Source: Geodermatophilus obscurus (GTDB lineage: Bacteria; Actinomycetota; Actinomycetes; Mycobacteriales; Geodermatophilaceae). From it: 64,000 bases of DNA. Below, piece by piece: positions 1 through 64,000 of the stretch; the first letter of the stretch is position 1, and each line of letters opens with the position of its first letter. The notes beneath the pieces are model-generated. The model searched no databases, had not been told where the DNA came from, and saw only the letters and a program-made list of their open reading frames with translations. A program made the position numbers and the translations under genes. The stretch spans positions 1-64,000 of the forward strand of contig NZ_FOWE01000001.1 of assembly GCF_900115395.1 (NCBI RefSeq). The letters are read 5' to 3'.

Positions 1-320
1 TCCACGCTCACCGTCCAGTCCAGCTCACCGGCGGCATCCGCGCGGGCCTGCAGCGCGGTGAGGATCCGGTCCCAGGTGCCATCGAGGCTGAACCGGTGGT
101 GTCGTTTCCACACCGTCTGCCACGGCCCGAACTCCACCGGCAGGTCCCGCCACGCGCAGCCGGTCCGGTAGCGGAACACGATGCCCTCGAGCACCTGCCG
201 GTGATCTCGAAACGGCCGCCCGCGCATCCCGGCCGAGCTGGGCAGCAACGGCTCCAGCCGAGCCCAATCCTCGTCAGACAGCACCGCCGAGCGAGCCATC
301 TCCAAACGATCCACCCGCAT
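1..320 (-). CDS. IS5-family transposase, N-terminal part (runs off window)
   Basis: The reverse strand reads without a stop from an ATG at 320 (alternative ATG at 299, giving MARSAVLSDEDWARLEPLLP) to the window edge. The sequence is the conserved N-terminal region of IS5/IS427-type DDE transposases (DUF4096-like): LEPLLPSS, GRPFRDHRQVLEGI, FRYRTGCAWRDLP and FGPWQTV. The DDE catalytic residues would lie beyond the left edge, so integrity cannot be judged. The ATG at 299 has GGAG directly against it, too close to act as a ribosome site, so I chose 320. A terminal-repeat-like sequence lies just upstream at 334-347. Confidence 0.85.
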   Translation of the reverse strand, partial: MRVDRLEMARSAVLSDEDWARLEPLLPSSAGMRGRPFRDHRQVLEGIVFRYRTGCAWRDLPVEFGPWQTVWKRHHRFSLDGTWDRILTALQARADAAGELDWTVSV

Positions 321-333
321 CAGGCGGCCGTTT

Positions 334-347
334 GGGAGACACGCCCT
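334..347. repeat. Probable terminal inverted repeat of the IS5-type element
   Basis: Read on the reverse strand this is AGGGCGTGTCTCCC, the kind of end found on IS5/IS427-group elements, 14 bp outside the transposase start. The next bases (CTAG, 346-349) contain the TA that this group often duplicates. The opposite end is outside the window, so the repeat cannot be paired here. Confidence 0.5.
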
Positions 348-382
348 AGGTCCGGGATCTCCGCGTCGTTCCCGCGTGAGGA

Positions 383-425
383 TCACCACGTCGCTCACCA
401 CACGTGGTGATCCGGGCTCACCACG
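383..425. promoter_or_regulatory. Cluster of TCACCAC operator-like motifs
   Basis: The 7-mer TCACCAC occurs in direct orientation at 383, 395 and 418, and inverted (GTGGTGA) at 404-410. The pair 395-401/404-410 is a 7-bp palindrome with a 2-bp spacer. GATCACCACGT at 381-391 is also repeated perfectly inverted at 402-412. The cluster lies just upstream of the gene pair starting at 472, as expected for a repressor or activator site controlling it. No regulator gene is next to it, so the cognate protein is unknown. Confidence 0.5.
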
Positions 426-471
426 TCCGCTCCTACGTTCCCTGGCATCAGCCGAAGGGGGCGCGAGCGAC

Positions 472-753
472 ATGTCGAGCGGCCACGACCACGAGCCCGG
501 GTTCTACGAGATCCGCGTCAGAGGACACCTGGAGTCCCGCTGGGCCGCCTGGTTCGACGGGATGACCCTGACCCGGGGCAGCGACGGCACCACGGACATC
601 CGGGGTCCGGTGGTCGACCAGGCCGCGTTGCACGGACTGCTGCACACGGTGCGGGACACGGGACTGCCGCTGGTGTCGGTCAGCCGGGTCGAGCGCCCCC
701 GAGCCGAACCCCCACCGAGCGATCCGCGATCCGCACGAGGAGAAGTCAGATGA
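472..753 (+). CDS. Small conserved hypothetical protein (93 aa)
   Basis: A 93-residue soluble protein with a core IRVRGHLESRW...FDGMTLT...GPVVDQAALHGLL and a Pro/Arg-rich tail. The pattern (basic strand, WFDGM, then the VVDQAALHGLL helix) recurs in actinobacterial proteins encoded beside regulators or membrane proteins. I recognise the type but know no function. The ATG at 472 follows a purine stretch (GAAGGGGGC) and excludes the upstream TCACCAC cluster from the coding region. Its stop overlaps the next start (ATGA, 750-753), indicating an operon with the DUF4386 gene. Confidence 0.75.
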   Translation: MSSGHDHEPGFYEIRVRGHLESRWAAWFDGMTLTRGSDGTTDIRGPVVDQAALHGLLHTVRDTGLPLVSVSRVERPRAEPPPSDPRSARGEVR

Positions 754-1523
754 CGACGACCGACCACAGCCCGGTGACCGGAGGAGTGGCGACCGACCCG
801 ATGCGCAGGACGGCGGTGCTCGCGGGCGGGCTGTACCTGCTCACGTTCGCCTCCTCGATCCCCGCCCGGTTCTACTTCCTGGACCCCGTCCTGAGCGACC
901 CCCGCTACGTCGTCGGCCCGGGCGCCGACACCCGCGTCCTCGTCGGCGGCCTGCTCGACGTGGTCAACGCCCTCGCCTGCATCGCCACCGCGGTCGTGCT
1001 GTTCCGGGTGGTGAAGCGGCAGAGCGAGACCCTCGCGCTCGGCTTCGTCACCTCCCGGCTGCTGGAGGCCGCCGTCATCTCCATCGGCGTCGTGAGCCTC
1101 TTCGCGGTCGTGACCCTGCGACAGGGCGCGGCCGGAGCCGCGGGCGCGGACGAGGCCTCGCTGATCGCCGTCGGGTCGTCGCTCGTCGCCGTCTACGAGT
1201 GGACGTTCGTCCTCGGCCCCAACGTCATGGCGGCCGTGAACGCACTCCTGCTGGGCACCCTGCTGTACCGGTCCGGCCTGGTGCCACGCGCCATCCCGCT
1301 CGTCGGGCTGGTCGCCGGCCCCCTGCTGCTGGCATCCGTGACCGGGGTGGTGTTCGGGACGCACGGCCTCAGCGACGGTGTGCACGTGGTCGCCGCGCTC
1401 CCGATCGCGGCGTGGGAGTTGTCGCTCGGCGTGTACCTGGTGGTCAGGGGCTTCACGCCCGCAGCCGTCGCCGCGCTGACCAGGACCGACCGGGACACCG
1501 CCCCGGCGCCGTCGCCGGCCTGA
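750..1523 (+). CDS. DUF4386 family membrane protein
   Basis: This 257-aa polytopic membrane protein has the DUF4386 pattern: an N-terminal segment beginning RRTAVLAGGLYLLTF, a long extracytoplasmic stretch with DTRVLVGGLLDVVNALA, and further membrane helices (VALFRVV region, SIGVVSLFAVV, MAAVNALLLGTLLY, PLVGLVAGPLLLA, VVAALPIAAWELSLGVYLVV). Family members often sit beside small regulators or two-component genes, but no biochemical role is established. It is translationally coupled to the upstream 93-aa gene (ATGA overlap) and followed by a strong hairpin at 1539-1573. Confidence 0.85.
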   Translation: MTTTDHSPVTGGVATDPMRRTAVLAGGLYLLTFASSIPARFYFLDPVLSDPRYVVGPGADTRVLVGGLLDVVNALACIATAVVLFRVVKRQSETLALGFVTSRLLEAAVISIGVVSLFAVVTLRQGAAGAAGADEASLIAVGSSLVAVYEWTFVLGPNVMAAVNALLLGTLLYRSGLVPRAIPLVGLVAGPLLLASVTGVVFGTHGLSDGVHVVAALPIAAWELSLGVYLVVRGFTPAAVAALTRTDRDTAPAPSPA

Positions 1524-1538
1524 GAGCGCACGGCACCG

Positions 1539-1573
1539 GACCCGGCCGCCACCCCTCGGGGGGCGGCCGGGTC
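1539..1573 (+). terminator. Hairpin terminator, 12-bp stem
   Basis: GACCCGGCCGCC (1539-1550) pairs perfectly with GGCGGCCGGGTC (1562-1573) around an 11-nt loop, 16 nt after the DUF4386 stop codon. There is no U-tract, which is common for intrinsic terminators in high-GC actinobacteria. It probably also serves the convergent gene ending at 1665. Confidence 0.7.
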
Positions 1574-1664
1574 GCGCTGCGCCACCACCCCGCACGAGCG
1601 GCCCGCCGTGGCGGCCGGGGGACCCTGGTGCCGGCCGCGGGTGGCGTGGGCGGCGGGGCGGTGC

Positions 1665-2348
1665 TCAGCCGATGACCAGGGACTGCCAGGGGCCCAGCCA
1701 CGGCCGGCGGCTGTACGCCAGGTCCAGCCGGCCCGGCCGGGCGTCGACGAGCTCGCCGAAGACCGTCGCGAAGACCGTGCCGTCCTGTTCGTGACGGACC
1801 ACCAGGGCGCCCGGGTCGTCGCGCGGGGGCTCGCCGTGCACCAGTCGGCGCCAGCCGTCGGGGTAGCCGGCCGCGGCGAACCGCGGCAGGAACGTGTCGG
1901 CCTTGCGGTCCTCGGGACCTCCGGAGGTGACCATCCAGGTGCCCTCGGGGTGCCCGGTCCGCACCATCCGCTCGCCGTCGAAGTCCCAGGTGGTCAGCCC
2001 GTCCGGCGCGGCCAGGACGAGGAGGAAGCTCGCCATGCCGTCGGGGTCGACGGCGGAGGTCCAGTCCGGGCCGTGCTCGGCGGCCAGCAGAGGCAGCACC
2101 CCGCGGCTGGGTGCACCCGGCTCCGCCGTCCGCTTCTGCGGCCGGTTGAGCACCAGCGCGGTGACGCCGGTGCCGACGTGGGTGGCGCACCAGGTCCCGC
2201 CCGCGACGCGGTCCCGGCCGCCGACGAGGGCCGGGTGCTCGGGCCACCACCGGCCGGGGTCGTCGAACTCCCGGCCGGTGACCTCGTCCCGCAGGGCGAG
2301 GACCTGCGTGGGCGCACCCCGGGCCCACCGCACCACCACCGTGCACAT
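1665..2348 (-). CDS. NRDE family protein
   Basis: A 227-aa protein beginning MCTVVVRW, with Cys2 at the start as in NRDE (TANGO2-like, Ntn-hydrolase-fold) proteins. Further family features are LRDEVTGREFDDPGRWW, LVGGRDRVAGGTWCATH and ALVLNRPQ. The family is named after an Asn-Arg-(Asp/Glu)-Glu motif; here the equivalent LALRDE reads RDE. Bacterial members have no settled function, and eukaryotic TANGO2 is linked to haem and lipid handling. The ATG at 2348 is chosen because Cys2 must follow the initiator. The product is likely cytosolic, since no signal peptide is visible. Confidence 0.8.
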   Translation of the reverse strand: MCTVVVRWARGAPTQVLALRDEVTGREFDDPGRWWPEHPALVGGRDRVAGGTWCATHVGTGVTALVLNRPQKRTAEPGAPSRGVLPLLAAEHGPDWTSAVDPDGMASFLLVLAAPDGLTTWDFDGERMVRTGHPEGTWMVTSGGPEDRKADTFLPRFAAAGYPDGWRRLVHGEPPRDDPGALVVRHEQDGTVFATVFGELVDARPGRLDLAYSRRPWLGPWQSLVIG

Positions 2349-2418
2349 GCGCCCGATCGTCCCAGCGCCGCGACCGGGACGGGCAGGTCCGGCCGGATCG
2401 TGCCACCTCGGGCCGCGC

Positions 2419-2934
2419 TCACCCCGCCCGTGCGGCGAGCCGCTCGGTGAACAGGACCAGGTCGTCGCCGTCGGTCCACCGGTCCGGGACCCGGGCGACC
2501 CGGTCGTAGCCGCACCGGTCGTAGAACGCACGGGTGCCGGCGTACCGGTCGGTCCCCGAGGTGCGGACGGCCAGCAGGCGTGCGCCCCGGCCGGACAGGT
2601 CGGCCTCCACGTGGCGCACCAGCGCCTGCCCGGTGCCGCGGCCCTGCAGCATGGGGTGCACCGCGATCATGGTGAGGTCCCACGCCCGGTCGGCGGCCTC
2701 CTCGGGCGCGTAGTAGACGACCGCCGTCAGCTCGGCCGGGTCGGCGGGCGCGGCTGGTGCACCGCCGTCGTCGACGAGGCAGGTCCGGCCGTCGACGTCG
2801 CCCGGCCCGGACGCCCGCGTGAGCGGCCCGAGGACGTCGTCGAGGAAGGGTGCCTCCTCGGCCGTGAACATGCCGGCCGCCACGACGAGGTCGCGCACCG
2901 CGGGGAGGTCGCCGTCGCGCAGGGGCCTGAGCAC
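2419..2934 (-). CDS. GNAT family N-acetyltransferase
   Basis: A 171-aa GNAT-fold enzyme that would transfer an acetyl group from acetyl-CoA to an amine. The acetyl-CoA pyrophosphate-binding loop QGRGTG is at residues 97-102, preceded by the strand LTMIAVHP. The C-terminal motif FYDRCGY (137-143) is typical of motif B. The substrate cannot be predicted. The gene lies 70 bp upstream of the NRDE gene on the same strand and may share its transcript. The divergent neighbour is glpD. Confidence 0.85.
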   Translation of the reverse strand: MLRPLRDGDLPAVRDLVVAAGMFTAEEAPFLDDVLGPLTRASGPGDVDGRTCLVDDGGAPAAPADPAELTAVVYYAPEEAADRAWDLTMIAVHPMLQGRGTGQALVRHVEADLSGRGARLLAVRTSGTDRYAGTRAFYDRCGYDRVARVPDRWTDGDDLVLFTERLAARAG

Positions 2935-3309
2935 GGCGGCCAGCGTCGACCACCGCGGCCCGGTGCCGCAACGCAGTTGTCCGGCGGCCGCGCACGCGAC
3001 GCCGGTGCTGCACCTGCCACTCCGGAGCGTGCGCGTGGTGTCGGCGGGTGCGTCCAGGTCCAGCAGGAGACCCCGGACGACGGCGACCGCCGGTGCGCTC
3101 CCCGCGGCGGTCGGGTCAGGTGGTTGTGACCCAGTTCACGGCCACGTTACGGTCGTCCGTGCCCGGGTCCCGGGACGCCGGTGAGAGCCGGCGGACCGTC
3201 CCGGGCCGCGCGCGGTCGGGGTCCGGCGGGAGGCGGCTCGGCCGCAGCAGCCCCGACCCGGTCGGGCAGGGGCCCCGACGTCCGGCACCGCCGACCCAGA
3301 GGAACACAC
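2935..3309. other. 375-bp intergenic region between GNAT gene and glpD
   Basis: I see no credible gene here. The region separates divergent genes and carries a CRP-like palindrome (3125-3140). A weak sigma-70-like pair, TTGTGA and TACGGT with an 18-bp spacer (3124-3153), overlaps that palindrome. A purine-rich AGAGGAAC at 3298-3305 serves as the glpD ribosome-binding site. Confidence 0.5.
3125..3140. promoter_or_regulatory. CRP/GlxR-like binding site upstream of glpD
   Basis: The sequence TGTGACCCAGTTCACG matches the CRP-family consensus TGTGA-N6-TCACA at 9 of 10 defined positions. It is centred about 177 bp before the glpD start, next to a possible promoter. Glycerol catabolic genes are classical CRP targets in bacteria, and actinobacterial Crp/GlxR proteins use the same consensus. 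Binding is inferred from sequence only. Confidence 0.55.
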
Positions 3310-5022
3310 GTGAGCAACGCGGAACGGCTCGGCCCGGAGTACCGCACCGCCACCCTGCGCAGGCTCGAGCAGGAGGAGCTCGACGTCCTGGTCATCGGCG
3401 GCGGGGTCGTCGGCGCGGGCAGCGCCCTGGACGCGGCCACCCGGGGGCTCCGGGTCGGGCTCGTCGAGGCGCGTGACTACGCCGCCGGGACCTCCAGCCG
3501 CTCGAGCAAGCTCTTCCACGGCGGACTGCGCTACCTCGAGCAGTTCGACTTCGGCCTGGTCTTCGAGGCGTTGCGGGAACGCCGCCTGGTGCTCGAGACG
3601 CTCTGCCCGCACCTGGCCCGGCCGGTGCCCTTCATCTACCCGCTGCAGCGACGCATCGACCGGCCCTACGTGGGGCTGGGCATCGGTGTCTACGACGTCA
3701 TGGGCGCCGGTCGTGGCGTGCCGGGCCACCACCGCCACCTCGGGCGCCGGAGCACGGCGGCGTCCTTCCCCTCCGGGAAGCGGTCGGCCATCCGGGGCGC
3801 CGTCCGGTTCTACGAGGGACAGGTCGACGACGCACGCCACACGATGATGCTGGCCCGGACCGCGGCGACCCACGGCGCGCTGTGCGTCACCAGCACCCGG
3901 GTCACCGAGTTCGTCCGGGAGTCCGACCGGATCGCCGGGGTCCGGGTCCGCGACCTGGAGAGCGGGCGGGAGTCCACCATCCGGGCGCAGCACGTGGTCA
4001 ACGCCGCCGGGGTCTGGACCGACGAGATCCAGGAGATGATCGGCGGGCGCGGCCAGTTCCAGGTCCGCGCGTCGAAGGGGGTCCACCTCGTCGTCCCGCG
4101 GAACCGGATCAACAGCGCCACCGGTGTCATCACCCGCACCGAGAAGAGCCTGCTCTTCGTCATCCCGTGGGGGAGTCACTGGATCATCGGCACGACCGAC
4201 ACCGACTGGGACCTCGACCTCGCGCACCCCGCCGCCAGCCGGGCCGACATCGACTACCTGCTCGACCACGCCAACTCCCTCCTGCAGGACCCCCTCACCC
4301 GGGAGGACGTGGTCGGCGTCTACGCGGGACTGCGGCCGCTGCTGTCCGGGGAGTCGGAGTCGACGAGCAAGCTGTCCCGCGAGCACGCCGTCGCCAGCCC
4401 CGTCCGCGGGCTCACCGTCATCGCCGGCGGGAAGTACACGACCTACCGGGTGATGGCCGAGGACGCCGTCGACTCCGCCGTCCACGACCTGGAGCGGACG
4501 GTCCCGCCGTCGGTCACCGACCGCACCCCCCTCGTCGGGGCGGACGGGTACCTCGCCGCGCACAACGGCCGCCGGCTCACCGCCGAGCGCACGGGCCTGC
4601 CGTTGTCGACGGTGGAGCACCTGCTGGGGCGGTACGGGACGCTGTGCCACGAGCTGTTCGACCTGATCGCCGCACGGCCGGAGCTCGCCGAGCCGCTGCA
4701 GGGCGCGCCGGAGTACCTGCGGGTCGAGGCCCTCTACGCGGTCAGCCACGAGGGCGCCCTGCACCTGGACGACGTCCTGACCCGGCGCACCCGGATCTCC
4801 ATCGAGGTCCCCGACCGCGGTGAGGCGGCCGCCCAGGAGGTCGCCGACATCGTGGCGCCGGTGCTCGGCTGGGACACCGAGCACGTCGACCGGGAGGTCG
4901 AGCACTACCGGCTGCGGGTCCGGGCCGAACGCGAGTCGCAGGAGAAGATCGACGACCGCACCGCGGATGCCGCGCGCCTGGGTGCGCCCGACGTCCGGAT
5001 GGGCGCGGCGAGCATGGCCTGA
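3310..5022 (+). CDS. glpD: Glycerol-3-phosphate dehydrogenase (FAD-dependent)
   Basis: A 570-aa FAD enzyme oxidising sn-glycerol 3-phosphate to dihydroxyacetone phosphate and passing electrons to the quinone pool at the membrane. The N-terminal dinucleotide fold LDVLVIGGGVVGAG (Gly at 30-32, 35, 37), the SSRSSKLFHGGLRYLE segment and the distal ASKGVHLVVPR and FVIPWGSHWIIGTTDTDW motifs are all present. The length matches the family and nothing looks broken. The GTG at 3310 is preferred over an upstream GTG at 3181 because AGAGGAAC lies just before it and the longer N-terminus is low-complexity. It is monocistronic, with a CRP-like site upstream. Confidence 0.95.
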   Translation: MSNAERLGPEYRTATLRRLEQEELDVLVIGGGVVGAGSALDAATRGLRVGLVEARDYAAGTSSRSSKLFHGGLRYLEQFDFGLVFEALRERRLVLETLCPHLARPVPFIYPLQRRIDRPYVGLGIGVYDVMGAGRGVPGHHRHLGRRSTAASFPSGKRSAIRGAVRFYEGQVDDARHTMMLARTAATHGALCVTSTRVTEFVRESDRIAGVRVRDLESGRESTIRAQHVVNAAGVWTDEIQEMIGGRGQFQVRASKGVHLVVPRNRINSATGVITRTEKSLLFVIPWGSHWIIGTTDTDWDLDLAHPAASRADIDYLLDHANSLLQDPLTREDVVGVYAGLRPLLSGESESTSKLSREHAVASPVRGLTVIAGGKYTTYRVMAEDAVDSAVHDLERTVPPSVTDRTPLVGADGYLAAHNGRRLTAERTGLPLSTVEHLLGRYGTLCHELFDLIAARPELAEPLQGAPEYLRVEALYAVSHEGALHLDDVLTRRTRISIEVPDRGEAAAQEVADIVAPVLGWDTEHVDREVEHYRLRVRAERESQEKIDDRTADAARLGAPDVRMGAASMA

Positions 5023-5062
5023 GGCGAGCACGGCCTGACGCGGCAGGGCCTGACGCGGCAGG
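5016..5062. repeat. 15-bp tandem repeat at the glpD stop codon
   Basis: GGCCTGACGCGGCAG occurs twice in tandem (5032-5046, 5047-5061). A diverged first unit starting GGCCTGAGGCGAGCA contains the glpD stop codon (TGA 5020-5022). It is one of several stop-codon-associated tandem repeats in this part of the window. Confidence 0.7.
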
Positions 5063-5071
5063 GCCACGCCG

Positions 5072-5106
5072 CCCCGGGGGTCGTGCTCGGGTGCCGGCCC
5101 CCGGGG
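5072..5106. terminator. Bidirectional hairpin between glpD and RibD-like gene
   Basis: CCCCGGGGG (5072-5080) pairs with CCCCCGGGG (5098-5106) around a 17-nt loop, between two convergent genes. It is a plausible shared intrinsic terminator without a U-tract. Confidence 0.55.
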
Positions 5107-5124
5107 TGACCGTGCTCGCGCGGC

Positions 5125-5165
5125 GACCGGCTCAGGAAGCGACCGGCTCAGGAAGCGACCGGCTC
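5125..5165. repeat. 16-bp tandem repeat spanning a stop codon
   Basis: GACCGGCTCAGGAAGC occurs at 5125-5140 and 5141-5156, with a third partial copy (GACCGGCTC) at 5157-5165. The stop codon of the reverse-strand RibD-like gene (TCA at 5148-5150) lies inside the second unit, so the last codons and stop of that gene have been duplicated downstream. Confidence 0.85.
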
Positions 5166-5696
5166 CGACAGCTCCAGGACGACGACGCCGCTGTCGAAGG
5201 TGCGGGTGGCGACCCTGCCGTAGCGGCCGGTGACGCCGGGGGCGAACACCGTGGAGGTGCCGGCGCCGCGCAGCACCGGGTGCACCCACAGGTGCAGTTC
5301 GTCGAGCAGTCCGTGTCCCACGAGCTGCTGGGCCACCGGGCCGTAGCCGTACATCAGGACGTCCCCGCCGTCCTGCTCCTTCAGGGCGCGGACCGCCTCG
5401 GCGAGGTCACCCCGGAGCACGTGGGTGTTGTTCCACGCCGGCTCGGTCAGCGTCGTGGACGCCACGTGCTTGGCCATCGCGTTCATCCGGTCGCTGAACT
5501 CGTCACCGCTGCGCTCGGGCCACGCCGAGGCGAACCCCTCGTAGGTCAGGCGGCCCATCAGCAGCGCGTCGCTGGCCCGCAGCTTGTCGAGGGCGTACTC
5601 GGCCGCGGTGGCGTCGAAGTAGTCCAGCGACCACTCCTGCGGGTCGGAGGTGACGCCGTCGAGGGTGACGTAGGTGGAGTTGACGATGCGGCGCAT
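5148..5696 (-). CDS. RibD C-terminal domain (dihydrofolate reductase-like) protein
   Basis: A 182-aa dihydrofolate-reductase-fold protein of the stand-alone RibD_C family. It starts MRRIVNSTYVTLDGVTSDP and carries DALLMGRLTYEGFASAWP, SDRMNAMAKHVAS, the glycine-rich DVLMYGYGPVAQQLVGHGLLDELHLWVHPVL and a C-terminal strand ending LSEPVAS. Relatives bind NADPH, but their substrate is usually unknown; a riboflavin role is unlikely without a deaminase domain or rib genes nearby. The last codons and stop sit in a 16-bp tandem duplication. Confidence 0.88.
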   Translation of the reverse strand: MRRIVNSTYVTLDGVTSDPQEWSLDYFDATAAEYALDKLRASDALLMGRLTYEGFASAWPERSGDEFSDRMNAMAKHVASTTLTEPAWNNTHVLRGDLAEAVRALKEQDGGDVLMYGYGPVAQQLVGHGLLDELHLWVHPVLRGAGTSTVFAPGVTGRYGRVATRTFDSGVVVLELSEPVAS

Positions 5697-5772
5697 GACC
5701 GTGTCCTTCCGGGGAGGGATCCCCGGCGGTCCCGGGGACTGACCCGACCCTGGGGCGCGGCTCCATCGCCTG

Positions 5773-5794
5773 GCTATCGGTCCGCTATCGGTCC
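5773..5794. repeat. 11-bp tandem repeat spanning a stop codon
   Basis: GCTATCGGTCC is repeated perfectly at 5773-5783 and 5784-5794. The first unit contains the stop codon (CTA on this strand, 5774-5776) of the BTAD regulator, whose last codons therefore read through the second unit. Confidence 0.8.
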
Positions 5795-8647
5795 CGCTGC
5801 CGGCCCGGCCACCGCGGCCAGGCGACGCCGCGCACGCGCCAGGAGGTGCGAGTCGCCGGTGACCTCCGCGGTCGCGATGGCGGCGCGGAACCGGTCACCG
5901 GCGGCCGCGTGCCGGCCGCGGGCCGCCTCGTGGCGCCCCAGCCCGTACAGGGCGTACCCGACGCCGATCCGGTCGCCGAGGGAGGTGGCGATCTCCAGGA
6001 CGCGGGTCATGTCGCGCACCGCCCGCTCCCCGTCCCCGCCGAGCGCGGCCACGTCGGCGGCCCGGTACAGGACCTGCGCCTCCGTGCGCGGCATGGCGCC
6101 GGCCCGCGCCAGCCGGAGCGCCTCGGCGAGCGTGTCACGCGCGGTCGCCACGTCGCCGTCCAGGACGTCGAGGCGCGCCAGCTCGGCGCGGGCGTGCGCC
6201 TCGCCGCTGCGGTCCCCGGCGGCGTGCAGCAGCGCGACGGCCCGGGTCGCGGCTGCGCGGGCGTCGGACGGGCGTCCACACACGCGGTGGACGACGGCGA
6301 GGTGGCGCAGGCAGGCACCCGCGCCGTGCCCGTGGCCGATGCCGTCGAAGAGGTCGAGCGCCGCGTCGAGCAGGGTCCCGGCCTCGTCGAGCTCGCCCTG
6401 GTGCACCAGCAGCGCGCCGGAGGAGAGCCGGGTCAGCGCCCGTCCGGTCGGGTCGCCGTCGGCGTCGGCGGCGTCCCGGGCCGGGCCCACGGTGGCCCGC
6501 CAGTCGTCGACGTGCCCCCGCACCTCGAAGAGCCCGGCGGCGGCGAGGCCCAGGCGCCAGGCCAGCCGTGGGCTGCCGGCCGCGAGCGCGGTGGAGACGG
6601 CGGCGACGAGGGAGGCCCGCTCGTCGTCGACCCAGGGCAGCGGGTCGCGCGCCACCTCCTCGAGCACCCGCCGCGACGGCCCCCACCGCCCGGGCAGGGG
6701 ATCGGGCAGCAGCCGGTCGCCGAAGACGGGGAGGTAGGCGGCCTCGGCGAGCGCCAGCCAGCCGTGCAGGAGCCGTTCCACCGACTCGCGGGAGTCGGCG
6801 GGTGCGTGCTGCTCCGCGGCGAAGACCCGGACCAGGTCGTGCAGCACCATCCGGGGGCCGGCGGCTCCGGCGCGGGTCGTCACCAGGTGGGTCTCCAGCA
6901 GCCCGGCCAGCGCGTCGTCGCCCCGGCGCTCGTCACCGAGCAGGGCACCGGCCGCCCACAGCGGCAGCCGCGGGAAGGCGGGCTGGGCCAGGAGCCGGAA
7001 CAGCCGGCGCGCGTCGGGGGTCAGGCCGTGGTGGGTGAGCTCCAGGGTGCTGCGCAGGCGGAGCCCGCCGATGCTCAGCTCGTCCAGCCGGCTGCCCTCG
7101 TCCTGCAGCCGCTCGACCAGGTCGGCCAGGCGCCAGTGGGGCCGGGACGCCAGCCGGGCACCGGCGATCGTCAGCGCGAGCGGGAGCGCGTCGCAGGCGG
7201 TGACGAGGCGACGGGCGGCCTCGGGCTCCTGCGAGACCCGGTCCTCACCGACGTGGGCCGCCAGCAGGTCGAGGCCGTTGTCGTCGGGCAGCACGCCCAG
7301 GCCGACCCGTGCCGTCCCCGGCGCGCCCGCCAGCCGCGTCCGCGACGTCACCAGGACGGCGGAGCCGGGGGAGCCGGGCAGCAGGGCGGTGACGTCCGCG
7401 GGGTCGGTCACCCCGTCGAGCACGACCAGGACGCGCCTGCTCGCCAGGCGGCTGCGGTAGGCGGCGGCACGTTCGGCGCCGTCGTCGGGCACCAGCGCGT
7501 CGGCCATGCCCAGGGCGCGCAGGAAGCGACCCAGCACGCGCGCAGCCCGGCTGCCGGCTCCCTCGTCGGGTTCCTGGTGCAGGTCGGCGTACAGCTGGCC
7601 GTCGGGGTAGTCCGCCGCGAGCTCGTGGGCGGCGCGGAGGACCAGGGTCGACTTGCCCACGCCACCGGCGCCGTGGACCAGGACGACCCGGACGGAGAAG
7701 GACGCGCGGGGGTCGGGCGGACCCGAGAGGAGGTCCACGATGCGCGACAGCTCGGCCGCGCGACCGACGAAGGTGGACGGTGCGGCCGGGAGCTGACGGG
7801 GCAGGACCTGGGGCAGCGGCGCCGGCACGGAGCGGGCCCCCGCCGCCGTCCCTGCCACTGCCGCCGTCCCCTCCACCGCGGCCGTCCCCTCCAGCGCCCG
7901 GGCGTGCAGCTCCTGCAGTGCCGCTCCCGGCTCCAGGCCCAGCTCGTCGGCCAGGACCCGGTGTCCCGTGCGGTACACCTCCAGCGCCTCGCTCCGACGC
8001 CGGCCCGCGACCAGCGCCTGCATGAGCAGGCCGCGCAGCACCTCGTCCAGCGGGCGCTCGGCGACCAGCGGGGTCAGCTCGGCCGCGACCTCCTGGTGCC
8101 GGTCGAGGCGCAGGCGCACGGAGGCCCGGGCCGCGAGGGCCTCGGTCCGCTGCCGGTCGAGCGCCAGCGCGGCGCGTCCGACCAGCGGGCTCGGGACGCC
8201 GTCGAGCGCCGGGCCCCGCCACTGGCCGAGCGCGGCCGACCAGCTCGCCTCCGCCCCGTCGAGGTCCCCCTCCCGCTCGAGAGCGCGGGCGCGCGTCGCC
8301 GCCGTGGTGAACCGGCGCAGGTCGAGGGAGTCGTCGGGGAGGTCGAGCTGGTAGCCCTCCCGCGCGGTGGCGATGGCGGCGGGCAGCGCCAGTGCCGCGA
8401 GGCGGCGCCGCAGGCCGGAGACGCAGATCTGCAGCTGCGTGCGGGCGGTCGCCGGCGGGTCCTCGTCCCAGACCGCCTCGACCAGCCGTGCCGCCGGCAC
8501 CGGGGACCCCGCCGACAGCGCCAGCACCGAGAGCACGACCGTCTCGCGGGGACTGCCCACCGGCACCGGGGCGCCGCCCGACGCCAGCCGGGGAGGGCCC
8601 AGGAGGAGCACCCCGTCCTCGACGGGGCCGGTGGCGGGGACGAGCAC
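5774..8647 (-). CDS. AfsR/SARP-type regulator: BTAD + NB-ARC + TPR
   Basis: A protein of about 957 aa in the AfsR/DnrI/RedD class of ATPase-coupled transcription activators. An N-terminal winged-helix DNA-binding region (about 10-105, with TQLQICVSGLRRRL) is followed by a BTAD helical domain (about 110-255). A linker with repeated EGTAAV-type units leads to an NB-ARC ATPase with Walker A GAGGVGKST (326-334) and a Walker B-like RRVLVVLDG. The C-terminal half is TPR-like helical repeats. The start is uncertain: I chose the GTG at 8647 because it immediately precedes the winged helix and leaves a divergent promoter region of 183 bp. Targets are unknown; no secondary-metabolite cluster is nearby. 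Confidence 0.85.
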   Translation of the reverse strand: MLVPATGPVEDGVLLLGPPRLASGGAPVPVGSPRETVVLSVLALSAGSPVPAARLVEAVWDEDPPATARTQLQICVSGLRRRLAALALPAAIATAREGYQLDLPDDSLDLRRFTTAATRARALEREGDLDGAEASWSAALGQWRGPALDGVPSPLVGRAALALDRQRTEALAARASVRLRLDRHQEVAAELTPLVAERPLDEVLRGLLMQALVAGRRRSEALEVYRTGHRVLADELGLEPGAALQELHARALEGTAAVEGTAAVAGTAAGARSVPAPLPQVLPRQLPAAPSTFVGRAAELSRIVDLLSGPPDPRASFSVRVVLVHGAGGVGKSTLVLRAAHELAADYPDGQLYADLHQEPDEGAGSRAARVLGRFLRALGMADALVPDDGAERAAAYRSRLASRRVLVVLDGVTDPADVTALLPGSPGSAVLVTSRTRLAGAPGTARVGLGVLPDDNGLDLLAAHVGEDRVSQEPEAARRLVTACDALPLALTIAGARLASRPHWRLADLVERLQDEGSRLDELSIGGLRLRSTLELTHHGLTPDARRLFRLLAQPAFPRLPLWAAGALLGDERRGDDALAGLLETHLVTTRAGAAGPRMVLHDLVRVFAAEQHAPADSRESVERLLHGWLALAEAAYLPVFGDRLLPDPLPGRWGPSRRVLEEVARDPLPWVDDERASLVAAVSTALAAGSPRLAWRLGLAAAGLFEVRGHVDDWRATVGPARDAADADGDPTGRALTRLSSGALLVHQGELDEAGTLLDAALDLFDGIGHGHGAGACLRHLAVVHRVCGRPSDARAAATRAVALLHAAGDRSGEAHARAELARLDVLDGDVATARDTLAEALRLARAGAMPRTEAQVLYRAADVAALGGDGERAVRDMTRVLEIATSLGDRIGVGYALYGLGRHEAARGRHAAAGDRFRAAIATAEVTGDSHLLARARRRLAAVAGPAAGPIADR

Positions 8648-8830
8648 GTCGGTCAGTGTCCCAGCGGCCCCGCACGACGGGCTCCTGCCCTCGGCGCCGG
8701 TCGCGCGGTCACGCTCGCCCGCCGGGGACGGCAGGCGTCTCTTGTCACCCCAGGTGGGCACGGGCACGCTGTCGGCCGTCCCGACCGCAGCGGCGTCGGC
8801 CCGGGCGCCGTCCGGAACCCAGGAGTCCTG

Positions 8831-9136
8831 ATGCTGTTCCACGTCAGCTTCCGCGTCGAACACACCCGCCTCGACCGCGACGAGTTCTGGGACGAGTGGG
8901 AGCGGGAAGCGCAGGCGGCGCTCGCCGCGATCGACGCCGGGGTGATCAAGAGCCTGTACAAGGTCGCCGGGCAGCGCCGGGTCATCGGCATCGTGGAGGT
9001 CGAGTCGCACGACCAGCTCGACCAGATCGTGATGGGGGCCCTGCCGATGAGCCACCACCTGACCCTCGAGGAGGTCCTCCCGGTCCGGGAGTACAGCGCC
9101 TTCGCCGAGGACGTGGGGCGGCGCTGGCAGTCCTAG
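8831..9136 (+). CDS. Muconolactone isomerase-like (MIase domain) protein
   Basis: A 101-aa ferredoxin-fold protein starting MLFHVSFRVEHT, with the MIase family layout: an N-terminal beta strand, ERE-AQAALAAI helix, GQRRVIGIVEVES strand, HDQLDQIVMGALPM helix and the conserved YSAFAEDV near the end. True muconolactone isomerases act in the catechol branch of beta-ketoadipate degradation, but no other cat genes are present, so the substrate is unknown. AGGAGT at 8821-8826 positions the ATG well. It is divergent from the BTAD regulator, which could control it. Confidence 0.8.
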   Translation: MLFHVSFRVEHTRLDRDEFWDEWEREAQAALAAIDAGVIKSLYKVAGQRRVIGIVEVESHDQLDQIVMGALPMSHHLTLEEVLPVREYSAFAEDVGRRWQS

Positions 9137-9155
9137 CGCCGGCAGTCCTGGCGCC
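9126..9155. repeat. 15-bp tandem repeat spanning a stop codon
   Basis: GGCAGTCCTAGCGCC (9126-9140) is followed directly by GGCAGTCCTGGCGCC (9141-9155), with one mismatch. The mismatch changes the TAG stop codon of the MIase-like gene (9134-9136) to TGG in the second unit. Confidence 0.8.
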
Positions 9156-9356
9156 GGACCTCCCGGCTTCGGGCGTGCGCCCCGTGCGCCTCCGCGTCGG
9201 GCCGCACCGGCGGAGCGGCGACGGACGCCGCCACGGCTCCCCGCGAGGTGGCGATCGACCGGACCCGACCCCGGCCCGCGGGGTCCCGGGCGGCGTCCCG
9301 GCACACTGACGGCGCCGCGCCGACCGGTGCCGGCGACGACGACCCGAGGAGACCCC

Positions 9357-10586
9357 GTGCCGGCTGAGCGGATCCTGGACGCGGCCGCGCAGGTCGCCGA
9401 CCTGCTGCTCGACGTCCAGACCCGGGTGAACGCACGGATCGACGCCGCGCTGGCCGAGCTGCTGCCCGCCGTCACCGAGCGGCTGGGCGTGCCCCCGGAC
9501 GGCGCCGCCGACGTCACCGGGCTGGTCAACACCCGCATCACCGGGCTCAGCGTCGTCGTGACCCCCGCCGCGGTCGCCACGGCGGTACCGCTGCCGGCCA
9601 CCTCGGTCGCCACGACCGCCGCCGCCCGCCGCGCCGTGGCCGGCATCGTCACCGGCGACGACGACCGGCTGGCCGTCATCGCCGGCCCCTGCTCGATCCA
9701 CGACCCCGAGGCGGCGCTGGAGTACGCGGCCTTCCTCGCCCGCATGCGCGAGCGGCACGGCGCGGACCTCGAGATCCTCATGCGGACCTACACCGAGAAG
9801 CCACGGACCGAGGTCGACTGGAAGGGCTTCGCCTACGACCCGTTCCTGGACGGGTCGAGCCGGATCAGCGTCGGGCTGGTCGCCACCCGCGTGCTGATGG
9901 CCCGTATCACGGCCGCCGGCGTGCCGGTCGCCGCCGAGCCGCTCAACGCGCTGACCCCGCAGTACGTCAACGGCCTGGTCACCTACAACGGTGTCGGCGC
10001 GCGCAACGTCACCGACCAGACCGCCCGCGAGCGGGTGTCGGGCTTCTCCTCCGTCGTCGGCTTCAAGAACTCCCCGGAGGGCAGCGTCGACTCCGCGATC
10101 TCGGCGGTGCTCACCGCGCGGGCACCGCACGAGTTCCTCGGCGTCGACGCCCACGGGGTGTCGGCCCAGCTGTCGACGACCGGCAACGACACGGCGCACG
10201 TCATCCTCCGCGGCACCGCCGACGGCCCCAACTTCTCCGCCGCGCACGTCGCCGACGTCCGCCGGCGGCTGGCCGCGCGGGGGCTGCCCGAGGTCGTGGT
10301 CGTCGACGCCTCGCACGGCAACAGCGGCAAGGACCACCGGCGCCAGCCCGGCGTCGTCCGGGACCTGGCCGGGCAGGTCGCGGCCGGTGAGACGGCGATC
10401 CGCGGTGTGATGGTCGAGAGCAACCTCGCCGAGGGCAGGCAGGACCTCGACCAGGCGCACCCCGAGCGGCTCGCGTACGGCGTGAGCGTCACCGACTCCT
10501 GCGTCGACCCCGCGACGACCGAGGCGATGCTGGCCGAGCTGGCCGACGCCGTCCGGGCCCGGCGGGGAGCTGCCGGAGGGCGGTAG
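9357..10586 (+). CDS. aroG: 3-deoxy-7-phosphoheptulonate (DAHP) synthase, class I
   Basis: This 409-aa enzyme condenses phosphoenolpyruvate and erythrose 4-phosphate in the first step of the shikimate pathway. It is class I (AroFGH type): AGPCSIHDP at 109-117, TEKPRTEVDWKG, VGFKNSPEGS, HVILRGT and GVMVESNLAEGRQ are all present. Compared with E. coli AroG, the catalytic core starts about 50 residues later. The extra N-terminus (1-100) is rich in Ala/Val/Leu, probably helical, and of unknown role. The GTG at 9357 has CGAGGAGA 6 nt upstream; a GTG at 9327 is possible. Most actinobacteria rely on the class II enzyme, so this may be a second isozyme. Confidence 0.93.
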   Translation: MPAERILDAAAQVADLLLDVQTRVNARIDAALAELLPAVTERLGVPPDGAADVTGLVNTRITGLSVVVTPAAVATAVPLPATSVATTAAARRAVAGIVTGDDDRLAVIAGPCSIHDPEAALEYAAFLARMRERHGADLEILMRTYTEKPRTEVDWKGFAYDPFLDGSSRISVGLVATRVLMARITAAGVPVAAEPLNALTPQYVNGLVTYNGVGARNVTDQTARERVSGFSSVVGFKNSPEGSVDSAISAVLTARAPHEFLGVDAHGVSAQLSTTGNDTAHVILRGTADGPNFSAAHVADVRRRLAARGLPEVVVVDASHGNSGKDHRRQPGVVRDLAGQVAAGETAIRGVMVESNLAEGRQDLDQAHPERLAYGVSVTDSCVDPATTEAMLAELADAVRARRGAAGGR

Positions 10587-10631
10587 CGGGCGCCGGTGGC
10601 CACGACCGCTCTCCCCACGCGCGCCGGGCCG

Positions 10632-10835
10632 CTAGACCTCGACGGCGGCGCCGCAGACGCCGCAGACCTCGAGGTGCCGGCGCCGCCACCGCAGGACCGG
10701 CACGAAGAAGACGCTGAACTGGCGGAACTGCCGGATCCGGCGCCACTGCGTGGTGTTGCCGCAGCGCGGGCAGGTGCGGACCTCCCCGGGCCCCCGGTCC
10801 TGCTGCTTGGTCCCGAACCCGAAGAGGAAGAACAC
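10632..10835 (-). CDS. Small zinc-ribbon protein (67 aa)
   Basis: A 67-aa protein with a hydrophobic N-terminus (MFFLFGFGTKQQ) and two CxxC knuckles (CPRCG and CGVCG) about 33 residues apart, forming a zinc-ribbon. Between them is a basic, aromatic stretch (RRIRQFRQFSVFFVPVLRW). Such proteins are widespread in actinobacteria and probably bind zinc. No partner is evident here. Confidence 0.8.
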   Translation of the reverse strand: MFFLFGFGTKQQDRGPGEVRTCPRCGNTTQWRRIRQFRQFSVFFVPVLRWRRRHLEVCGVCGAAVEV

Positions 10836-10961
10836 CCCGCCACCCTAGGCAGCCGGCCGGGACCCCGCCGATCCCACGGTGCAACCTGCGGGGCGCCGGG
10901 GCTGTCGCGCCGCTGCCGGGCCCGGCACGCTCGCGGCACCCCCGACCGAGAGGACACCACC

Positions 10962-11315
10962 GTGGCCACACCGCGCGAGGTCGCCGAGGCCTTCTCCCTC
11001 CACCGCTTCCGCGACACCTACGACGACCTGGCGCCCGGTGTGGTCTGGACGGCGGTCGGCACCGGCCGGACGGTCGGCCGGCAGGCCGTCGTCGCCACCT
11101 GCGAGTCGCTGCTGCACGGGCTGTCCGGCACCACGGTGACCGTCGAGCGCCTCGTCACGGTGGCCGACGGCGACGTCGCCGCCGTGGACGTCGTCACCCG
11201 GTACGCCGAGGCCGGCGGCGGCCACTCGGTGGTGTCGGCCTGCGACGTCTACGAGTTCCGGAACGGCGCCGTGGCCGCGATCCGGTCCTACGCGGTGGAG
11301 CTGGAGTCCGGCTGA
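10962..11315 (+). CDS. NTF2-like / SnoaL-like protein
   Basis: A 117-aa protein with a cone-shaped NTF2-like fold, inferred from an N-terminal helix (REVAEAFSLHRF), GVVWTAVGTGRTVGRQAVVATCESL and alternating strands ending CDVYEFRNGAVAAIRSYAVEL. The family includes both enzymes and ligand-binding proteins, and no catalytic residues identify it further. The GTG at 10962 is selected because GAGAGGAC at 10948-10955 is well placed. Confidence 0.8.
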   Translation: MATPREVAEAFSLHRFRDTYDDLAPGVVWTAVGTGRTVGRQAVVATCESLLHGLSGTTVTVERLVTVADGDVAAVDVVTRYAEAGGGHSVVSACDVYEFRNGAVAAIRSYAVELESG

Positions 11316-11357
11316 CCTCGCCGGGCCGGACGATCACGGCGGTGGCAGGCTCGCCCC

Positions 11358-12338
11358 ATGGTCCGGGTGGGTCTGGTGCTGGGCGGGGGCGGCGTCGTCG
11401 GGCAGGCGTACCACTCCGGGGTCCTGGCGGTGCTGCAGCACGACTTCGGCTTCGACGCCCGCGGCGTCGACGTCGTCGTCGGGACGTCGGCCGGGTCGAT
11501 CACCGGCACCCTGCTGCGGGCCGGCGTCTCCGCGGAGGACCTCGCGGCGTGGACGGTCAAGGCGCCGCTGTCCGGCGACGACGACGTGCTCCGGACGATG
11601 GCCGCCACCCCCGTCCCCGAGCTCGCGCCGTTCCGGCCACTGGAGGTGTTCCGCCGCCCGCTGCGGCTGCCGCACCCCGGCCTGGTCGCCCGTGCCCTGA
11701 GCCGCCCGTGGCGGTTCCGCCCGCTCGCCGCGGGGATGACGCTGCTCGCGCCGGGAGACCACGACGTCGTCGGGCAACTGTCGGCCCTCCGCGAGGTCGC
11801 GGGCCCGGGCTGGCCCGAGCGCGACCTGTGGATCACCGCCGTCCGCCGCCGCGACGGCCGCCGGGTGGTCTTCGGCCGGCCCGGGGCGCCGCCGGCGCCG
11901 CTGCACCTGGCGGTCGCGGCCTCCTGCTCGGTGCCCGGCTACTTCGCCCCCGTGCAGATCGGCCGGCACGGCTACGTCGACGGCGGCGTGCACTCGGCCA
12001 CCAACGCCGCGGTCCTGCGGTCGGCGGGGGTGGGGCTGGCGGTCGTCGTCGCGCCGATGAGCGGCTGGCCGGGCTGGCGCCCCGACGTCACCGCCGCCGT
12101 GCGCCGGTACTCGCAGCGGATGCTCGAGCGGGAGGTGCGCGCCCTCGAGGCGGCCGGCATCCGGACCGCCGTGTTCACCCCGAGCCTGGCCGAGCAGGAG
12201 GTCATGGGCGCCGACATGATGTCGCGCGCGCGCCTCGACGAGGTGATCCAGCAGTCCTTCATCCGGGCCGGCGCCCACGCCGCCACCCCGGAGGTCGCCG
12301 CGCTGGTGCGGGAGGCGGCCCGGGCGGGCGGTCGCTGA
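11358..12338 (+). CDS. Patatin-like phospholipase
   Basis: A 326-aa patatin-type serine hydrolase expected to release fatty acids from phospholipids or other acyl esters through a Ser-Asp dyad. The oxyanion-hole loop LGGGGVVG is at residues 8-15, the nucleophile motif GTSAG at 42-46 (Ser44) and the DGG motif at 208-210 (Asp208). All catalytic elements are intact. No signal peptide is seen, so a cytosolic or membrane-surface role is likely. It lies 43 bp after the NTF2-like gene and about 70 bp before fabG1. Confidence 0.9.
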   Translation: MVRVGLVLGGGGVVGQAYHSGVLAVLQHDFGFDARGVDVVVGTSAGSITGTLLRAGVSAEDLAAWTVKAPLSGDDDVLRTMAATPVPELAPFRPLEVFRRPLRLPHPGLVARALSRPWRFRPLAAGMTLLAPGDHDVVGQLSALREVAGPGWPERDLWITAVRRRDGRRVVFGRPGAPPAPLHLAVAASCSVPGYFAPVQIGRHGYVDGGVHSATNAAVLRSAGVGLAVVVAPMSGWPGWRPDVTAAVRRYSQRMLEREVRALEAAGIRTAVFTPSLAEQEVMGADMMSRARLDEVIQQSFIRAGAHAATPEVAALVREAARAGGR

Positions 12339-12370
12339 CCGGCCGGGTGGACCCGGCGCCCAGCGACTAG

Positions 12371-13113
<743 letters not shown>

Positions 13114-13114
<1 letters not shown>

Positions 13115-13887
13115 TGAGCGGCATTCTCGAGGGCAAGAAGGTCCTCGTCACCGGCGTGCTGACCGAGGCGTCGATCGCCTACGCCACCGCGCGGATCGCC
13201 CAGGAGCAGGGCGCCACCGTCGTGCTGTCCAACTTCGGGCGGGCGCTGTCGCTGTGCCAGCGGATCGCCAAGCGGCTGCCGCAGGAGGCGCCGGTCGTCG
13301 AGCTCGACGTGACGAACGCCGAACACCTGTCGACGCTGGCCGACCGGCTCCGGGACCAGGGGTTCGACGGTCTCGACGGCGTCGTGCACTCCATCGGGTT
13401 CGCGCCGCAGGAGGCGATGGGGGAGGGCTTCCCCGAGGTCGCCTGGGAGCACGCGGCGACGGCGTTCCAGGTGTCGTCGTGGTCCTACGCCTCCCTCGCC
13501 CAGGCCTGCCGGCCGCTGCTGGGGAACCCGTCCTCGGTCGTCGGCCTCACCTTCGACGCCTCCGTCGCCTGGCCGGTCTACGGCTGGATGGGCGCGGCCA
13601 AGGCGGCGCTGGAGTCGGTCAGCCGCTACGTGGCCCGCGAGCTCGGGCCCGAGGGCGTACGGTCCAACATCGTCGCGGCCGGCCCGCTGCGCAGCATGGC
13701 CATGAAGTCCATCCCCGGCAGCGCCCAGTTCGAGGAGGCGTGGGAGGGCCGCGCGCCGCTGGGCTGGTCGGTCACCGACACCGAGCCCGCCGGCAAGGCC
13801 GTCGTGGCGCTGCTGTCGGACTGGTTCCCCGCGACCACCGGCGAGATCGTGCACGTCGACGGGGGCTTCCATGCCGTCGGTGTGTAG
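13114..13887 (+). CDS. inhA: Enoyl-ACP reductase (InhA/FabI type)
   Basis: A 257-aa NADH-dependent enoyl-ACP reductase for the last step of the fatty-acid elongation cycle. The catalytic YxxMxxxK motif is at Tyr156, Met159 and Lys163 (YGWMGAAK). HSIGFAPQ at 92-99 holds Ser93, equivalent to InhA Ser94, which binds NADH and the isoniazid adduct. The C-terminus is HVDGGFHAVGV. It is co-transcribed with fabG1 (1-bp overlap), with hemH 71 bp downstream. The stop codon lies within an imperfect 16-bp tandem duplication. Confidence 0.95.
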
Positions 13888-13904
13888 AGCCGTCGGCGTG
13901 TGAC
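13873..13904. repeat. Imperfect 16-bp tandem repeat spanning the inhA stop codon
   Basis: GCCGTCGGTGTGTAGA (13873-13888) and GCCGTCGGCGTGTGAC (13889-13904) match at 12 of 16 positions. The first unit contains the inhA TAG stop, and the second has TGA at the corresponding site shifted by one base. Confidence 0.6.
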
Positions 13905-13958
13905 CCCAGCCACCCGCCGATCCGCATCCGCGCCTCCCGGCGCACAGGAAGAGAGCAC

Positions 13959-15080
13959 GTGCCCCGCGCCACCGTCGACCTGAACCCCGGCCAGCGACCC
14001 GACGAGGACCCCTCGCTCGCCGTCCGCAACAACGGGGGGACGCCGCCCGCGGCCGCCCCCTCCCCGGCCGGCCGCCGCGAGGCGCTGCTGGTCCTCTCTT
14101 TCGGCGGGCCCCGCGGCCACGACGACGTCATGCCGTTCCTCGAGAACGTGACCCGCGGCCGCGGCGTGCCCCGGGAGCGGCTGCTCGACGTCGCCGAGCA
14201 CTACCACCACTTCGGCGGCGTCAGCCCGATCAACGAGCAGAACGAGGCGCTGGTCGCCGCGATCCGCGCCGACCTCGCCGCCTCCGGCGTCGACCTGCCC
14301 GTGTACTGGGGCAACCGCAACTGGGACCCCTACGTCGAGGACGTCTGGCAGCAGATGACCGACGACGGCATCGAGCACGCCTACGTCCTGGCCACTTCCG
14401 CCTACGCCTCCTACTCCGGCTGCCGGCAGTACCACGAGGACGTCGCCCGGGCCCGGATCGCGACCGGCGGCGGCCCCACCGCCGAGAAGCTGCCGCACTA
14501 CTTCGACAGCCCCGGCTTCGTGCGGGCCAACGCCGACGCGCTCGCCGCCGCCCTCGCGCAGCTGCCCGAGGAGCACCGGGGCACCGCCCGCCTGGTCGCG
14601 ACGGCGCACTCGATCCCCGACGCGATGGCCGCCGTCGCCGGGCCCGAGGGGCACGCCTACGAGGACGAGCTGACGGCCGCCGCGCGGGCCGTCGTCGACG
14701 CCGTCGCGCCGGGGCGGGAGTTCGACCTGGTGTGGCAGAGCCGCAGCGGGCCGCCGTCGGTGCCGTGGCTGGAGCCCGACGTCAACGACCACCTGCGCGC
14801 GCTGCACGAGAACGGCGAGACGGCGGTCGTGCTGTTCCCCGTCGGGTTCGTCAGCGACCACCTCGAGGTGATCTGGGACCTCGACAACGAGGCGAAGGAG
14901 ACCGCCGAGGAGCTCGGGCTGGCGTTCGTGCGGGGCGGGACCGCGGGCACCCACCCGGCGTTCGTGGCGATGGTGCGCGAGCTGCTGCAGGAGCGCCGCG
15001 CCGGCGGGGAGCCGCGGCTGGGCACCAACTGCCCGGCCGCCTGTTGCCACGTCGCGCGCCCGGCGGCCCGCCCCGCCTGA
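13959..15080 (+). CDS. hemH: Ferrochelatase (actinobacterial CpfC/HemH)
   Basis: A 373-aa ferrochelatase inserting Fe2+ into a porphyrin; Gram-positive members use coproporphyrin III. Conserved features are LSFGGPRGHDDV, HFGGVSPINEQN, PVYWGNRNWDPYVEDV, VATAHSIPDAM and VLFPVGFVSDHLEVIWDLDNEA. A Cys in SGCRQY plus the C-terminal NCPAACCH trio matches the four cysteine ligands of the [2Fe-2S] cluster seen in mycobacterial enzymes. About 40 N-terminal residues precede the core. The GTG at 13959 follows AGGAAGAGAG. It is downstream of fabG1-inhA, as in Mycobacterium. Confidence 0.93.
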   Translation: MPRATVDLNPGQRPDEDPSLAVRNNGGTPPAAAPSPAGRREALLVLSFGGPRGHDDVMPFLENVTRGRGVPRERLLDVAEHYHHFGGVSPINEQNEALVAAIRADLAASGVDLPVYWGNRNWDPYVEDVWQQMTDDGIEHAYVLATSAYASYSGCRQYHEDVARARIATGGGPTAEKLPHYFDSPGFVRANADALAAALAQLPEEHRGTARLVATAHSIPDAMAAVAGPEGHAYEDELTAAARAVVDAVAPGREFDLVWQSRSGPPSVPWLEPDVNDHLRALHENGETAVVLFPVGFVSDHLEVIWDLDNEAKETAEELGLAFVRGGTAGTHPAFVAMVRELLQERRAGGEPRLGTNCPAACCHVARPAARPA

Positions 15081-15087
15081 GCCGCGA

Positions 15088-15110
15088 CCCCGCCCTCGCG
15101 TCGGGTGGGG
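15088..15110. terminator. Hairpin between convergent hemH and hemerythrin genes
   Basis: CCCCGCCC (15088-15095) pairs with GGGTGGGG (15103-15110), allowing one G-U pair, around a 7-nt loop. It lies between convergent stop codons and could end both transcripts. Confidence 0.5.
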
Positions 15111-15112
15111 GC

Positions 15113-15736
15113 TCAGCGGCGGACGGGCTCCCGCCACACCGGGGCGACGTCGCGGGCGTGGCGGCGGCCGGACACGCGGGTCAGCACGCCGGTCACCGGC
15201 GGCGGCACGGTCGCGCGCAGCGCCGCCCGGTCGGCGTCGCGGATCCCGTCGGTGAGCCAGGCGGAGAAGCAGCCGGCGTCGCCGGGGGAGCGGTGCCGCA
15301 GCTTCGCGGTGACCGCCCGCCACTCGGCGGTGCCCTCGTGCTGCCGGAGCAGCGGCTCCAGAGCCTCCTCCTCGTGGTCGAGGTGGTGCCCGACCACGGC
15401 GCGGGCGGCCTCGGCGTCGGCCGCCGCGCCGGTGCGGGCGAGCGTCGCGAGGTCGGCCGCGGTCGCGGCGAGCGCCGCCGACATCGCCTCGTGCTCGCTC
15501 TCCATCTCGGCGAGCAGGTCCTGCCCGACGCCGGTGCCCGCGAGGAAGGGCCACACGTGGGCGTCCTCGCCCTCGTGGTGGTGGGTGAGCTCCCGCCGCA
15601 GGTCGGCGAACGCCCGCTCGAGCCGGGCGCCGCGGGCGCGGTCGCCGTCCTGCCAGGGGTCGAGCGCGGCGGCCAGGCGGGCGAGGTCCCGGCGCACGGC
15701 GTCGTGGATCAGGCCGTTCCTGGTCGGCGCGGTCAT
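15113..15736 (-). CDS. Hemerythrin HHE domain protein
   Basis: A 207-aa four-helix protein likely binding a di-iron centre. Candidate ligands are His in HDAVRRD, HHHEGEDAHVWP in the second helix, ESEHEAM in the third and HLDHEEEALEPLL in the fourth. HHE proteins in actinobacteria bind O2 or NO or respond to peroxide. The C-terminal 60 residues extend beyond the bundle and are of unknown role. The ATG at 15736 was chosen because upstream codons are basic and low-complexity. Confidence 0.88.
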   Translation of the reverse strand: MTAPTRNGLIHDAVRRDLARLAAALDPWQDGDRARGARLERAFADLRRELTHHHEGEDAHVWPFLAGTGVGQDLLAEMESEHEAMSAALAATAADLATLARTGAAADAEAARAVVGHHLDHEEEALEPLLRQHEGTAEWRAVTAKLRHRSPGDAGCFSAWLTDGIRDADRAALRATVPPPVTGVLTRVSGRRHARDVAPVWREPVRR

Positions 15737-15849
15737 GCCCCCGCACGCTAACGCCGGCGCCGTCCCCGCAGGGCGCCCGCGGGCGTTGACGCGGCGGTGC
15801 CCGTAGGTGCACCGTCGGCGCACCGGGGGCCGGACGAGGACGGTGTGCC

Positions 15850-16701
15850 GTGGTCACTGCCAGGGTTCCCGACGTCGACCCCGGCAACGCCGCGCAACTG
15901 GGCGCCTGGGACGGCGCGCAGGGTGCGTACTGGGCCGCGCAGGCCGACCATTTCGACCGGGCGGTGGCCCGCTACGACGAGCCGTTCCTCGCCGCGGCCG
16001 ACCTGCACCCGGGCGACCGGGTCCTCGACGTCGGCTGCGGCACCGGCCGGACGACGCGGGACGCCGCCCGGGTCACCGGGTCGGCCCTCGGCGTGGACCT
16101 CTCCTCGGCGATGCTCGAGGTCGCCCGGCAGCGCGCCGCCGCTGAGGGGCTGACCGGCGTCCGGTTCGAGCAGGCCGACGCCCAGGTGGCGGCCTTCCCG
16201 CCGGCCGGCTTCGACGTGGCGGTCAGCCGGACCGGCGCGATGTTCTTCGCCGACCCGGTGGCCGCGCTGGCCAACGTCGGCCGGGCGCTGGTGCCCGGTG
16301 GGCGGCTGGTCCTGCTGGTGTGGCAGGCGCTGGAGGCCAACGAGTGGATGACCGAGATCCTGGGTGCCCTGGCCGCCGGGCGGCCGCTGCCCGCGCCGCC
16401 CCCGGGTGCGCCGGGCCCGTTCTCCCTCGCCGATCCCGGGCGGATCCACGAGGTGCTCACCGCCTCGGGTCACCGTCAGGTGGAGATCGAGGGTCTGGTC
16501 GAGCCGGAGTGGTGGGGTGCCGACGTCGACGACGCCCTGAGGTTCGTCCTGGGCTTCGCGGGCTGGCTGCTCGACGGCCTCGACGACGCCGCCCGCGGCC
16601 GGGCGCTGGCCGACCTGCGCCGGCGGCTCGCCGACCACGTCACCCCCGACGGCGTCGAGTTCGGCTCGGCCGCCTGGCTGGTGACCGCCCGCCGGCCGTG
16701 A
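15850..16701 (+). CDS. Class I SAM-dependent methyltransferase
   Basis: A 283-aa Rossmann-fold methyltransferase. Motif I VLDVGCGTGRTT is at about residues 58-69, followed by ALGVDLSSAMLEVA, FEQADAQVAAFPP, the motif IV-like FDVAVSRTGAMFF and LVPGGRLVLLVW. It resembles UbiE/arsenite methyltransferase-type enzymes, but the substrate is not predictable. The GTG start is used. It converges on the unknown gene at 16811-17545, with a long hairpin between them. Confidence 0.88.
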   Translation: MVTARVPDVDPGNAAQLGAWDGAQGAYWAAQADHFDRAVARYDEPFLAAADLHPGDRVLDVGCGTGRTTRDAARVTGSALGVDLSSAMLEVARQRAAAEGLTGVRFEQADAQVAAFPPAGFDVAVSRTGAMFFADPVAALANVGRALVPGGRLVLLVWQALEANEWMTEILGALAAGRPLPAPPPGAPGPFSLADPGRIHEVLTASGHRQVEIEGLVEPEWWGADVDDALRFVLGFAGWLLDGLDDAARGRALADLRRRLADHVTPDGVEFGSAAWLVTARRP

Positions 16702-16717
16702 CGCACGGCCGCTCCTC

Positions 16718-16773
16718 GGGTGTTCCTCGCGCTCCGCGGGTCCTGCAGCACCCCAGGAGCACGAGGAACACCC
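16718..16773. terminator. Long-loop hairpin between convergent genes
   Basis: GGGTGTTCCTCG (16718-16729) pairs perfectly with CGAGGAACACCC (16762-16773). The 32-nt loop can itself pair weakly (TCCTG with CAGGA). A bidirectional terminator between convergent genes is the simplest reading. Confidence 0.5.
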
Positions 16774-16810
16774 CGGATGCGGTTCACGCGGGCTGGACCC
16801 GACCGGCCGG

Positions 16811-17545
16811 CTAGCGGGGGACGGCGTTGCAGGCGGCGACGGTGGCCTCGCGGACGGCGTCGGCCAGCGGGCGCAGCGCGTCGTCGCGGGCGGCGGCCTG
16901 GCCCCCGGTGACCGCCCCGCCCGGGGCGTCGGCGGTCGCCAGGTCGAGCACCCGAGCCAGGCGCCGGGCGCGGGCCAGCACCGACACCGCCAGCGGGTCG
17001 GTGTCCGGCGGGAGCCCCGGCGCCTGCGCACCGGCCAGACCGGACAGCAGCGCCGGCACCTCGGGGTGCCAGCGGGCGAGGTCGAGGGCGGCGAGCGTGC
17101 GGGCGGCATCGGCCACCGCGAGGTCGAGCGCGCCGGACACCGCGCGCAGCGAGCCCTCCGCCGGCGGCGGCGCGGGCGGGACACCGCCGAGGTCGACCGC
17201 CGTCCAGGTCACCGCCTCGGGGCCCGCGCTCTCGGGGACCAGCGCAATCCGGGTGCCCACCGCCGCCTGCCCGGCCTCCAGCGCGAGCGCGGCCAGCCCC
17301 GGTGCCGGCGGCAGGCCCCGGACGTCGCCGGGGACCGGCAGCACCAGCCGGAGCCGGCGCTCGCCGAGCCCGCGCAGGGCGGTCAGCGCCCGGCCCAGCG
17401 GCACGGCGCCGTCCGCGCCGGGCATGCTGGCGACGAGGTGGGCGCGGTCGTCGGCGAGCGCGTCGAGCGCGGCGTCGGTGGAGGTGCGGCCGGCGAGCCA
17501 GGCGGTGGCCCAGGCGGCGACGCGGCCGGCGAGGAGGTCGTGCAC
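16811..17545 (-). CDS. Conserved hypothetical protein (244 aa)
   Basis: A 244-aa Ala/Leu/Pro-rich soluble protein starting MHDLLAGRVAAWATAWLAGRTS, with a central LRLVLPVPGDVRGLPP and PEAVTWTAVDLGG and a helical C-terminal half ending CNAVPR. I recognise it only as an actinobacterial hypothetical protein. Codon use matches its neighbours and the frame is long and uninterrupted. The GTG start at 17545 lies 80 bp from the divergent nfeD gene, so a shared promoter region is likely. Confidence 0.7.
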   Translation of the reverse strand: MHDLLAGRVAAWATAWLAGRTSTDAALDALADDRAHLVASMPGADGAVPLGRALTALRGLGERRLRLVLPVPGDVRGLPPAPGLAALALEAGQAAVGTRIALVPESAGPEAVTWTAVDLGGVPPAPPPAEGSLRAVSGALDLAVADAARTLAALDLARWHPEVPALLSGLAGAQAPGLPPDTDPLAVSVLARARRLARVLDLATADAPGGAVTGGQAAARDDALRPLADAVREATVAACNAVPR

Positions 17546-17625
17546 CCACCGAGGCTATGTCGGTGCAGCGGCCGGCGCCGTCGCGGGGGACCACCGGAGG
17601 ACGGGAGTCTGGGACACTCCGGGGC

Positions 17626-18066
17626 ATGGCTGCGTGGGTGCTCTGGCTGGTCGCCGCGGGGCTGTTCACCGCCGGCGAGGTGGTCAGCCTCGACCTGGTC
17701 CTGCTGATGTTCGCCGGCGGCGCCCTGGGCGGCATGGCCGTCGCGCTCGCCGGCGGCGGGGTGCCGTTCCAGCTGATCGCCTTCCTCGCCGTGTCGGCGT
17801 TCCTCATCGCCGGCGTGCGGCCGGTCGCCAAGGCGCACCTGGAGCGGGGGACGCCGAAGCAGATCGACGGCGTCCAGGCCCTGGTGGGCAGCACCGCCGT
17901 CGTCACCCGCACCGTCGGTCGCTCCAGTGGCCGCATCCAGGTGGGCGCCGACGAGTGGACCGCCCGGGCGGAGTTCGACGACACCTTCGAGGTGGGCACG
18001 ACCGTGCGCATCCTCCAGGTCGACGGTGCGACCGCGGTCGTGGGCGAGGCGTTCGTCGAACACTGA
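17626..18066 (+). CDS. NfeD-like membrane protein (short form)
   Basis: A 146-aa NfeD1b-type protein. Membrane helices near the N-terminus (VLWLVAAGLFTAGEVVSLDLVLLMFAGG and FQLIAFLAVSAFLIAGV) are followed by a C-terminal OB-fold domain (ALVGSTAVVTRTV...RIQVGADEWTARAEF...VRILQVDGATAVV). NfeD proteins are typically encoded beside SPFH proteins and are thought to assist their assembly in membrane microdomains. The next gene is such a partner, 75 bp downstream. Confidence 0.9.
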   Translation: MAAWVLWLVAAGLFTAGEVVSLDLVLLMFAGGALGGMAVALAGGGVPFQLIAFLAVSAFLIAGVRPVAKAHLERGTPKQIDGVQALVGSTAVVTRTVGRSSGRIQVGADEWTARAEFDDTFEVGTTVRILQVDGATAVVGEAFVEH

Positions 18067-18141
18067 TGCGGGCGCGTGACCTGCGCGGCTCCGCGAGCGG
18101 GGATCATGGGGCGGAACGACCCCACACCCCGGAGGCCGACC

Positions 18142-19344
18142 GTGAGCCCTGCGCTGATCGCCCTGATCGTCGTCGTCGCGCTGTTCCTGCTCGTCGCGGC
18201 GAAGGCCGTGACGATCGTCCCCCAGGCCCAGGCCAAGGTGGTCGAGCGGCTCGGTCGTTACAGCCGCACGCTCTCGCCGGGCCTGTCGTTCCTGGTTCCC
18301 TTCGTCGACCGGGTGCGCGCGACCATCGACCTGCGCGAGCAGGTCATCTCCTTCCCGCCGCAGCCGGTGATCACCTCGGACAACCTGCAGGTCGGCATCG
18401 ACACCGTCGTCTACTTCCAGGTGACCGAGCCGCGGCTGGCCACGTACGGCATCGCCAACTACATCCAGGGCATGGAGCAGCTCACCACCACGACGCTGCG
18501 CAACGTCGTCGGCGGGCTCAACCTGGAGGGCGCCCTGACCGGCCGCGACGGCATCAACAGCCAGCTGCGCGAGGTCCTCGACGGCACCACCGGCCCGTGG
18601 GGGCTGCGCGTGGCCCGCGTCGAGATCAAGGCCATCGACCCGCCGCCGTCCATCCGCGACTCGATGGAGAAGCAGATGCGCGCCGACCGCGACAAGCGGG
18701 CGATCATCCTGCAGGCCGAGGGTGCCCGGCAGTCGGCGATCACCACGGCGGAGGGGCAGAAGGCCTCGGCGATCCTGTCGGCCGAGGGCCGCAAGCAGGC
18801 GGCGATCCTGGAGGCCGAGGCCGAGCGGCAGAGCCGGATCCTGCGCGCCGAGGGTGAGCGGGCGGCCCTGTTCCTGCAGGCGCAGGGCCAGGCGAAGTCG
18901 ATCGAGACGGTGTTCCAGGCCATCCACGACGGCAAGCCCGACCAGGGGCTGCTGGCCTACCAGTACCTGCAGACGCTGCCGCAGATCGCCCAGGGCGACG
19001 CCAACAAGATGTGGATCGTCCCCAGCGAGTTCAGCAAGGCGCTGGAGGGGCTGTCCCGGCTCGGCGGCGGCGACGGCGAGAGCCGCTCGTTCCTCGACGT
19101 CCCCACGCCGGGCAACGGCTCCGCGCCGGTCGAGCCCATCGACACCAGCAGCTGGTTCGAGTCGCGCCTGCCCCCGGCCGCCGCGCAGCCGGAGGCGCGG
19201 ATCGACCTGACGAGCATCGCCGACGACGGCCCGGCCGTGCCCTCCCCGCAGCTGCCCTCGCCCCAGCTGCCCCCGACGACCGACCTGGCCCGCGCCGCGG
19301 AGAACGGCGTCGTCCGGCAGGACGGCACGCCCCCGCCCGCCTGA
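18142..19344 (+). CDS. SPFH/Band 7 (stomatin/paraslipin-type) protein
   Basis: A 400-aa membrane-anchored scaffold. One N-terminal helix (LIALIVVVALFLLVAAKAV) is followed by the SPFH domain (VVERLGRYSRTLSPGLSFLVPFVD, IDLREQVISFPPQPVITSDN, VYFQVTEPR) and a long coiled coil with repeated AEG/AEAE units (QAEGARQSAITTAEGQKA). A low-complexity tail ends the protein. Paraslipins organise membrane domains and regulate proteases. The GTG at 18142 follows GGAGG (18131-18135). It is paired with nfeD upstream, the usual arrangement. Confidence 0.93.
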   Translation: MSPALIALIVVVALFLLVAAKAVTIVPQAQAKVVERLGRYSRTLSPGLSFLVPFVDRVRATIDLREQVISFPPQPVITSDNLQVGIDTVVYFQVTEPRLATYGIANYIQGMEQLTTTTLRNVVGGLNLEGALTGRDGINSQLREVLDGTTGPWGLRVARVEIKAIDPPPSIRDSMEKQMRADRDKRAIILQAEGARQSAITTAEGQKASAILSAEGRKQAAILEAEAERQSRILRAEGERAALFLQAQGQAKSIETVFQAIHDGKPDQGLLAYQYLQTLPQIAQGDANKMWIVPSEFSKALEGLSRLGGGDGESRSFLDVPTPGNGSAPVEPIDTSSWFESRLPPAAAQPEARIDLTSIADDGPAVPSPQLPSPQLPPTTDLARAAENGVVRQDGTPPPA

Positions 19345-19364
19345 CGTCCGGGACGTGCTGGAAC

Positions 19365-19425
19365 GGCCCCCTCGCAGGGGCCCGCCGCGAGCGGAGCGAG
19401 TGGTGGGGGGTGAGGGGGTCCTTCG
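19365..19425 (+). repeat. 61-nt structured repeat, copy A (next to sigF stop)
   Basis: This element recurs at 37951-38011 in the opposite orientation, with 48 of 61 positions identical. Pairs 1-10/47-56 and 17-24/36-43 form two stacked stems around an invariant loop GAGCGGAGCGA (element positions 25-35). Eleven of the 13 differences lie in paired columns and keep pairing. In the sigF reading direction it begins CGAAGGACCCC directly after the sigF stop codon. It may be a terminator or 3'-UTR RNA element. Confidence 0.75.
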
Positions 19426-20433
19426 TCAGTCCTTGAGCAGGCCCTCGCGGAGCTTGGCCAGCGTCTGGGACAGCAGCCGGGAGACGTGCATCTGGGAGAT
19501 GCCGATGTCGGCGGCGATCTGCGACTGGGTCATGTTCCCGAAGAACCGCAGGATGAGGATGCGGCGCTCGCGGGCCGGGATGGTGGCCAGCAGCGGCTGC
19601 AGCGACTCGCGGTACTCCACGCCCTCCAGCGCGGCGTCCTCCTCGCCGAGGGTGGCCGCGAGCGTGGGGGAGTCGTCCTCGCCGGAGAGCCGCTCGTCGA
19701 GCGAGCTGCTGCGGTAGGCGTTGGCCACCGCGAGACCCTCCAGCACCTCCTCGCGCGGGATGCCCAGGTGCTCGGCCAGCTCCGACGGCGTCGGGGCGCG
19801 GCCGTTCTTCTGCGCCAGCTCGCCGACGGCGGAGTTGAGCGACAGGTGCAGCTCCTGCAGCCGGCGGGGCACCCGCACCGACCAGCCCTGGTCGCGGAAG
19901 TGCCGCTTGATCTCACCGGTGATGGTGGGGACGGCGAAGGAGAGGAACTCCACGCCGCGGTTGGGGTCGAACCGGTCGATCGCCGCGATCAGGCCGAGCG
20001 TGCCCACCTGCAGCAGGTCGTCGAAGGGCTCGCCGCGGTTGCTGAACCGGCGCGCGAAGTGCCGGACCAGGGGCAGGTGCTCCTCGACGAGGATCTCGCG
20101 CAGCCGTTCCCGGCGCGGGTCGGCCTTCTCCAGCGTGGCGAGCTCGGCGAACAGCGGCGCCGTCCGCTCGGCCCGGCGGCGGTTGTCCGACACGGGCGGG
20201 CTGTCGGGCTCGGCTGCCTCGACGGTGTCGGGCTCGACGGTGTCGGCCTCGACGGTGTCGGGCTCGACGGCCGGGTCCGGCGTGGTCTCCGGCGCGTCAC
20301 CGACGGCGGCGCCCTCGGTGGCGGTGCCCCCGGTGACGGCGTCCTCGGCGGTGACGGCGTCGGTCGGGTCGGCGGTGGCGTCGTCCAGGGGGTCCTCCTC
20401 GACGGCCCGGCTGCTGGCGGCCGCCGACGTCAC
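19426..20433 (-). CDS. sigF: RNA polymerase sigma factor SigF/SigB type (group 3)
   Basis: A 335-aa stress/development sigma factor. Region 2 (about 115-185) includes FDDLLQVGTLGLIAAIDRFDP and FLSFAVPTITGEIKRHFRD, region 3 spans about 193-265, and region 4 has the helix-turn-helix TQSQIAADIGISQMHVSRLL (302-321). The first 85 residues are acidic, with a tandem EPDTV repeat absent from typical family members. The GTG start overlaps the rsbW stop (GTGA, 20430-20433), indicating coupled translation. A SigF-like promoter lies upstream of rsbW, suggesting autoregulation. Confidence 0.95.
   Translation of the reverse strand: MTSAAASSRAVEEDPLDDATADPTDAVTAEDAVTGGTATEGAAVGDAPETTPDPAVEPDTVEADTVEPDTVEAAEPDSPPVSDNRRRAERTAPLFAELATLEKADPRRERLREILVEEHLPLVRHFARRFSNRGEPFDDLLQVGTLGLIAAIDRFDPNRGVEFLSFAVPTITGEIKRHFRDQGWSVRVPRRLQELHLSLNSAVGELAQKNGRAPTPSELAEHLGIPREEVLEGLAVANAYRSSSLDERLSGEDDSPTLAATLGEEDAALEGVEYRESLQPLLATIPARERRILILRFFGNMTQSQIAADIGISQMHVSRLLSQTLAKLREGLLKD
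20221..20265. repeat. 15-bp minisatellite (x3) in the sigF N-terminus
   Basis: GACGGTGTCGGGCTC repeats three times in tandem, with one mismatch in the middle copy. It encodes EPDTV/EADTV/EPDTV in the acidic N-terminal extension of SigF. The unit is a multiple of three, so copy-number change would keep the frame. Confidence 0.8.
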
Positions 20434-20939
20434 GGGGCGACCGTGAGGTCGCTGCCCGTGCCGCCGCCCGCGCGGCCGACGAGCTCGCCCAGCCGTTGTC
20501 CGGGCAGGTACTTGTCCATGGAGATCACGGCGACGGCCGAGTCGCTGCCGTCGCCGCCGGGCACGGTGGCCTGGGTGGCCGGCCGGCCGTCGACGTTGTC
20601 GGCCAGGGTCTGCAGGACCGCCCAGCCGAAGCCGTCGCGGGGGACCTGCGTCCCCTCGGCCGTGGGCACCCACGCGTCGATGTGCAGCCCCGCGCGGGTC
20701 GTCTCGAACACCACGGTCAGCGGGGCGTCGCCCAGGGCGATCGCGGTGAGGGTCGCGCAGGCCTCGTCGACCGCGAGGCGCAGGTCCTCGACCGAGTCGA
20801 GGTCGTAGTCCATGCGGATGGCCAGGTCGCCGGCCATCGCCCGCACCGCGGGCAGCTGTGTCGGCGTGGTGGGCACGCGCAGCTCCAGCCGTTCCGCGCG
20901 CCGCCCGTCCTGGGCGGGCGTGCCCCTCGAATCCGCCAT
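20430..20939 (-). CDS. rsbW: Anti-sigma factor RsbW/UsfX-type
   Basis: A 169-aa GHKL-fold anti-sigma factor expected to sequester SigF. The N-box region LRLAVDEACATLTAI (54-68) keeps the catalytic-type Glu59, but Thr replaces the usual Asn. GFGWAVLQTLADNVD (103-117) resembles mycobacterial UsfX (FSWHVLTALADDV). As in UsfX, the canonical ATP-binding G-boxes are degenerate, so kinase activity is doubtful. It is coupled to sigF and has its own SigF-type promoter. Confidence 0.9.
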   Translation of the reverse strand: MADSRGTPAQDGRRAERLELRVPTTPTQLPAVRAMAGDLAIRMDYDLDSVEDLRLAVDEACATLTAIALGDAPLTVVFETTRAGLHIDAWVPTAEGTQVPRDGFGWAVLQTLADNVDGRPATQATVPGGDGSDSAVAVISMDKYLPGQRLGELVGRAGGGTGSDLTVAP

Positions 20940-21087
20940 CGGTGGTCCGCTCCTCGTCCGTTCCGCCGGCCTCCCCGCGTCCGCCGTCGTCGGCGTCCCG
21001 GGGTGCCCGGCTCCATCCTGCCCGCCGGGTCCTCCCGGGGTCCGCCCGGGGCCGGGTGCTCACCCGGTCGTGCGCCAGCGCGCCGTC

Positions 21088-21114
21088 GTACCCGCCTCCC
21101 GTGCCGGTGAAACC
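21088..21114 (-). promoter_or_regulatory. SigF/SigB-type promoter upstream of rsbW-sigF
   Basis: On the reverse strand GGTTT (21114-21110) is followed after exactly 16 nt by GGGTAC (21093-21088). This matches the actinobacterial SigF consensus GGTTT-N15-17-GGGTA. It lies 149 bp upstream of the rsbW start codon and points at it. It implies that SigF transcribes its own operon. Confidence 0.75.
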
Positions 21115-21177
21115 GGACGTCGCCGGGTCGGTGTGCGCGGTTGCCGGTGTATCGGCCCTGTTGTCTGCTTGTGCCGG

Positions 21178-23055
21178 ATGAACGCAAGCCAGGACAGCCT
21201 GCCACCGGGGCCCCGTCCCGTCGTGGACGAGGGCCCGGCCGCGCTGGTCGCGGCCCTGGAGGACGCCCCCTCGGCGCTGTGGTTCGTCACCGGCCCGGAG
21301 CAGCGCACGGTATGGGCCAACGCCCGCGCCCGGGAGCTCGGGTCCACCCCCTCCGACCTGCCGGTGGTCGGCGGCCGGCCGGTCGCCGACCTGGTCGCCG
21401 GCGTGCTGCGCACGGGACGCCCGGCGACCCTCACCGGCGCCCTGAGCGGCGGCGGGCCGCCGGTCACCGTGGCGGTGCGCCCGCTGGCCGCCGGCCCCGA
21501 CCCGGGCGCCGTGCTGGTCGTCGAGGGCGGTGAGGGCGTCGACGGCATGCGGGCCGGTGCGGACGGCGGCGCGCCGGGGCACGGGCCGGCCGTCGACGTC
21601 GTCGGCCAGGCGCAGCACTCCCTGCTGCCGCCGTCGCTGCCGCTGCTGCCCGACGTCCGCCTGTCGGGGAGCTACCACCCCGCCACCTCGGCCCGGTCGG
21701 CCGGCGGCGACTGGTACGACGCGGTGTCGCTGGGGCACGGCCGCCTCGCCCTGGTGATCGGCGACGCCGTCGGTCACGGCGTGCCCGCCGCGGCGGCGAT
21801 GAGCCGGCTGCGGGGCGCCATGCGCTCCAGCGCGCTGCGCGACCCCGCCCCGGCGGCCGTCCTGGCCGCGCTCGACGACTTCGCCGCCCAGATGGACGAC
21901 GTCCAGGGGGCGTCGGTCTTCTACGCCGTCCTCGACGCCGCCACCGGAGCGCTGACCTACGCCGCGGCCGGTCACCCGGCGCCACTGCTGGTGCACGCCG
22001 ACGGCACCACCGACTTCCTCCCGGTGACCGCGCGGCCGCCGCTGGGCACGCTCGCCGGCACCCCGACCCCGGTGGCCCGCGCCACACTGGAGCCCGGCGC
22101 CACCCTGGTCCTCTACTCCGACGGCGCCGTGGCCGCCTCGGGCCCGCCGCCGTCGGAGGCGCTCGTCCGGCTCAGCGACGTCGCGCGCACCGCCCTCGCC
22201 GACCCGGAGGCGCTCGACGTCGGGGCCGTGGCGGGCCTGGCGGCCGAGATCGCCGGCGGGGTGCTCACCGCCGCCGGCCGCCCCGACGACGTCGCCGTGC
22301 TGGTGGCGCACCGCCGGTCCCTGTCGGTGGAGCCGCTACAGCTGGACCTGGTGGCGGTGCCCTCGGCGCTGCCCGCCGTCCGCCGCCGCCTCGGCGCCTG
22401 GCTGTCCGCCCTCGGCATGGGCGAGCAGGACCGCGTCGGCGTGATGGTGGCCGTGGGGGAGGCCTGCGCCAACGCCGCCGAGCACGCCTACCGCGACACC
22501 GAGCCCGGGCCGGTGCGGGTGACGGCCGCGGTCGACGTCGACGGGGTGCTCACCGTGACCGTGCACGACGAGGGCACCTGGCGACCCCCCGACCGCGACC
22601 CCGGGGACCGCGGCCGGGGCCTGCTGATCATGCGGCAGCTCGTCGACGGGATGGTGGTGCGCGGCGAGCACGGCACCACGGTCACGCTGCGCACGCGGCT
22701 GCGGCAGACGCCCGACGAGGAGCCCGAGCACCCGGTGGGCGGCAGCGGCGCCACGGTCGTCGTCGACCGGGAGGGCGGCAGCCCCGTGGTGCGCGCGGCC
22801 GGCGACGTCGACACGGCCAGCGCCGAGCAGCTGCGGATCCGGCTGCTGGAGGCGAGTCACGGCGGCACCGTCCGCGTCGAGCTCGACCTCACCGCGGTGA
22901 CGCTGTTCAGCAGCGCGGCGGTGCGGGTGGTCCTGGCCGTCGCGGCGATCGCCGAGGCGGAGGGCTGGCGGCTCGTCGTGCACGCGCCGGCCGGCGGCGT
23001 GACCCGGCACATCCTCGAGGTCAGCGGGATGCAGCGGCTGGTCGAGCTGCGCTGA
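21178..23055 (+). CDS. Four-domain PAS-like/SpoIIE phosphatase/HATPase/STAS regulator
   Basis: A 625-aa fusion. A PAS-like sensor occupies about 18-118. A PP2C/SpoIIE phosphatase (about 140-378) has GGDWYD at 176-181, GDAVGHG at 195-201 and YSDGAV at 313-318. An RsbW-like HATPase (about 385-507) has N-box GEACANAAEHAY (427-438) and DEGTW (464-468). A STAS domain occupies about 525-625. In the STAS site VTLFSSAAV, Ser579 aligns with the phospho-acceptor, but the preceding Asp and the following Ser/Thr-Gly are replaced. It is divergent from rsbW-sigF and combines phosphatase, kinase and anti-anti-sigma modules in one chain. Confidence 0.9.
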   Translation: MNASQDSLPPGPRPVVDEGPAALVAALEDAPSALWFVTGPEQRTVWANARARELGSTPSDLPVVGGRPVADLVAGVLRTGRPATLTGALSGGGPPVTVAVRPLAAGPDPGAVLVVEGGEGVDGMRAGADGGAPGHGPAVDVVGQAQHSLLPPSLPLLPDVRLSGSYHPATSARSAGGDWYDAVSLGHGRLALVIGDAVGHGVPAAAAMSRLRGAMRSSALRDPAPAAVLAALDDFAAQMDDVQGASVFYAVLDAATGALTYAAAGHPAPLLVHADGTTDFLPVTARPPLGTLAGTPTPVARATLEPGATLVLYSDGAVAASGPPPSEALVRLSDVARTALADPEALDVGAVAGLAAEIAGGVLTAAGRPDDVAVLVAHRRSLSVEPLQLDLVAVPSALPAVRRRLGAWLSALGMGEQDRVGVMVAVGEACANAAEHAYRDTEPGPVRVTAAVDVDGVLTVTVHDEGTWRPPDRDPGDRGRGLLIMRQLVDGMVVRGEHGTTVTLRTRLRQTPDEEPEHPVGGSGATVVVDREGGSPVVRAAGDVDTASAEQLRIRLLEASHGGTVRVELDLTAVTLFSSAAVRVVLAVAAIAEAEGWRLVVHAPAGGVTRHILEVSGMQRLVELR

Positions 23056-23101
23056 GCGGGCGGTCCGTTTACGGGACCGTCGCGGTGCCCATCCACGGGG
23101 C

Positions 23102-24112
23102 GTGAGACTGCGGCGCAGCAACGTGCACGGCCCGGGCTGGACCCGGCGCCGCGTCGGGCGGGGCTTCTCCTACCGCGACGAGTCCGGCGCGCTGATCCGC
23201 GATCCCGACCGGCTCGACCGCATCCGGGGCATCGCCATCCCGCCGGCCTGGAAGGACGTCTGGATCTGCCCCTGGCCCAACGGGCACATCCAGGCCACCG
23301 GGCTGGACGCCGCGGGTCGGCGGCAGTACCGCTACCACGAGGCCTGGCGGGCGCGGCGCGACGCCGAGAAGCACGAGCGGGTCCTCGCGATCGCCTCCGA
23401 GCTGCCCGACGTCCGGGACCGGGTCGCCGCGGCGCTGCGCACCCGCGGGCCCAACCGGGAGCGGGTGCTGGCCTGCGCGCTGCGGCTGCTGGACCTGGGC
23501 ACCTTCCGCATCGGCAGCGAGGAGTACGCCGAGGAGAACGGCACCTACGGCCTGGCCACGCTGCGCCGGGAGCACGTGAGCGTGCGGGGCGAGCGGACGT
23601 TCTTCCGGTACACCGCCAAGGGCGGCATCGAGCGGGAGGTGGAGATCACCGACCGGCCGACGGCGACCGTGGTCCGGCAGCTGCTCGAGCGCCCCGACGA
23701 CGCCGGCGACGAGCTGCTGGCCTACCGGTTGGACGACGGCAGCTGGCACGACGTGACCAGCGACGAGATCAACGCCTACCTCAAGGAGGTCAGCGGGGCG
23801 GAGATCACGGCCAAGGACTTCCGGACGTGGAACGCCACGGTGATGATGGCCGCCGCGCTCGCCGAGCAGCCGCCGCCGCCGAGCCGCACCGCCCGCAACC
23901 GGACGATCCGGGACGCCTACGTGCGGGTGTCCGAGCAGCTGGGCAACACACCTGCGGTGTGCAAGGCGAGCTACGTCGACCCGCGGGTGGTCGACCGCTA
24001 CGAGCACGGCGAGACGGTCGCCGACGCGCTCGCCGACGCCGCCCGGGCCGACGACGACCGCGAGGCCCAGAAGGTGCTCGAGCGAGCAGTCTGCCGCCTG
24101 CTGTCCGCGTAG
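23102..24112 (+). CDS. DNA topoisomerase IB
   Basis: A 336-aa type IB topoisomerase (poxvirus-like) that relaxes supercoils through a 3'-phosphotyrosyl intermediate. An N-terminal domain begins GFSYRDESGALIRDPDRLDRIRGIAIPPAWKDVWICPWPNG. The catalytic core includes FRIGSEEYAEENGTYGLATLR, KDFRTWNATV and the active-site KASYVDPRVV with Tyr291. The length is normal for bacterial TopIB. The GTG start lies 46 bp after the phosphatase gene. Confidence 0.94.
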   Translation: MRLRRSNVHGPGWTRRRVGRGFSYRDESGALIRDPDRLDRIRGIAIPPAWKDVWICPWPNGHIQATGLDAAGRRQYRYHEAWRARRDAEKHERVLAIASELPDVRDRVAAALRTRGPNRERVLACALRLLDLGTFRIGSEEYAEENGTYGLATLRREHVSVRGERTFFRYTAKGGIEREVEITDRPTATVVRQLLERPDDAGDELLAYRLDDGSWHDVTSDEINAYLKEVSGAEITAKDFRTWNATVMMAAALAEQPPPPSRTARNRTIRDAYVRVSEQLGNTPAVCKASYVDPRVVDRYEHGETVADALADAARADDDREAQKVLERAVCRLLSA

Positions 24113-24142
24113 CCGGCCCGCCGGAACGGACCCTCCGGAACG

Positions 24143-24172
24143 GACGAGGCCCCGCCGGAGCGGGGCCTCGTC
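24143..24172. terminator. 12-bp hairpin between convergent topoisomerase and STAS genes
   Basis: GACGAGGCCCCG (24143-24154) pairs perfectly with CGGGGCCTCGTC (24161-24172) around a 6-nt loop, midway between two convergent stop codons. Just upstream, CCGGAACGGAC is repeated in tandem at 24121 and 24135. Confidence 0.8.
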
Positions 24173-24187
24173 GTCAGGTGTGCGGGA

Positions 24188-24583
24188 TCAGCGGGCGGTG
24201 CTGTCCACGATGGTGAACAGGTCGATCAGGCCGGTGACCTCGAGCGGGCGGGTGACCGCCCGGGTGGTGGCGACCAGGCGCAGCTCGACGTCGCGGGCGC
24301 GGGCCGACTTCTGGGTCTCGACGAGGACGGCCAGCCCGGCCGAACCCAGGAACTGGACACCGGACAGGTCGATGACCAGTTCACGGGGCTGCTGCTCGAG
24401 CTGGGTGTCCAGCGAGGAACGCAGCACCGGGGCGGTGAAGGTGTCGACCTCGCCGACGACCGTCACCGTGACCGCGCCGTCCTCACCGGTGGAGGTCGAG
24501 AGCGTGATCACGTCGTCGAAGGGTGCCTCCGTGCCCTCGTTCGACACGTCGTGCCCTCCGGCGGGCAGGTCGGATGCGGTCAC
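24188..24583 (-). CDS. STAS-domain anti-anti-sigma factor
   Basis: A 131-aa single STAS domain with an acidic 30-residue N-terminal extension. The core is VTVTVVGEVDTFTAPVLRSSL, ELVIDLSGVQFLGSAGLAVLVE and LRLVATTRAVTRPLEVTGLIDLFTI. The acceptor site FLGSAGL keeps a Ser (position of phosphorylation by RsbW-type kinases) followed by Ala-Gly. It could relieve SigF inhibition by binding RsbW, given the nearby sigF module. A weak promoter-like pair TGACAC/TAGATT (18-bp spacer, 24661-24632 on the reverse strand) lies upstream. Confidence 0.9.
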   Translation of the reverse strand: MTASDLPAGGHDVSNEGTEAPFDDVITLSTSTGEDGAVTVTVVGEVDTFTAPVLRSSLDTQLEQQPRELVIDLSGVQFLGSAGLAVLVETQKSARARDVELRLVATTRAVTRPLEVTGLIDLFTIVDSTAR

Positions 24584-24856
24584 GGACTGGGCTCCTCTCA
24601 GCGGTCGCGCCCTCTGGCGCGGCCACCGGTCAATCTACCGCCGCGAGCACCGGGGGTGTCATCGCCCCGGGTGGACGGGCGGTCGTCGGGGGGTGTGCCG
24701 GAGGCGGTCGGCCGCCGGCGCACGCGGCTGCCTGCTCAACCGCATTTACAACGTAGACAACCCGGTGGCCGCACGCCAACCAACCCGGCAGGTGTTCCCC
24801 TGTCAGGGGACCTGTCGGGCTGGGCGGTGCGGGCCTGCGCCGGCGCAGGCGCCGCC
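24584..24856. other. 273-bp intergenic region with a low-GC pocket
   Basis: I see no gene here. An AT-richer stretch at 24738-24762 (CAACCGCATTTACAACGTAGACAA region; GTTGTCTAC and GTTGTAAAT in tandem on the reverse strand) stands out from the surrounding sequence. At 24789-24814 CAGGT and CCCCTG pair with CAGGGG and ACCTG. That is a possible terminator for the reverse-strand DUF5709 gene, although its loop is too short as drawn. Confidence 0.35.
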
Positions 24857-25372
24857 TCAGGGGTCGATGAGGTGGACGGCGGCCTCCTCGGGACCCTCGC
24901 CGCCGGCGCGGCGGTCGGCGGTCGCCTCGATGTCGTCGGCCGTCCTGTTGGTCCCCGAGTCGCTGTCGAACGACGTCGAGGTGTCCTGCTCCAGCTGCAT
25001 GGACGCCGCCTGCGGGTCCTCCGCCGCCCGGACGCCGGGCTGCACGTCGGGCACCTCGCGCTCGAGCCGGCCGCTGAGCGACTCGCCCTCGGACTGCTCG
25101 TACGCGGTGGTGCCGAAGTCGACCACCGCGCCGGGGTCCTCACGCGGCAGCGGGGCGAACTCCGGGTCCTCCGACGACATCATCGTGGGGGAGTCGTCCT
25201 GCGCGACCTCCGGGATGCCCTCGTCCTCGGGGAAGACGTCGCGGGCGGTCTGGGCCTCGGGGCGGAGGAGGCCGGCGACGTCGGAGGTGCCGGTCAGGCC
25301 CCGCTCGTCGTCGGGGAACTCGGCGTCGTTGAGGGCCGAGTGGCCGGCCCCGGGGTCGTTCGGCTCGGTCAT
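24857..25372 (-). CDS. DUF5709 family protein
   Basis: A 171-aa very acidic, probably disordered protein matching DUF5709. Features include MTEPNDPGAG, GLLRPEAQTARDVFPEDEG, DDSPTMMSSEDPEFAPLP, YEQSEGESLSGRLEREVPDV and a C-terminal RTADDIEATADRRAGGEGPEEAAVHLI. The family is actinobacterial and uncharacterised. The ATG at 25372 begins the conserved region. It is divergent from the DUF1360 gene with a 181-bp gap. Confidence 0.8.
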   Translation of the reverse strand: MTEPNDPGAGHSALNDAEFPDDERGLTGTSDVAGLLRPEAQTARDVFPEDEGIPEVAQDDSPTMMSSEDPEFAPLPREDPGAVVDFGTTAYEQSEGESLSGRLEREVPDVQPGVRAAEDPQAASMQLEQDTSTSFDSDSGTNRTADDIEATADRRAGGEGPEEAAVHLIDP

Positions 25373-25553
25373 GGGTGCCTCCGCTCTGGGGTGCGTGCGC
25401 CGCGGCACGCGCGTCCGTCCGTGCGGACGGGGCAACCGGTCGGGCGACCGGTGTCGTGATCGCGACCTACCCGCCGCGTCCGGGCCCATGCGTGACCCGG
25501 CGCGCAGCGCCGGACCGGCATGCCGTCCCCGGCCGCGGGGTAGCGAGAGCGGC

Positions 25554-26171
25554 ATGGCGATCGCAGACGAGGTCCAGCGGATCGGGGCGCCGGTCCGGCG
25601 CTGGGTGCGCACCCAGGAGCGCGAATACACCCGGGGAGAGCCCCGCCCGCTCGCCGGTGACCTCGGGGCGATGGGCGTGTACCTCGGGCTGGTGTCGACC
25701 GCCGCGGCGGCCGTGCGGGCATCGGGGCGGGAGTTGCCCGACCGGATCCCCCCGGGGGACGCGGTCCTGCTGGCCATCGCCACCTTCCGGCTCGCCCGCC
25801 GGATCGCCAAGGACCCCGTCACCGCGCCGCTGCGCGCTCCGTTCACGGCCTTCCAGGGACCCTCGGGGCACGCGGAGGTCGCCGAGGAGGTCCGTGAGCA
25901 CGGCGGCGTGAAGCACGCCGTCGGCGAGCTGCTGACCTGTCCGTTCTGCCTGGCCCAGTGGGTGGCCACCGGGCTCGTCTTCGGCTACGTCGCGGCGCCG
26001 CGCGCGACCCGGCTGGCGGCGTTCACCATGACGCTGGTCGCCGGCAGCGACGTCCTGCAGTTCGTCTACGACGCCATCCAGAACGGTGCCCTGGCCCCCT
26101 CGCCGCCGGAGGCCGCGGGAGCCGACGCCGGCCCGGGTGACGACGCCGGCCGGCACGCCGAACAGGACTGA
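25554..26171 (+). CDS. DUF1360 family membrane protein
   Basis: A 205-aa protein with the DUF1360 signature TCPFCLAQWV and the upstream segment AIATFRLARRIAKDPVTAPLRAPFTAFQGPSGHAE. There are about three to four membrane helices (GAMGVYLGLVSTAAAAV, AQWVATGLVFGYVAA, LAAFTMTLVAGSDVLQFVY). Family members often occur beside sporulation or stress genes, but no function is known. The extended, charged N-terminus (about 30 residues) is unusual. Confidence 0.85.
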   Translation: MAIADEVQRIGAPVRRWVRTQEREYTRGEPRPLAGDLGAMGVYLGLVSTAAAAVRASGRELPDRIPPGDAVLLAIATFRLARRIAKDPVTAPLRAPFTAFQGPSGHAEVAEEVREHGGVKHAVGELLTCPFCLAQWVATGLVFGYVAAPRATRLAAFTMTLVAGSDVLQFVYDAIQNGALAPSPPEAAGADAGPGDDAGRHAEQD

Positions 26172-26298
26172 GAACAGGGAGCCCGCTTCCCCCGGGCGGA
26201 GGAGACCAGCGGCGATCGTGCTGCCGGGGCCGCCGGCCCGCACCTATCCTGCGGGCCCGGCCGGTCGGCGGACCGGAGCCCGGGGAAGGGGAGTGGAC

Positions 26299-27267
26299 AT
26301 GCGCTCGATCTGGCGCGGCGCGGTCTCGTTCGGCCTGGTCAGCATCGGGGTCAAGCTCTACTCGGCCACGGAGGACAAGGACGTCCGCTTCCACCAGGTG
26401 CACGCCGCCGACGGCGGCCGGGTCAAGTACAAGCGGGTCTGCTCGATCGACGGCGAGGAGATCGAGTACGGCGACATCGCCAAGGGCTACGAGCTGCCCG
26501 ACGGCCAGCTGGTGATCCTCACCGACGACGACCTCGCCGAGATGCCGCTGTCCACCCGGCGCGAGATCGAGGTGATGCAGTTCGTCGACCAGGCCGAGAT
26601 CGACCCGGTGCACTTCGAGAAGACCTACTACCTCGAGCCCGACGGCCCGGCCACCCGCCCCTACGTCCTGCTGCGCGACGCCCTGGAGAACACCGGCCGC
26701 GTGGCGATCACCAAGATCGCGCTGCGGCAGCGGGAGTCGCTGGCCGCGCTGCGCGTCCGCGACGGCGTCCTGGTGCTGCACACCATGCGCTGGCCCGACG
26801 AGATCCGCCGTCCCGACTTCGGCTTCCTCGACGAGGACGTGTCGGTGCGCCCGCAGGAGCTGCAGATGGCCGAGGCGCTCATCACCTCGATGGCCGGGGA
26901 GTTCGACCCGGGTGAGTTCACCGACGACTACCGCGAGGCCGTGACCGCGCTGCTGGAGGCCAAGCAGACCGGCGGCGACGTGCAGCCGGTGCCCGAGACC
27001 GCCGACCCTGGCGCGGCGGTGGTCGACCTGATGAGCGCGCTGCGGCGCAGCGTCGAGCGGGCCCGCGGCGGAGCGGCCGAGGAGGACGAGGCCCCGGCAT
27101 CGGCCCGCCGGGCGCCGGCGAAGAAGACCGCTCCGGCGCGGAAAAAGGCCCCCGCGGAGAAGGCCGAGCCCGCCGCCGCTGAGGAGGCGCCGGCCCGCAC
27201 GCGCGCGCGCAAGGTCACCGCCGCCAAGAAGGAGCCGGCCAAGCGCACGTCGCGGCGCAGCGCCTGA
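26299..27267 (+). CDS. ku: Ku protein (non-homologous end joining)
   Basis: A 322-aa bacterial Ku that binds DNA double-strand ends as a homodimer and recruits LigD-type enzymes. The core is complete: MRSIWRGAVSFGLVSIGVKLYSA, VRFHQVHAADGGRVKYKRVC, KGYELPDGQLVILTDDDL, FEKTYYLEPDG and PYVLLRDALENTGRVAI. The C-terminal 65 residues are a Lys/Ala/Arg-rich tail (KKTAPARKKAP, AAKKEPAKRTSRRSA) like those that help Ku thread along DNA. The ligase gene starts 3 bp after the stop, so these are one operon. Confidence 0.95.
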   Translation: MRSIWRGAVSFGLVSIGVKLYSATEDKDVRFHQVHAADGGRVKYKRVCSIDGEEIEYGDIAKGYELPDGQLVILTDDDLAEMPLSTRREIEVMQFVDQAEIDPVHFEKTYYLEPDGPATRPYVLLRDALENTGRVAITKIALRQRESLAALRVRDGVLVLHTMRWPDEIRRPDFGFLDEDVSVRPQELQMAEALITSMAGEFDPGEFTDDYREAVTALLEAKQTGGDVQPVPETADPGAAVVDLMSALRRSVERARGGAAEEDEAPASARRAPAKKTAPARKKAPAEKAEPAAAEEAPARTRARKVTAAKKEPAKRTSRRSA

Positions 27268-27270
27268 CCC

Positions 27271-28260
27271 GTGCGCCCGTCCCCGCTGCCCGGGCCGCCG
27301 GTCCCGGCGCCGATGCTCGCCGTCGCCGGGGAGCTGCCCCCCGCCGGGGACGACGCCGCGTGGGGCTACGAGTTCAAGTGGGACGGCGTCCGCGCGCTGG
27401 CCGCCGTGCGCGACGGCCGGGCCGAGCTGTGGGCCCGCAGCGGCACGCCGATCACCGCCCGTTATCCCGAACTGAACCCGGCGCCGGACGGGCTGGTGGG
27501 CACCGACGTCGTCGTCGACGGCGAGGTGGTGGCCCTCGACCGGGTCGGCCGGCCCGACTTCGGCCTGCTGCAGAACCGCATGCACCGCACCGGCGGCGCC
27601 GAGGTGGCCCGCCTGGCCGCCGCCGCCCCGGTGACCTACCTCGTCTTCGACGTGCTGACCGTCGCCGGGGAGAGCCTGCTCGACCTGCCCTACGACGAGC
27701 GCCGCGAGCGGCTCGACGGCCTGGGCGCACAGGGCCGGCGCTGGGTCACCACCCCGTGGTTCCGCGGCGGCGGCGCCGACGTGCACGCCGCCAGCCGCGA
27801 CAACGGTCTCGAGGGCGTGGTGGCCAAGCGGCTGGACTCGGCCTACCGGCCGGGCGTGCGCGCCCCGGAGTGGCGCAAGGTCAAGCACCTGCGGATGCAG
27901 AGCGTCGTCGTCGGCGGGTGGCGGCCGGGCAAGGGGCGGCGGGCCGGGGGAGTGGGCTCGCTGCTGGTCGGCGTCCACGACGACGACGGCCGGCTGGTCT
28001 ACGCCGGGCACGTGGGCACCGGGTTCACCGACGCGGCGCTGCGCGAGCTCGGGGAGCTGCTCACGGCCCGCCCCAGGACGCCGTTCGCCGGCGACGTCCC
28101 CCGCGACGTCGCCCGGGATGCGCGGTGGGCCGAGCCGGACCTCGTGGGCGAGGTGGCCTTCGCGGCGTGGACCGCGGACGGCCGGATGCGCCACCCTGCG
28201 TGGCGGGGGCTGCGCGACGACCTCGACGTCGACGACGTCGTCGTGGAGTGGTCCCCGTGA
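27271..28260 (+). CDS. ATP-dependent DNA ligase (LigD ligase-domain type)
   Basis: A 329-aa nucleotidyltransferase-family ligase. Motif I EFKWDGVR holds the adenylated Lys36. Also present are motif III-like TYLVFDVL, motif IV EGVVAKR, motif V WRKVKHL and a C-terminal OB fold (GSLLVGVHDDDGRLVYAGHVGTGF). It corresponds to the ligase domain of LigD encoded as a separate protein. It seals breaks held by Ku. The GTG start is 3 bp after ku, and the polymerase gene follows 10 bp downstream. Confidence 0.92.
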   Translation: MRPSPLPGPPVPAPMLAVAGELPPAGDDAAWGYEFKWDGVRALAAVRDGRAELWARSGTPITARYPELNPAPDGLVGTDVVVDGEVVALDRVGRPDFGLLQNRMHRTGGAEVARLAAAAPVTYLVFDVLTVAGESLLDLPYDERRERLDGLGAQGRRWVTTPWFRGGGADVHAASRDNGLEGVVAKRLDSAYRPGVRAPEWRKVKHLRMQSVVVGGWRPGKGRRAGGVGSLLVGVHDDDGRLVYAGHVGTGFTDAALRELGELLTARPRTPFAGDVPRDVARDARWAEPDLVGEVAFAAWTADGRMRHPAWRGLRDDLDVDDVVVEWSP

Positions 28261-28270
28261 GGGGGACGCC

Positions 28271-29188
28271 GTGAAGCAGCGGGTGCGCGTCGAGGGCCGG
28301 CAGCTGTCGGTGTCCAACCTCGACAAGGTGCTCTTCCCCGAGGTCTCGTTCACCAAGGCCGCGGTCATCGACTACTACGTGCGGATCGCGCCGGTGCTCC
28401 TGCCGCACCTGTCGGGGCGGCCGGTCACCTTCACCCGCTGGCCCGACGGCGTCGAGGGGCAGGCGTTCTACGAGAAGAACACCGCCCGCCACGCGCCGGA
28501 CTGGGTGCGGAGGGTGACCGTGCCCAGCCCGGGCAGCTCCCGGGACCGCGAGGTGCTGGAGATGGTGCTGCTGGAGACCGTCGCCGACCTCGCGTGGGCG
28601 GCCAACCTCGCCGCGCTGGAGCTGCACGTCCCGCAGTGGCAGGTGGGCAGCAAGCTGCAGCCGACGCTGCCCGACCTGCTCGTGCTCGACCTCGACCCGG
28701 GGCCGCAGGCCGGCATCGCCGAGTGCTGCGACCTGGCCGAGCGGCTGCGGGTGGCGCTGGTCGCCGACGGGCTGGACCCGGTGGTCAAGACGTCGGGCTC
28801 CAAGGGCATGCAGGTGTACGCGCCGATCCGGGTCACCGACCGCGACCACCCGTCCCGCTACGCCAAGGCGCTGGCCCAGGAGCTGTCCGCCGAGACCCCC
28901 GACCGTGTCGTGTGGCGGATGGAGAAGGTACTGCGCCCGGGCAAGGTGCTCGTCGACTGGAGCCAGAACAACCCCGCGAAGACCACCGTGGCGCCGTACT
29001 CGATGCGCGCCCGTCCCGACGCCCCGGTGTCCACCCCGGTCGGCTGGGACGAGGTGGACGCCGTCCGCGGCGGCGCCGACCCCGGCGAGCTGCGGTTCCG
29101 CACCGAGGAGGTGCTCGCGCGGGTGGAGGAGTACGGGGACCTCTTCGACGTCGCGGAGCGGACCCGGGCCCGTCTGCCCGCCGTGTGA
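28271..29188 (+). CDS. LigD-type primase-polymerase (NHEJ polymerase)
   Basis: A 305-aa archaeo-eukaryotic-primase-like polymerase, equivalent to the LigD polymerase domain as a stand-alone protein. The metal-binding pair VLDLDPGP contains Asp140 and Asp142. Other motifs are VSNLDKVLFPEV, FTRWPDGVEGQAFYEKN, VVKTSGSKGMQVYAPI and VLVDWSQNNPAKTTVAPYS. It fills gaps and adds nucleotides during end joining. GAGGGGG just upstream is the ribosome site. No phosphoesterase domain is encoded in this operon. Confidence 0.94.
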   Translation: MKQRVRVEGRQLSVSNLDKVLFPEVSFTKAAVIDYYVRIAPVLLPHLSGRPVTFTRWPDGVEGQAFYEKNTARHAPDWVRRVTVPSPGSSRDREVLEMVLLETVADLAWAANLAALELHVPQWQVGSKLQPTLPDLLVLDLDPGPQAGIAECCDLAERLRVALVADGLDPVVKTSGSKGMQVYAPIRVTDRDHPSRYAKALAQELSAETPDRVVWRMEKVLRPGKVLVDWSQNNPAKTTVAPYSMRARPDAPVSTPVGWDEVDAVRGGADPGELRFRTEEVLARVEEYGDLFDVAERTRARLPAV

Positions 29189-29220
29189 CCGGGGCGGCCG
29201 CCCTGCCACCATGGCGCACC

Positions 29221-30105
29221 GTGTCCGCCGCCCCGCTCGCCCACGACCCCGCCACCACCGACGTGGGGCGGCTGGTGGTGCGCTGCCCCGACCGGCCGGG
29301 CATCGTCGCGGTGCTCTCGCGGCTGCTGGCCGACGTCGGCGCGAACATCACCGAGTCCCAGCAGCACTCCTCCGACCCGACCGGCGGCACCTTCACGTTG
29401 CGGCTGGAGTTCGTGCTGCCCGGCCTGTCGCAGCGCCGCCCGCAGCTGGAGGGCGCGCTCGAGCTGCTCGCGGCCCAGTGGCAGCTGACCTGGCGGCTGG
29501 CCGAGGCCGCGCGCCGGCCGCGGCTGGCCGTCTTCGTGTCGAGGACCGACCACGTGCTGCAGGAGCTGCTCTACCGCGTGCGCGCCGGTGACCTGCGCGC
29601 CGACATCGCCGCCGTCGTCTCCAACCACCCCGACCTCGAGCCGGTCGCCGTCGCGGCGGGGGTGCCCTTCCACCACGTGCCCGTGACGCCGGCGACCAAG
29701 GCGGCGGCGGAGGCCCGGGCGCTGGAGCTCGTCGGCGACGTCGACCTGGTGGTGCTGGCCCGCTACATGCAGATCGTGTCGGCCGACTTCTGCAGCCGTT
29801 TCCCCGAGCGGCTGATCAACATCCACCACAGCTTCCTGCCGGCGTTCGTGGGCGCCAACCCGTACCAGGCGGCGCACGACCGCGGCGTCAAGCTGATCGG
29901 GGCGACGGCGCACTACGTGACCCCCGAGCTCGACGCCGGGCCGATCATCGAGCAGGAGGTGGCGCGGGTCGACCACCGCGCCACGGTCGAGGACATGCGC
30001 CGGGTCGGCCGCTACGTGGAGCGGCAGGTGCTCGCCCAGGCGGTCACCTGGCACGTCGAGGACCGCGTCATCGTGGAGGGTGACCGGACCATCGTCTTCG
30101 CCTGA
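29221..30105 (+). CDS. purU: Formyltetrahydrofolate deformylase
   Basis: A 294-aa enzyme hydrolysing 10-formyl-THF to THF and formate. An N-terminal ACT domain (about 13-90: GRLVVRCPDRPGIVAVLSRLLADVGANI) is followed by the formyltransferase-type domain with VVSNHPDLEPVA, VVLARYMQIVS, INIHHSFLPAF and IGATAHYVTPELDAGPIIEQE, which include the catalytic Asn, His and Asp. A GTG at 29185 overlapping the polymerase stop (GTGA) is an alternative start. Its role is one-carbon balance, unrelated to end joining despite the adjacency. Confidence 0.95.
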   Translation: MSAAPLAHDPATTDVGRLVVRCPDRPGIVAVLSRLLADVGANITESQQHSSDPTGGTFTLRLEFVLPGLSQRRPQLEGALELLAAQWQLTWRLAEAARRPRLAVFVSRTDHVLQELLYRVRAGDLRADIAAVVSNHPDLEPVAVAAGVPFHHVPVTPATKAAAEARALELVGDVDLVVLARYMQIVSADFCSRFPERLINIHHSFLPAFVGANPYQAAHDRGVKLIGATAHYVTPELDAGPIIEQEVARVDHRATVEDMRRVGRYVERQVLAQAVTWHVEDRVIVEGDRTIVFA

Positions 30106-30203
30106 GGGAGGACGCTTCCGCTGGGCGGGACCCGAGTGGGGGACGCCGTACCGCGCACCTACCGTCGGTCGACCGTGCTGACCACCTCGCCGCGGAGGTC
30201 CCC

Positions 30204-31520
30204 ATGAGCACCACGCCCACGCGCCCGACGACGTCCGGGACGGCGGCCGGCGCCGTCGGCTGGGTGGCCCCGCTGTGCTGGGTCGCGGTCCTGCTCGACG
30301 GCTTCGACCTCGTGGTCGTCGGCACCGTCCTCCCCACGCTCAGGGAGCCGGGGGAGTACGCGCTGTCCGGCACCGGCGCCACCGCCGTCGTGACCATCGG
30401 CCTCGTCGGGATGATGGTCGGGGCACTGACGATCGGCACGCTCACCGACGTCGTCGGCCGCCGCAAGGCCCTCATCGGCGCGGTGGCGGCCTTCTCGCTG
30501 CTCACCCTGCTGTGCGCGTTCGCGCCGAACGCGACCGTGTTCGGGGTGCTGCGCTTCCTGGCGGGGGTGGGCCTGGGCGGCTGCCTGCCCACCGCGATCG
30601 CCATGGTCAACGAGTTCACCGGCGCCGGCCGCAGCGGCCGCGCCACCACGACGATGATGACCGGCTACCACGTGGGCGCCGTCGCGACCGCCGCCCTGGC
30701 GATCGTGGTGATCCCGTCGCTGGGCTGGCGGTGGATGTTCGTCATCGGTGCGGCCCCGGCGCTGGTCCTGGTGCCGCTGATGGTGGCCCGGCTGCCGGAG
30801 TCGGCGTCCTGGCTGCTGGCCGCCGGTCGCCGGGCCGAGGCCGAGGACGTGGCCCGCCGGTACGGGCTGGAGCCGGAGGACACCGCGGCTCCGGCCCCGG
30901 CCGGTGCGAGCGCGGGGGCGGCGGCGACGGTCCGGTCGCTGTTCACCGGGGGGTACGCGCGCAACACCCTGGCCATCGGGGTCACGTCGTTCATGGGCCT
31001 GCTGCTGGTCTACGGCCTGAACAACTGGCTGCCCACGATCATGCGCGAGGCCGGCTACGACCTCGGCGACTCGCTGGCCTTCCTGCTGGTCCTCAACGTC
31101 GGGGCGATCGTCGGGCTGCTGGTCGCCGGGACCGTGGCCGACCGCATCGGCGCCCGCACCGCGGGGATGATCTGGTTCGCCTCCGGCGCGGTCTTCCTCG
31201 CCCTGCTGTCGGTCGAGCTGCCCACCGCCGGCCTGTACCTCATGTGCTTCCTGACCGGCTGCTTCGTCTTCTCCGCGCAGGTGCTCGTCTACGCGTTCAC
31301 GAGCGCCAACAACCCGCCGCACGCGCGGGCCACCGCGCTGGGCTGGTCGGCGGGGGCGGGGCGGATCGGCGCCATCGTCGGCCCGGTGATCACCGGCGCC
31401 CTGGTGACGGCGGGGATCGCCTACCCGTGGGGCTTCTACCTGTTCGCCGTCGTCGGGGTGCTCGGCGCGCTGGCCTTCGCCGTGGTGCGCGCGCGGCGGC
31501 CGGTGGCCGCCGGCCGGTGA
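30204..31520 (+). CDS. MFS transporter, aromatic acid/H+ symporter type
   Basis: A 438-aa transporter of the major facilitator superfamily with 12 predicted helices. The first-helix motif DGFDLVVVGTVLP and the loop GTLTDVVGRRKAL are typical of the AAHS family (PcaK/BenK-like, aromatic carboxylates). LPESASWLL ends the first half. No aromatic catabolic genes lie nearby, so the substrate is unknown. It converges on the PAC2 gene with a gap of only 4 bp. Confidence 0.88.
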   Translation: MSTTPTRPTTSGTAAGAVGWVAPLCWVAVLLDGFDLVVVGTVLPTLREPGEYALSGTGATAVVTIGLVGMMVGALTIGTLTDVVGRRKALIGAVAAFSLLTLLCAFAPNATVFGVLRFLAGVGLGGCLPTAIAMVNEFTGAGRSGRATTTMMTGYHVGAVATAALAIVVIPSLGWRWMFVIGAAPALVLVPLMVARLPESASWLLAAGRRAEAEDVARRYGLEPEDTAAPAPAGASAGAAATVRSLFTGGYARNTLAIGVTSFMGLLLVYGLNNWLPTIMREAGYDLGDSLAFLLVLNVGAIVGLLVAGTVADRIGARTAGMIWFASGAVFLALLSVELPTAGLYLMCFLTGCFVFSAQVLVYAFTSANNPPHARATALGWSAGAGRIGAIVGPVITGALVTAGIAYPWGFYLFAVVGVLGALAFAVVRARRPVAAGR

Positions 31521-31524
31521 CCGG

Positions 31525-32475
31525 TTACTCGCCGGAGCGGCGGTCCTGCTCGGCGAGGAAGCGCTCGAACTCCGCGCCGATCTCGTCGCCGGTGGGCACC
31601 TCGCCGACGCTGCCGAGCAGGTCGTTGCTCTCGCGGGCGGCGGTGAACTGGTCGTACTGCTGCTCCAGCGCCGCCACGACCGCGGTGTTGTCGGCCGACC
31701 GCGCGATCTGCTCGTCGACCTCGGTGCGGTGCTCCTGGGCGGCCTCGCGCAGCGTCTCGACGGGCAGCACCAGGCCGGTCAGCCGGCCGACGTGCTCGAG
31801 CAGCGTCAGCGTCGCCGCCGGGTAGGTGGCCTGGGCCAGGTAGTGCGGCACGTGCGCGGCCACGCCCAGGGCGTCGACGCCGGCCTCGCCGAGCCGCAGC
31901 TCCAGCAGGGCCGGGGCACTCCCGGGGATGCGCAGGTCGCCCCAGTAGACGGGGTAGGACTCGATGAGGGCCCGGCGCGTGGCGTGCGCGGTGACCGTCA
32001 CCGGCCGGGTGTGCGGCACCGGCATCGGGATGGCCTGCACCGCCACGACCGAGGTGACGCCGAGGCGCTCGACGAGGCCGGCGACGGCGGCGACGAACGC
32101 CTCCCACCGGTAGTCGGGCTCGGGCCCGGTCAGCAGCAGGAACGGCTCGCCGGCGTCGTCCTCCAGCGCCGACAGCACGATCTCCGGCGCGTCGAAGGAC
32201 TCGTACCGGTCACCGGCGAACGACATCCGCGGCCGCCGGGCCCGGTAGTCGACCAGCAGGTCGGCGTCCAGGCGCGCGATGGTGCGGTGCGGCAGCGCGC
32301 CCAGCAGGTGGGCGCCGGCCAGGGCGACCGAGGAGGCGGCGTCGAAGTCGCCGCCCAGGGCGTGCACCAGCACCAGGCCGCGCCGGTCGCCGGGGCTGCG
32401 CACCTGCGCCTCGGCGGCGAGGAACGGCTCGGCCTCGGGGAGCAGCTCGACGAGCTCCTCCGGTCGCTGCGGCAC
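31525..32475 (-). CDS. PAC2 family protein
   Basis: A 316-aa protein of the PAC2 (proteasome assembly chaperone 2-like) family, related to actinobacterial proteins of unknown function. Landmarks are RGLVLVHALGGDFDAASSVALAGAHLL, RYESFDAPEIVL, FLLLTGPEPDYRWEAFV, SVVAVQAIPMPVPHTRP and GVAAHVPHYLAQATYPAATL. The start is fixed by a perfect AGGAGGT 5 nt upstream of the GTG at 32475; the frame is open further upstream but lacks a ribosome site. No proteasome genes are in the window. Confidence 0.9.
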   Translation of the reverse strand: MPQRPEELVELLPEAEPFLAAEAQVRSPGDRRGLVLVHALGGDFDAASSVALAGAHLLGALPHRTIARLDADLLVDYRARRPRMSFAGDRYESFDAPEIVLSALEDDAGEPFLLLTGPEPDYRWEAFVAAVAGLVERLGVTSVVAVQAIPMPVPHTRPVTVTAHATRRALIESYPVYWGDLRIPGSAPALLELRLGEAGVDALGVAAHVPHYLAQATYPAATLTLLEHVGRLTGLVLPVETLREAAQEHRTEVDEQIARSADNTAVVAALEQQYDQFTAARESNDLLGSVGEVPTGDEIGAEFERFLAEQDRRSGE

Positions 32476-32480
32476 GGGGT

Positions 32481-32487
32481 ACCTCCT
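32481..32487 (-). promoter_or_regulatory. Perfect Shine-Dalgarno deciding the PAC2 start
   Basis: ACCTCCT on this strand is AGGAGGT on the coding strand, 5 nt upstream of the GTG at 32475. It argues against the longer open frame that begins at 32532. Confidence 0.8.
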
Positions 32488-32542
32488 GCGGGACGACGTC
32501 GCCAGGGACAGCGACGGCGGGCCCGCGCGCATTCCCGCGTGG

Positions 32543-33925
32543 TCAGCCCCCGGCGGTCCCCGGCGCCTGCTCCCGGGTGAGGACGGCGCCGTCGTCGTCG
32601 CCGGAGACCCGCGTCTGCGTGCCGTCGTCGGCGACCTCGGGATGGCGGCCGTCGAACGCGTCGCGCGTGTACCGGTAGACCACGGCGATGAGCGCGGCCA
32701 CCGGCACCCCGAGGAAGGCGCCGACGATGCCGAAGAGGCTGCTGCCCGCGGTGACGGCGAGGATGACCACCGCGGCGTGCAGGTTGAACCCGCGGCCCTG
32801 GATGATCGGCTGCAGCACGTTGCCCTCGATCTGCTGCACGAGCAGGACGACCCCGAAGATCGCCAGGGCGACGTAGGGCCCCTCGTCGACCAGGGCGATG
32901 AGCACGGCGAACGCGCCGGCGACGAAGGCGCCGATGATCGGGATGAACGCGCCGAAGAAGGTCAGCACCGCGAGCGGGATGACCAGCGGCACGTCGAAGA
33001 TCCACAGGCCGATGCCGATGAAGAGGGCGTCGATGAAGCCGACGAACGCCTGCTGCTTGATGAACTCCGACAGCGTGGACCAGGTCTTCTGCGACAGCGC
33101 GGCCACGTGCGGCGCCGCCTTCGGGCCGGTCTGCGCGGTCAGCCACGGCACCCAGCGCGGCCCGTCCTTGATGAAGAAGAACGCCAGCAGCAGCGCCAGG
33201 ACCAGGTTGAGGAGCCCGTTGCCGACGGCGGAGGCGCCGGTCGCGGCGTAGCCGGCGATGTTCGAGGCGTTGGACTGGACCGAGTCGATCGCCTGGTCGA
33301 CGTACTGGCCGATCTGCTCCTGGTCGATGTTGAACGGCGGCCCCTGGAGCCACTGCTGGATCTGCTCCAGCCCGCTCGTGGCCTGGTCGGCGAGGTCGGT
33401 CACCTGGTCGGCCACCTGGGGTGCGATGGCCGCGATCAGCCCGCCGATGAGACCGAGGAACGCCAGCAGCACGACCGCCGCGGCCAGCGCGGGGGGCCAG
33501 CGGTGCTTCCGCAGGAACCGGGTGGGCGGCCAGAGCACGGTGGCGAACAGCAGGCCGAGCACGATCGGCAGGAGGATCACCCACAGCCTGCCCAGCACCC
33601 AGAAGACGACGACGAGGGCCGCGCTGATGAGCAGCAGCTGCGCCGAGGCGACGGCCAGGGTGCTGAAGGCCGACATCGCGCGCCGGCCCCGCTCCCAGCC
33701 CGGCGTCGGGGCGACCGTCGCCTCGTGGTCGGCCGCCCGCGGGTCGCCGCGTCCGCCCTCGCCGGAGAGGTCCGGCGCCGGACCGGTGACGGAGCCCGTG
33801 CCGGAGCCCGTGCCGGAGCCCGTGCCGGAGCCCGTGCCGGACCTCGTGGTCCGCGGACGCTCCGTCGCCGCGGCGGCGCCCGCGGACGGCGGCGCGTCCG
33901 GACGTCCGGGAAGGCGGAACCTCAT
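32543..33925 (-). CDS. AI-2E family transporter (first copy)
   Basis: A 460-aa polytopic protein of the AI-2E/PerM/YdiK superfamily. After an 85-residue hydrophilic N-terminus come paired helices (LLLISAALVVVFWVLGRLWVILLPIVLGLLFATVLWPP) and AAAVVLLAFLGLIGGLIAAIAP. A long periplasmic-type helical region (VADQVTDLADQA to GYAATGAS) precedes the C-terminal block with FIKDGPRW, PLAVLTFFGAFIPIIGAFVAG and QQIEGNVLQPIIQGR, the family hallmark. Members act as exporters or Na+/H+ antiporters. The start is either 33925 or the ATG at 33934. The N-terminus holds a GTGS repeat. Confidence 0.92.
   Translation of the reverse strand: MRFRLPGRPDAPPSAGAAAATERPRTTRSGTGSGTGSGTGSGTGSVTGPAPDLSGEGGRGDPRAADHEATVAPTPGWERGRRAMSAFSTLAVASAQLLLISAALVVVFWVLGRLWVILLPIVLGLLFATVLWPPTRFLRKHRWPPALAAAVVLLAFLGLIGGLIAAIAPQVADQVTDLADQATSGLEQIQQWLQGPPFNIDQEQIGQYVDQAIDSVQSNASNIAGYAATGASAVGNGLLNLVLALLLAFFFIKDGPRWVPWLTAQTGPKAAPHVAALSQKTWSTLSEFIKQQAFVGFIDALFIGIGLWIFDVPLVIPLAVLTFFGAFIPIIGAFVAGAFAVLIALVDEGPYVALAIFGVVLLVQQIEGNVLQPIIQGRGFNLHAAVVILAVTAGSSLFGIVGAFLGVPVAALIAVVYRYTRDAFDGRHPEVADDGTQTRVSGDDDGAVLTREQAPGTAGG
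33791..33838. repeat. 12-bp minisatellite (x4) in the AI-2E gene
   Basis: GGAGCCCGTGCC is repeated perfectly four times in tandem, encoding GTGS units in the cytoplasmic N-terminus of the transporter. It preserves frame whatever the copy number and is a likely site of length variation between strains. Confidence 0.9.
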
Positions 33926-34057
33926 GGTTCCCATCGCACCACGGATCACTGGCGACCACCGGTCGGGCGGACGGCGGGACGCCGGGTCGGCGGCCTCCTG
34001 ACCGGGTAGGGGGCGCGTGCCGGGGACCCCGCCCCGGCCCGTCCCGAGAGGTCCACC

Positions 34058-34327
34058 ATGTCCGAGGTCCCGCAGCCGGTCACCGACAACAGCGTCAAGG
34101 TCCGGCAGCTGTCGCACTACCAGTTCAGCTGGATCGCCGGGGAGCCCGGCCAGCCCGGCACCTACACCCTGCAGCTGGTCCTCGACCAGGGCGCGTGGGA
34201 GGAGATCCTCACCCTCGACCCCGACGACGCCGACAACCTGCAGGACCTGCTCACCGCCACCGAGACCGTGCACTACGACATCGACCGGCGGGTGCTGATG
34301 TTCGGGGTCAAGAAAACCGGCAGCTGA
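34058..34327 (+). CDS. Small conserved hypothetical protein (89 aa)
   Basis: An 89-aa protein: MSEVPQPVTDNSVKV, HYQFSWIAGEPGQPGTYTLQLVLDQGAWEEI, LDPDDADNLQDLLTATETVHYDIDRRVLMFGVK. It looks like a small alpha/beta fold with strong strand-forming segments. I do not recognise a characterised family. GAGAGGTCC lies upstream of the ATG. It is divergent from the AI-2E transporter with about 130 bp between the starts. Confidence 0.75.
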   Translation: MSEVPQPVTDNSVKVRQLSHYQFSWIAGEPGQPGTYTLQLVLDQGAWEEILTLDPDDADNLQDLLTATETVHYDIDRRVLMFGVKKTGS

Positions 34328-34393
34328 CCGTCCGGCCGTCCAGTGGCACGGCCCCGGCGCCCGGCGGACGGAGGCGCCGCTAGCGTCGGGGCC

Positions 34394-34855
34394 GTGCCCA
34401 GGACCGCGAGAGCCGACCGCGTCGACCGTGCCGCCCTGCTCGACTTCCTCCGCCCGCGCCACCGGGCGGTGCTCCTCACCCGGCGCCGCGAGGGCGTGCA
34501 GCTGTCCCCGGTGACCTTCGGGGTGGACGGTGAGGGGCGGGTCGTCGTCTCCACCTATCCCCAGCGGGCGAAGGCCCGCAACGCCCGCCGCGACCCGGCG
34601 GTCTCGCTGTGCGTCCTGTCGGAGGACTTCGACGACCCCTGGGTGCAGGTGGACGGGTGTGCGGAGGTGCTCGACCTGCCCGAGGCGCTCGAGCCGCTGG
34701 TGGAGTACTTCCGGTCGATCAGCGGGGAGCACCCCGACTGGGCGGAGTACCGCGCGGCGATGGTCCGCCAGGGTAAGGCGCTGCTGCGGATCACGATCGA
34801 GGCGTGGGGCCCGGTGGCCACCGGCGGCTTCCCGCCGGAGCTCGCCGGGGACTGA
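34394..34855 (+). CDS. PPOX-class F420-dependent oxidoreductase
   Basis: A 153-aa split-barrel flavin/deazaflavin-binding protein. The core AVLLTRRREGVQLSPVTFGVDGEGRVVVSTYPQRAKARNARRDPAVSLCVL is characteristic of F420-dependent PPOX-type enzymes (pyridoxamine oxidase fold), with WVQVDGCAEVLDLPEALEPLVEYFRSI following. F420-binding members reduce diverse substrates. The substrate is not predictable. The GTG at 34394 fits the family length. A perfect hairpin at 34864-34889 follows. Confidence 0.9.
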   Translation: MPRTARADRVDRAALLDFLRPRHRAVLLTRRREGVQLSPVTFGVDGEGRVVVSTYPQRAKARNARRDPAVSLCVLSEDFDDPWVQVDGCAEVLDLPEALEPLVEYFRSISGEHPDWAEYRAAMVRQGKALLRITIEAWGPVATGGFPPELAGD

Positions 34856-34863
34856 GCGGCGCG

Positions 34864-34889
34864 CCCGGCAAGCCCAGGAGCTTGCCGGG
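34864..34889 (+). terminator. 10-bp hairpin after the F420-type oxidoreductase
   Basis: CCCGGCAAGC (34864-34873) pairs perfectly with GCTTGCCGGG (34880-34889) around a 6-nt loop, starting 9 nt after the stop codon. Confidence 0.65.
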
Positions 34890-34916
34890 GACGGCCGGGG
34901 CGACGACGCTGCCCGC

Positions 34917-35555
34917 GTGCCCCTGGCCCTCGCCTGTGCCCCGCTGACCGCGGCCGCCGGCGGGTCGGACCCGGGAACCGCCGGCGGGCCACCGGCCGCC
35001 CTCGGGCCCGGCGCCCGCCCCCTCGGCGAGGGCTGGTCGGCCGGCGCCGGGGACGCGGCCACCGCCGTCGACACCGTCGCGCGGCTGGTGCGCGCCGGCG
35101 GCTGGCGGATCGGCGTGGGCGCCGGGCCCGGGGACGACGACGGGCCGGTCGCGCTGGCCGCGCGCCGGGCGCTGGGGGCGGCCGCCCGCCGTCCCGCCCG
35201 CCTGGCCGTGCGCGGCGCCGACGCGGAGGCCGCGGCCGACGCGCAGGCCGTGCTCACCGCCCTCGCGGTGCTGCTCGCCCGCCGCAGCGCCGCGGCGTGG
35301 GCGGCCGTCGACCTGGTCGCCGCGGGCGGCACGCGGTCCGCGGCCGCCGCGGTGCTCGGCGTCTCCCGGCAGGCGGTGGGGCAGCGGCTGGCCGCCGGCG
35401 GCTGGGACCTGGAGTGCGAGCTGCGGCCCACGGCCGCGCGACTGCTCGCCCGGGCGGCGGGCCGGGACCCGGCCGGGCGACACCCCGCGCCGCCCGGCGG
35501 TCCGGTCGGCGAGGATGATCCGTCCGGAACGTCCCCGCCAGGAGGTCCTGCGTGA
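34917..35555 (+). CDS. Hypothetical protein with HTH-like region (212 aa)
   Basis: A 212-aa Ala/Gly-rich protein. The region AAWAAVDLVAAGGTRSAAAAVLGVSRQAVGQRLAAGGWDLE resembles a helix-turn-helix (turn GVSRQAVGQRL) and could bind DNA. The N-terminal half has alternating strand/helix segments (VPLALACAPLTAAAGG, GWRIGVGAGPG) reminiscent of SatD-type proteins. I do not assign a family. The GTG at 34917 lies just after the hairpin. Its last codon overlaps the next gene (GTGA, 35552-35555). Confidence 0.6.
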   Translation: MPLALACAPLTAAAGGSDPGTAGGPPAALGPGARPLGEGWSAGAGDAATAVDTVARLVRAGGWRIGVGAGPGDDDGPVALAARRALGAAARRPARLAVRGADAEAAADAQAVLTALAVLLARRSAAAWAAVDLVAAGGTRSAAAAVLGVSRQAVGQRLAAGGWDLECELRPTAARLLARAAGRDPAGRHPAPPGGPVGEDDPSGTSPPGGPA

Positions 35556-36091
35556 ACGAGCCCGTGCACCCGCAGCGCAACGTCGAGCTCCTCGGCGTCT
35601 ACGTCAACGACCACCTGGCCGCGGCCACCGGTGGCATCGAGCTGGTCGGCCGCATGCTGGGGGTCCACCGGGGCTCGCGGTGGGAACCGCCGCTCGAACA
35701 GCTGCTCACCGAGCTGCGCGACGAGCGGGCGGCCCTGCTGCGGGTCACCCGGGCGGTCGGCATCCCGGTGCGGCAGTACAAGCAGCTCGGCGTCTGGCTG
35801 GCGGAGAAGGTCAGCCGTGCCAAGCTCAACGGCCGCCTGCTGTCGCGCTCGCCGCTGTCGGACCTGGTCGAGTTCGAGTTCCTCGCCTCGGCCGTCCGGG
35901 GCAAGCGCAGCGGGTTCGAGACCCTGCGGATCGTCGCCGAGGTCGACCAGCGCCTCGACCGCGCCGAGCTCGACCGCCTCATCGACCAGGCGCACCGGCA
36001 GTACGAGTGGCTCACCGAGGCCCGGCGCGAGGTGGCCGCCGAGGTGTTCGGCGGCCGCCCGGCCGCGGCCGGGGAGGCCGTCGCCGACTGA
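35552..36091 (+). CDS. Conserved hypothetical helical protein (179 aa)
   Basis: A 179-aa, almost entirely helical protein with heptad-like spacing: NVELLGVYVNDHLAAATGGIELVGRML, LEQLLTELRDERAALLRVTRAVGI, QYKQLGVWLAEKVSRAKLNGRLLSRSPLSDLVEFEFLASAVRGK and LDRLIDQAHRQYEWLTEARREVA. It looks like a four-helix-bundle protein, but no metal-binding residues are obvious. It is translationally coupled to the HTH-like gene upstream, so the two may work together. Confidence 0.75.
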   Translation: MNEPVHPQRNVELLGVYVNDHLAAATGGIELVGRMLGVHRGSRWEPPLEQLLTELRDERAALLRVTRAVGIPVRQYKQLGVWLAEKVSRAKLNGRLLSRSPLSDLVEFEFLASAVRGKRSGFETLRIVAEVDQRLDRAELDRLIDQAHRQYEWLTEARREVAAEVFGGRPAAAGEAVAD

Positions 36092-36216
36092 CCCCGGACG
36101 GCGCCCGCCCGCCGTCCCGGCCGGTGCGACACCCGTCGTCGGCCGGCCCGGCGGGCGGTGTGTGCCGTGACACGCTGGGCACCCCACGGGGGGCGCTGGA
36201 CGGGGAAGGGGGCTCC

Positions 36217-37587
36217 ATGGCCACGCAGCACCACGTGCCCGGCCCGGGGCAGGAGCGGGCGCGCACTGGGAGCACCCGGCTGGCGCCGGCCGACGAGGAG
36301 GCCGTCATCGCGGCCGCGCTCGACGGCACGGAGCCGGGCGCCGACCCGGCCCGGCCGGGTGACGGGCCGACCCCGGGCCTCGCCGTCGACGTGCCCGGCG
36401 CCGCCTCGGAGCCGGAGCCGGCCGGGGCGCCGACGGCGGCCGCACCGGCGTCGGGCGTGCTGCCGCGCTGGCTGGTGATGCTCGTCGGCGCCGCGGCCGC
36501 GACCATCGCCGTCGCCGGGGTGCGGGAGATCGCGTGGCTGATCGCGCCGGTGATGCTCGCGCTGGTCGTCGTCGTCGCGCTCATGCCGGTGCAGCGCTGG
36601 CTGCTGCGCCACGGGGTGCCCCGCTGGGCCGCGGCCACCGTCCTGCTGCTGCTGGTGTGGAGCGTGCTGCTGGGCCTGGGCTCGCTGCTGGTCGTGGCCA
36701 TCGCGCAGTTCGCCGTCCTGCTGCCCGACTACGCGCCGGAGTTCGCGGTCCTCCTCGACGACACGGTGCGGCGGCTCGACGAGGCCGGACTGTCCTCGAC
36801 GCAGATCCAGGAGCTGGTCGACCGGTTCGACTACGGCCAGCTGGTGGGCCTGGCCACCGGCCTGCTCACCCGGGTCACCGACACCGCCACCACGCTCGTG
36901 CTGCTGCTGTCGGCGATGGTCTTCCTCGCCATCGAGTCCGGCGGGTTCGGCCGGCGGCTCGCGCTGGTGGCCGAGGAGCGGCCGCACCTGCCCATCGCCC
37001 TGGGGCTGTTCGCCCGCGGCACCCGCTCCTACCTGCTGGTCAGCACGGTGTTCGGCGCGATCGTCGCGGTGGGCGACACGATCGCGCTGGCCGTCCTCGA
37101 GGTCCCGCTGCCGGTGCTGTGGGGGCTGCTGTCGTTCATCACCAACTACGTCCCGAACATCGGGTTCGTCCTCGGCGTCATCCCGCCGGCCCTGCTCGCC
37201 CTGCTCGACGGCGGCTGGACGGAGTTCTGGGTCGTCCTGGGCGTCTACGCGCTGCTCAACTTCGTGGTGCAGACGCTGATCCAGCCCCGCTTCGTCGGCG
37301 ACTCGGTCGGCCTGTCGATGACGGTCACCTTCCTCGCGCTGCTCTTCTGGGGCTGGGTCCTCGGCGCGCTGGGCGCCCTGCTGGCCATCCCGCTCACACT
37401 GCTGGTCAAGGCGCTGCTGGTCGACGTCGACCCGCGCGGGCACTGGCTCGACGCCCTGCTGAGGGAGGAGCCCCGGGCCGCGCGGACCAGCCGCGCCCGC
37501 CAGCGCGCCCAGGCCCGGCGGGCGGCGCTGGCCTCGGTCCGGACGCTGCACCCGCACTGGCCGTCCCGCCGCGGACACCCGGACTGA
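36217..37587 (+). CDS. AI-2E family transporter (second copy)
   Basis: A 456-aa AI-2E/PerM superfamily protein, clearly distinct from the copy at 32543-33925. The membrane part begins WLVMLVGAAAATIAVAGVREIAWLIAPVMLALVVVVAL. The soluble region (LLPDYAPEFAVLLDDTVRRLDEAGLS) precedes the family core, with LPVLWGLLSFITNYVPNIGFVLGVIPPALLALLDGG and LLNFVVQTLIQPRFVGDSVGLS. The 80-residue N-terminus and the Arg/Ala-rich C-terminus are poorly conserved. The substrate is unknown. The ATG at 36217 follows GGGGAAGGGGG. Confidence 0.92.
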   Translation: MATQHHVPGPGQERARTGSTRLAPADEEAVIAAALDGTEPGADPARPGDGPTPGLAVDVPGAASEPEPAGAPTAAAPASGVLPRWLVMLVGAAAATIAVAGVREIAWLIAPVMLALVVVVALMPVQRWLLRHGVPRWAAATVLLLLVWSVLLGLGSLLVVAIAQFAVLLPDYAPEFAVLLDDTVRRLDEAGLSSTQIQELVDRFDYGQLVGLATGLLTRVTDTATTLVLLLSAMVFLAIESGGFGRRLALVAEERPHLPIALGLFARGTRSYLLVSTVFGAIVAVGDTIALAVLEVPLPVLWGLLSFITNYVPNIGFVLGVIPPALLALLDGGWTEFWVVLGVYALLNFVVQTLIQPRFVGDSVGLSMTVTFLALLFWGWVLGALGALLAIPLTLLVKALLVDVDPRGHWLDALLREEPRAARTSRARQRAQARRAALASVRTLHPHWPSRRGHPD

Positions 37588-37685
37588 CCTGCGCGGACGC
37601 CCTCCCGCAGGGAATGTCGGACCCCAGGAGGACGTTGATCAGTAGTCGGGCGAGGTGCCCGGCAGCACCCCCTGAGGAGGACCCC

Positions 37686-37949
37686 GTGAAGGGCGATCGT
37701 GTCGAGATCGTGATCGATGCCGGCGGCACCACCCGCACCTACGAGATCGAGGCCACCCGAGCCGGGCGGCGGGTCGACGTCACCCACGGCCGCGGCCTGG
37801 TGGAGGTCACCGAGACCACCCGCGGCGGCACGCCGGTGCGCACCGCGCGGTTCATGTCCGGGCGGGTGCTCGCGCTCGTCGAGCACCCCGCGTCCCGGTT
37901 CGTCCTCGACGACGACGAGCCGGTGACGCCGCTGCGGCGCAGCGCCTAG
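37686..37949 (+). CDS. Small conserved hypothetical protein (87 aa)
   Basis: An 87-aa beta-rich protein: VEIVIDAGGTTRTYEIEATRAGRRVDVTHGRGLVEVTETTRGGTPVRTARFMSGRVLALVEHP. A near-perfect GAGGAGG (37674-37680) ribosome site precedes the GTG, supporting a real gene. No known family is recognised. The stop is followed after one base by copy B of the 61-nt structured repeat. Confidence 0.75.
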   Translation: MKGDRVEIVIDAGGTTRTYEIEATRAGRRVDVTHGRGLVEVTETTRGGTPVRTARFMSGRVLALVEHPASRFVLDDDEPVTPLRRSA

Positions 37950-37950
37950 T

Positions 37951-38011
37951 CGAAGGACCCCGGTGCCCCCCTCGCCTCGCTCCGCTCGGCGCGGGGCCCT
38001 GCACCGGGGCC
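37951..38011 (-). repeat. 61-nt structured repeat, copy B
   Basis: This is the reverse-oriented counterpart of 19365-19425 (48 of 61 identical). In the direction of the preceding gene it starts CGAAGGACCCC one base after that gene's TAG stop, the same placement as copy A after sigF. Stems CCCCGGTG/CACCGGGG and CCCGCGCC/GGCGAGGG (one mismatch) close over the invariant loop. Differences from copy A are mostly compensatory. Confidence 0.75.
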
Positions 38012-38014
38012 GCA

Positions 38015-38455
38015 GTGGCTGAGCTGGTCGTGATGGTCGGGTTGCAGGGCGCGGGCAAGTCCACGTGGGTCCGCGAGCACCTCGCGGACACCCACGCGGT
38101 CGTGAGCAAGGACCACTGGCCGCGGGCCCGCCGGCGCGAGGCCCGGCAGCAGCGCGTGGTCGCCGAGCACCTGGCGGCCGGGCGCAGCGTCGTCGTCGAC
38201 AACACCAACCCCTCGCCGGGGGAGCGGGCCGCCCTGCTGGCCGCGGGCCGCGCCGCCGGCGTCCCGGTGCGCGCCGTCTGGGTGGACACCCCGCTGGGCA
38301 CCTGCCTGGCCTGCAACGACGCCCGCGAGGAGCGGGCGCGGGTGCCGCTCGTCGGCGTGTTCGCCACCCGGGCCCGCCTGGTGCCGCCCTCGACGGCGGA
38401 GGGCTTCGACCGGGTCGACGTCGTCCGCGCCGGGGGACCGCGGCCGGCCGGCTGA
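38015..38455 (+). CDS. P-loop kinase-like ATPase (146 aa)
   Basis: A 146-aa single-domain P-loop protein. Walker A GLQGAGKST is at residues 9-17. SKDHWPRARRREARQQRVVAEHL and VVVDNTNPSPGERAALLAAGR resemble the AAA_33/polynucleotide-kinase-like family that phosphorylates nucleic acid ends or small molecules. WVDTPLGTCLACNDAREERARVP is the expected lid region. The target is unknown. The GTG starts 4 bp after the 61-nt repeat. Confidence 0.85.
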   Translation: MAELVVMVGLQGAGKSTWVREHLADTHAVVSKDHWPRARRREARQQRVVAEHLAAGRSVVVDNTNPSPGERAALLAAGRAAGVPVRAVWVDTPLGTCLACNDAREERARVPLVGVFATRARLVPPSTAEGFDRVDVVRAGGPRPAG

Positions 38456-38566
38456 GGAGCGGCCCCGGGCGAGGCCGCGTGCGGGCCGGGGGAGCGGTGC
38501 GGTAGGACTTGCAGGCCCGTCCGCCCGACCTGCTCTCCGACCCGCCGCCCCAGGAGGTCCACCCCC

Positions 38567-38986
38567 GTGCTGGCCAGCATCGGTTACGCCGTCGCCTACA
38601 CCGCCGTCGGCCTCGTGCTGCTGGCCGTCGGCTACCTCGTCCTCGACCTGCTCACGCCCGGCCACCTGGGCCGGCACATCTACGAGGACCGCTCGGTGAG
38701 CGCGGGGATCGTGCTGGCGGCCGGGTTCCTGGCCCAGGGGGCGATCATCTTCACGACCATCTGGACCAACGCCGACGCCGGCTTCGGCGACGCGCTGCTC
38801 TACACCGTCGTGTTCGGCCTGCTGGGGGTCCTCCTGCAGGCGCTGGCCTTCCTCGGCCTCGACCTGATCACCCCGGGCAGGCTCGGCCACCTCGTCACCG
38901 AGGTCGCCTTCCACCCCGCCAGCCTGGTCAGCGCCGCCGCGCAGCTGTCGGTCGCCGCGATCATCATCGCCTCGATCTGGCCCTGA
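38567..38986 (+). CDS. DUF350 family membrane protein
   Basis: A 139-aa protein with four membrane helices: YAVAYTAVGLVLLAVGYLVLDLLTPG, SAGIVLAAGFLAQGAIIFTTIW, LLYTVVFGLLGVLLQALAFLGLDLITPG and SAAAQLSVAAIIIASIW. The internal duplication of the YLVLDLLTPG/FLGLDLITPG motif is typical of DUF350. Function is unknown; relatives are often encoded with potassium-channel or spermidine-synthase-like genes, absent here. AGGAGG lies upstream of the GTG. Confidence 0.88.
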   Translation: MLASIGYAVAYTAVGLVLLAVGYLVLDLLTPGHLGRHIYEDRSVSAGIVLAAGFLAQGAIIFTTIWTNADAGFGDALLYTVVFGLLGVLLQALAFLGLDLITPGRLGHLVTEVAFHPASLVSAAAQLSVAAIIIASIWP

Positions 38987-39135
38987 TCCCGGGTCGGCGG
39001 GCCTCCGGCCGGGGTCCCGTGCGCCCGACGTAACCTGTCCGGCGCAGCGCGGGCTCCCCCCGGGGACACACCGGCGGGCAGCCCCCACCCGGACGGCCGG
39101 CACCGACGCCGCCGCCACCAGCGAGAGGATCTGCA

Positions 39136-39897
39136 ATGAGCGAGGCAACCCCCCGCGTCGCCGTCGTCACCGGCGCCGCCCGCGGCATCGGTGCCGCGAC
39201 GGCCAAGCGGCTGGCCGCCGACGGCTTCGCCGTGGCCGTGCTCGACCTCGACGAGGCGACCACCAAGGACACCGTGCAGGAGATCGAGGCCGCCGGTGGC
39301 CGGGCGCTGGGCGTCGGGGCCGACGTCAGCGACGCCGAGCAGGTGCAGGCCGCCGTCGACCGGATCGCCGCCGAGCTCGGCGCTCCCGTCGTGCTGGTGA
39401 ACAACGCCGGCGTCACCCGCGACAACATGCTGTTCAAGATGACCGAGGTCGACTGGGACATGGTCATGAACGTGCACCTGCGCGGCTCGTTCCTCATGAC
39501 CCGCGCCTGCCAGAAGTACATGGTCGACGGCAAGTGGGGCCGCGTCGTCAACCTCTCGAGCGTCTCGGCGCTGGGCAACCGCGGGCAGGCCAACTACGCC
39601 ACCGCCAAGGCCGGCCTGCAGGGCTTCACCAAGACCCTCGCCATCGAGCTGGGCAAGTTCGGCGTCACCGCCAACGCCATCGCCCCCGGCTTCATCCAGA
39701 CCGAGATGACCAAGGCCACCGCCGAGCGCATGGGCGTCCCCTTCGAGGACTTCGTCAAGGCCGCCGCCTCGCAGATCCCGGTCGCGCGGGTCGGGCAGCC
39801 CGAGGACATCGCCCACCTGGTGTCGTTCTTCGTCAGCGAGGGCGCCGGCTTCGTCTCCGGCCAGGTCGTCTACGCCGCGGGCGGCCCGCGCGCCTAG
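39136..39897 (+). CDS. fabG: 3-oxoacyl-ACP reductase FabG-type SDR
   Basis: A 253-aa short-chain dehydrogenase. The cofactor loop is VVTGAARGIGAA, the NNAG motif VLVNNAGVTRDNMLFKMTEVDWD, and the catalytic Ser-Tyr-Lys set is NLSSVSALG...NYATAKAGLQG. The end is FVSGQVVYAAGGPRA, as in acyl-CoA/ACP reductases of the FabG4/PhaB group. The gene stands alone, so it may reduce acyl-CoA or another ketone rather than serve core fatty acid synthesis, which fabG1 covers. A 15-bp perfect hairpin follows. Confidence 0.9.
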   Translation: MSEATPRVAVVTGAARGIGAATAKRLAADGFAVAVLDLDEATTKDTVQEIEAAGGRALGVGADVSDAEQVQAAVDRIAAELGAPVVLVNNAGVTRDNMLFKMTEVDWDMVMNVHLRGSFLMTRACQKYMVDGKWGRVVNLSSVSALGNRGQANYATAKAGLQGFTKTLAIELGKFGVTANAIAPGFIQTEMTKATAERMGVPFEDFVKAAASQIPVARVGQPEDIAHLVSFFVSEGAGFVSGQVVYAAGGPRA

Positions 39898-39940
39898 CGG
39901 CTGCTGCAGGGACCTGCCGCGTGCCGGTGAGTCCTTCCCC

Positions 39941-39978
39941 ACGCCGGCCGGCGGGCACAGCGCCCCGCCGGCCGGCGT
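39941..39978 (+). terminator. 15-bp perfect hairpin after fabG
   Basis: ACGCCGGCCGGCGGG (39941-39955) pairs perfectly with CCCGCCGGCCGGCGT (39964-39978) around an 8-nt loop, between fabG and the GDSL hydrolase. It is the second longest perfect stem I found in the window. It is probably an intrinsic terminator. Confidence 0.75.
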
Positions 39979-39988
39979 TGCACCTGCC

Positions 39989-40609
39989 GTGACCGCACCA
40001 CTGCGCCTCGTCGTCCTCGGTGACTCGATCGCGTACGGCTCCGGCGCTGCCCGCGCCGAGGACGCCCTCGGCCCGCGCCTGGCCCGGGAGCTGCGCGGCG
40101 CCGGCATCGACACCGAGCTGACCGTGCTCGCCGTCCCCGGCGCCGTCTCCGGTGACCTCGCCGCGCAGGTCCGCCGCGCCGCTCCGCTGTCCGCCGACCT
40201 CGCCGTCGTCGTGGTCGGCGCCAACGACCTCGCCCGCTTCGTCCCGGTCGAGTCCGCCACCGGCGCGCTCGGCGCCGCCGTGACCGACCTGCGCGCCGGC
40301 GGCACCGACGTCGTCGTGGTCCCGGCGCCGGACATGTCCAGCATCCCGTTCGTCCCGCCGGTCCTGCGCCCCGCGGTCCGGGCCGCGTGCACGCTGCTGC
40401 AGCAGCGCCAGGCCGCCGTCGCGCGGGCGCACGGCGCCGTCGTCGCGCCGGTGGCCGCCGAGGTGAGCCGCGCCTTCGGCGCCGACCCGGCGCTGTTCTC
40501 CGCCGACCGGTTCCACCCGTCGTCGGCCGGCTACGCCCGCATCGCCGCCGCACTGGCCCCGACGGTGCTGGCCGCGGCCCGCGACCGCCGGGACCGGTCC
40601 GCCGCGTGA
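39989..40609 (+). CDS. SGNH/GDSL hydrolase
   Basis: A 206-aa esterase/lipase-type hydrolase. Block I LVVLGDSIAYGSG carries Ser13, block II is the Gly in VPGAVSG, block III VVVGANDL supplies the Asn, and block V DRFHPSSAGY carries the Asp/His pair. All catalytic residues are present. It lacks a signal peptide, so it probably acts in the cytosol. The substrate is unknown. Its stop lies only a few bases from the convergent reductase pseudogene. Confidence 0.9.
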   Translation: MTAPLRLVVLGDSIAYGSGAARAEDALGPRLARELRGAGIDTELTVLAVPGAVSGDLAAQVRRAAPLSADLAVVVVGANDLARFVPVESATGALGAAVTDLRAGGTDVVVVPAPDMSSIPFVPPVLRPAVRAACTLLQQRQAAVARAHGAVVAPVAAEVSRAFGADPALFSADRFHPSSAGYARIAAALAPTVLAAARDRRDRSAA

Positions 40610-40613
40610 GGCG

Positions 40614-41278
40614 TCACATCTCCCGGTAGCGCTTCGCCGCCGCGAGGGCCTCGGTGAGCCGGCCGGCGTCGAGGTCGACGACGTAGCCGGGGGTGTCGCG
40701 CTGGAAGCGCCAGCCCTCGGACAGCGGTCCCGCGTCGACGACGTCGAAGCCGAGCCCGTCGATGAACGGGGCCACCGTCTCCTTGGCCGACGCGTCGTCA
40801 CCGGCGATCGCCAGCGCCCGCCGGTCCGGCGTCCCGGCGGGGTCCGGCGGGCGGTGATGTCCGCGGCGAGGACGTGGTTGAACGCCTTGACCACGCGCGA
40901 GGTGGGCAGGTGCGCCTGGAGCAGCTCCGACGTCGTGGTCGACTCGTCGTCGAGCTCGGGGATCCGCCCGTCCCGCTCCGGGTAGTAGTTGTCCGCGTCG
41001 ATGACGATCTTGCCGGCCAGCGGCCCGACGGGCACGTCGGCGACGGCCTTCAGGGGCACCGCCACCGCGACCAGGTCGCCGGCGGCGGCGGCGTCGGCGG
41101 GGGTCGCCGCCCGCACCGAGCCGAGCCGCGACGGGCGGGCCGTGATCGCTTCCACCAGGTCGGTGAGCGTCTCCGGGCCGCGGGAGTTGGACAGCACGAC
41201 GTCGTGACCGGCGTCCGTGGCCGCCTGCGCGAGCGCCGTGCCGATGTTGCCGGCACCGATGATGCCGGGAGTGGTCAT
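40614..41278 (-). pseudogene. NADPH-dependent F420-reductase-like oxidoreductase, frameshifted
   Basis: The N-terminal half, MTTPGIIGAGNIGTALAQAATDAGHDVVLSNSRG to NHVLAADITA, is an intact NADP-binding fold of the F420H2:NADP+ oxidoreductase type. Near 40840-40855 the frame shifts: the C-terminal half continues in another frame as DRRALAIAGDD, ETVAPFIDGLGFDVVD and LTEALAAAKRYREM, with a proper stop at 40614. The total span of 665 bp is one base short of a multiple of three, consistent with loss of one C or G in a GC run. It could be a real pseudogene or a sequencing error. Confidence 0.8.
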
Positions 41279-41327
41279 GTCCGGCGCCAACGCGCAGCCC
41301 GCCCGCTCATTCCCCAGGTGGGGTATG

Positions 41328-41374
41328 GGAAGCGATCCGCACGTCCGGGGCGCCGGGACGTGCGGATCGCTTCC
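41328..41374 (-). terminator. 19-bp perfect inverted repeat
   Basis: GGAAGCGATCCGCACGTCC (41328-41346) pairs perfectly with 41356-41374 around a 9-nt loop. It starts at the stop codon of the large dehydrogenase gene and precedes the reductase pseudogene on the same strand. The length and perfection suit a terminator, though a REP-type element is possible. Confidence 0.7.
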
Positions 41375-44202
41375 TATGCCTCGTCGAGGGCGTCGGCGAG
41401 CAGCTGCGCGAGGTGCCGGCCGGGCCGGTCGGCCAGCGAGTCCAGCTGCGTGCGACAGGAGAACCCGTCGGCCAGGACGACGGCGTCCGGCCCCGCCTCC
41501 CGGACCGCGGGCAGCAGCTGCTGCTCGGCGATCGCCACCGACACCTCGTGGTGGCCGCGCTCCACACCCCAGTTGCCGGCCAGCCCGCAGCAGCCGCCGA
41601 GCCGGGTCACCGTGGCACCGGCCCGCCGCAGCAGCCGCTCGTCGGCCGCCCACCCCATCACCGCGTGGTGGTGGCAGTGCGGCTGGGCGACCACCTCCAC
41701 CCCGGCCAGGGACGGCGGCGACCACCCCTCCGTGGCGGTGAGCAGCTCGGCCAGCGTGCGGGTGCCCGCGGCCACGCGGACGGCGGCCGGGTCGTCGAGC
41801 AGCTCGAGGGCGTCGCTGCGGAGCGCCGCGGTGCACGAGGGCTCCACGCCGACGAGCGGGATGCCGGCGTCGACCAGCGGCGCGAGCCGGGCGACCGTGG
41901 AGCCGAGGACGCGGCGGGCGGTGTCGAGCTGTCCGGTGGTGGTCCAGGTCAGGCCGCAGCAGGTGTCGGCGGCGGGCACCTGCACCGTGTAGCCGGCTGC
42001 CTCGAGCACCCGCACCGCCGCGTGCGCCACCTCCGGGGCGAAGTGGTCGGTGAAGGAGTCCACCCACAGCGCCACCGGCGCGCCGCCACCGGGCCGCGGC
42101 GTCCACTCCTGCCGGAAGGTGCGCCGGGCGAACGCCGGCAGGTCGCGCCGCTGGTCGACGCCTGCGGTCCAGCGGGCCAGCCGCCCGCCCAGCCGTGACG
42201 ACGTCAGCGCGTTGACCAGCCGCGGCGCCCGGGCGGCGACGTCGGCCCACATCGGCAGCCGGCCCAGCACGTAGTGCGAGCGCGGGCGCAGCCGCCGCCG
42301 GTAGCTCTGGTGCAGCACCTCGGACTTGTAGCTGGCCATGTCCACACCGGTCGGGCAGTCCCGCGAGCAGCCCTTGCACGACAGGCACAGGTCCAGCGCC
42401 GCGTGCACCTCCGGGGAGCGCCAGTCGCGCACCGGCCCACCGGGGGCGAGCATCTCCTGCAGCACCCGGGCGCGGCCGCGGGTGGTGTCCTTCTCCTCCC
42501 GGGTGGCCGGCCACGACGGGCACATGACCGCCACCCCCGAGGGCTCGGCCCGGCACTTGCCCACGCCGGTGCAGCGGTGGACGGCGTTGGACAGGTCGCC
42601 GCCGTCGTGCCGGTAGGCCAGCGCCAGGCCCTCCCGGCGGCGGGACGCGGTGGCCACGCGGACGTCGTCGTCGAGGCGGGCCGGGCGCACCAGTACCCCG
42701 GGGTTGAGCACGTCGGCGGGGTCGAACAGGCCCTTGACCTGGGCGAAGAGGTCGAGCGCGGCGGGGGAGTACATGCTGCCGAGCAGCTCGCTGCGGGCCC
42801 GGCCGTCGCCGTGCTCACCCGACACCGAGCCCCCGTAGCGCGCCACCAGCCGCGCGGCGTCCTCCACGAACGACCGGTAGGCGGCGCGGCCGCGGTCGGG
42901 CTCGCGCCCGAACGGGAAGTCGATGCGCACGTGCACGCAGCCGTCGCCGAAGTGCCCGTAGGGGACCCCCTGCAGGCCGTGCTGCACCAGCAGCGCCTCG
43001 AACTCGCGCAGGTAGGCGCCCAGCGACGTCACCGGGACGGCGGCGTCCTCCCAGCCGGCGTGCGCGGGCCGGCCGTCGGAGGTGCGCGCGGCCAGCCCGG
43101 CGCCGTCCTCCCGGATCCGCCAGATGGCCGCCGCGTGCGCCACGTCGGTGACCACGAGGGTGTCCAGCGCGCCGGCGTCGGCGACCACGGCCGCGCCCTT
43201 GGCCTGCACCTCGGCGACGGTGTCGCCGGTCAGCTCCACGATCAGCCAGCCCGCCCCCTCCGGGAGGTCCGGGACGACGGCGGCCGGCACGTCGCGCAAC
43301 CGCTGCACGATCCGCTCGTCGAGCCCCTCGACGGCGGTCGGCCCGTGCCGCAGCAGCCCCGGGGTCGCGTCGGCGGCGTCGGCCATCGAGGGGTAGCCGA
43401 GCACCACCAGGCCGCGGAAGGGCGCGTCGGCGACCAGCCGCACGGTGGCCCCGAGCACCACGGCGAGCGTGCCCTCGCTGCCGACCAGCGCGCGGGCGAG
43501 GTCGAAGCCGTGCTCGGGCAGCAGGTGCTCGAGCGAGTAGCCCGACACCTGGCGGCCGAAGCGGCCGAGCTCGGTGCGGATGGTCGCCAGCTCGCGGGCC
43601 ACCAGGGCGCGCAGGTCGTCGAGCGCGGGCGGCGGCGCGCCGTCGCCCAGCCGCAGCCGCTCCCCGGTGCCGGTGACGACGTCGAGCCCGACGACGTTGT
43701 CCGACGTGCGCCCGTAGCCCAGCGCGCGGGACCCGCAGGCGTTGTTGCCGATCATGCCGCCGACCGTGCAGCGGTTGCTGGTGCTCGGGTCGGGGCCGAA
43801 GCGCAGCCCGTGCGGCCGGGCGGCGGTCTGCAGCGCGGCCTGCACGACGCCGGGGTCGACGACCGCCGTCCGGGCCTCGGCGTCGATCGCGTGCACCCGG
43901 GTCAGGTGCCGGCTGGTGTCGACGACGACTCCGGTGCCGACCGCGTTGCCGGCGATCGAGGTGCCCGCCCCCCGCATGGTCAGCGGGACGCCGAGCTCCC
44001 GGCACACCTCCAGGGCGGCGACCATCTCGTCGGCGGCGCGCGGCCGCACGACGGCGCGCGGGAGCACCCGGTACAGCGACCCGTCCGAGGAGTACAGCGC
44101 CCGGGCCAGGCCGGAGTCGTCGACGTCGGCGATCCCGGCCCGGCGCAGGGCGGCGGCGATCTCGGCGGTGTCCTGCGTGCTCCGGGTGTCGACGGTGCTC
44201 AC
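41374..44202 (-). CDS. FAD-linked oxidase fused to Fe-S/CCG domains (D-lactate/glycolate dehydrogenase type)
   Basis: A 942-aa fusion. FAD-binding-4 domain (about 45-185) has TMRGAGTSIAGNAVGTGVVVD and GPDPSTSNRCTVGGMIGNNACG. The FAD-oxidase C-terminal domain (about 230-505) ends SGEHGDGRARSELLG...FDPADVLNPG. Then come Fe-S motifs (CTGVGKC at 544-550, Cys561, CLSCKGCSRDCP at 606-617) and CCG segments CCGLTW and CCGLAG. This architecture oxidises D-2-hydroxyacids and feeds electrons to the respiratory chain. The GTG at 44202 is used. It is followed by a 19-bp inverted repeat. Confidence 0.92.
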   Translation of the reverse strand: MSTVDTRSTQDTAEIAAALRRAGIADVDDSGLARALYSSDGSLYRVLPRAVVRPRAADEMVAALEVCRELGVPLTMRGAGTSIAGNAVGTGVVVDTSRHLTRVHAIDAEARTAVVDPGVVQAALQTAARPHGLRFGPDPSTSNRCTVGGMIGNNACGSRALGYGRTSDNVVGLDVVTGTGERLRLGDGAPPPALDDLRALVARELATIRTELGRFGRQVSGYSLEHLLPEHGFDLARALVGSEGTLAVVLGATVRLVADAPFRGLVVLGYPSMADAADATPGLLRHGPTAVEGLDERIVQRLRDVPAAVVPDLPEGAGWLIVELTGDTVAEVQAKGAAVVADAGALDTLVVTDVAHAAAIWRIREDGAGLAARTSDGRPAHAGWEDAAVPVTSLGAYLREFEALLVQHGLQGVPYGHFGDGCVHVRIDFPFGREPDRGRAAYRSFVEDAARLVARYGGSVSGEHGDGRARSELLGSMYSPAALDLFAQVKGLFDPADVLNPGVLVRPARLDDDVRVATASRRREGLALAYRHDGGDLSNAVHRCTGVGKCRAEPSGVAVMCPSWPATREEKDTTRGRARVLQEMLAPGGPVRDWRSPEVHAALDLCLSCKGCSRDCPTGVDMASYKSEVLHQSYRRRLRPRSHYVLGRLPMWADVAARAPRLVNALTSSRLGGRLARWTAGVDQRRDLPAFARRTFRQEWTPRPGGGAPVALWVDSFTDHFAPEVAHAAVRVLEAAGYTVQVPAADTCCGLTWTTTGQLDTARRVLGSTVARLAPLVDAGIPLVGVEPSCTAALRSDALELLDDPAAVRVAAGTRTLAELLTATEGWSPPSLAGVEVVAQPHCHHHAVMGWAADERLLRRAGATVTRLGGCCGLAGNWGVERGHHEVSVAIAEQQLLPAVREAGPDAVVLADGFSCRTQLDSLADRPGRHLAQLLADALDEA

Positions 44203-44255
44203 GCCGTCAGTGTCCCCGGTGCCGCCGGACCGCGGGGCGGCACCGGGGGAGTGGC

Positions 44256-44660
44256 TCAGCTCTCGCCGGGCGGCTCGTCCTGCCCGGACTCCTCCGCCTC
44301 GTCGGCCTCCTCCTTGGTGTGGTGCACCGCGCCGTCGGCGTGCTCCGGCGGGCCGTAGACGGTGTAGAGGACCAGCGGGTTGGGCCCGGTGTTGAGGAAG
44401 TTGTGCTCGGTCCCGGCCGGGACCACGACCAGGTCGCCCTGCGCCACCTTCTTCGTCGCCCCGCCGACCTTCGCCTCCCCGACCCCGCTGACGAAGGTCA
44501 GGATCTGGTCGATGTCCTCGTGGACCTCCTCGCCGATCTCCCCGTCCGGCGGGATGGTCATGACGACGAGCTGCGTGTTCTGCCCGGTCCACAGGACCCG
44601 GCGGAAGTCCGGGCTCTCCTCGGCGACGGTCGCGATCGTGAAGTGGATGACGGACGCCAT
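44256..44660 (-). CDS. Cupin domain protein
   Basis: A 134-aa single-domain cupin: LVVMTIPPDGEIGEEVHEDIDQILTFVSGVGEAKVGG, then GDLVVVPAGTEHNFLNTG. Candidate metal ligands are His/Glu in EEVHEDIDQ and His in GTEHNF. The C-terminal 25 residues are acidic. Its role is unknown; such cupins bind small ligands or metals. AGGAGGTG lies 7 nt upstream of the ATG. It is 53 bp upstream of the dehydrogenase gene on the same strand, so co-transcription is likely. Confidence 0.9.
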   Translation of the reverse strand: MASVIHFTIATVAEESPDFRRVLWTGQNTQLVVMTIPPDGEIGEEVHEDIDQILTFVSGVGEAKVGGATKKVAQGDLVVVPAGTEHNFLNTGPNPLVLYTVYGPPEHADGAVHHTKEEADEAEESGQDEPPGES

Positions 44661-44822
44661 CGACGCGCACCTCCTGAGTCCTCGCGGCACCCGTGCGGTG
44701 CCCTCTGGCCGTCCTCTGCCCGCGCCCCGCGCAGACCATGCGCGCCGGGCGCCGGCCCTGCTACCGTCACGACACGTCGGTTCGGTATTCCAACTGACAG
44801 TCGCCGATCCCGGGGGTCCCCG

Positions 44823-46223
44823 ATGTCCCGCTCCGTCCGGTCCCGTGCCGCCGCTCCCGTCCCGGCGACCGCCGAGCAGACGCGGACGCTGGCCGTCGTC
44901 GCCACGAGCACCCTGGTCGTGCTCGCCGCCTTCGTCACCCCGCTGGCCACCACGGTCGCCACCGCGCGGGAGCTGGGCACCGGTGCCGGCGGGCAGGCCT
45001 GGCTGCTGTCGGCGATGAGCGTCGGCCTGGCCGCAGCGCTGCTGGTCACCGGGGCGGCCGCCGACGACGTGGGCCGTCGCCGCGTGTTCACCGCCGGGCT
45101 GGTCCTGCTGGCCGCCGGCGCGGCCGTCACGGCGGCCGCGGGCGGCACCGGCGTCTTCGTCGCCGGGCGCCTGGTCGAGGGCGTGGGCGGTGCGGCGGTG
45201 CTCGCCTGCTCGCTCGGCCTCGTCGCCCAGGTCTTCCCGCTGGGCCCGGCGCGGGCGCGGGCGGCGGCGGTGTGGGGCGCGGCGATCGGCGCGGGCACCG
45301 GCGTGGGCGGGCTGGCCGCGGTCGTCCTCGACGGCGACACCGGCTGGCGGGCCACGCACGCGGCCACCGCCGTCGTCGCGGTCGGGCTCGCCGTCACCGC
45401 GCGCCTGCTGCTGCCGGGCACCCGGGGCACGGGCGCGCCGCGGGTCGACGTCGCCGGGCCGGTGCTGCTGGTCTCCGCCGTGACCTGCCTGCTCGTGGGC
45501 CTGGTCGCCCCCCGCTCGGGCGCCGGCACCGCGACGACGGTGGCCCTGCTCGGCGCCGGTGCGCTGCTGGCCGTCGCGTTCGTCGTCGCCGAGGCCCGGG
45601 TGGCCGCCCCGATGGTCGACCTCGCGCTGTTCCGCGTGCGCGGGTTCGACGCCGCGCTGGTCGGCGCCCTGGCCACCGGGGCCGCCACGGTCGGGCTGAT
45701 GTCCTTCCTCGCCACCGTCCTGCAGCGCGCCCTGGGCGAGACGCTGCTCGCCACCACGGTGCTCGTGCTGGTCTGGTCCGCGGTGGCGACGGCGACGTCG
45801 GTCGGGCTGCGCCGGCTCTCCGGCGTGGACGGGCGGCTGCTCCTGGCCGCCGGCCTGGGGGTCTCCGCGGGCGGCCTCGCCGCGCTGGCGGCCCTCGACG
45901 CGGACGGCTCCGGCCTGCGGCTGCTGCCGGGGCTGGTCGTCCTCGGGGTCGGCTACGGCGTCGTCAACGCCGCGCTCGGCCGGGAGGCGGTCGCGCACGT
46001 GCCGCCGGAGCGGGCCGGGATGGGCAGCGGCGCCAACAACACCGCCCGCTACCTCGGTGCCGCCGTCGGCGTCACCCTCGTCGTCCTGCTGGTCACCGCC
46101 GGCGCGCCGGCGGGCACCGCGGCCGGCCTGGTGGCCGGGTGGGACGCCGCCGCCCTCGCCGCCGCCGGGGTCAGCGCGGCGGGCGCGGTGGCGGTGCTGG
46201 CACTGCGACCGGCGCGCCGCTGA
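44823..46223 (+). CDS. MFS transporter, multidrug-type (DHA2-like)
   Basis: A 466-aa transporter with 13-14 predicted helices. The loop motif GAAADDVGRRRVF and GRLVEGVGGAAVLACSLGLVAQVFP are typical of drug:H+ antiporters. SGANNTARYLGAAVGVTLVVLLV occurs near the C-terminus. No adjacent TetR-type regulator is found. A low-GC pocket (TCGGTTCGGTATTCCAACT, 44779-44797) upstream may hold its promoter. The last 53 bp overlap the convergent flippase gene. Confidence 0.88.
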   Translation: MSRSVRSRAAAPVPATAEQTRTLAVVATSTLVVLAAFVTPLATTVATARELGTGAGGQAWLLSAMSVGLAAALLVTGAAADDVGRRRVFTAGLVLLAAGAAVTAAAGGTGVFVAGRLVEGVGGAAVLACSLGLVAQVFPLGPARARAAAVWGAAIGAGTGVGGLAAVVLDGDTGWRATHAATAVVAVGLAVTARLLLPGTRGTGAPRVDVAGPVLLVSAVTCLLVGLVAPRSGAGTATTVALLGAGALLAVAFVVAEARVAAPMVDLALFRVRGFDAALVGALATGAATVGLMSFLATVLQRALGETLLATTVLVLVWSAVATATSVGLRRLSGVDGRLLLAAGLGVSAGGLAALAALDADGSGLRLLPGLVVLGVGYGVVNAALGREAVAHVPPERAGMGSGANNTARYLGAAVGVTLVVLLVTAGAPAGTAAGLVAGWDAAALAAAGVSAAGAVAVLALRPARR

Positions 46224-47505
46224 CCGACGCGCTCGCCACCTCCGCCTCCGCCAGCGCGTCCGCCGGCGGGGCCGGGGCGGCGCGCAGCCGGAGCATCCCC
46301 ACGGTGACGAGGAGCGCGCCCGCCCCGGCCGCGGTGGCCGCGACCGTGAGCACCGACAGGGCGCCGGTGGCGGCCAGCACGCCGACGACCGTCGTCTCGA
46401 CCAGCACCGTCCCCCACACCGCGACCGCGGCGACCCGGTCGGCCGCGGCGATGCCGTTGTAGAGGAGCAGCTGGGCCAGCGCCAGCAGGGTCCCGGTCGC
46501 GGCGAACACCCAGGTCCACCCGCCCAGGTGCTCCCCGTAGGCGGCGCCGCCGACCAGGGGCAGCGCGGCCGCGCCCAGCACCGCGGTGCCGAGGACCAGC
46601 AGCCCGCCGACCCCCGCGACGACCGCCAGCGCGGAGGGCAGCGCCCGGCGCCGTCCGGCCGGGTCGGCGAGCCGCGGCAGGACCACCACCCCGACGCCCT
46701 GCGGCAGCCAGTACGCGACCTTCGCGAACACCGCCCCGACGGCGTACTCGCCGGCCAGCGCGGCCGGCAGGTGGTGACGGGCGAGCAGCAGGTCGAGGTT
46801 GACCAGCAGCACCAGGCCGAGCAGCGCACCCGACGCCCGTAGCGCCGACCGCGCCGGGCCGCGCAGGCCACGGGACACCCCCGGGCGCCCGCAGCCGGCC
46901 CACGACACCAGCGCCCCCAGCGCGCACCCGGCGGCCATGCCGGCCAGCGCCGCGGCCGGGGTCCCGCCGACCAGCAGGCCGGTCACCGCACCGCCGGCCT
47001 TGAGGACGCCGAACGCCGCGACCACCACCGCGAGGCGGCCGTAGCGCCCGGTGCCCTGCAGGATCCCGTCGTAGGCGCCCACCAGCGTGTGCGGCACGAG
47101 GACGGCCACCATCCACACGGCGGGCGTGAGGTCGGGCAGCCGCAGCAGCGCGGCCACCGGCACCAGCACCGCCAGGCCGGCCAGCCCGGCGACGGCCGCG
47201 GTGACCAGCGCCGTGGCGTGCAGCTGCCGCGCGGCCTCGCCGACGGTGCCCGTGCGGCGACCGCCGAGGTCGAGGGCGGCGGCGGTCTGCAGGCCCGTGG
47301 CCGGCACGACCCCCACGAGCAGGACGCCGAGCAGCGCGGCGAGCTCGCCGTAGGACGCCGGCGTGAGGACCCGCGCGGCTAGGACCGTGACCACGTAGGA
47401 CAGCGCGCTCACGACCAGGAGCGCCCCGGACAGGACGGCGGCCGGGACCGCGCGCACGGCGGGTGCGGCTCCCTCCTCCGGGTGCCGCGGGCGGGAGGCC
47501 GTCAC
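46171..47505 (-). CDS. Polysaccharide flippase (MATE/Wzx-like)
   Basis: A 444-aa protein with about 12-14 membrane helices, matching oligosaccharide flippases: AVLSGALLVVSALSYVVTVLAARVLTPASYGELAALLGVLL, the LQTAAAL repeat region and LLGLVLLVNLDLLLARHHLPAALAGEYAVGAVFAKVAYWLPQGVGVVVLPRLA. It would move lipid-linked glycans across the membrane. It opens the envelope polysaccharide block and is divergent from the large membrane protein at 47562 (56 bp between starts). Its C-terminus overlaps the MFS gene by 53 bp in antisense. Confidence 0.85.
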   Translation of the reverse strand: MTASRPRHPEEGAAPAVRAVPAAVLSGALLVVSALSYVVTVLAARVLTPASYGELAALLGVLLVGVVPATGLQTAAALDLGGRRTGTVGEAARQLHATALVTAAVAGLAGLAVLVPVAALLRLPDLTPAVWMVAVLVPHTLVGAYDGILQGTGRYGRLAVVVAAFGVLKAGGAVTGLLVGGTPAAALAGMAAGCALGALVSWAGCGRPGVSRGLRGPARSALRASGALLGLVLLVNLDLLLARHHLPAALAGEYAVGAVFAKVAYWLPQGVGVVVLPRLADPAGRRRALPSALAVVAGVGGLLVLGTAVLGAAALPLVGGAAYGEHLGGWTWVFAATGTLLALAQLLLYNGIAAADRVAAVAVWGTVLVETTVVGVLAATGALSVLTVAATAAGAGALLVTVGMLRLRAAPAPPADALAEAEVASASVSGAPVAVPAPPPRPPR

Positions 47506-47561
47506 GCCGCCGACCTACCCTGCGGGGACCCCGGTGCGGGGACCGGCAGGGAGGGGGACGC

Positions 47562-49331
47562 GTGACGGGGCCGCTGCAGCGCTCCCTCGACGCGGCGACG
47601 GCGCCCGACCGCTCCCCGTGGCCGGCCCGCGTGCTGGCACTGGCCGCCGCCGTCGTGGTGACCGGACCGGCCCTCGGTCCGGGGCACGTGAACCTCCTCG
47701 ACATGGTCTCCGTCCCCCGCCAGGACCTCGACCTCGACGCGCTCGGGCTCGGCAGCTCGCTGCCGCGGGCGGTCCCCCTCGACGGCGCGACGGCACTGGC
47801 CACCGCGGTCGTGCCCGGGGACCTGGTGCAGAAGGCGGTCCTGCTGCTCACCGTCGCGGCCGCGGTGCTCGGCGCCGCCCGGCTGGTGCCGCCGGACGCC
47901 GGCGGGCGCCGGGGGCTCGCCGGCGCGGTCGCCGGGCTGACCTACGGCTGGAGCCCCTACCTGGCCGAGCGGCTGCTCCTCGGCCACTGGGGAGTGCTGC
48001 TGGGCTGGGCGGCCCTGCCCTGGATCGTGCGCGCCGGCCTGCGGGTGCGCGCCGGGGAGCCGCGGTCCTGGGCCCGGCTGGTGCTCGCCGCCGCACCGGC
48101 CGCGCTCACCCCGACCGGCAGCCTGCTCGCCGCCGGCGCGGTCCTCGCCGGCACCGGCCTGCGCCGCGCGCCCCGGGCGCTGGCCGCCGTGGCGCTGCTG
48201 TCGGCGCCGTGGGGGGTCGCCGGGCTGCTCAGCCCCGCCGCAGCCACCTCCGACCCCGACGGCGTGGCCGCCTTCGCCGCGCGCGGCGAGAACTGGTCCG
48301 GCGCCGTCGGAGCGCTGCTGGGCACCGGCGGCGTCTGGAATGCCGGCGCCGTGCCCGACAGCCGTACCTCCGCGCTCGTCCCGCTGGTCACCGCCCTGCT
48401 GCTCGGGCTGGCCGTCGCGGGCTGGGCCGCCCGCCCGGTGCGCGCCGGCGCCGGCGCCCGGCTGCTCGTGCTCGGCGCCGCCGGGCTGCTGCTCGCCGCG
48501 GCGGGGGCGCTGCCGGGCACGTCGGCGCTGCTGGAGGCCGCCGTCTCGGGCGTCCCCGGCGCCGGCCTGCTGCGCGACGGGCAGAAGTGGATCGCCTGGC
48601 TGGCCCTGCCGCTGGCCGTCGGCGCCGGGCTCGGGGCCCGGCGCGCCGTCGCCGCCGTCGGCACCGTGCTGCCGCGTCCGGCGGCGCTCGCCGTCGGCGG
48701 CCTGGCGCTGGTGCTCCCGCTGGTGGCCGTCCCGGACCTCGCCTGGGGCGTCGGCGGCCGGCTGCAGCCGGCACCCTGGCCGGCCGACTGGCAGACCGTC
48801 CGCGACGTCCTCGCCGACGACGACGCCGACGACGACGCCCCGGGCGACGTGCTCGTGCTGCCCGCCGGCACCTACCGCGCCTTCGCCTGGAACGACGGGC
48901 GGACGCAGCTGGACCCGGCCGCGCGCTGGCTGACCCGGCCGGTGGTCTCCGACGACACGCTGGTCGTCGGTGGCGTCGCGGTCCGCGGCGAGGACGCCCG
49001 CGCGGCGGAGGCGCTCGCCGCCGCCGGCGACCCGGCCCGGCTGGCCCGGCTGGGGGTGGGCTGGGTGCTGGTCGAGCGCGGCACCCCCGGTCCCGGGGTG
49101 CCCCCGGCGGTGGCTGCGCTGCCGGTCGTCGTCGACGGCCCCGACCTGCGGCTGCACCGTGTGCCGGGCGCCGTCGAGGGGCCCCGTCCCGGCGCCGGCC
49201 GGGCCGCGGCGGTCGTGCTCGCTCACGGGGCCGCGCTGGGGGCGGTGGCGGGGGCCGCGTTGTGGATCACCGTGTCCGCGTCTACGGTTGCGCTCCGTCG
49301 CCGTCCCTCGGGGAAAGAAGTCGCCGCGTGA
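47562..49331 (+). CDS. Large polytopic membrane protein (Rv0226c-like)
   Basis: A 589-aa integral membrane protein. N-terminal features DMVSVPRQDLDLDALGLGSSLPRAVPLD and YGWSPYLAERLLLGHWGVLLGWAALPWIVRAG resemble mycobacterial Rv0226c and GT-C-type membrane glycan enzymes. A C-terminal extracytoplasmic part follows (VLVLPAGTYRAFAWNDGRTQLDPAARW). Catalytic function is unproven. The GTG at 47562 follows GAGGGGG. Its stop overlaps the start of the DUF2613 gene (GTGA). Confidence 0.8.
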   Translation: MTGPLQRSLDAATAPDRSPWPARVLALAAAVVVTGPALGPGHVNLLDMVSVPRQDLDLDALGLGSSLPRAVPLDGATALATAVVPGDLVQKAVLLLTVAAAVLGAARLVPPDAGGRRGLAGAVAGLTYGWSPYLAERLLLGHWGVLLGWAALPWIVRAGLRVRAGEPRSWARLVLAAAPAALTPTGSLLAAGAVLAGTGLRRAPRALAAVALLSAPWGVAGLLSPAAATSDPDGVAAFAARGENWSGAVGALLGTGGVWNAGAVPDSRTSALVPLVTALLLGLAVAGWAARPVRAGAGARLLVLGAAGLLLAAAGALPGTSALLEAAVSGVPGAGLLRDGQKWIAWLALPLAVGAGLGARRAVAAVGTVLPRPAALAVGGLALVLPLVAVPDLAWGVGGRLQPAPWPADWQTVRDVLADDDADDDAPGDVLVLPAGTYRAFAWNDGRTQLDPAARWLTRPVVSDDTLVVGGVAVRGEDARAAEALAAAGDPARLARLGVGWVLVERGTPGPGVPPAVAALPVVVDGPDLRLHRVPGAVEGPRPGAGRAAAVVLAHGAALGAVAGAALWITVSASTVALRRRPSGKEVAA

Positions 49332-50623
49332 AGACCCTCCTGGCCATCCTGCTGTCCCTCGGTGCCGGTGCCGGTGCCGGTGTCGCCGTCGTCGCGGGCG
49401 TCTCCGCCGTGGTGGACACCGACAGCTCCGCCGTCGAGCAGAGCGACCAGTCGTCGGTCGACGTCCTGGAGTACGGCGACCGCGGCTGACCCGCCGGTGC
49501 CGGCGTCCGCGCGAGCGGACGCCAGCACCCCGCCCCAGGCCCGCACGCTCGAGTCCCAGTCCAGGCCGGCGGCGTGCCGGGCCGCGGCCACACCCATCGC
49601 CGTCCGCGTCACGCCGTCCGCCAGCAGGCGCTCCACCGCCGCCGTGAACCCGTCGAGGTCGTCGACGAGGAGCCCCGTGCGGCCGTCGAGCACCGACTCG
49701 TTGAGACCCCCGGCCGACCGGTAGCCCACGGTCGGCGTCCGGTGCGCGCCGGCCTCGGTGACGACGATGCCCCAGCCCTCCTTGACCGACGGGCACAGGT
49801 GCACCCAGGCCGCGGCGAGCTGCCCGTGCTTGGCGTCCTCGTCGAGGAAGCCGTGGAACTCCACCCGGTCGGCGACGCCCAGCCGCTCGGCCTCGGCGCG
49901 CAGCCGCTCGTCCCACCAGCCCTCGCCGACCACCGCCAGGGTGAGGTCGGGCCAGCGCTCCTCCAGCCGCGCGAGCACCTCGAGCGCGTGCTCGACCCGC
50001 TTGTGCGGCACCAGCCGGCCCAGCACCACCAGGCGTGGGGCGGCCGAGCGGCGGACCGCCACCCGCGGCGCCGGCTCGATCCCGTTGGGGACGACCGTCA
50101 CCCGCGACGGCGCCACCCCCAGGCCGGCCAGCTCGGTGCGGGTGGCGCCCGACACCGTGACGTAACGGCAGTGCCGGTAGACCCACGGCGCCAGCCGCGA
50201 CTCCAGCCACCAGCCGACCGCGCCGCCGAGCCGGCCGAAGACGATCGGCCACTGCTCGCGGTGCACGTGGTGGACGAGGACCACCACCGGCGCGCGCGTC
50301 ACCAGCGGACTGCAGAAGGGCAGGCCGTTCTGCACGTCGACGACCAGGCGCGGGCGGCGTCGCAGCACGTGCAGCAGCGCTCGGGGGTAGACACCCAGCC
50401 GGCCGCCGCGGCGGACCACCCGGACCCCCTGGACGACCTCCTCCGCGGGTGCGTCGCCGTGGGCGGCGCAGAAGACCTCGACCTCGAGACCGGCGGCCGC
50501 CAGGCCCTCCGCGACGCGGTGCACGTACCGTTCCGACCCGCCCCCCTCCGGGTGGCTGAGGTCACGCCAGTTGACGAACAGGACGTCGACCGGGGCTCGT
50601 CGACGGCGGGAGACCTGAGTCAC
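49223..50623 (-). CDS. Glycosyltransferase family 4 (GT4), Rv0225-like
   Basis: A 466-aa GT-B glycosyltransferase. The N-terminal domain has DVLFVNWRDLSHPEGGGSERYVHRVAEGLAAAGL, and the C-terminal domain has RLVVLGRLVPHKRVEHALEVLARL, VEFHGFLDEDAKHGQLAAAWVHLCPSVKEGWGIVVTEAGA with the nucleotide-sugar-binding EGWG...E motif. It probably adds a sugar in envelope glycan synthesis. The last 85 residues (after ARADAGTGG) are low-complexity and encoded antisense to the DUF2613 gene and the end of the upstream membrane protein gene. The start is uncertain; GTG 50632 is possible. Confidence 0.88.
   Translation of the reverse strand: MTQVSRRRRAPVDVLFVNWRDLSHPEGGGSERYVHRVAEGLAAAGLEVEVFCAAHGDAPAEEVVQGVRVVRRGGRLGVYPRALLHVLRRRPRLVVDVQNGLPFCSPLVTRAPVVVLVHHVHREQWPIVFGRLGGAVGWWLESRLAPWVYRHCRYVTVSGATRTELAGLGVAPSRVTVVPNGIEPAPRVAVRRSAAPRLVVLGRLVPHKRVEHALEVLARLEERWPDLTLAVVGEGWWDERLRAEAERLGVADRVEFHGFLDEDAKHGQLAAAWVHLCPSVKEGWGIVVTEAGAHRTPTVGYRSAGGLNESVLDGRTGLLVDDLDGFTAAVERLLADGVTRTAMGVAAARHAAGLDWDSSVRAWGGVLASARADAGTGGSAAVAVLQDVDRRLVALLDGGAVGVHHGGDARDDGDTGTGTGTEGQQDGQEGLHAATSFPEGRRRSATVDADTVIHNAAPATAPSAAP
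49328..49489 (+). CDS. DUF2613 small membrane protein (53 aa)
   Basis: A 53-aa protein with one N-terminal helix (LLAILLSLGAGAGAGVAVVAGVSAVV) and an acidic tail, matching DUF2613. In mycobacteria the related Rv0236A lies next to aftD, fitting the cluster context. The GTG overlaps the preceding stop (GTGA, 49328-49331). The entire gene is antisense to the GT4 coding sequence. Confidence 0.85.
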   Translation: MKTLLAILLSLGAGAGAGVAVVAGVSAVVDTDSSAVEQSDQSSVDVLEYGDRG

Positions 50624-50689
50624 CCGCGGCACGATACAGACGGGTACCAACCATTTCGTAATCACCATTCGGGTGAGGAGGAGGCGCGC
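50624..50689. promoter_or_regulatory. Divergent promoter region between GT4 and methyltransferase
   Basis: This 66-bp gap is clearly less GC-rich than the surrounding DNA (GGTACCAACCATTTCGTAATCACCATTC). It separates divergent starts and must carry promoters for both genes. AGGAGGAGG (50676-50684) sits 5 nt before the methyltransferase GTG. I cannot place -35/-10 boxes with confidence. Confidence 0.5.
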
Positions 50690-51499
50690 GTGGGAATGGA
50701 TCGCTCGGCGACACTGCGGCGTTCGGTCAGGCTGTTCCGCGCGTTCCTGCGCGAGCAGAGCGACCCGGACCTGTTCTACGGCGTGCTGGCGGAGGACTCG
50801 GTCCGGCAGCTGGCCCGGCACGCCGACCTCGCCGGCGCCACGGTCCTCGACGTGGGCGGCGGCCCGGGGTACTTCTCCCAGGCGTTCCGGGCCGCCGGCG
50901 CCCGGTACGTGGGGCTCGAGCCCGACGCGGGGGAGATGGCCGCACGCGGGGAGCCGGAGCCCGGGACGCTGCGCGGCAGCGGCGAGGCGCTCCCGGTCCG
51001 CACCGGCGCGGTCGACGTCTGCTACTCGTCGAACGTGCTCGAGCACGTCCGCCGGCCCTGGCTCATGGCCGACGAGATGGTGCGGGTGACCAGGCCGGGA
51101 GGAACGGTCTACCTCTCCTACACGCCGTGGCTGTCGCCGTGGGGCGGGCACGAGACCGCGCCCTGGCACTACCTCGGCGGTGCCTACGCCCGCCGGCGCC
51201 ACCGCCGCCGGACCGGGTCGGAGCCGAAGAACCGCTTCGGTGAGTCGCTGTTCGCCGTCTCGGTCGGCGCGACCCTGGGGTGGGCGCGGCGCTGCCAGGA
51301 CGCCGAGGTGGTCTCCGTCCACCCCCGCTACCACCCCTGGTGGGCGGCTTGGGTCGTGCGCGTCCCGGGACTGCGCGAGGTGGTCTCGTGGAACCTCGTC
51401 GTCGTGCTGCGGAAGCACGGGGACGCCGCCGGAGCTCCGGGAAGTGGTCACGTCCTGCAAGCGACCGGTGACGGGAAGTCATCGTCGCCGCGGCGATAA
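50690..51499 (+). CDS. Class I methyltransferase (Rv0224c-like)
   Basis: A 269-aa SAM-dependent methyltransferase. Motif I VLDVGGGPGYFSQAF, then YVGLEPDAGEM, ALPVRTGAVDVCYSSNVLEHVRRPWLMADEMVRVTRPGGTVYLSYTPW. The pairing with a divergent GT4 gene mirrors Rv0224c/Rv0225 in M. tuberculosis, supporting a role in modifying a cell-envelope glycan or lipid. The GTG at 50690 is preferred over the ATG at 50696 on ribosome-site spacing. Confidence 0.9.
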   Translation: MGMDRSATLRRSVRLFRAFLREQSDPDLFYGVLAEDSVRQLARHADLAGATVLDVGGGPGYFSQAFRAAGARYVGLEPDAGEMAARGEPEPGTLRGSGEALPVRTGAVDVCYSSNVLEHVRRPWLMADEMVRVTRPGGTVYLSYTPWLSPWGGHETAPWHYLGGAYARRRHRRRTGSEPKNRFGESLFAVSVGATLGWARRCQDAEVVSVHPRYHPWWAAWVVRVPGLREVVSWNLVVVLRKHGDAAGAPGSGHVLQATGDGKSSSPRR

Positions 51500-51506
51500 C
51501 AAGCGT

Positions 51507-51532
51507 TACCGATCACTTCCGGGTGATCGGTA
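51507..51532. terminator. 10-bp inverted repeat after the methyltransferase gene
   Basis: TACCGATCAC (51507-51516) pairs with GTGATCGGTA (51523-51532) around a 6-nt loop, 7 nt after the methyltransferase stop. It is either a terminator or an operator for the downstream promoter, since it lies only 20 bp from a good -35 box. Confidence 0.5.
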
Positions 51533-51552
51533 CGGCGCCATACCGCCCGGGT

Positions 51553-51581
51553 TTGGTGCCCCGGCTACCCGACAGTAATGT
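51553..51581 (+). promoter_or_regulatory. Sigma-70-like promoter for the DUF3068-aftD genes
   Basis: TTGGTG (51553-51558) and TAATGT (51576-51581) are separated by exactly 17 bp. The -10 box fits the actinobacterial TAnnnT pattern. Transcription would start about 48 bp before the ATG at 51636. It is among the best promoter candidates in the window. Confidence 0.55.
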
Positions 51582-51635
51582 GACGCGGGCCGCGACGCCG
51601 CAGGTGCCGTCGCACGGTCGAGGAGGTCTGCCCAC

Positions 51636-52619
51636 ATGCGTCGTGCACGGGTCCTGGGACACGGGCTGCTGGCCCTCGGTGCCGTCCTCCTCGGTGCCGC
51701 GCTCGCCGTCCGGCTGTTCCTCGTGCCGAGCCTGGTGGTCCTCCCGCTGGACCAGAACACCGTGGCGACCGCCTCCGCGACCGACGTCACCTACCTCGAC
51801 TTCAGCACCTTCGAGGAGATCGAGGGTGCCGAGGCCGACGTCCGGGTCGAGGTGGAGGGCACCCCCGGTGCCGCCGAGGCCTCCGACGACGTCGCGGTGT
51901 GGTCCTCGGGCACCCGGCTCACCGACGCCGGCACCGAGGGCCTGATCACCGCCAGCCAGTACACGGCCTGCCTCGACCGCCGCGAGGCGGTCGCGCTCGA
52001 CTGCGACGCGGAGACCGTCGACGAGGACCCGGCCGACGTGCAGGGCGTGACCGTCACCTTCCCGTTCGGCACCGAGCAGCAGGACTACGACGTCTGGAAC
52101 GTCACCACGCGGCAGACCTTCCCGGCCCGGTTCGTCGCCGAGGACGAGATCGAGGGCGTGGCGGTCTACCGCTTCGAGCAGGAGATCCCCGACACCGTGG
52201 TCCGCTCGACCTCCGTTCCCGCCGCGCTCGCCGGCGCCACCGGTGAGGGCACCGTCGAGGCCGACATCGTCTACAGCAACGTGCGGACCCTGTGGGTCGA
52301 GCCCACCAGCGGGGTCGTGGTCTCCTCGGAGGAGTCCCCGTTCACCCGGCTGGTGGGCCCTGACGGCACCGAGGGCGCGACCATCCTGCGCGCCGACATC
52401 GCCGCCGACCCGGAGACGGTCGCCGCGGGTGCGGAGCGCGCCGTGGAGAACCGCGACCGGATCGCCCTCATCAGCCGGACCGTCCCGCTGGCCGTCGCGG
52501 CCCTGGGGCTGGTGCTGGTCGTCGCCGGGCTCGTGCTCCTGACCCGCGCCACGCGCGGTGCGCACCGGACGCCGCAGGCCGCCCAGGCGGCCCGGGAGCC
52601 GGTGTCCTCCGCCCAGTGA
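51636..52619 (+). CDS. DUF3068 (PorA-like) membrane protein, Rv0227c-like
   Basis: A 327-aa protein with one N-terminal helix (GLLALGAVLLGAALAVRLFLVPSLVVLP), a large extracytoplasmic domain and a C-terminal helix (TVPLAVAALGLVLVVAGLVLLT). Domain features include LDFSTFEEIEGAEADVRVEVEGT, WSSGTRLTDAG, VTVTFPFGTEQQDYDVWNVTTRQTFPA and NVRTLWVEPTSGVVVSSEE. Pfam DUF3068 is actinobacterial, and in Mycobacterium it is encoded beside AftD-linked genes. Function is unknown. AGGAGG (51621-51626) precedes the ATG. Confidence 0.9.
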   Translation: MRRARVLGHGLLALGAVLLGAALAVRLFLVPSLVVLPLDQNTVATASATDVTYLDFSTFEEIEGAEADVRVEVEGTPGAAEASDDVAVWSSGTRLTDAGTEGLITASQYTACLDRREAVALDCDAETVDEDPADVQGVTVTFPFGTEQQDYDVWNVTTRQTFPARFVAEDEIEGVAVYRFEQEIPDTVVRSTSVPAALAGATGEGTVEADIVYSNVRTLWVEPTSGVVVSSEESPFTRLVGPDGTEGATILRADIAADPETVAAGAERAVENRDRIALISRTVPLAVAALGLVLVVAGLVLLTRATRGAHRTPQAAQAAREPVSSAQ

Positions 52620-52668
52620 CCTCCCTCCGGGAGGGCGCCCCGTCGCCGGGGCGGCCCTCCCCGGGGTC

Positions 52669-55600
52669 GTGGCCGCGCCCCCGCTGACCGCCGAGTCCAC
52701 CGGACCTGCTCCGGTGGACCCGGCGGCGTCGCGAGCGGGGTCGAGCGTCCCGGGGGGCCCGGCCGCCGCGCCGCCGGTCACCCCGCAGCGCCCCGACCGG
52801 TCGACGGCGCTGCTGGAGCGGGTCCGCCTGGTGGCCGTCTGCCTGGCCTTCCTGGGCCTGTCGTTGTCCCAGGCGCCCGGACGGGTCCTCAACGACACCA
52901 AGCTCGACCTGACCGCGGACCCGTGGGGCTTCCTCGGCCGGGCCCTGCGGCTCTGGGAGCCCGAGGGCTTCGCCGGCCAGGTGCAGAACCAGGCCTACGG
53001 CTACCTCTTCCCGATGGGGCCCTTCTTCGGGCTCGGCCGGTCCGCGGGCCTGCCCGACTGGGTCGTCCAGCGGCTGTGGCTGGCGCTGCTCATGAGCACC
53101 GCCTTCCTCGGGATCGTCGTCCTCGCCCGGCGGCTGGGCATCGGGACCCCCGCGACCGGCCTCGTGGCCGGGGTGGCCTACGCCCTGGCGCCGCGGATGG
53201 TCACCGCCATCGGCGCCACCTCGGTGGAGGTCGTGCCGATGGCGGTGGCCCCCTGGGTGCTGGTGCCCCTCGTCGGGGCGGCCGCCCTGCGCTCCCCGCG
53301 GCGCGCCGCGGCGTGGTCGGGCCTGGCCGTCCTGTGCGCCGGCGGCGTGAACGCGGTGGCCGCCGCCGCGGTGCTGCCGCTGCCGGTGCTGTGGCTGCTG
53401 ACCCGGCCTGCCGGTCCGCTGCGGCGGCGGCTCGCCGCGTGGTGGGCGCTGGCGGTGGGGCTGGCCACGGCCTGGTGGGCCGGCCCCCTGCTGCTGCTCG
53501 GCCGCTACAGCCCGCCGTTCATCGACTACATCGAGACCGCCGACGTCACCACCGCCCCCACCGACGTCCTGTCGGTGCTGCGCGGCACCTCGCACTGGTT
53601 CGCCGCGCTGGGCTCCCCGAGCGGCCCCCTCTGGCCGGCGGGGTGGTCGCTGCTCACCGACACCCTGCCCGTCGCCGGCACGGTCGTGCTCGCCACCGCC
53701 GGCCTGGTGGCGCTCACCCGGCGGGGCCTGCCCGAGCGCACCTGGCTCGTGTACGGCGTCGTCGCCGGGGTCTCCCTGGTCACCCTCGGCCACCTGGCGA
53801 CGGTCGACGGCCTGCTCGCCGGGACGCTCAACGAGGCGCTCGACGGCCCGCTCGCGCCGCTGCGCAACGTGCACAAGTTCGATCCGGTGCTGCGCCTCCC
53901 GCTCGTGCTGGCCCTGGCGCACCTGGCGGCCCGGCTGGCGCGCCGCGCGTCGGGCGCGGAACCGGAGCACCCGGACCCGGTCCCGGCGGCGCGGCGGACG
54001 GTGTGGCCGGACTCCTGGACGCCGGTGTGGCCGACGGAGTGGCCGCGGCCGGCGGCCGTCGTCGCCCGGGCGCTGCTGGCGGTCCTCGCGCTGGCGCTCG
54101 TCGCCGGCGTCTCCCCGGCGCTCGCGGGCCGGCTGCCCACCGCCACCGGGTTCGAGGAGATCCCCGGCTACTGGCAGGAGGCCGCCGACCACCTCGCCGC
54201 CGAGCAGCCCAGCGGCCGGGCGCTGCTGGTGCCCGCGTCGTCGTTCGGCACCTATGTGTGGGGCAGCCCCCAGGACGAGCCGATGCAGCCGCTGGCCGAC
54301 TCGCCGTGGGACGTCCGCAACGCCATCCCGCTCACCAGCGAGGGGCACATCCGCTACCTCGACGCCCTCGGTCAGCGGCTGGAGCGCGGCGAGGGCTCGG
54401 AGGGGCTCACCCGTGCCCTCGCCCGCGCCGGCTTCTCGCACGTGGTCCTGCGCAACGACCTCGACGCCGGGTCGGCGGGCGCCGCCCGCTCCATCGTCGT
54501 CCGGCAGGCGCTGCGCACCTCGCCCGGCACCACCCTCGAGGCGTCCTTCGGCCCGGACCTCCCGGGGCTCCCGCTCACCTCCGGGCTGGTGCTCGACGCC
54601 GGGCTCGGCGAGCCCGCGCCGGCCGTCGAGGTCTACGCCGTCGACGGCGCCGCACCGCGTGCCTGGACCGCCCCGCTCGCCGACGCGGTGACCGTGGCCG
54701 GCGGCCCCGACGCCGTCGTGGACCTGGAGGAGCGGGGCCTGGTCACCGGCCGCCCCACGGTGCTCGCCGGTGAGGCCCCCGAGGGCAGCGGGCCGACGGT
54801 GGTCAGCGACGCGCTGGCCCTCCGGGAGCGCGCGTTCGGCCGGCTGTCCGACGCCGCGTCCAGCGCTCTCACCCCCGCCGAACCGCTGCGGATCGACGCG
54901 CCCGCCCGGGACTACCCGGTGGCGCAGCCGCGGGCGGCCCAGAGCGTCGTCCGCTACGACGGCGGGACGCCCAGCGCCTCGAGCTCGGCCTCCGACGCCG
55001 ACAGCCTCGGCGGCGCGCAGGTCGGTGCCGCGCCCTTCGCCGCGGTCGACGGCGACCGTTCGACCGCGTGGCGCCCGGCGGTGCGCTTCGCGAGCGCCGA
55101 GGCGGCCTGGTGGCGGCTGGACACCGACCAGCCCTTCACCGCCGCCGGCGTGACCGTGGTGCTCGACGCGGCGACCGCCGAGGACCCCCCGGCCGAGATC
55201 CGGCTGACCACCGACACCGGCTCCATCCGCCGTCCGTTGCAGGCCACCACCGAGCCCCAGGCCCTGCCGCTGCCGGCCGGCGTCACCGACACCCTCGTCA
55301 TCGGCCTCGACCGCACCGACGCCGGCACCGGGCCGGCGCTGGCCGAGGTGACGCTGCCCGGGATCACCGTGACCCGCACGGTCGTCACGCCGGAGCCCGA
55401 CGGGCCGGTCGACGCCTGGTCGTTCGCCACCTACGGGCCGCACGGCACGTCGTCGGGCTGCGTGGTCGACGCGACCGGCGACCCGCGGTGCGCGTCCGAC
55501 CTCGTCGCGGGGGCGGAGGAGCCGGCGACGCTCGACCGCGCGTTCACCGTGGCAGAGCCGGGGGGCCACGACCTCGCCGCCACCGCCGTCCCCCGGCCGG

Positions 55601-56997
55601 GTCCGGCGCTGGACGCGCTGCTGGCCGACGCCGGCGGGGCGGGGGTCGCGGTCACCGCCAGCAGCGCCGCCGTCCCCGACCCGCGGGGCAGCGCGCTCGC
55701 GGCCGTCGACGGCGACCCGGCCACCGCCTGGCTGGCAGACCCCGCGGACCGCGACCCGACTCTGGTGCTCACCTGGGACGAGCCGCGCGTCGTCGAGGAG
55801 CTGCAGCTGACCGTGACGCCGGGGCTGGCCGCGGCGGTCCCCACCGCGGTCACCCTCACCGGCGGGGGCCTGGAGCGCACGCTCGGCCTCGCCGAGGACG
55901 GCTCGGTCGCCTTCACGCCCATCACCACCGACCGCCTGGAGGTCACCTTCGAGCGGCCGCTGGACCTCGACTCGTGGGACCCCTACGGCCGGCGGCTGCG
56001 CGACCTCGGCGTCGGGGTCAGCGAGCTGACCGTCGGCGGCCCGCCGGCCGCCCTCGATCCCGGTGCGGTCGTCACGGTGCCCTGCGGGGAGGGGCCGGTG
56101 GTCGCCGTCGACGGGGTGGAGCGGCGGACGTCGGCGGAGACGACCGTCGGCGCGCTCCGCGACCTCGCGCCGCTCGAGCTGACCCCGTGCGACGGGGGCG
56201 CCGCCGTCGAGCTGCCGGCCGGCCGGCACCGCCTGGTCGTCGCGGGCACCGACACCCTCGCCGCCGCGACCGCGACGCTGACCCGGTCCGGGAGCGCCGC
56301 CGGGGAGGCGGGGGAGCGGCAGGCCGCCGACGTCACGCGCTGGGACGTCGAGCACCGCCGCGTCGACGTGCCCGCCCGGGACGAGGCGACCCTGCTCGTC
56401 GTCCCCGAGAACACCAACCCCGGCTGGACGGCGACCCTCGACGGCGAGGTGCTGGCGACCGTGGCCGTCGACGGCTGGCAGCAGGGCTGGGTCCTGCCGC
56501 CGGGCCCGGCCGGCACCGTGGCCCTCGACTTCGGGCCCGGCTCGCTGTACCGCACCGCCCTGCTGGCCGGCGGGGCCGCGGTGCTGCTGCTGGCCGTCCT
56601 CGCGGCGGCGCCGGCGCGCCGTCCGGTGCCCGCCGGCCGCGCCGGGCGCCCGCTGCCGGAGTGGGCGGTCGCCCTCGGCCTGGTCGGCGGGACGGCGCTC
56701 GTCGGCGGCGTGGTCGGCCTCGGCCTGCTGGCGCTGACGGTGCTCGCCGCCTCGGTGGCCGGCGCGCGGCGGCCGGCGGTCCTCGCGGCGCTGGTGGCGG
56801 CACCGCTCGCCGTCGCCGGCGCCCTGCTGCTCACCGCCCCGGCCGCGACCGGGACGCTGCGCCAGGTGCTCGCCCTGCTGGCCCTGGCGGCCGTGGTGGC
56901 CGCCGTCCTGCCGCCGGTGCGGCTGCCCGGCGGCGCGCGGGCACGGTGGCCCGCGCTGCGGCTCCGGCGACCGGCCGGCCCGGAGCGGGAGGCGTGA
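52669..56997 (+). CDS. aftD: AftD-like arabinofuranosyltransferase
   Basis: A 1442-aa GT-C-type enzyme like mycobacterial AftD, which adds alpha-(1->3)-arabinofuranose branches to arabinogalactan and lipoarabinomannan using decaprenyl-phosphoryl arabinose. The N-terminal half has many membrane helices with the conserved loop LNDTKLDLTADPWGFLGRALRLWEPEGFAGQVQNQAYGYLFPMGPFF, then SFGTYVWG and PWDVRNAIPLTSEGHIRYLDAL. The C-terminal half has extracellular beta-rich carbohydrate-binding-like domains (AVDGDRSTAWRP and AVDGDPATAWLAD repeats) and a final membrane segment. The GTG at 52669 is the likely start. The stop overlaps the next gene (GTGA). Confidence 0.88.
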   Translation: MAAPPLTAESTGPAPVDPAASRAGSSVPGGPAAAPPVTPQRPDRSTALLERVRLVAVCLAFLGLSLSQAPGRVLNDTKLDLTADPWGFLGRALRLWEPEGFAGQVQNQAYGYLFPMGPFFGLGRSAGLPDWVVQRLWLALLMSTAFLGIVVLARRLGIGTPATGLVAGVAYALAPRMVTAIGATSVEVVPMAVAPWVLVPLVGAAALRSPRRAAAWSGLAVLCAGGVNAVAAAAVLPLPVLWLLTRPAGPLRRRLAAWWALAVGLATAWWAGPLLLLGRYSPPFIDYIETADVTTAPTDVLSVLRGTSHWFAALGSPSGPLWPAGWSLLTDTLPVAGTVVLATAGLVALTRRGLPERTWLVYGVVAGVSLVTLGHLATVDGLLAGTLNEALDGPLAPLRNVHKFDPVLRLPLVLALAHLAARLARRASGAEPEHPDPVPAARRTVWPDSWTPVWPTEWPRPAAVVARALLAVLALALVAGVSPALAGRLPTATGFEEIPGYWQEAADHLAAEQPSGRALLVPASSFGTYVWGSPQDEPMQPLADSPWDVRNAIPLTSEGHIRYLDALGQRLERGEGSEGLTRALARAGFSHVVLRNDLDAGSAGAARSIVVRQALRTSPGTTLEASFGPDLPGLPLTSGLVLDAGLGEPAPAVEVYAVDGAAPRAWTAPLADAVTVAGGPDAVVDLEERGLVTGRPTVLAGEAPEGSGPTVVSDALALRERAFGRLSDAASSALTPAEPLRIDAPARDYPVAQPRAAQSVVRYDGGTPSASSSASDADSLGGAQVGAAPFAAVDGDRSTAWRPAVRFASAEAAWWRLDTDQPFTAAGVTVVLDAATAEDPPAEIRLTTDTGSIRRPLQATTEPQALPLPAGVTDTLVIGLDRTDAGTGPALAEVTLPGITVTRTVVTPEPDGPVDAWSFATYGPHGTSSGCVVDATGDPRCASDLVAGAEEPATLDRAFTVAEPGGHDLAATAVPRPGPALDALLADAGGAGVAVTASSAAVPDPRGSALAAVDGDPATAWLADPADRDPTLVLTWDEPRVVEELQLTVTPGLAAAVPTAVTLTGGGLERTLGLAEDGSVAFTPITTDRLEVTFERPLDLDSWDPYGRRLRDLGVGVSELTVGGPPAALDPGAVVTVPCGEGPVVAVDGVERRTSAETTVGALRDLAPLELTPCDGGAAVELPAGRHRLVVAGTDTLAAATATLTRSGSAAGEAGERQAADVTRWDVEHRRVDVPARDEATLLVVPENTNPGWTATLDGEVLATVAVDGWQQGWVLPPGPAGTVALDFGPGSLYRTALLAGGAAVLLLAVLAAAPARRPVPAGRAGRPLPEWAVALGLVGGTALVGGVVGLGLLALTVLAASVAGARRPAVLAALVAAPLAVAGALLLTAPAATGTLRQVLALLALAAVVAAVLPPVRLPGGARARWPALRLRRPAGPEREA

Positions 56998-58163
56998 GGC
57001 GGTCCCCGGCCGCGTCGGTGCTCCTGGTCGCCCTCCTGGCCGCCGGGTGCGTGCCCGGGGAGGCGCCGGGCGCCGTCGTGCCCCCGGCGGTCAGCGCCTG
57101 GCTCGAGCCCGCCTGCCCGCTGCCGGACGGCGAGCAGCCCATGACCGCCGACCTGCTCAACCGGGTCGTGGCGCAGGCCGACCTCCCGGGCTGGCAGGCG
57201 GCCGACGTCGGCACCAGTGCGCGGCTGGGGGACGGCCGGCTGGTGTGGGTCTTCGGCGACACCTTCCGCAGCCCGGGGACCGAGCCGCTCATGGTGTCGA
57301 ACTCGATGCTGGTCAGCTCCGGCTCCTGCGTCTCGCAGCTGGTCACCGGCGAGCGCGGGCCGCTGCTGCCCGACTCCGCCGACGGCACGGTGTACTGGCC
57401 GATGTCGGTCGTGGCGCTCCCCGGTGCGGCGGCGGGCCCCGACCACCGGGACGTGCAGGACGTCCTGCTGGTCCTGCTCGCGCGGACGCAGCGCGACGCC
57501 GGAGGAGGGGAGCTGCTGGACTTCCGCTTCCGGGGCACGTCGGTGGCGGTGTTCACCGTGCTCGAGCGGGAGGCGCCGCAGCTGCAGCAGATCGTCCGCG
57601 TCACCCCCGACGACGACGACCCGCAGCAGATCAACTGGGGAGCCGCCGCCGCGGTCGACGGCGGCTGGCTGTACGTGTACGGCACCCGGCTCCCGGGGGA
57701 CCCGCCGACCTTCGGCCGGGAGCTGTACGTGGCCCGCGTCCCGGTGGACTCCCCGGAGAACCGGCTGGCGTGGGAGTACTGGGACGGGTCGGCGTGGACC
57801 GGTCGGGCCGACACGGCCCGCCGGGTGCTCGGCGCGGTGGGCGGCGTCTCGCAGACCCTCTCGGTGGACCCGGTCGACGGTCGGTGGCTGGCGGTGTCCA
57901 AGCGCGACGGCGACCTCGGCGACTTCGTCTACACGTGGACCGCGCCGTCCCCCACCGGCCCGTGGACCCCGCGGCGGGCGCTGCCGGCGCCCGCGGGCTT
58001 CGACACCGGCGACCTGGCCTACGCCCCGCTCGCGCACCCCGACGTCCCGCTGGCCTCCGGGGGGCTGCTGCTGTCGATCTCGCGCAACGCCACGAACGGG
58101 GACCGGGTGTGGGCCGACCCGCGCATCGCGCGCCCGGTGTTCGTGGAGATCCCCCGGCCCTAG
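56994..58163 (+). CDS. Lipoprotein with DUF4185-like beta-propeller domain
   Basis: A 389-aa secreted lipoprotein. The signal peptide ends in a lipobox LAAGC (Cys19). The rest is beta-rich and resembles DUF4185 propeller-type proteins: LGDGRLVWVFGDTFRSPGTEPLMVSNSMLV, GTVYWPMSVVALPG, LYVYGTRLPG, FGRELYVARVPVDSPENRLAWEYWDGSAW and VSKRDGDLGDFVYTWTAPSPTGPW. It may bind or process extracellular polysaccharide. The GTG overlaps the aftD stop by 4 bp. Confidence 0.82.
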   Translation: MRRSPAASVLLVALLAAGCVPGEAPGAVVPPAVSAWLEPACPLPDGEQPMTADLLNRVVAQADLPGWQAADVGTSARLGDGRLVWVFGDTFRSPGTEPLMVSNSMLVSSGSCVSQLVTGERGPLLPDSADGTVYWPMSVVALPGAAAGPDHRDVQDVLLVLLARTQRDAGGGELLDFRFRGTSVAVFTVLEREAPQLQQIVRVTPDDDDPQQINWGAAAAVDGGWLYVYGTRLPGDPPTFGRELYVARVPVDSPENRLAWEYWDGSAWTGRADTARRVLGAVGGVSQTLSVDPVDGRWLAVSKRDGDLGDFVYTWTAPSPTGPWTPRRALPAPAGFDTGDLAYAPLAHPDVPLASGGLLLSISRNATNGDRVWADPRIARPVFVEIPRP

Positions 58164-58184
58164 CCGTACCGGCCGGGGGGTCGC

Positions 58185-59402
58185 TCAGGGGGCGACGGTC
58201 TCGGCGTCGCGCAGGGTCGGTGCCGGGAGCCGCTCGGGCACGACGTCGCGCCACCGCCGCATCAGCGGCCGCTCGAGCAGCCGGTAGGCCGCCGTCGCGG
58301 CCAGCACCCCCGCGCACCAGGTGGCCAGGAAGACCCAGAGGAAGGTCCCGGTGAACGGTGCCCGGTCGAGGACGGCGTAGAGGGCCACCAGCAGCGGCAT
58401 GTGGAAGAGGAACAGCCCGTAGGACACGTCGCCGAGGAACCGCGCGGGAGCGGCGGCGAGCAGTCGCCGGGTCGTGCCGGCCGTCTGGGGACCGAAGACC
58501 AGCGGCCACAGCACGAGGGTCGCGACGCCGGTGTAGAGCACCGACTTGGTGACCGCCTCGACCGCGTCCGGGGGAGTGAGGTCCAGCGGGCCGCCCAGCG
58601 GGCTGCAGGCGATCCAGAACAGCGCCGCGGCGGCGGCCCAGCAGGTCCACAGCCCGGTGCCGAGCTCGTGGGCCCAGCGCACCGGCCGCCAGCCGGGCGC
58701 CGACACCGAGACCACCGCCATGGCCGTGCCGGCGCCGAACCAGGCCGCGAAGGAGGGCAGCCAGACGTCGATCGGGGCGATCACCGACGGGTCGGTCCAG
58801 CCCCAGGCAAGCCAGCCCAGTCCGAGCCCCGCCAGGACGGCCAGCCCGGCCAGCACGCGGGCCGGACGCCACTCCCCGCGCCCCGAGACCCGCAGCAGGC
58901 CGGCGACCACGGCGGGGAGCAGCAGGTAGAACGCCGCCTCGGTGCACAGGCTCCAGGTGTGGGTGAGCCCCTCGGCGAGCGCGTCGCGGACGTAGATCTG
59001 CCCGAGCACGAGGTGCCGCAGCCACCCCGCGAGGCCGGTGCCCTGGTTGCCGGGGAGGAACAGCAGCGCGGCCACGACGGCCACCCAGTAGACCGGCAGG
59101 ATCCGCAGCGCGCGGCGCCACAGGTAGGCCGCGGCCCGGGGCGCGGGCGTCCCGCGGGCGGCCGCGGCGAGGAACGGCCGGGACAGCAGGAACCCCGACA
59201 GCGCGAAGAACAGGGCGACGCCGACGTCGAGCCGGGCGAGGACGCGGCCGGTCGCGTCGGGCGTGTAGTTCGCCGTCCAGTAGGCCGCGTGCGTCGCCAC
59301 GACGGCGGTCGAGGCGATCGCCCGCAGGCCGCCCAGGCACGGGTAGTGGCCCGCCGGCACCGGTGCGGGCGCGGTCACGGCAGGCGTGGTCACGGCGGTC
59401 AC
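58185..59402 (-). CDS. Acyltransferase-3 family membrane protein (Rv0228-like)
   Basis: A 405-aa membrane O-acyltransferase. LGGLRAIASTAVVATHAAYW near the start holds the family His, and RRALRILPVYWVAVVAALLFLP, THTWSLCTEAAFYLLLPA and FLGDVSYGLFLFHMPLLVALY complete the pattern over about 10 helices. It probably acylates a cell-envelope glycan. Rv0228 is the corresponding gene in the mycobacterial cluster. Its start overlaps the upstream gene stop (GTGA, 59399-59402). Confidence 0.88.
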   Translation of the reverse strand: MTAVTTPAVTAPAPVPAGHYPCLGGLRAIASTAVVATHAAYWTANYTPDATGRVLARLDVGVALFFALSGFLLSRPFLAAAARGTPAPRAAAYLWRRALRILPVYWVAVVAALLFLPGNQGTGLAGWLRHLVLGQIYVRDALAEGLTHTWSLCTEAAFYLLLPAVVAGLLRVSGRGEWRPARVLAGLAVLAGLGLGWLAWGWTDPSVIAPIDVWLPSFAAWFGAGTAMAVVSVSAPGWRPVRWAHELGTGLWTCWAAAAALFWIACSPLGGPLDLTPPDAVEAVTKSVLYTGVATLVLWPLVFGPQTAGTTRRLLAAAPARFLGDVSYGLFLFHMPLLVALYAVLDRAPFTGTFLWVFLATWCAGVLAATAAYRLLERPLMRRWRDVVPERLPAPTLRDAETVAP

Positions 59403-61270
59403 CGCCCGGCCGGCAGCGGGCGCACGCTGCCGACGCGCACCGCGCCCACGCACACGGTGGTCCCCGGGTCCGCGGCCTCCACCCGAACCCGGTCGACCTC
59501 CCCGCTCACCAGGACGTAGAGGTCGCGCAGGCCGGCGGTCGCCAGCGTGCCCGCCCGGGTGTCCCCGGCGGTGATCCACAGCCGGCTGTCCGCCCCGGCG
59601 AGCAGGGTCAGGTGCAGGTACCACCGCCCGTCGGTGGTGGCGCCGTCGAGCGGGACGTCCGCGGGCTCGGGTCCGGCCGGCCAGCCGCAGCCCTCGACCG
59701 GCCCGGCGCCGGTCTGCGCGACCGGTTCGACGTAGCCGAGCTGCACGCGGCCCTCGTCGTCGAGCACGGCCAGCCCGGGCACGACGGTCGCCTCGCCCAG
59801 GAACCGTGCCGGGACCGGCAGGCCGGCGAGGACGGCGGACGCGGTGTTCGCCGGCGCGAGGGCGTCCGGGACCACCCCGGCCGGGACACGGCTGTCGGCG
59901 AGGACGACGTCGGGCCGCTCGGCCAGCTCCGCCTGCGCCGTCTGCACGTAGTCGCGGGCCGGGTTGTCCGACCAGGAGCCGCGGAAGGCGGCGGTCGACG
60001 CCAGCGAGGCCGCGGCCAGGGCGGCGACCACGAGGGCGCCGACGGCCGGGCGCACGGCCTGCGGCACCGGCCGGGCGCCGGCGTCGCGGCCGGCCCGGGT
60101 CCGCCGGCGAAGGACGACGGGCGCGTCCCGGACGGGCAGGAACGCCAGGCCGGTCACCAGCGCCGCCACGAGGGCCAGCGCGGCCGGGGGCACGACGGCG
60201 GCCGGGGGGTCGCCGATCTCGGCGCGGACCCCTGACGCCGCGGTGGCGGCCAGGGCGACGACCGTCGCGACCGCGCCCACGAGCCAGGCGCGCACCGCGC
60301 CCCGGGACAGCAGCACGGAGGTGAGGGCCGTGAGCGCGACGACGGCCGCGGCGGTCGCGACGGCGGCGGCCGGCGGGGCCGGGACGGCGAGCGACCCGTC
60401 GGCCGGCGACCAGGCCCACGGCCCGCCCACCAGGCCCGGCAGCACGGTCCGGCCCACCAGCCCGGGCAGGTCCGCGACCGCGTCGCCCAGGGACCCGGGA
60501 CCGGGCAGCGGCCCGGGGTGCAGGAGGACGCGCAGCGCGGCTCCGACACCGACGGCGAGCGCCTGCAGGACCCACGCCGTGCGCCGGCGCGCCAGTGCCC
60601 GGGCGCGCTCGCGCAGCGGGCCCCCGGTCCACCACAGGAGCGTGAGCGCGAGGAGCAGCAGCGGGACGAGCAGCACCCCGGTGGAGAACAGCGACCCCAG
60701 GAGCACCGCCCCGGCGGCGGCCACGGCCGGCCCGGGCCGGCCGGTCCGCAGGTGCCGGACGTGACCGGTCAGCGCGACCACCAGTGCCAGCTGGACGGGC
60801 AGCTGCACCGTCGCCGCCGCCCACCACACGCCGCCGACGAGGGGCAGCGTGCTGGCGAGGTACACGGCGAGCGGGAGCAGCACGGCCGGGCGGCGACCGA
60901 AGAGCTCCACCAGCAGCCGGTACAGCAGGACGTCGACGGCGAGCTGGGCCAGCAGTTCCAGGCCGACGGCGGCGGGCCACGACAGCGGCGCCAGGGCGGC
61001 CAGCGCCCGCGTCAGCGCCTCCGCGCCCGGCGGGCCCGCGACCTCGCCGGTCCCGGCGACGCCCGCGGCCACACCGGCAAGGTCGAGCGGGGTGAACCAC
61101 CCGCCGGCCGCCGTCCACAGCCGCAGGCACAGGTGCAGCGCGACGAGGACGCCCGCGACCACCGGGACGGCGGCCTCCCGGCCGAGGACGGGCCCGCGGC
61201 CCGCGGGGTGCGGCCGGGCGGGCGCCGTCTCGCCGGTGACGTCGACGCCGACGTCCGCGGGCGTAGCCAT
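59399..61270 (-). CDS. Large membrane protein of the polysaccharide cluster
   Basis: A 623-aa protein with about 10-12 helices in the N-terminal two thirds (VVAGVLVALHLCLRLWTAAGGW, AVLLPLAVYLASTLPLVGGVWWAAA, WVLQALAVGVGAALRVLLHPG). An extracytoplasmic C-terminal part follows (DYVQTAQAELAERPDVVLADSRVPAGVVPDALAPANT, YLHLTLLAGADSRLWITAGDTRAGTL). I recognise no enzyme family. GGAGT precedes the ATG at 61270. It is translationally coupled to the acyltransferase. Confidence 0.78.
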   Translation of the reverse strand: MATPADVGVDVTGETAPARPHPAGRGPVLGREAAVPVVAGVLVALHLCLRLWTAAGGWFTPLDLAGVAAGVAGTGEVAGPPGAEALTRALAALAPLSWPAAVGLELLAQLAVDVLLYRLLVELFGRRPAVLLPLAVYLASTLPLVGGVWWAAATVQLPVQLALVVALTGHVRHLRTGRPGPAVAAAGAVLLGSLFSTGVLLVPLLLLALTLLWWTGGPLRERARALARRRTAWVLQALAVGVGAALRVLLHPGPLPGPGSLGDAVADLPGLVGRTVLPGLVGGPWAWSPADGSLAVPAPPAAAVATAAAVVALTALTSVLLSRGAVRAWLVGAVATVVALAATAASGVRAEIGDPPAAVVPPAALALVAALVTGLAFLPVRDAPVVLRRRTRAGRDAGARPVPQAVRPAVGALVVAALAAASLASTAAFRGSWSDNPARDYVQTAQAELAERPDVVLADSRVPAGVVPDALAPANTASAVLAGLPVPARFLGEATVVPGLAVLDDEGRVQLGYVEPVAQTGAGPVEGCGWPAGPEPADVPLDGATTDGRWYLHLTLLAGADSRLWITAGDTRAGTLATAGLRDLYVLVSGEVDRVRVEAADPGTTVCVGAVRVGSVRPLPAGR

Positions 61271-61375
61271 GGGACTCCGTTCCACCTGGAGCAGGACGCG
61301 GCCAGCGTAGACACGGGAGTTACCGGCGGGTAGTCCGGAGCGGTGCCCCGGGGCCGCTGTCCCCGTCCCGGGTGG

Positions 61376-62005
61376 TCAGGGGCGGCGGGCGACCAGCTGG
61401 ACGAGCACCTCGGTGGCGACGTCGGTGTCCTCGGCGAGGGACCTGGCCTCGCCCCGCTCGACCCGGGCGAGGATCAGCTCGTGCAGCCCGCCGACGGCGG
61501 CCAGCACGAGCGGCCGCTCCACCGGGCGCACCTCGTCGGGGTGCCGCTGCGCGAGGTCGGTGGCCACGCCGCAGATCAGCTCGACGTAGCGGGTGATGAC
61601 CTGCCGGCGCAGCGCCAGGGCCGGCCGGCCGGCCGCCTGGACCTCCACCAGCGCGGCCCACGCCACCTCGGGGTTGGCGGCGAGCACCTCCAGGTAGGCG
61701 CGGACGGCGGCGCCCAGCCGGTCCCGCCAGGGGAGGCCTGCCTCGGCGGCCTGCGCCTGCGCGGCCTGCACCGTCGCCAGCATCTTGTCCGAGGAGCGGG
61801 TGTAGAGCTCGAGGAGGCAGTGCTCCTTGTCGCGGAAGTGCGCGTAGACGACGGTCTTCGACACCCGGCCCACGCGGGCGATGTCGGAGATCGTCGTGGC
61901 GCGGTAGCCCTTGACCGCCATGCAGGAGGCCAGCGCGAGGAGGATGCGCACCCGCCGCTGGGCGTCGTCCTCGGTGAGGTCCTCGGGGGAGACCAGGGCT
62001 TCCAC
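61376..62005 (-). CDS. TetR family transcriptional regulator
   Basis: A 209-aa TetR-type repressor. The N-terminal HTH is KGYRATTISDIARVGRVSKTVVYAHFRDKEHCL, followed by a ligand-binding helical domain. It is divergent from the MFS gene at 62176 and upstream of the large membrane protein gene on the same strand (105-bp gap). It could control either or both. No clear operator palindrome is visible between it and the MFS gene. Confidence 0.92.
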   Translation of the reverse strand: MEALVSPEDLTEDDAQRRVRILLALASCMAVKGYRATTISDIARVGRVSKTVVYAHFRDKEHCLLELYTRSSDKMLATVQAAQAQAAEAGLPWRDRLGAAVRAYLEVLAANPEVAWAALVEVQAAGRPALALRRQVITRYVELICGVATDLAQRHPDEVRPVERPLVLAAVGGLHELILARVERGEARSLAEDTDVATEVLVQLVARRP

Positions 62006-62175
62006 ACCGTCATGCTAGGTCCGCCGGCCCCCGGGACAGGGGAGCGACGCCGCCACTCCGGAACCGGTCCTCACCGCCGGTGGCGCCGGGGCTGCGCGGG
62101 CCCCCGCCGCGCCGCAGTGGGGCGGCTCACCGGCGCGCCGGGAACACCCCGCGCGCGGGAGCTGTCGTTCCCGGG

Positions 62176-63507
62176 GTGACCTCCCCGACGCCCGCCCGCG
62201 CGCCGCTGCGCGCCTACGCCGTCTGGCTCACCGCGCTGGCCGCCTACGTGGTGGCCGTGTTCCACCGCGCGTCGCTGGGGGTGGCCGGGGTCGAGGCGCA
62301 GGAGCGGTTCTCCGCGGGCGCCTCGGCGGTCTCGCTGTTCCTGGTGCTGCAGCTGGCCGTCTACGCCGGGCTGCAGGTGCCGGTCGGGGTGGCGCTGGAC
62401 CGGTTCGGCTCCCGGCGGCTGATCGTCGCCGGCGGCGCGACCATGGCCGTCGGCCAGCTGGTGCTGGCGCTGGCCGGTGACGTGCCCACCGCCGTCGCCG
62501 CGCGGGTGCTGGTGGGCGCGGGCGACGCGATGACGTTCATCAGCGTGCTGCGCGTGGTGGGCTTCTGGTTCCCCGGCCCCACCGTCCCGCTGGTCACCCA
62601 GCTGACCGGCATCCTCGGCCAGGTCGGGCAGATCGCGGCCGCCTACCCGCTGGTCGCGCTGCTGCACGCCGCCGGCTGGCGCAGCACCTTCCTGGGCGCC
62701 GCGGCGGTCGGCGTGCTCGTCGTCGTGCTGGTGCTGACCGCGCTGCGCGACGCGCCGCCCGGCACGGCGGCGCGCGTCCCCGCCGGGCTGGCCGACGTGC
62801 GCCGCGGCCTGACGCTCACCTGGCGCGAGCCCGGCACCCGGATCGGCCTCTACACCCACCTGGTCACCCAGTTCTCCGGCACCGTGTTCGCGCTGCTGTG
62901 GGGCTTTCCGTTCCTCGTCGTCGGCCAGGGGCTGTCCCCGGCGACGGCGGCCGGGCTGCTCAGCCTGCTGGTGGTCGTCGGCATGGGCGTCGGCCCGCTG
63001 CTGGGCCGGCTGTGCGGGCGCTGGCCGCTGCGCCGCTCGGTCCTCGTCCTCTCCATCCTCGGCCTGACCGCGGTCACCTGGACCGTCGTGCTGCTGTGGC
63101 CCGGCCGCGCGCCGCTGTGGCTGCTCGTGGTGCTCGTCGTCGTCCTCGGCACCAACGGCCCCGGCTCGATGATCGGCTTCGACTTCGCCCGCACCTGGAA
63201 CCCCGCCGAGCGGCAGGGCAGCGCCAGCGGCGTGGTGAACGTGGGCGGGTTCGTGGCCTCGCTGCTGACCATCCTGGCGATCGGGGCGGTCCTCGACGCG
63301 CTCACCCCGGGCGGCTCCACCGCCTACGACCTCGACGCCTTCCGCGCCGCGTTCGCCGTCCAGTACGTCTTCTGGGCGGTCGGCCTGGTCGGCCTGCTGC
63401 GCCACCGCCGGGTGCTGCGCGCCCGCCTGGCCCGCGACGGCGTGGTCCTCGCGCCGCTGCACGTCGCCGTCTCCGCCCGGCTGCGCGGGGGCAGCGCCTA
63501 CCGCTAG
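62176..63507 (+). CDS. MFS transporter
   Basis: A 443-aa 12-helix transporter. The first-half loop GVALDRFGSRRLIVAGG is a variant of the MFS motif A. It has nitrate/nitrite or sugar-porter-like features (AVFHRASLGVAG in helix 1; RVVGFWFPGP and NGPGSMIGFDFARTWNPAERQGSASGVVNVGGF in the second half). The substrate is unknown. It is divergent from the TetR gene, suggesting repressor control. The GTG at 62176 is chosen. Confidence 0.9.
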   Translation: MTSPTPARAPLRAYAVWLTALAAYVVAVFHRASLGVAGVEAQERFSAGASAVSLFLVLQLAVYAGLQVPVGVALDRFGSRRLIVAGGATMAVGQLVLALAGDVPTAVAARVLVGAGDAMTFISVLRVVGFWFPGPTVPLVTQLTGILGQVGQIAAAYPLVALLHAAGWRSTFLGAAAVGVLVVVLVLTALRDAPPGTAARVPAGLADVRRGLTLTWREPGTRIGLYTHLVTQFSGTVFALLWGFPFLVVGQGLSPATAAGLLSLLVVVGMGVGPLLGRLCGRWPLRRSVLVLSILGLTAVTWTVVLLWPGRAPLWLLVVLVVVLGTNGPGSMIGFDFARTWNPAERQGSASGVVNVGGFVASLLTILAIGAVLDALTPGGSTAYDLDAFRAAFAVQYVFWAVGLVGLLRHRRVLRARLARDGVVLAPLHVAVSARLRGGSAYR

Positions 63508-63571
63508 GGACGGGGCCGTCGCCCACCGCTGAGGGGTCGCGCCCGGACTCCGGGATCGGCACGATCACCGC

Positions 63572-64000
63572 ATGGACGTCGTGGTCGGGCTGGACAGCGG
63601 GACGACGGCCACCAAGGCGGTCACCGCCGGCGTCGACGGGCGGGTCCGCGACCTGGTCAGCGTCGGCTACCCGCTGTCGGTGCCGGCGCCCGGCCACGCC
63701 GAGCTCGACCCCGCCCGCCTGGCCGACGCCGCCGTCGAGGCGCTGGCCGCCGTCTGCACCGCCGCCCGCGAGCGCGACGACCGGGTGGTGGGGATCTCGC
63801 TGTCGGCCGCGATGCACGGCCTGGTCCCCATGGACGACGACGGCCGTCCCCTGGGCCCGCTGCTCACCTGGGCCGACGCCCGCGCCGCCGGGTTCGCCGA
63901 CGCGCTGCGCGCCGACGGCCGGGCGCCCGGACTGCACGAGCGCACCGGCACGCCGGTGCACGCGATGGCCCCGCTGCTCAAGCTCGCCGCACTCCGGGCC
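63572..64000 (+). CDS. FGGY carbohydrate kinase, gluconokinase type (partial)
   Basis: The first 143 residues of an FGGY-family sugar kinase, cut by the window end. MDVVVGLDSGTTATKAVTAGVDG is the phosphate-1 ATP-binding loop. ISLSAAMHGLVPMDDDGRPLGPLLTWADARA and the segment HERTGTPVHAMAPLLKL match gluconate kinases more than glycerol or xylulose kinases. Completeness cannot be judged. Confidence 0.88.
   Translation, partial: MDVVVGLDSGTTATKAVTAGVDGRVRDLVSVGYPLSVPAPGHAELDPARLADAAVEALAAVCTAARERDDRVVGISLSAAMHGLVPMDDDGRPLGPLLTWADARAAGFADALRADGRAPGLHERTGTPVHAMAPLLKLAALRA

Follow-up and report, generated by a model that had tools for sequence, protein, structure and literature searches.

Results

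The window, a stretch of 64,000 nucleotides from Geodermatophilus obscurus, contains two copies (A and B) of a 61-nt hairpin element, each located at the end of a gene. The features of the two loci are listed below, with scores referring to the covariance model R1 described in the following section.

18076..19344, (+) strand: convergent gene for a Band 7/SPFH protein, start approximate
19342..19364, (-) strand: 3′ tail of copy A, GTTCCAGCACGTC..., a sequence common to many copies
19365..19425, (-) strand, read with the upstream sigF-like gene: copy A, a 61-nt imperfect hairpin, 82.7 bits with R1
19426..19428, (-) strand: TGA stop of the sigF-like gene, immediately followed by copy A
19426..20433, (-) strand: sigma factor gene of the SigB/SigF/SigG family, start approximate
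37686..37949, (+) strand: gene upstream of copy B, encoding an 87-aa protein
37947..37949, (+) strand: TAG stop, one nucleotide ahead of copy B
37951..38011, (+) strand: copy B, a 61-nt hairpin, 71 bits with R1
38015..38455, (+) strand: codirectional gene downstream of copy B, P-loop kinase-like (AAA_33)

The sigma factor gene scores 300 bits with TIGR02980, above the cut-off of 234, and 335 bits with the SigF model NF005514, under the cut-off of 372, while the 87-aa protein has no Pfam or NCBIfam match at E 0.001. The tail of copy A extends to the stop of the convergent gene, a TGA that reads TCA on this strand and is 20 nt behind GGCC, and the predicted start of the kinase-like gene is 3 nt behind copy B. 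The coordinates, the length of 61 nt and the 48/61 identities reported in the preliminary description are all exact, and both copies, when read with the upstream gene, do open with CGAAGGACCCC, 0 nt after TGA in A and 1 nt after TAG in B; the 11-nt loop is identical. The copies differ in 13 columns (7, 8, 9, 16, 22, 23, 37, 38, 40, 47, 48, 49, and 50), and the earlier assignment of 11 of these to the pairs 7-50, 8-49, 9-48, 10-47, 22-38, and 23-37 holds, but not the strand, since numbering and pairing are those of the strand opposite the upstream genes. On that opposite strand, pairs 10-47 and 23-37 of copy A are G.T, and hence A.C mismatches on the gene strand. The predicted fold of copy A on the gene strand (-24.6 kcal/mol, z -0.06) is no better than those of shuffled sequences, and that on the opposite strand reaches -40.7 kcal/mol (z -3.0); copy B folds well on both strands (gene strand -38.2, z -3.1; opposite strand -42.1, z -3.2). 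Apart from copies A and B, R1 returns only two weak matches in the window (E 0.67 and 1.6). A known RNA family was rejected as the identity of the element, since no Rfam family reaches its gathering score anywhere in the window; with relaxed limits, the best hit in 19300-19500 has E 0.51 and 12 bits.

A dispersed repeat family

We counted 40 sites with the 11-mer CGAAGGACCCC in the genome, compared with 4 for the reversed control. Model R1 was built from 26 of these 40 sites that were judged well-formed by eye, i.e., copies A and B and 24 others; its helix 3, comprising the loop pairs, is misplaced by one column, with pairing in only 14% and 21% of cells. Copies A and B are clearly not isolated: with 150 candidates scored, R1 gives at least 135 matches in this genome at E ≤ 0.001. 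Matches were found in 34 of 61 genomes, namely in all 26 of the genus and in 8 of 11 others of the family, and in none of the 24 genomes from other families. The three family members lacking a match (G029, G032, and G034, out of the 11 outside the genus) include one genome that is only 79% complete (G029). A further 295 genomes of the class, some overlapping the earlier set, gave no match among the 15 candidates scored per genome. Two additional genera have, per genome, at least 147 and at least 64 matches (at most 150 scored).

A 29-base core is present in 56 stretches among a collection of 84,980 species, and the hosts are confined to Geodermatophilus, Blastococcus, Modestobacter, Trujillonella, or a Geodermatophilaceae bacterium. 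The loose pattern GGACCCC..GGGGCC is enriched in the relative G027 (56 vs 27 for the reversed control), but does not exceed the reversed control in G028, G036, G032, and G034. Copies A and B are therefore members of a dispersed, REP-like palindromic repeat family of the Geodermatophilaceae. The element consists of a hairpin of ~60 nt and, frequently, a tail GTTCCAGCACGTCACC, and its unpaired parts are also conserved in sequence (GAAGGA, the loop CTCGC..GCTCG, and the tail GTTCCAGCAC).

Placement and orientation at stop codons

DNA was obtained for 123 of the 135 matches, with ten regions holding 12 weak matches omitted, and rescanning of the resulting 100 loci at E ≤ 0.01 yielded 128 matches, 124 of them distinct. 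As judged with a simple gene caller, the stop of the upstream gene ends -6 to +2 bases from the element in 97/124 copies, and a coding-frame test places it -5 to +2 nt from the C of CGAAGG in 98/124. The end CGAAGGACC faces the stop. In the commonest arrangement (51/98), TGA stands directly ahead of the element; most others are TAG plus one base, or show the stop overlapping the element, as in TGAAGGACC and (T)AGAAGGACC. The main stem opens with a GG located ~1-5 nt behind the stop, and 4 nt in the commonest case. Among named contigs, where copies were located by the internal core only and 2 of 56 were too close to a locus end to test, 47 of 54 copies are stop-adjacent, compared with 3 of 411 shifted positions. 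The same applies to 54 of 65 copies in the two other genera, taken from the 30 best loci of each (out of the at least 147 and at least 64 matches) and with 4 of 69 copies outside the test. The placement at 3′ ends is thus real and tight, and the earlier suggestion of a REP-like element that targets 3′ ends is supported and fits the family well.

For the 97 copies in the standard orientation, the downstream neighbour is codirectional in 52, convergent in 35, and unclear in 10. The next predicted gene follows within 46 nt of copy B and of 18 others among the 52 codirectional cases. A convergent stop lies within 150 nt of 45 copies, and in 8 of these it is exactly 11 nt behind GGGGCC, so that the element can hold both stops at its ends.

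The gene caller left 27 of the 124 copies without an adjacent stop. Eight of them were called within 150 nt behind a gene in the inverse orientation only; three of these (L064, L065, and L005) are immediately preceded by TGA or TAG and probably represent standard cases that the caller overlooked. Five of the 27 are located within a predicted reading frame (L015:1998-2080, L090:2072-2154, L094:2060-2140, L107:2060-2142, and L113:2094-2176).

Pairing and covariation

The additional copies do not break the pairing. Over the 124 distinct copies, changes on both sides of a pair were counted in 305 cells, whereas shuffled alignments gave a mean of 84 and slid versions 22-38, in an alignment that was fitted to R1 and leans toward the structure of that model. 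Such two-sided changes affect 21 of 23 pairs (shuffled mean 13.4), although two of the 21 belong to the mis-set loop helix and are not really paired, and owing to their common ancestry the 124 copies do not represent 124 independent events. Up to four Watson-Crick types are found at the outer-stem pairs. An orthologous pair of copies in two related genomes (L254:8847 in G007 and L244:8585 in G006), within a locus alignment of 93%, differs by two outer pairs that have changed on both sides. The fold is kept by paired mutations, and the selection on a folded structure proposed in the preliminary description is supported by covariation far above both controls.

Strand bias of fold and tails

Relative to the upstream gene, the antisense core has the better predicted fold in 124/124 copies, by a mean of 6.5 kcal/mol, and likewise in 65/65 copies of the two further genera. 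For unrelated strong codirectional folds behind stops, the antisense strand is better in 49/88, with a mean difference of 0.8. Mismatches point in the same direction: sense-strand A.C, which corresponds to antisense G.U, occurs in 49 cells vs 16 for sense G.U in the 124 copies (26 vs 6 in the two other genera), but counted by columns the numbers are 13 and 11, a small and weak bias. At one inner pair the sense strand has A.C in 88, G-C in 21, and A-T in 9 of 124 copies, and 56 A.C, 10 G-C, and 3 A-T of 69 in the two other genera. Because R1 was built on the sense strand, the model would favour a bias opposite to that seen. For Bacillus terminators, PMC5381666 gives 89.5% (68/76) of resolved AU-GC switches as passing through GU; with GU as the main intermediate, the antisense reading of the element behaves like a functional RNA. 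The first 8 nt of the tail contain 35% T on the antisense strand (115 copies) and 18% on the sense strand (124 copies), compared with 14-15% for unrelated hairpins (47 and 30 tails), which makes the antisense “U-tract” ~3 U in eight.

Turnover at orthologous sites

The sigF-like locus was compared by eye in 23 genomes of the genus: the stop is immediately followed by a clear copy in six and by a decayed copy in one, while the remaining 16 lack a copy there, one of which has a copy further down. Several copy-less loci bear unrelated strong hairpins at the stop (by eye). The locus of the 87-aa gene in 22 genomes has a clear copy in 8, a nested or decayed-looking one in 3, a remnant in 2, and none in 9 (by eye). 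The C-termini of the encoded proteins are nearly identical with or without the element, and the stop is therefore probably older than the element. Over ~85 kb compared between G006 and G007, the latter has four strong copies, of which one is shared with G006, one is a remnant there, and two are absent. At one of these sites, a hairpin is all that G006 has behind the stop, and in G007 the copy separates this hairpin from the stop; since the window is also without a copy at this position, gain in G007 is suggested. At the site of copy B, just 11 nt separate the stop from the shared GAGCTGGTCGTG of the next gene in G004 (L159), and with these genes nearly touching, and the downstream start in the window 3 nt behind the hairpin (37949-38015), the element probably came between operon genes. 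Intergenic sequence at the aligned orthologous loci is too diverged for a target-site duplication to be read.

By eye, a second element apparently lies within the loop of a first one in L145 (sigF locus), L171 and L174 (both 87-aa gene locus). BIME-like composites, in which incomplete units or isolated 3′ halves (CCCTGC..GGGGCCGTTCCAGCAC) come after full copies, were noted, also by eye, in L049:1501-1687, L061, and L254:8847-8990.

Unrelated hairpins behind stops

Hairpins unrelated to the element likewise start right behind the stops of convergent genes, as seen in the window and in portions of the G006 and G007 genomes. The mean 42-nt fold at 49 convergent stops is -23.5 at position +6, compared with about -16 elsewhere, and that at 101 codirectional stops is -19.2 at position 0. 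As hairpins of unrelated sequence are common at this position, a hairpin at the stop is probably useful in these bacteria. The placement of the element is tighter than that of the unrelated hairpins.

One unrelated, terminator-like hairpin of 13 bp (ACGAGGCCCCGC/GCGGGGCCTCGT) lies between convergent genes in the window at 24112-24187, with an adjoining direct repeat CCGGAACGGAC. What appears to be the same convergent gene pair in G006 (L244:4200-4248) and G007 (L254:4456-4502) has, by eye, long hairpins of the same size and quite different sequence at the same spot, and in both cases the two stop codons form the ends of the palindrome (TGAC...GTCA and TAGG...CCTA).

Mobilisation and insertion target

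Mobilisation of the RAYT/IS200 type is ruled against by the absence of a Y1/RAYT transposase gene (PF01797) from all 37 family genomes, in a search that was positive in E. coli and in 5 of 14 control genomes. Three of the 24 genomes outside the family have PF01797, all of them without the element. TGA was rejected as a sequence target on two grounds: the off-stop copies mostly have no stop triplet at the corresponding place (8/27 have one), and the nucleotide that precedes TGA follows the pattern of other genes (51/69 vs 140/169, p 0.15). The tight placement is explained neither by chance insertion nor by a TGA target. Spread by phage or plasmid was likewise rejected, as neither one 23-base pattern (viral contigs) nor copy A (plasmid and phage records) gave a match.

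Discussion

Of the three classes named in the preliminary description, i.e., a terminator, a 3′-UTR RNA, or a REP-like element, a sense-strand 3′-UTR RNA fits the strand bias of the fold least. The interpretation that we place first, with somewhat less than even confidence, is that of a REP-like repeat acting as a U-poor two-way terminator that is stronger against polymerase arriving from downstream. As for an intrinsic terminator, the predicted folds form a stable G+C-rich hairpin close behind the gene. For polymerase entering from downstream, the transcript would contain this hairpin and, behind it, UUCSUCA as the most frequent variant; because the last three bases of UUCSUCA complement the TGA stop, antisense and convergent RNAs would terminate where the gene ends. 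For polymerase moving with the gene, a weaker hairpin is predicted, the foot of which is near enough to the stop to be covered by a terminating ribosome. The E. coli terminator tR2 loses nearly all of its activity when only a few bases separate it from a translated stop, and requires ~27-30 nt for its full effect (PMC4824070). If transcription and translation are coupled alike here, a sense terminator that starts 1-5 nt behind the stop would be damped during translation. Transcripts from downstream would meet no such ribosome, and would have the stronger hairpin and the U-richer tail (35% T vs 18%); it is on these three grounds that a two-way terminator weighted toward the antisense direction is ranked first. 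A strong sense terminator would be awkward in the 19 of 52 codirectional cases where the next gene starts within 46 nt. Other observations also weigh against the terminator interpretation. The copy in G007 was probably gained at a stop that already had a hairpin behind it, and so was not required as a source of one, and a plain terminator role does not explain why the element is placed more tightly than unrelated hairpins are.

Less probable, but next in rank, is a selfish or neutral mobile repeat of the REP/MITE type with no host function, the fold of which would be recognised as single-stranded DNA by a putative mobilising enzyme, and which would pile up at stops through an insertion preference or purging elsewhere. 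Such an origin agrees with the shared primary sequence in the unpaired parts, the presence or absence at orthologous stops, the single intact copy that G006 shares out of four strong ones in G007, the seemingly nested copies, incomplete tandem units and isolated 3′ halves (by eye), and also with a fold biased to one strand. It is less easily reconciled with the lack of PF01797 in the family and of any sequence target beyond the stop, and the compensated pairing in the orthologous G006/G007 copies speaks for continued use after insertion. A more far-reaching interpretation, which we regard as unlikely, would be a still-active, family-wide repeat that inserts precisely behind stops without a Y1 transposase and has its functional fold on the antisense strand; it would serve as a mobile “gene-end insulator”, halting antisense transcription when it reaches the final codon of the gene.

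A sense-strand 3′-UTR hairpin acting on the mRNA, either by 3′-end protection or by stalling or slowing of the ribosome at the stop, appears improbable. Ribosome stalling or slowing has been reported for REPs near stop codons in E. coli, and the position of the stem foot ~1-5 nt behind the stop, the fixed orientation to the upstream gene, and the codirectional gene that follows 52/97 stop-adjacent copies would all suit such a function. However, the sense fold is predicted to be the weaker one in 124/124 copies, the inner pair is an A.C mismatch in 88/124, and the sense fold of copy A, though not that of copy B, is no better than shuffles. Highly improbable is a DNA-level site (a cruciform, a site for a nucleoid or gyrase-like protein, or an uptake signal), for which the conserved unpaired sequence and the terminator hairpins formed by uptake signals in Neisseria and Pasteurellaceae (PMC1852404) can be quoted, but which leaves the stop adjacency unexplained, would as a cruciform fold both strands and give equal A.C and G.U where the cells are unequal, and would as an uptake signal be expected in 1,000 or more copies (PMC1852404) and not on the order of 100 per genome (at least 135, 147, and 64).

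Comparison with known systems reveals both similarities and differences. As for the REP/BIME sequences associated with RAYT (TnpA_REP), the Geodermatophilaceae element is a short, imperfect extragenic palindrome, often in more than 100 copies per genome, with variants that keep the pairing and with composite arrays, and REPs that flank rayt genes often follow the rayt stop codon directly or lie near it (PMC2817692). Unlike in the REP/RAYT systems, no Y1/RAYT gene was found in the 37 family genomes. It is located mostly 0-1 nt behind, or overlapping, the stops of many different genes in one orientation. Further, it lacks the GTAG/GTGG head of known REPs (as listed in PMC2817692), its head being mostly [CG]G[AG]AGGACC or TGAAGGACC. 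With the U-poor “I-shaped” or bidirectional terminators of G+C-rich bacteria, the element shares a strong G+C hairpin directly behind the stop, also between convergent genes, and structured 3′ ends without U-tracts are described for Streptomyces clavuligerus (PMC8269248). As a putative terminator, it differs from these in that its copies have one sequence family-wide, and hence probably one descent, and in that its predicted fold is better in the antisense direction. The uptake-signal terminators of Neisseria and Pasteurellaceae are similar in reusing a repeated sequence as a hairpin behind genes, but are built on a signal of 9-11 nt in 1,000 or more copies (PMC1852404), compared with a number of element copies on the order of 100.

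Dispersed actinobacterial repeats placed at stop codons are also known from Mycobacterium tuberculosis, in the form of MIRUs, which are set apart by their small reading frames and are not known to form such a hairpin. None of the titles or abstract starts retrieved from the open-licence PMC literature describes the repeat, and it may have been described elsewhere; in the searched passages of a Geodermatophilaceae genome paper (PMC9686282), “palindromic” is used only for CRISPR.

If our interpretation is correct, most of the sampled genera of the Geodermatophilaceae possess a family of palindromes positioned at stop codons to within almost a single base, apparently without the classical REP transposase. 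As natural copies number on the order of a hundred per genome, orthologous sites exist with and without the element, and the prediction as to the strand is clear, the system is directly testable, and would open to experiment the questions of how transcripts end without U-tracts in G+C-rich actinobacteria and how short repeats spread.
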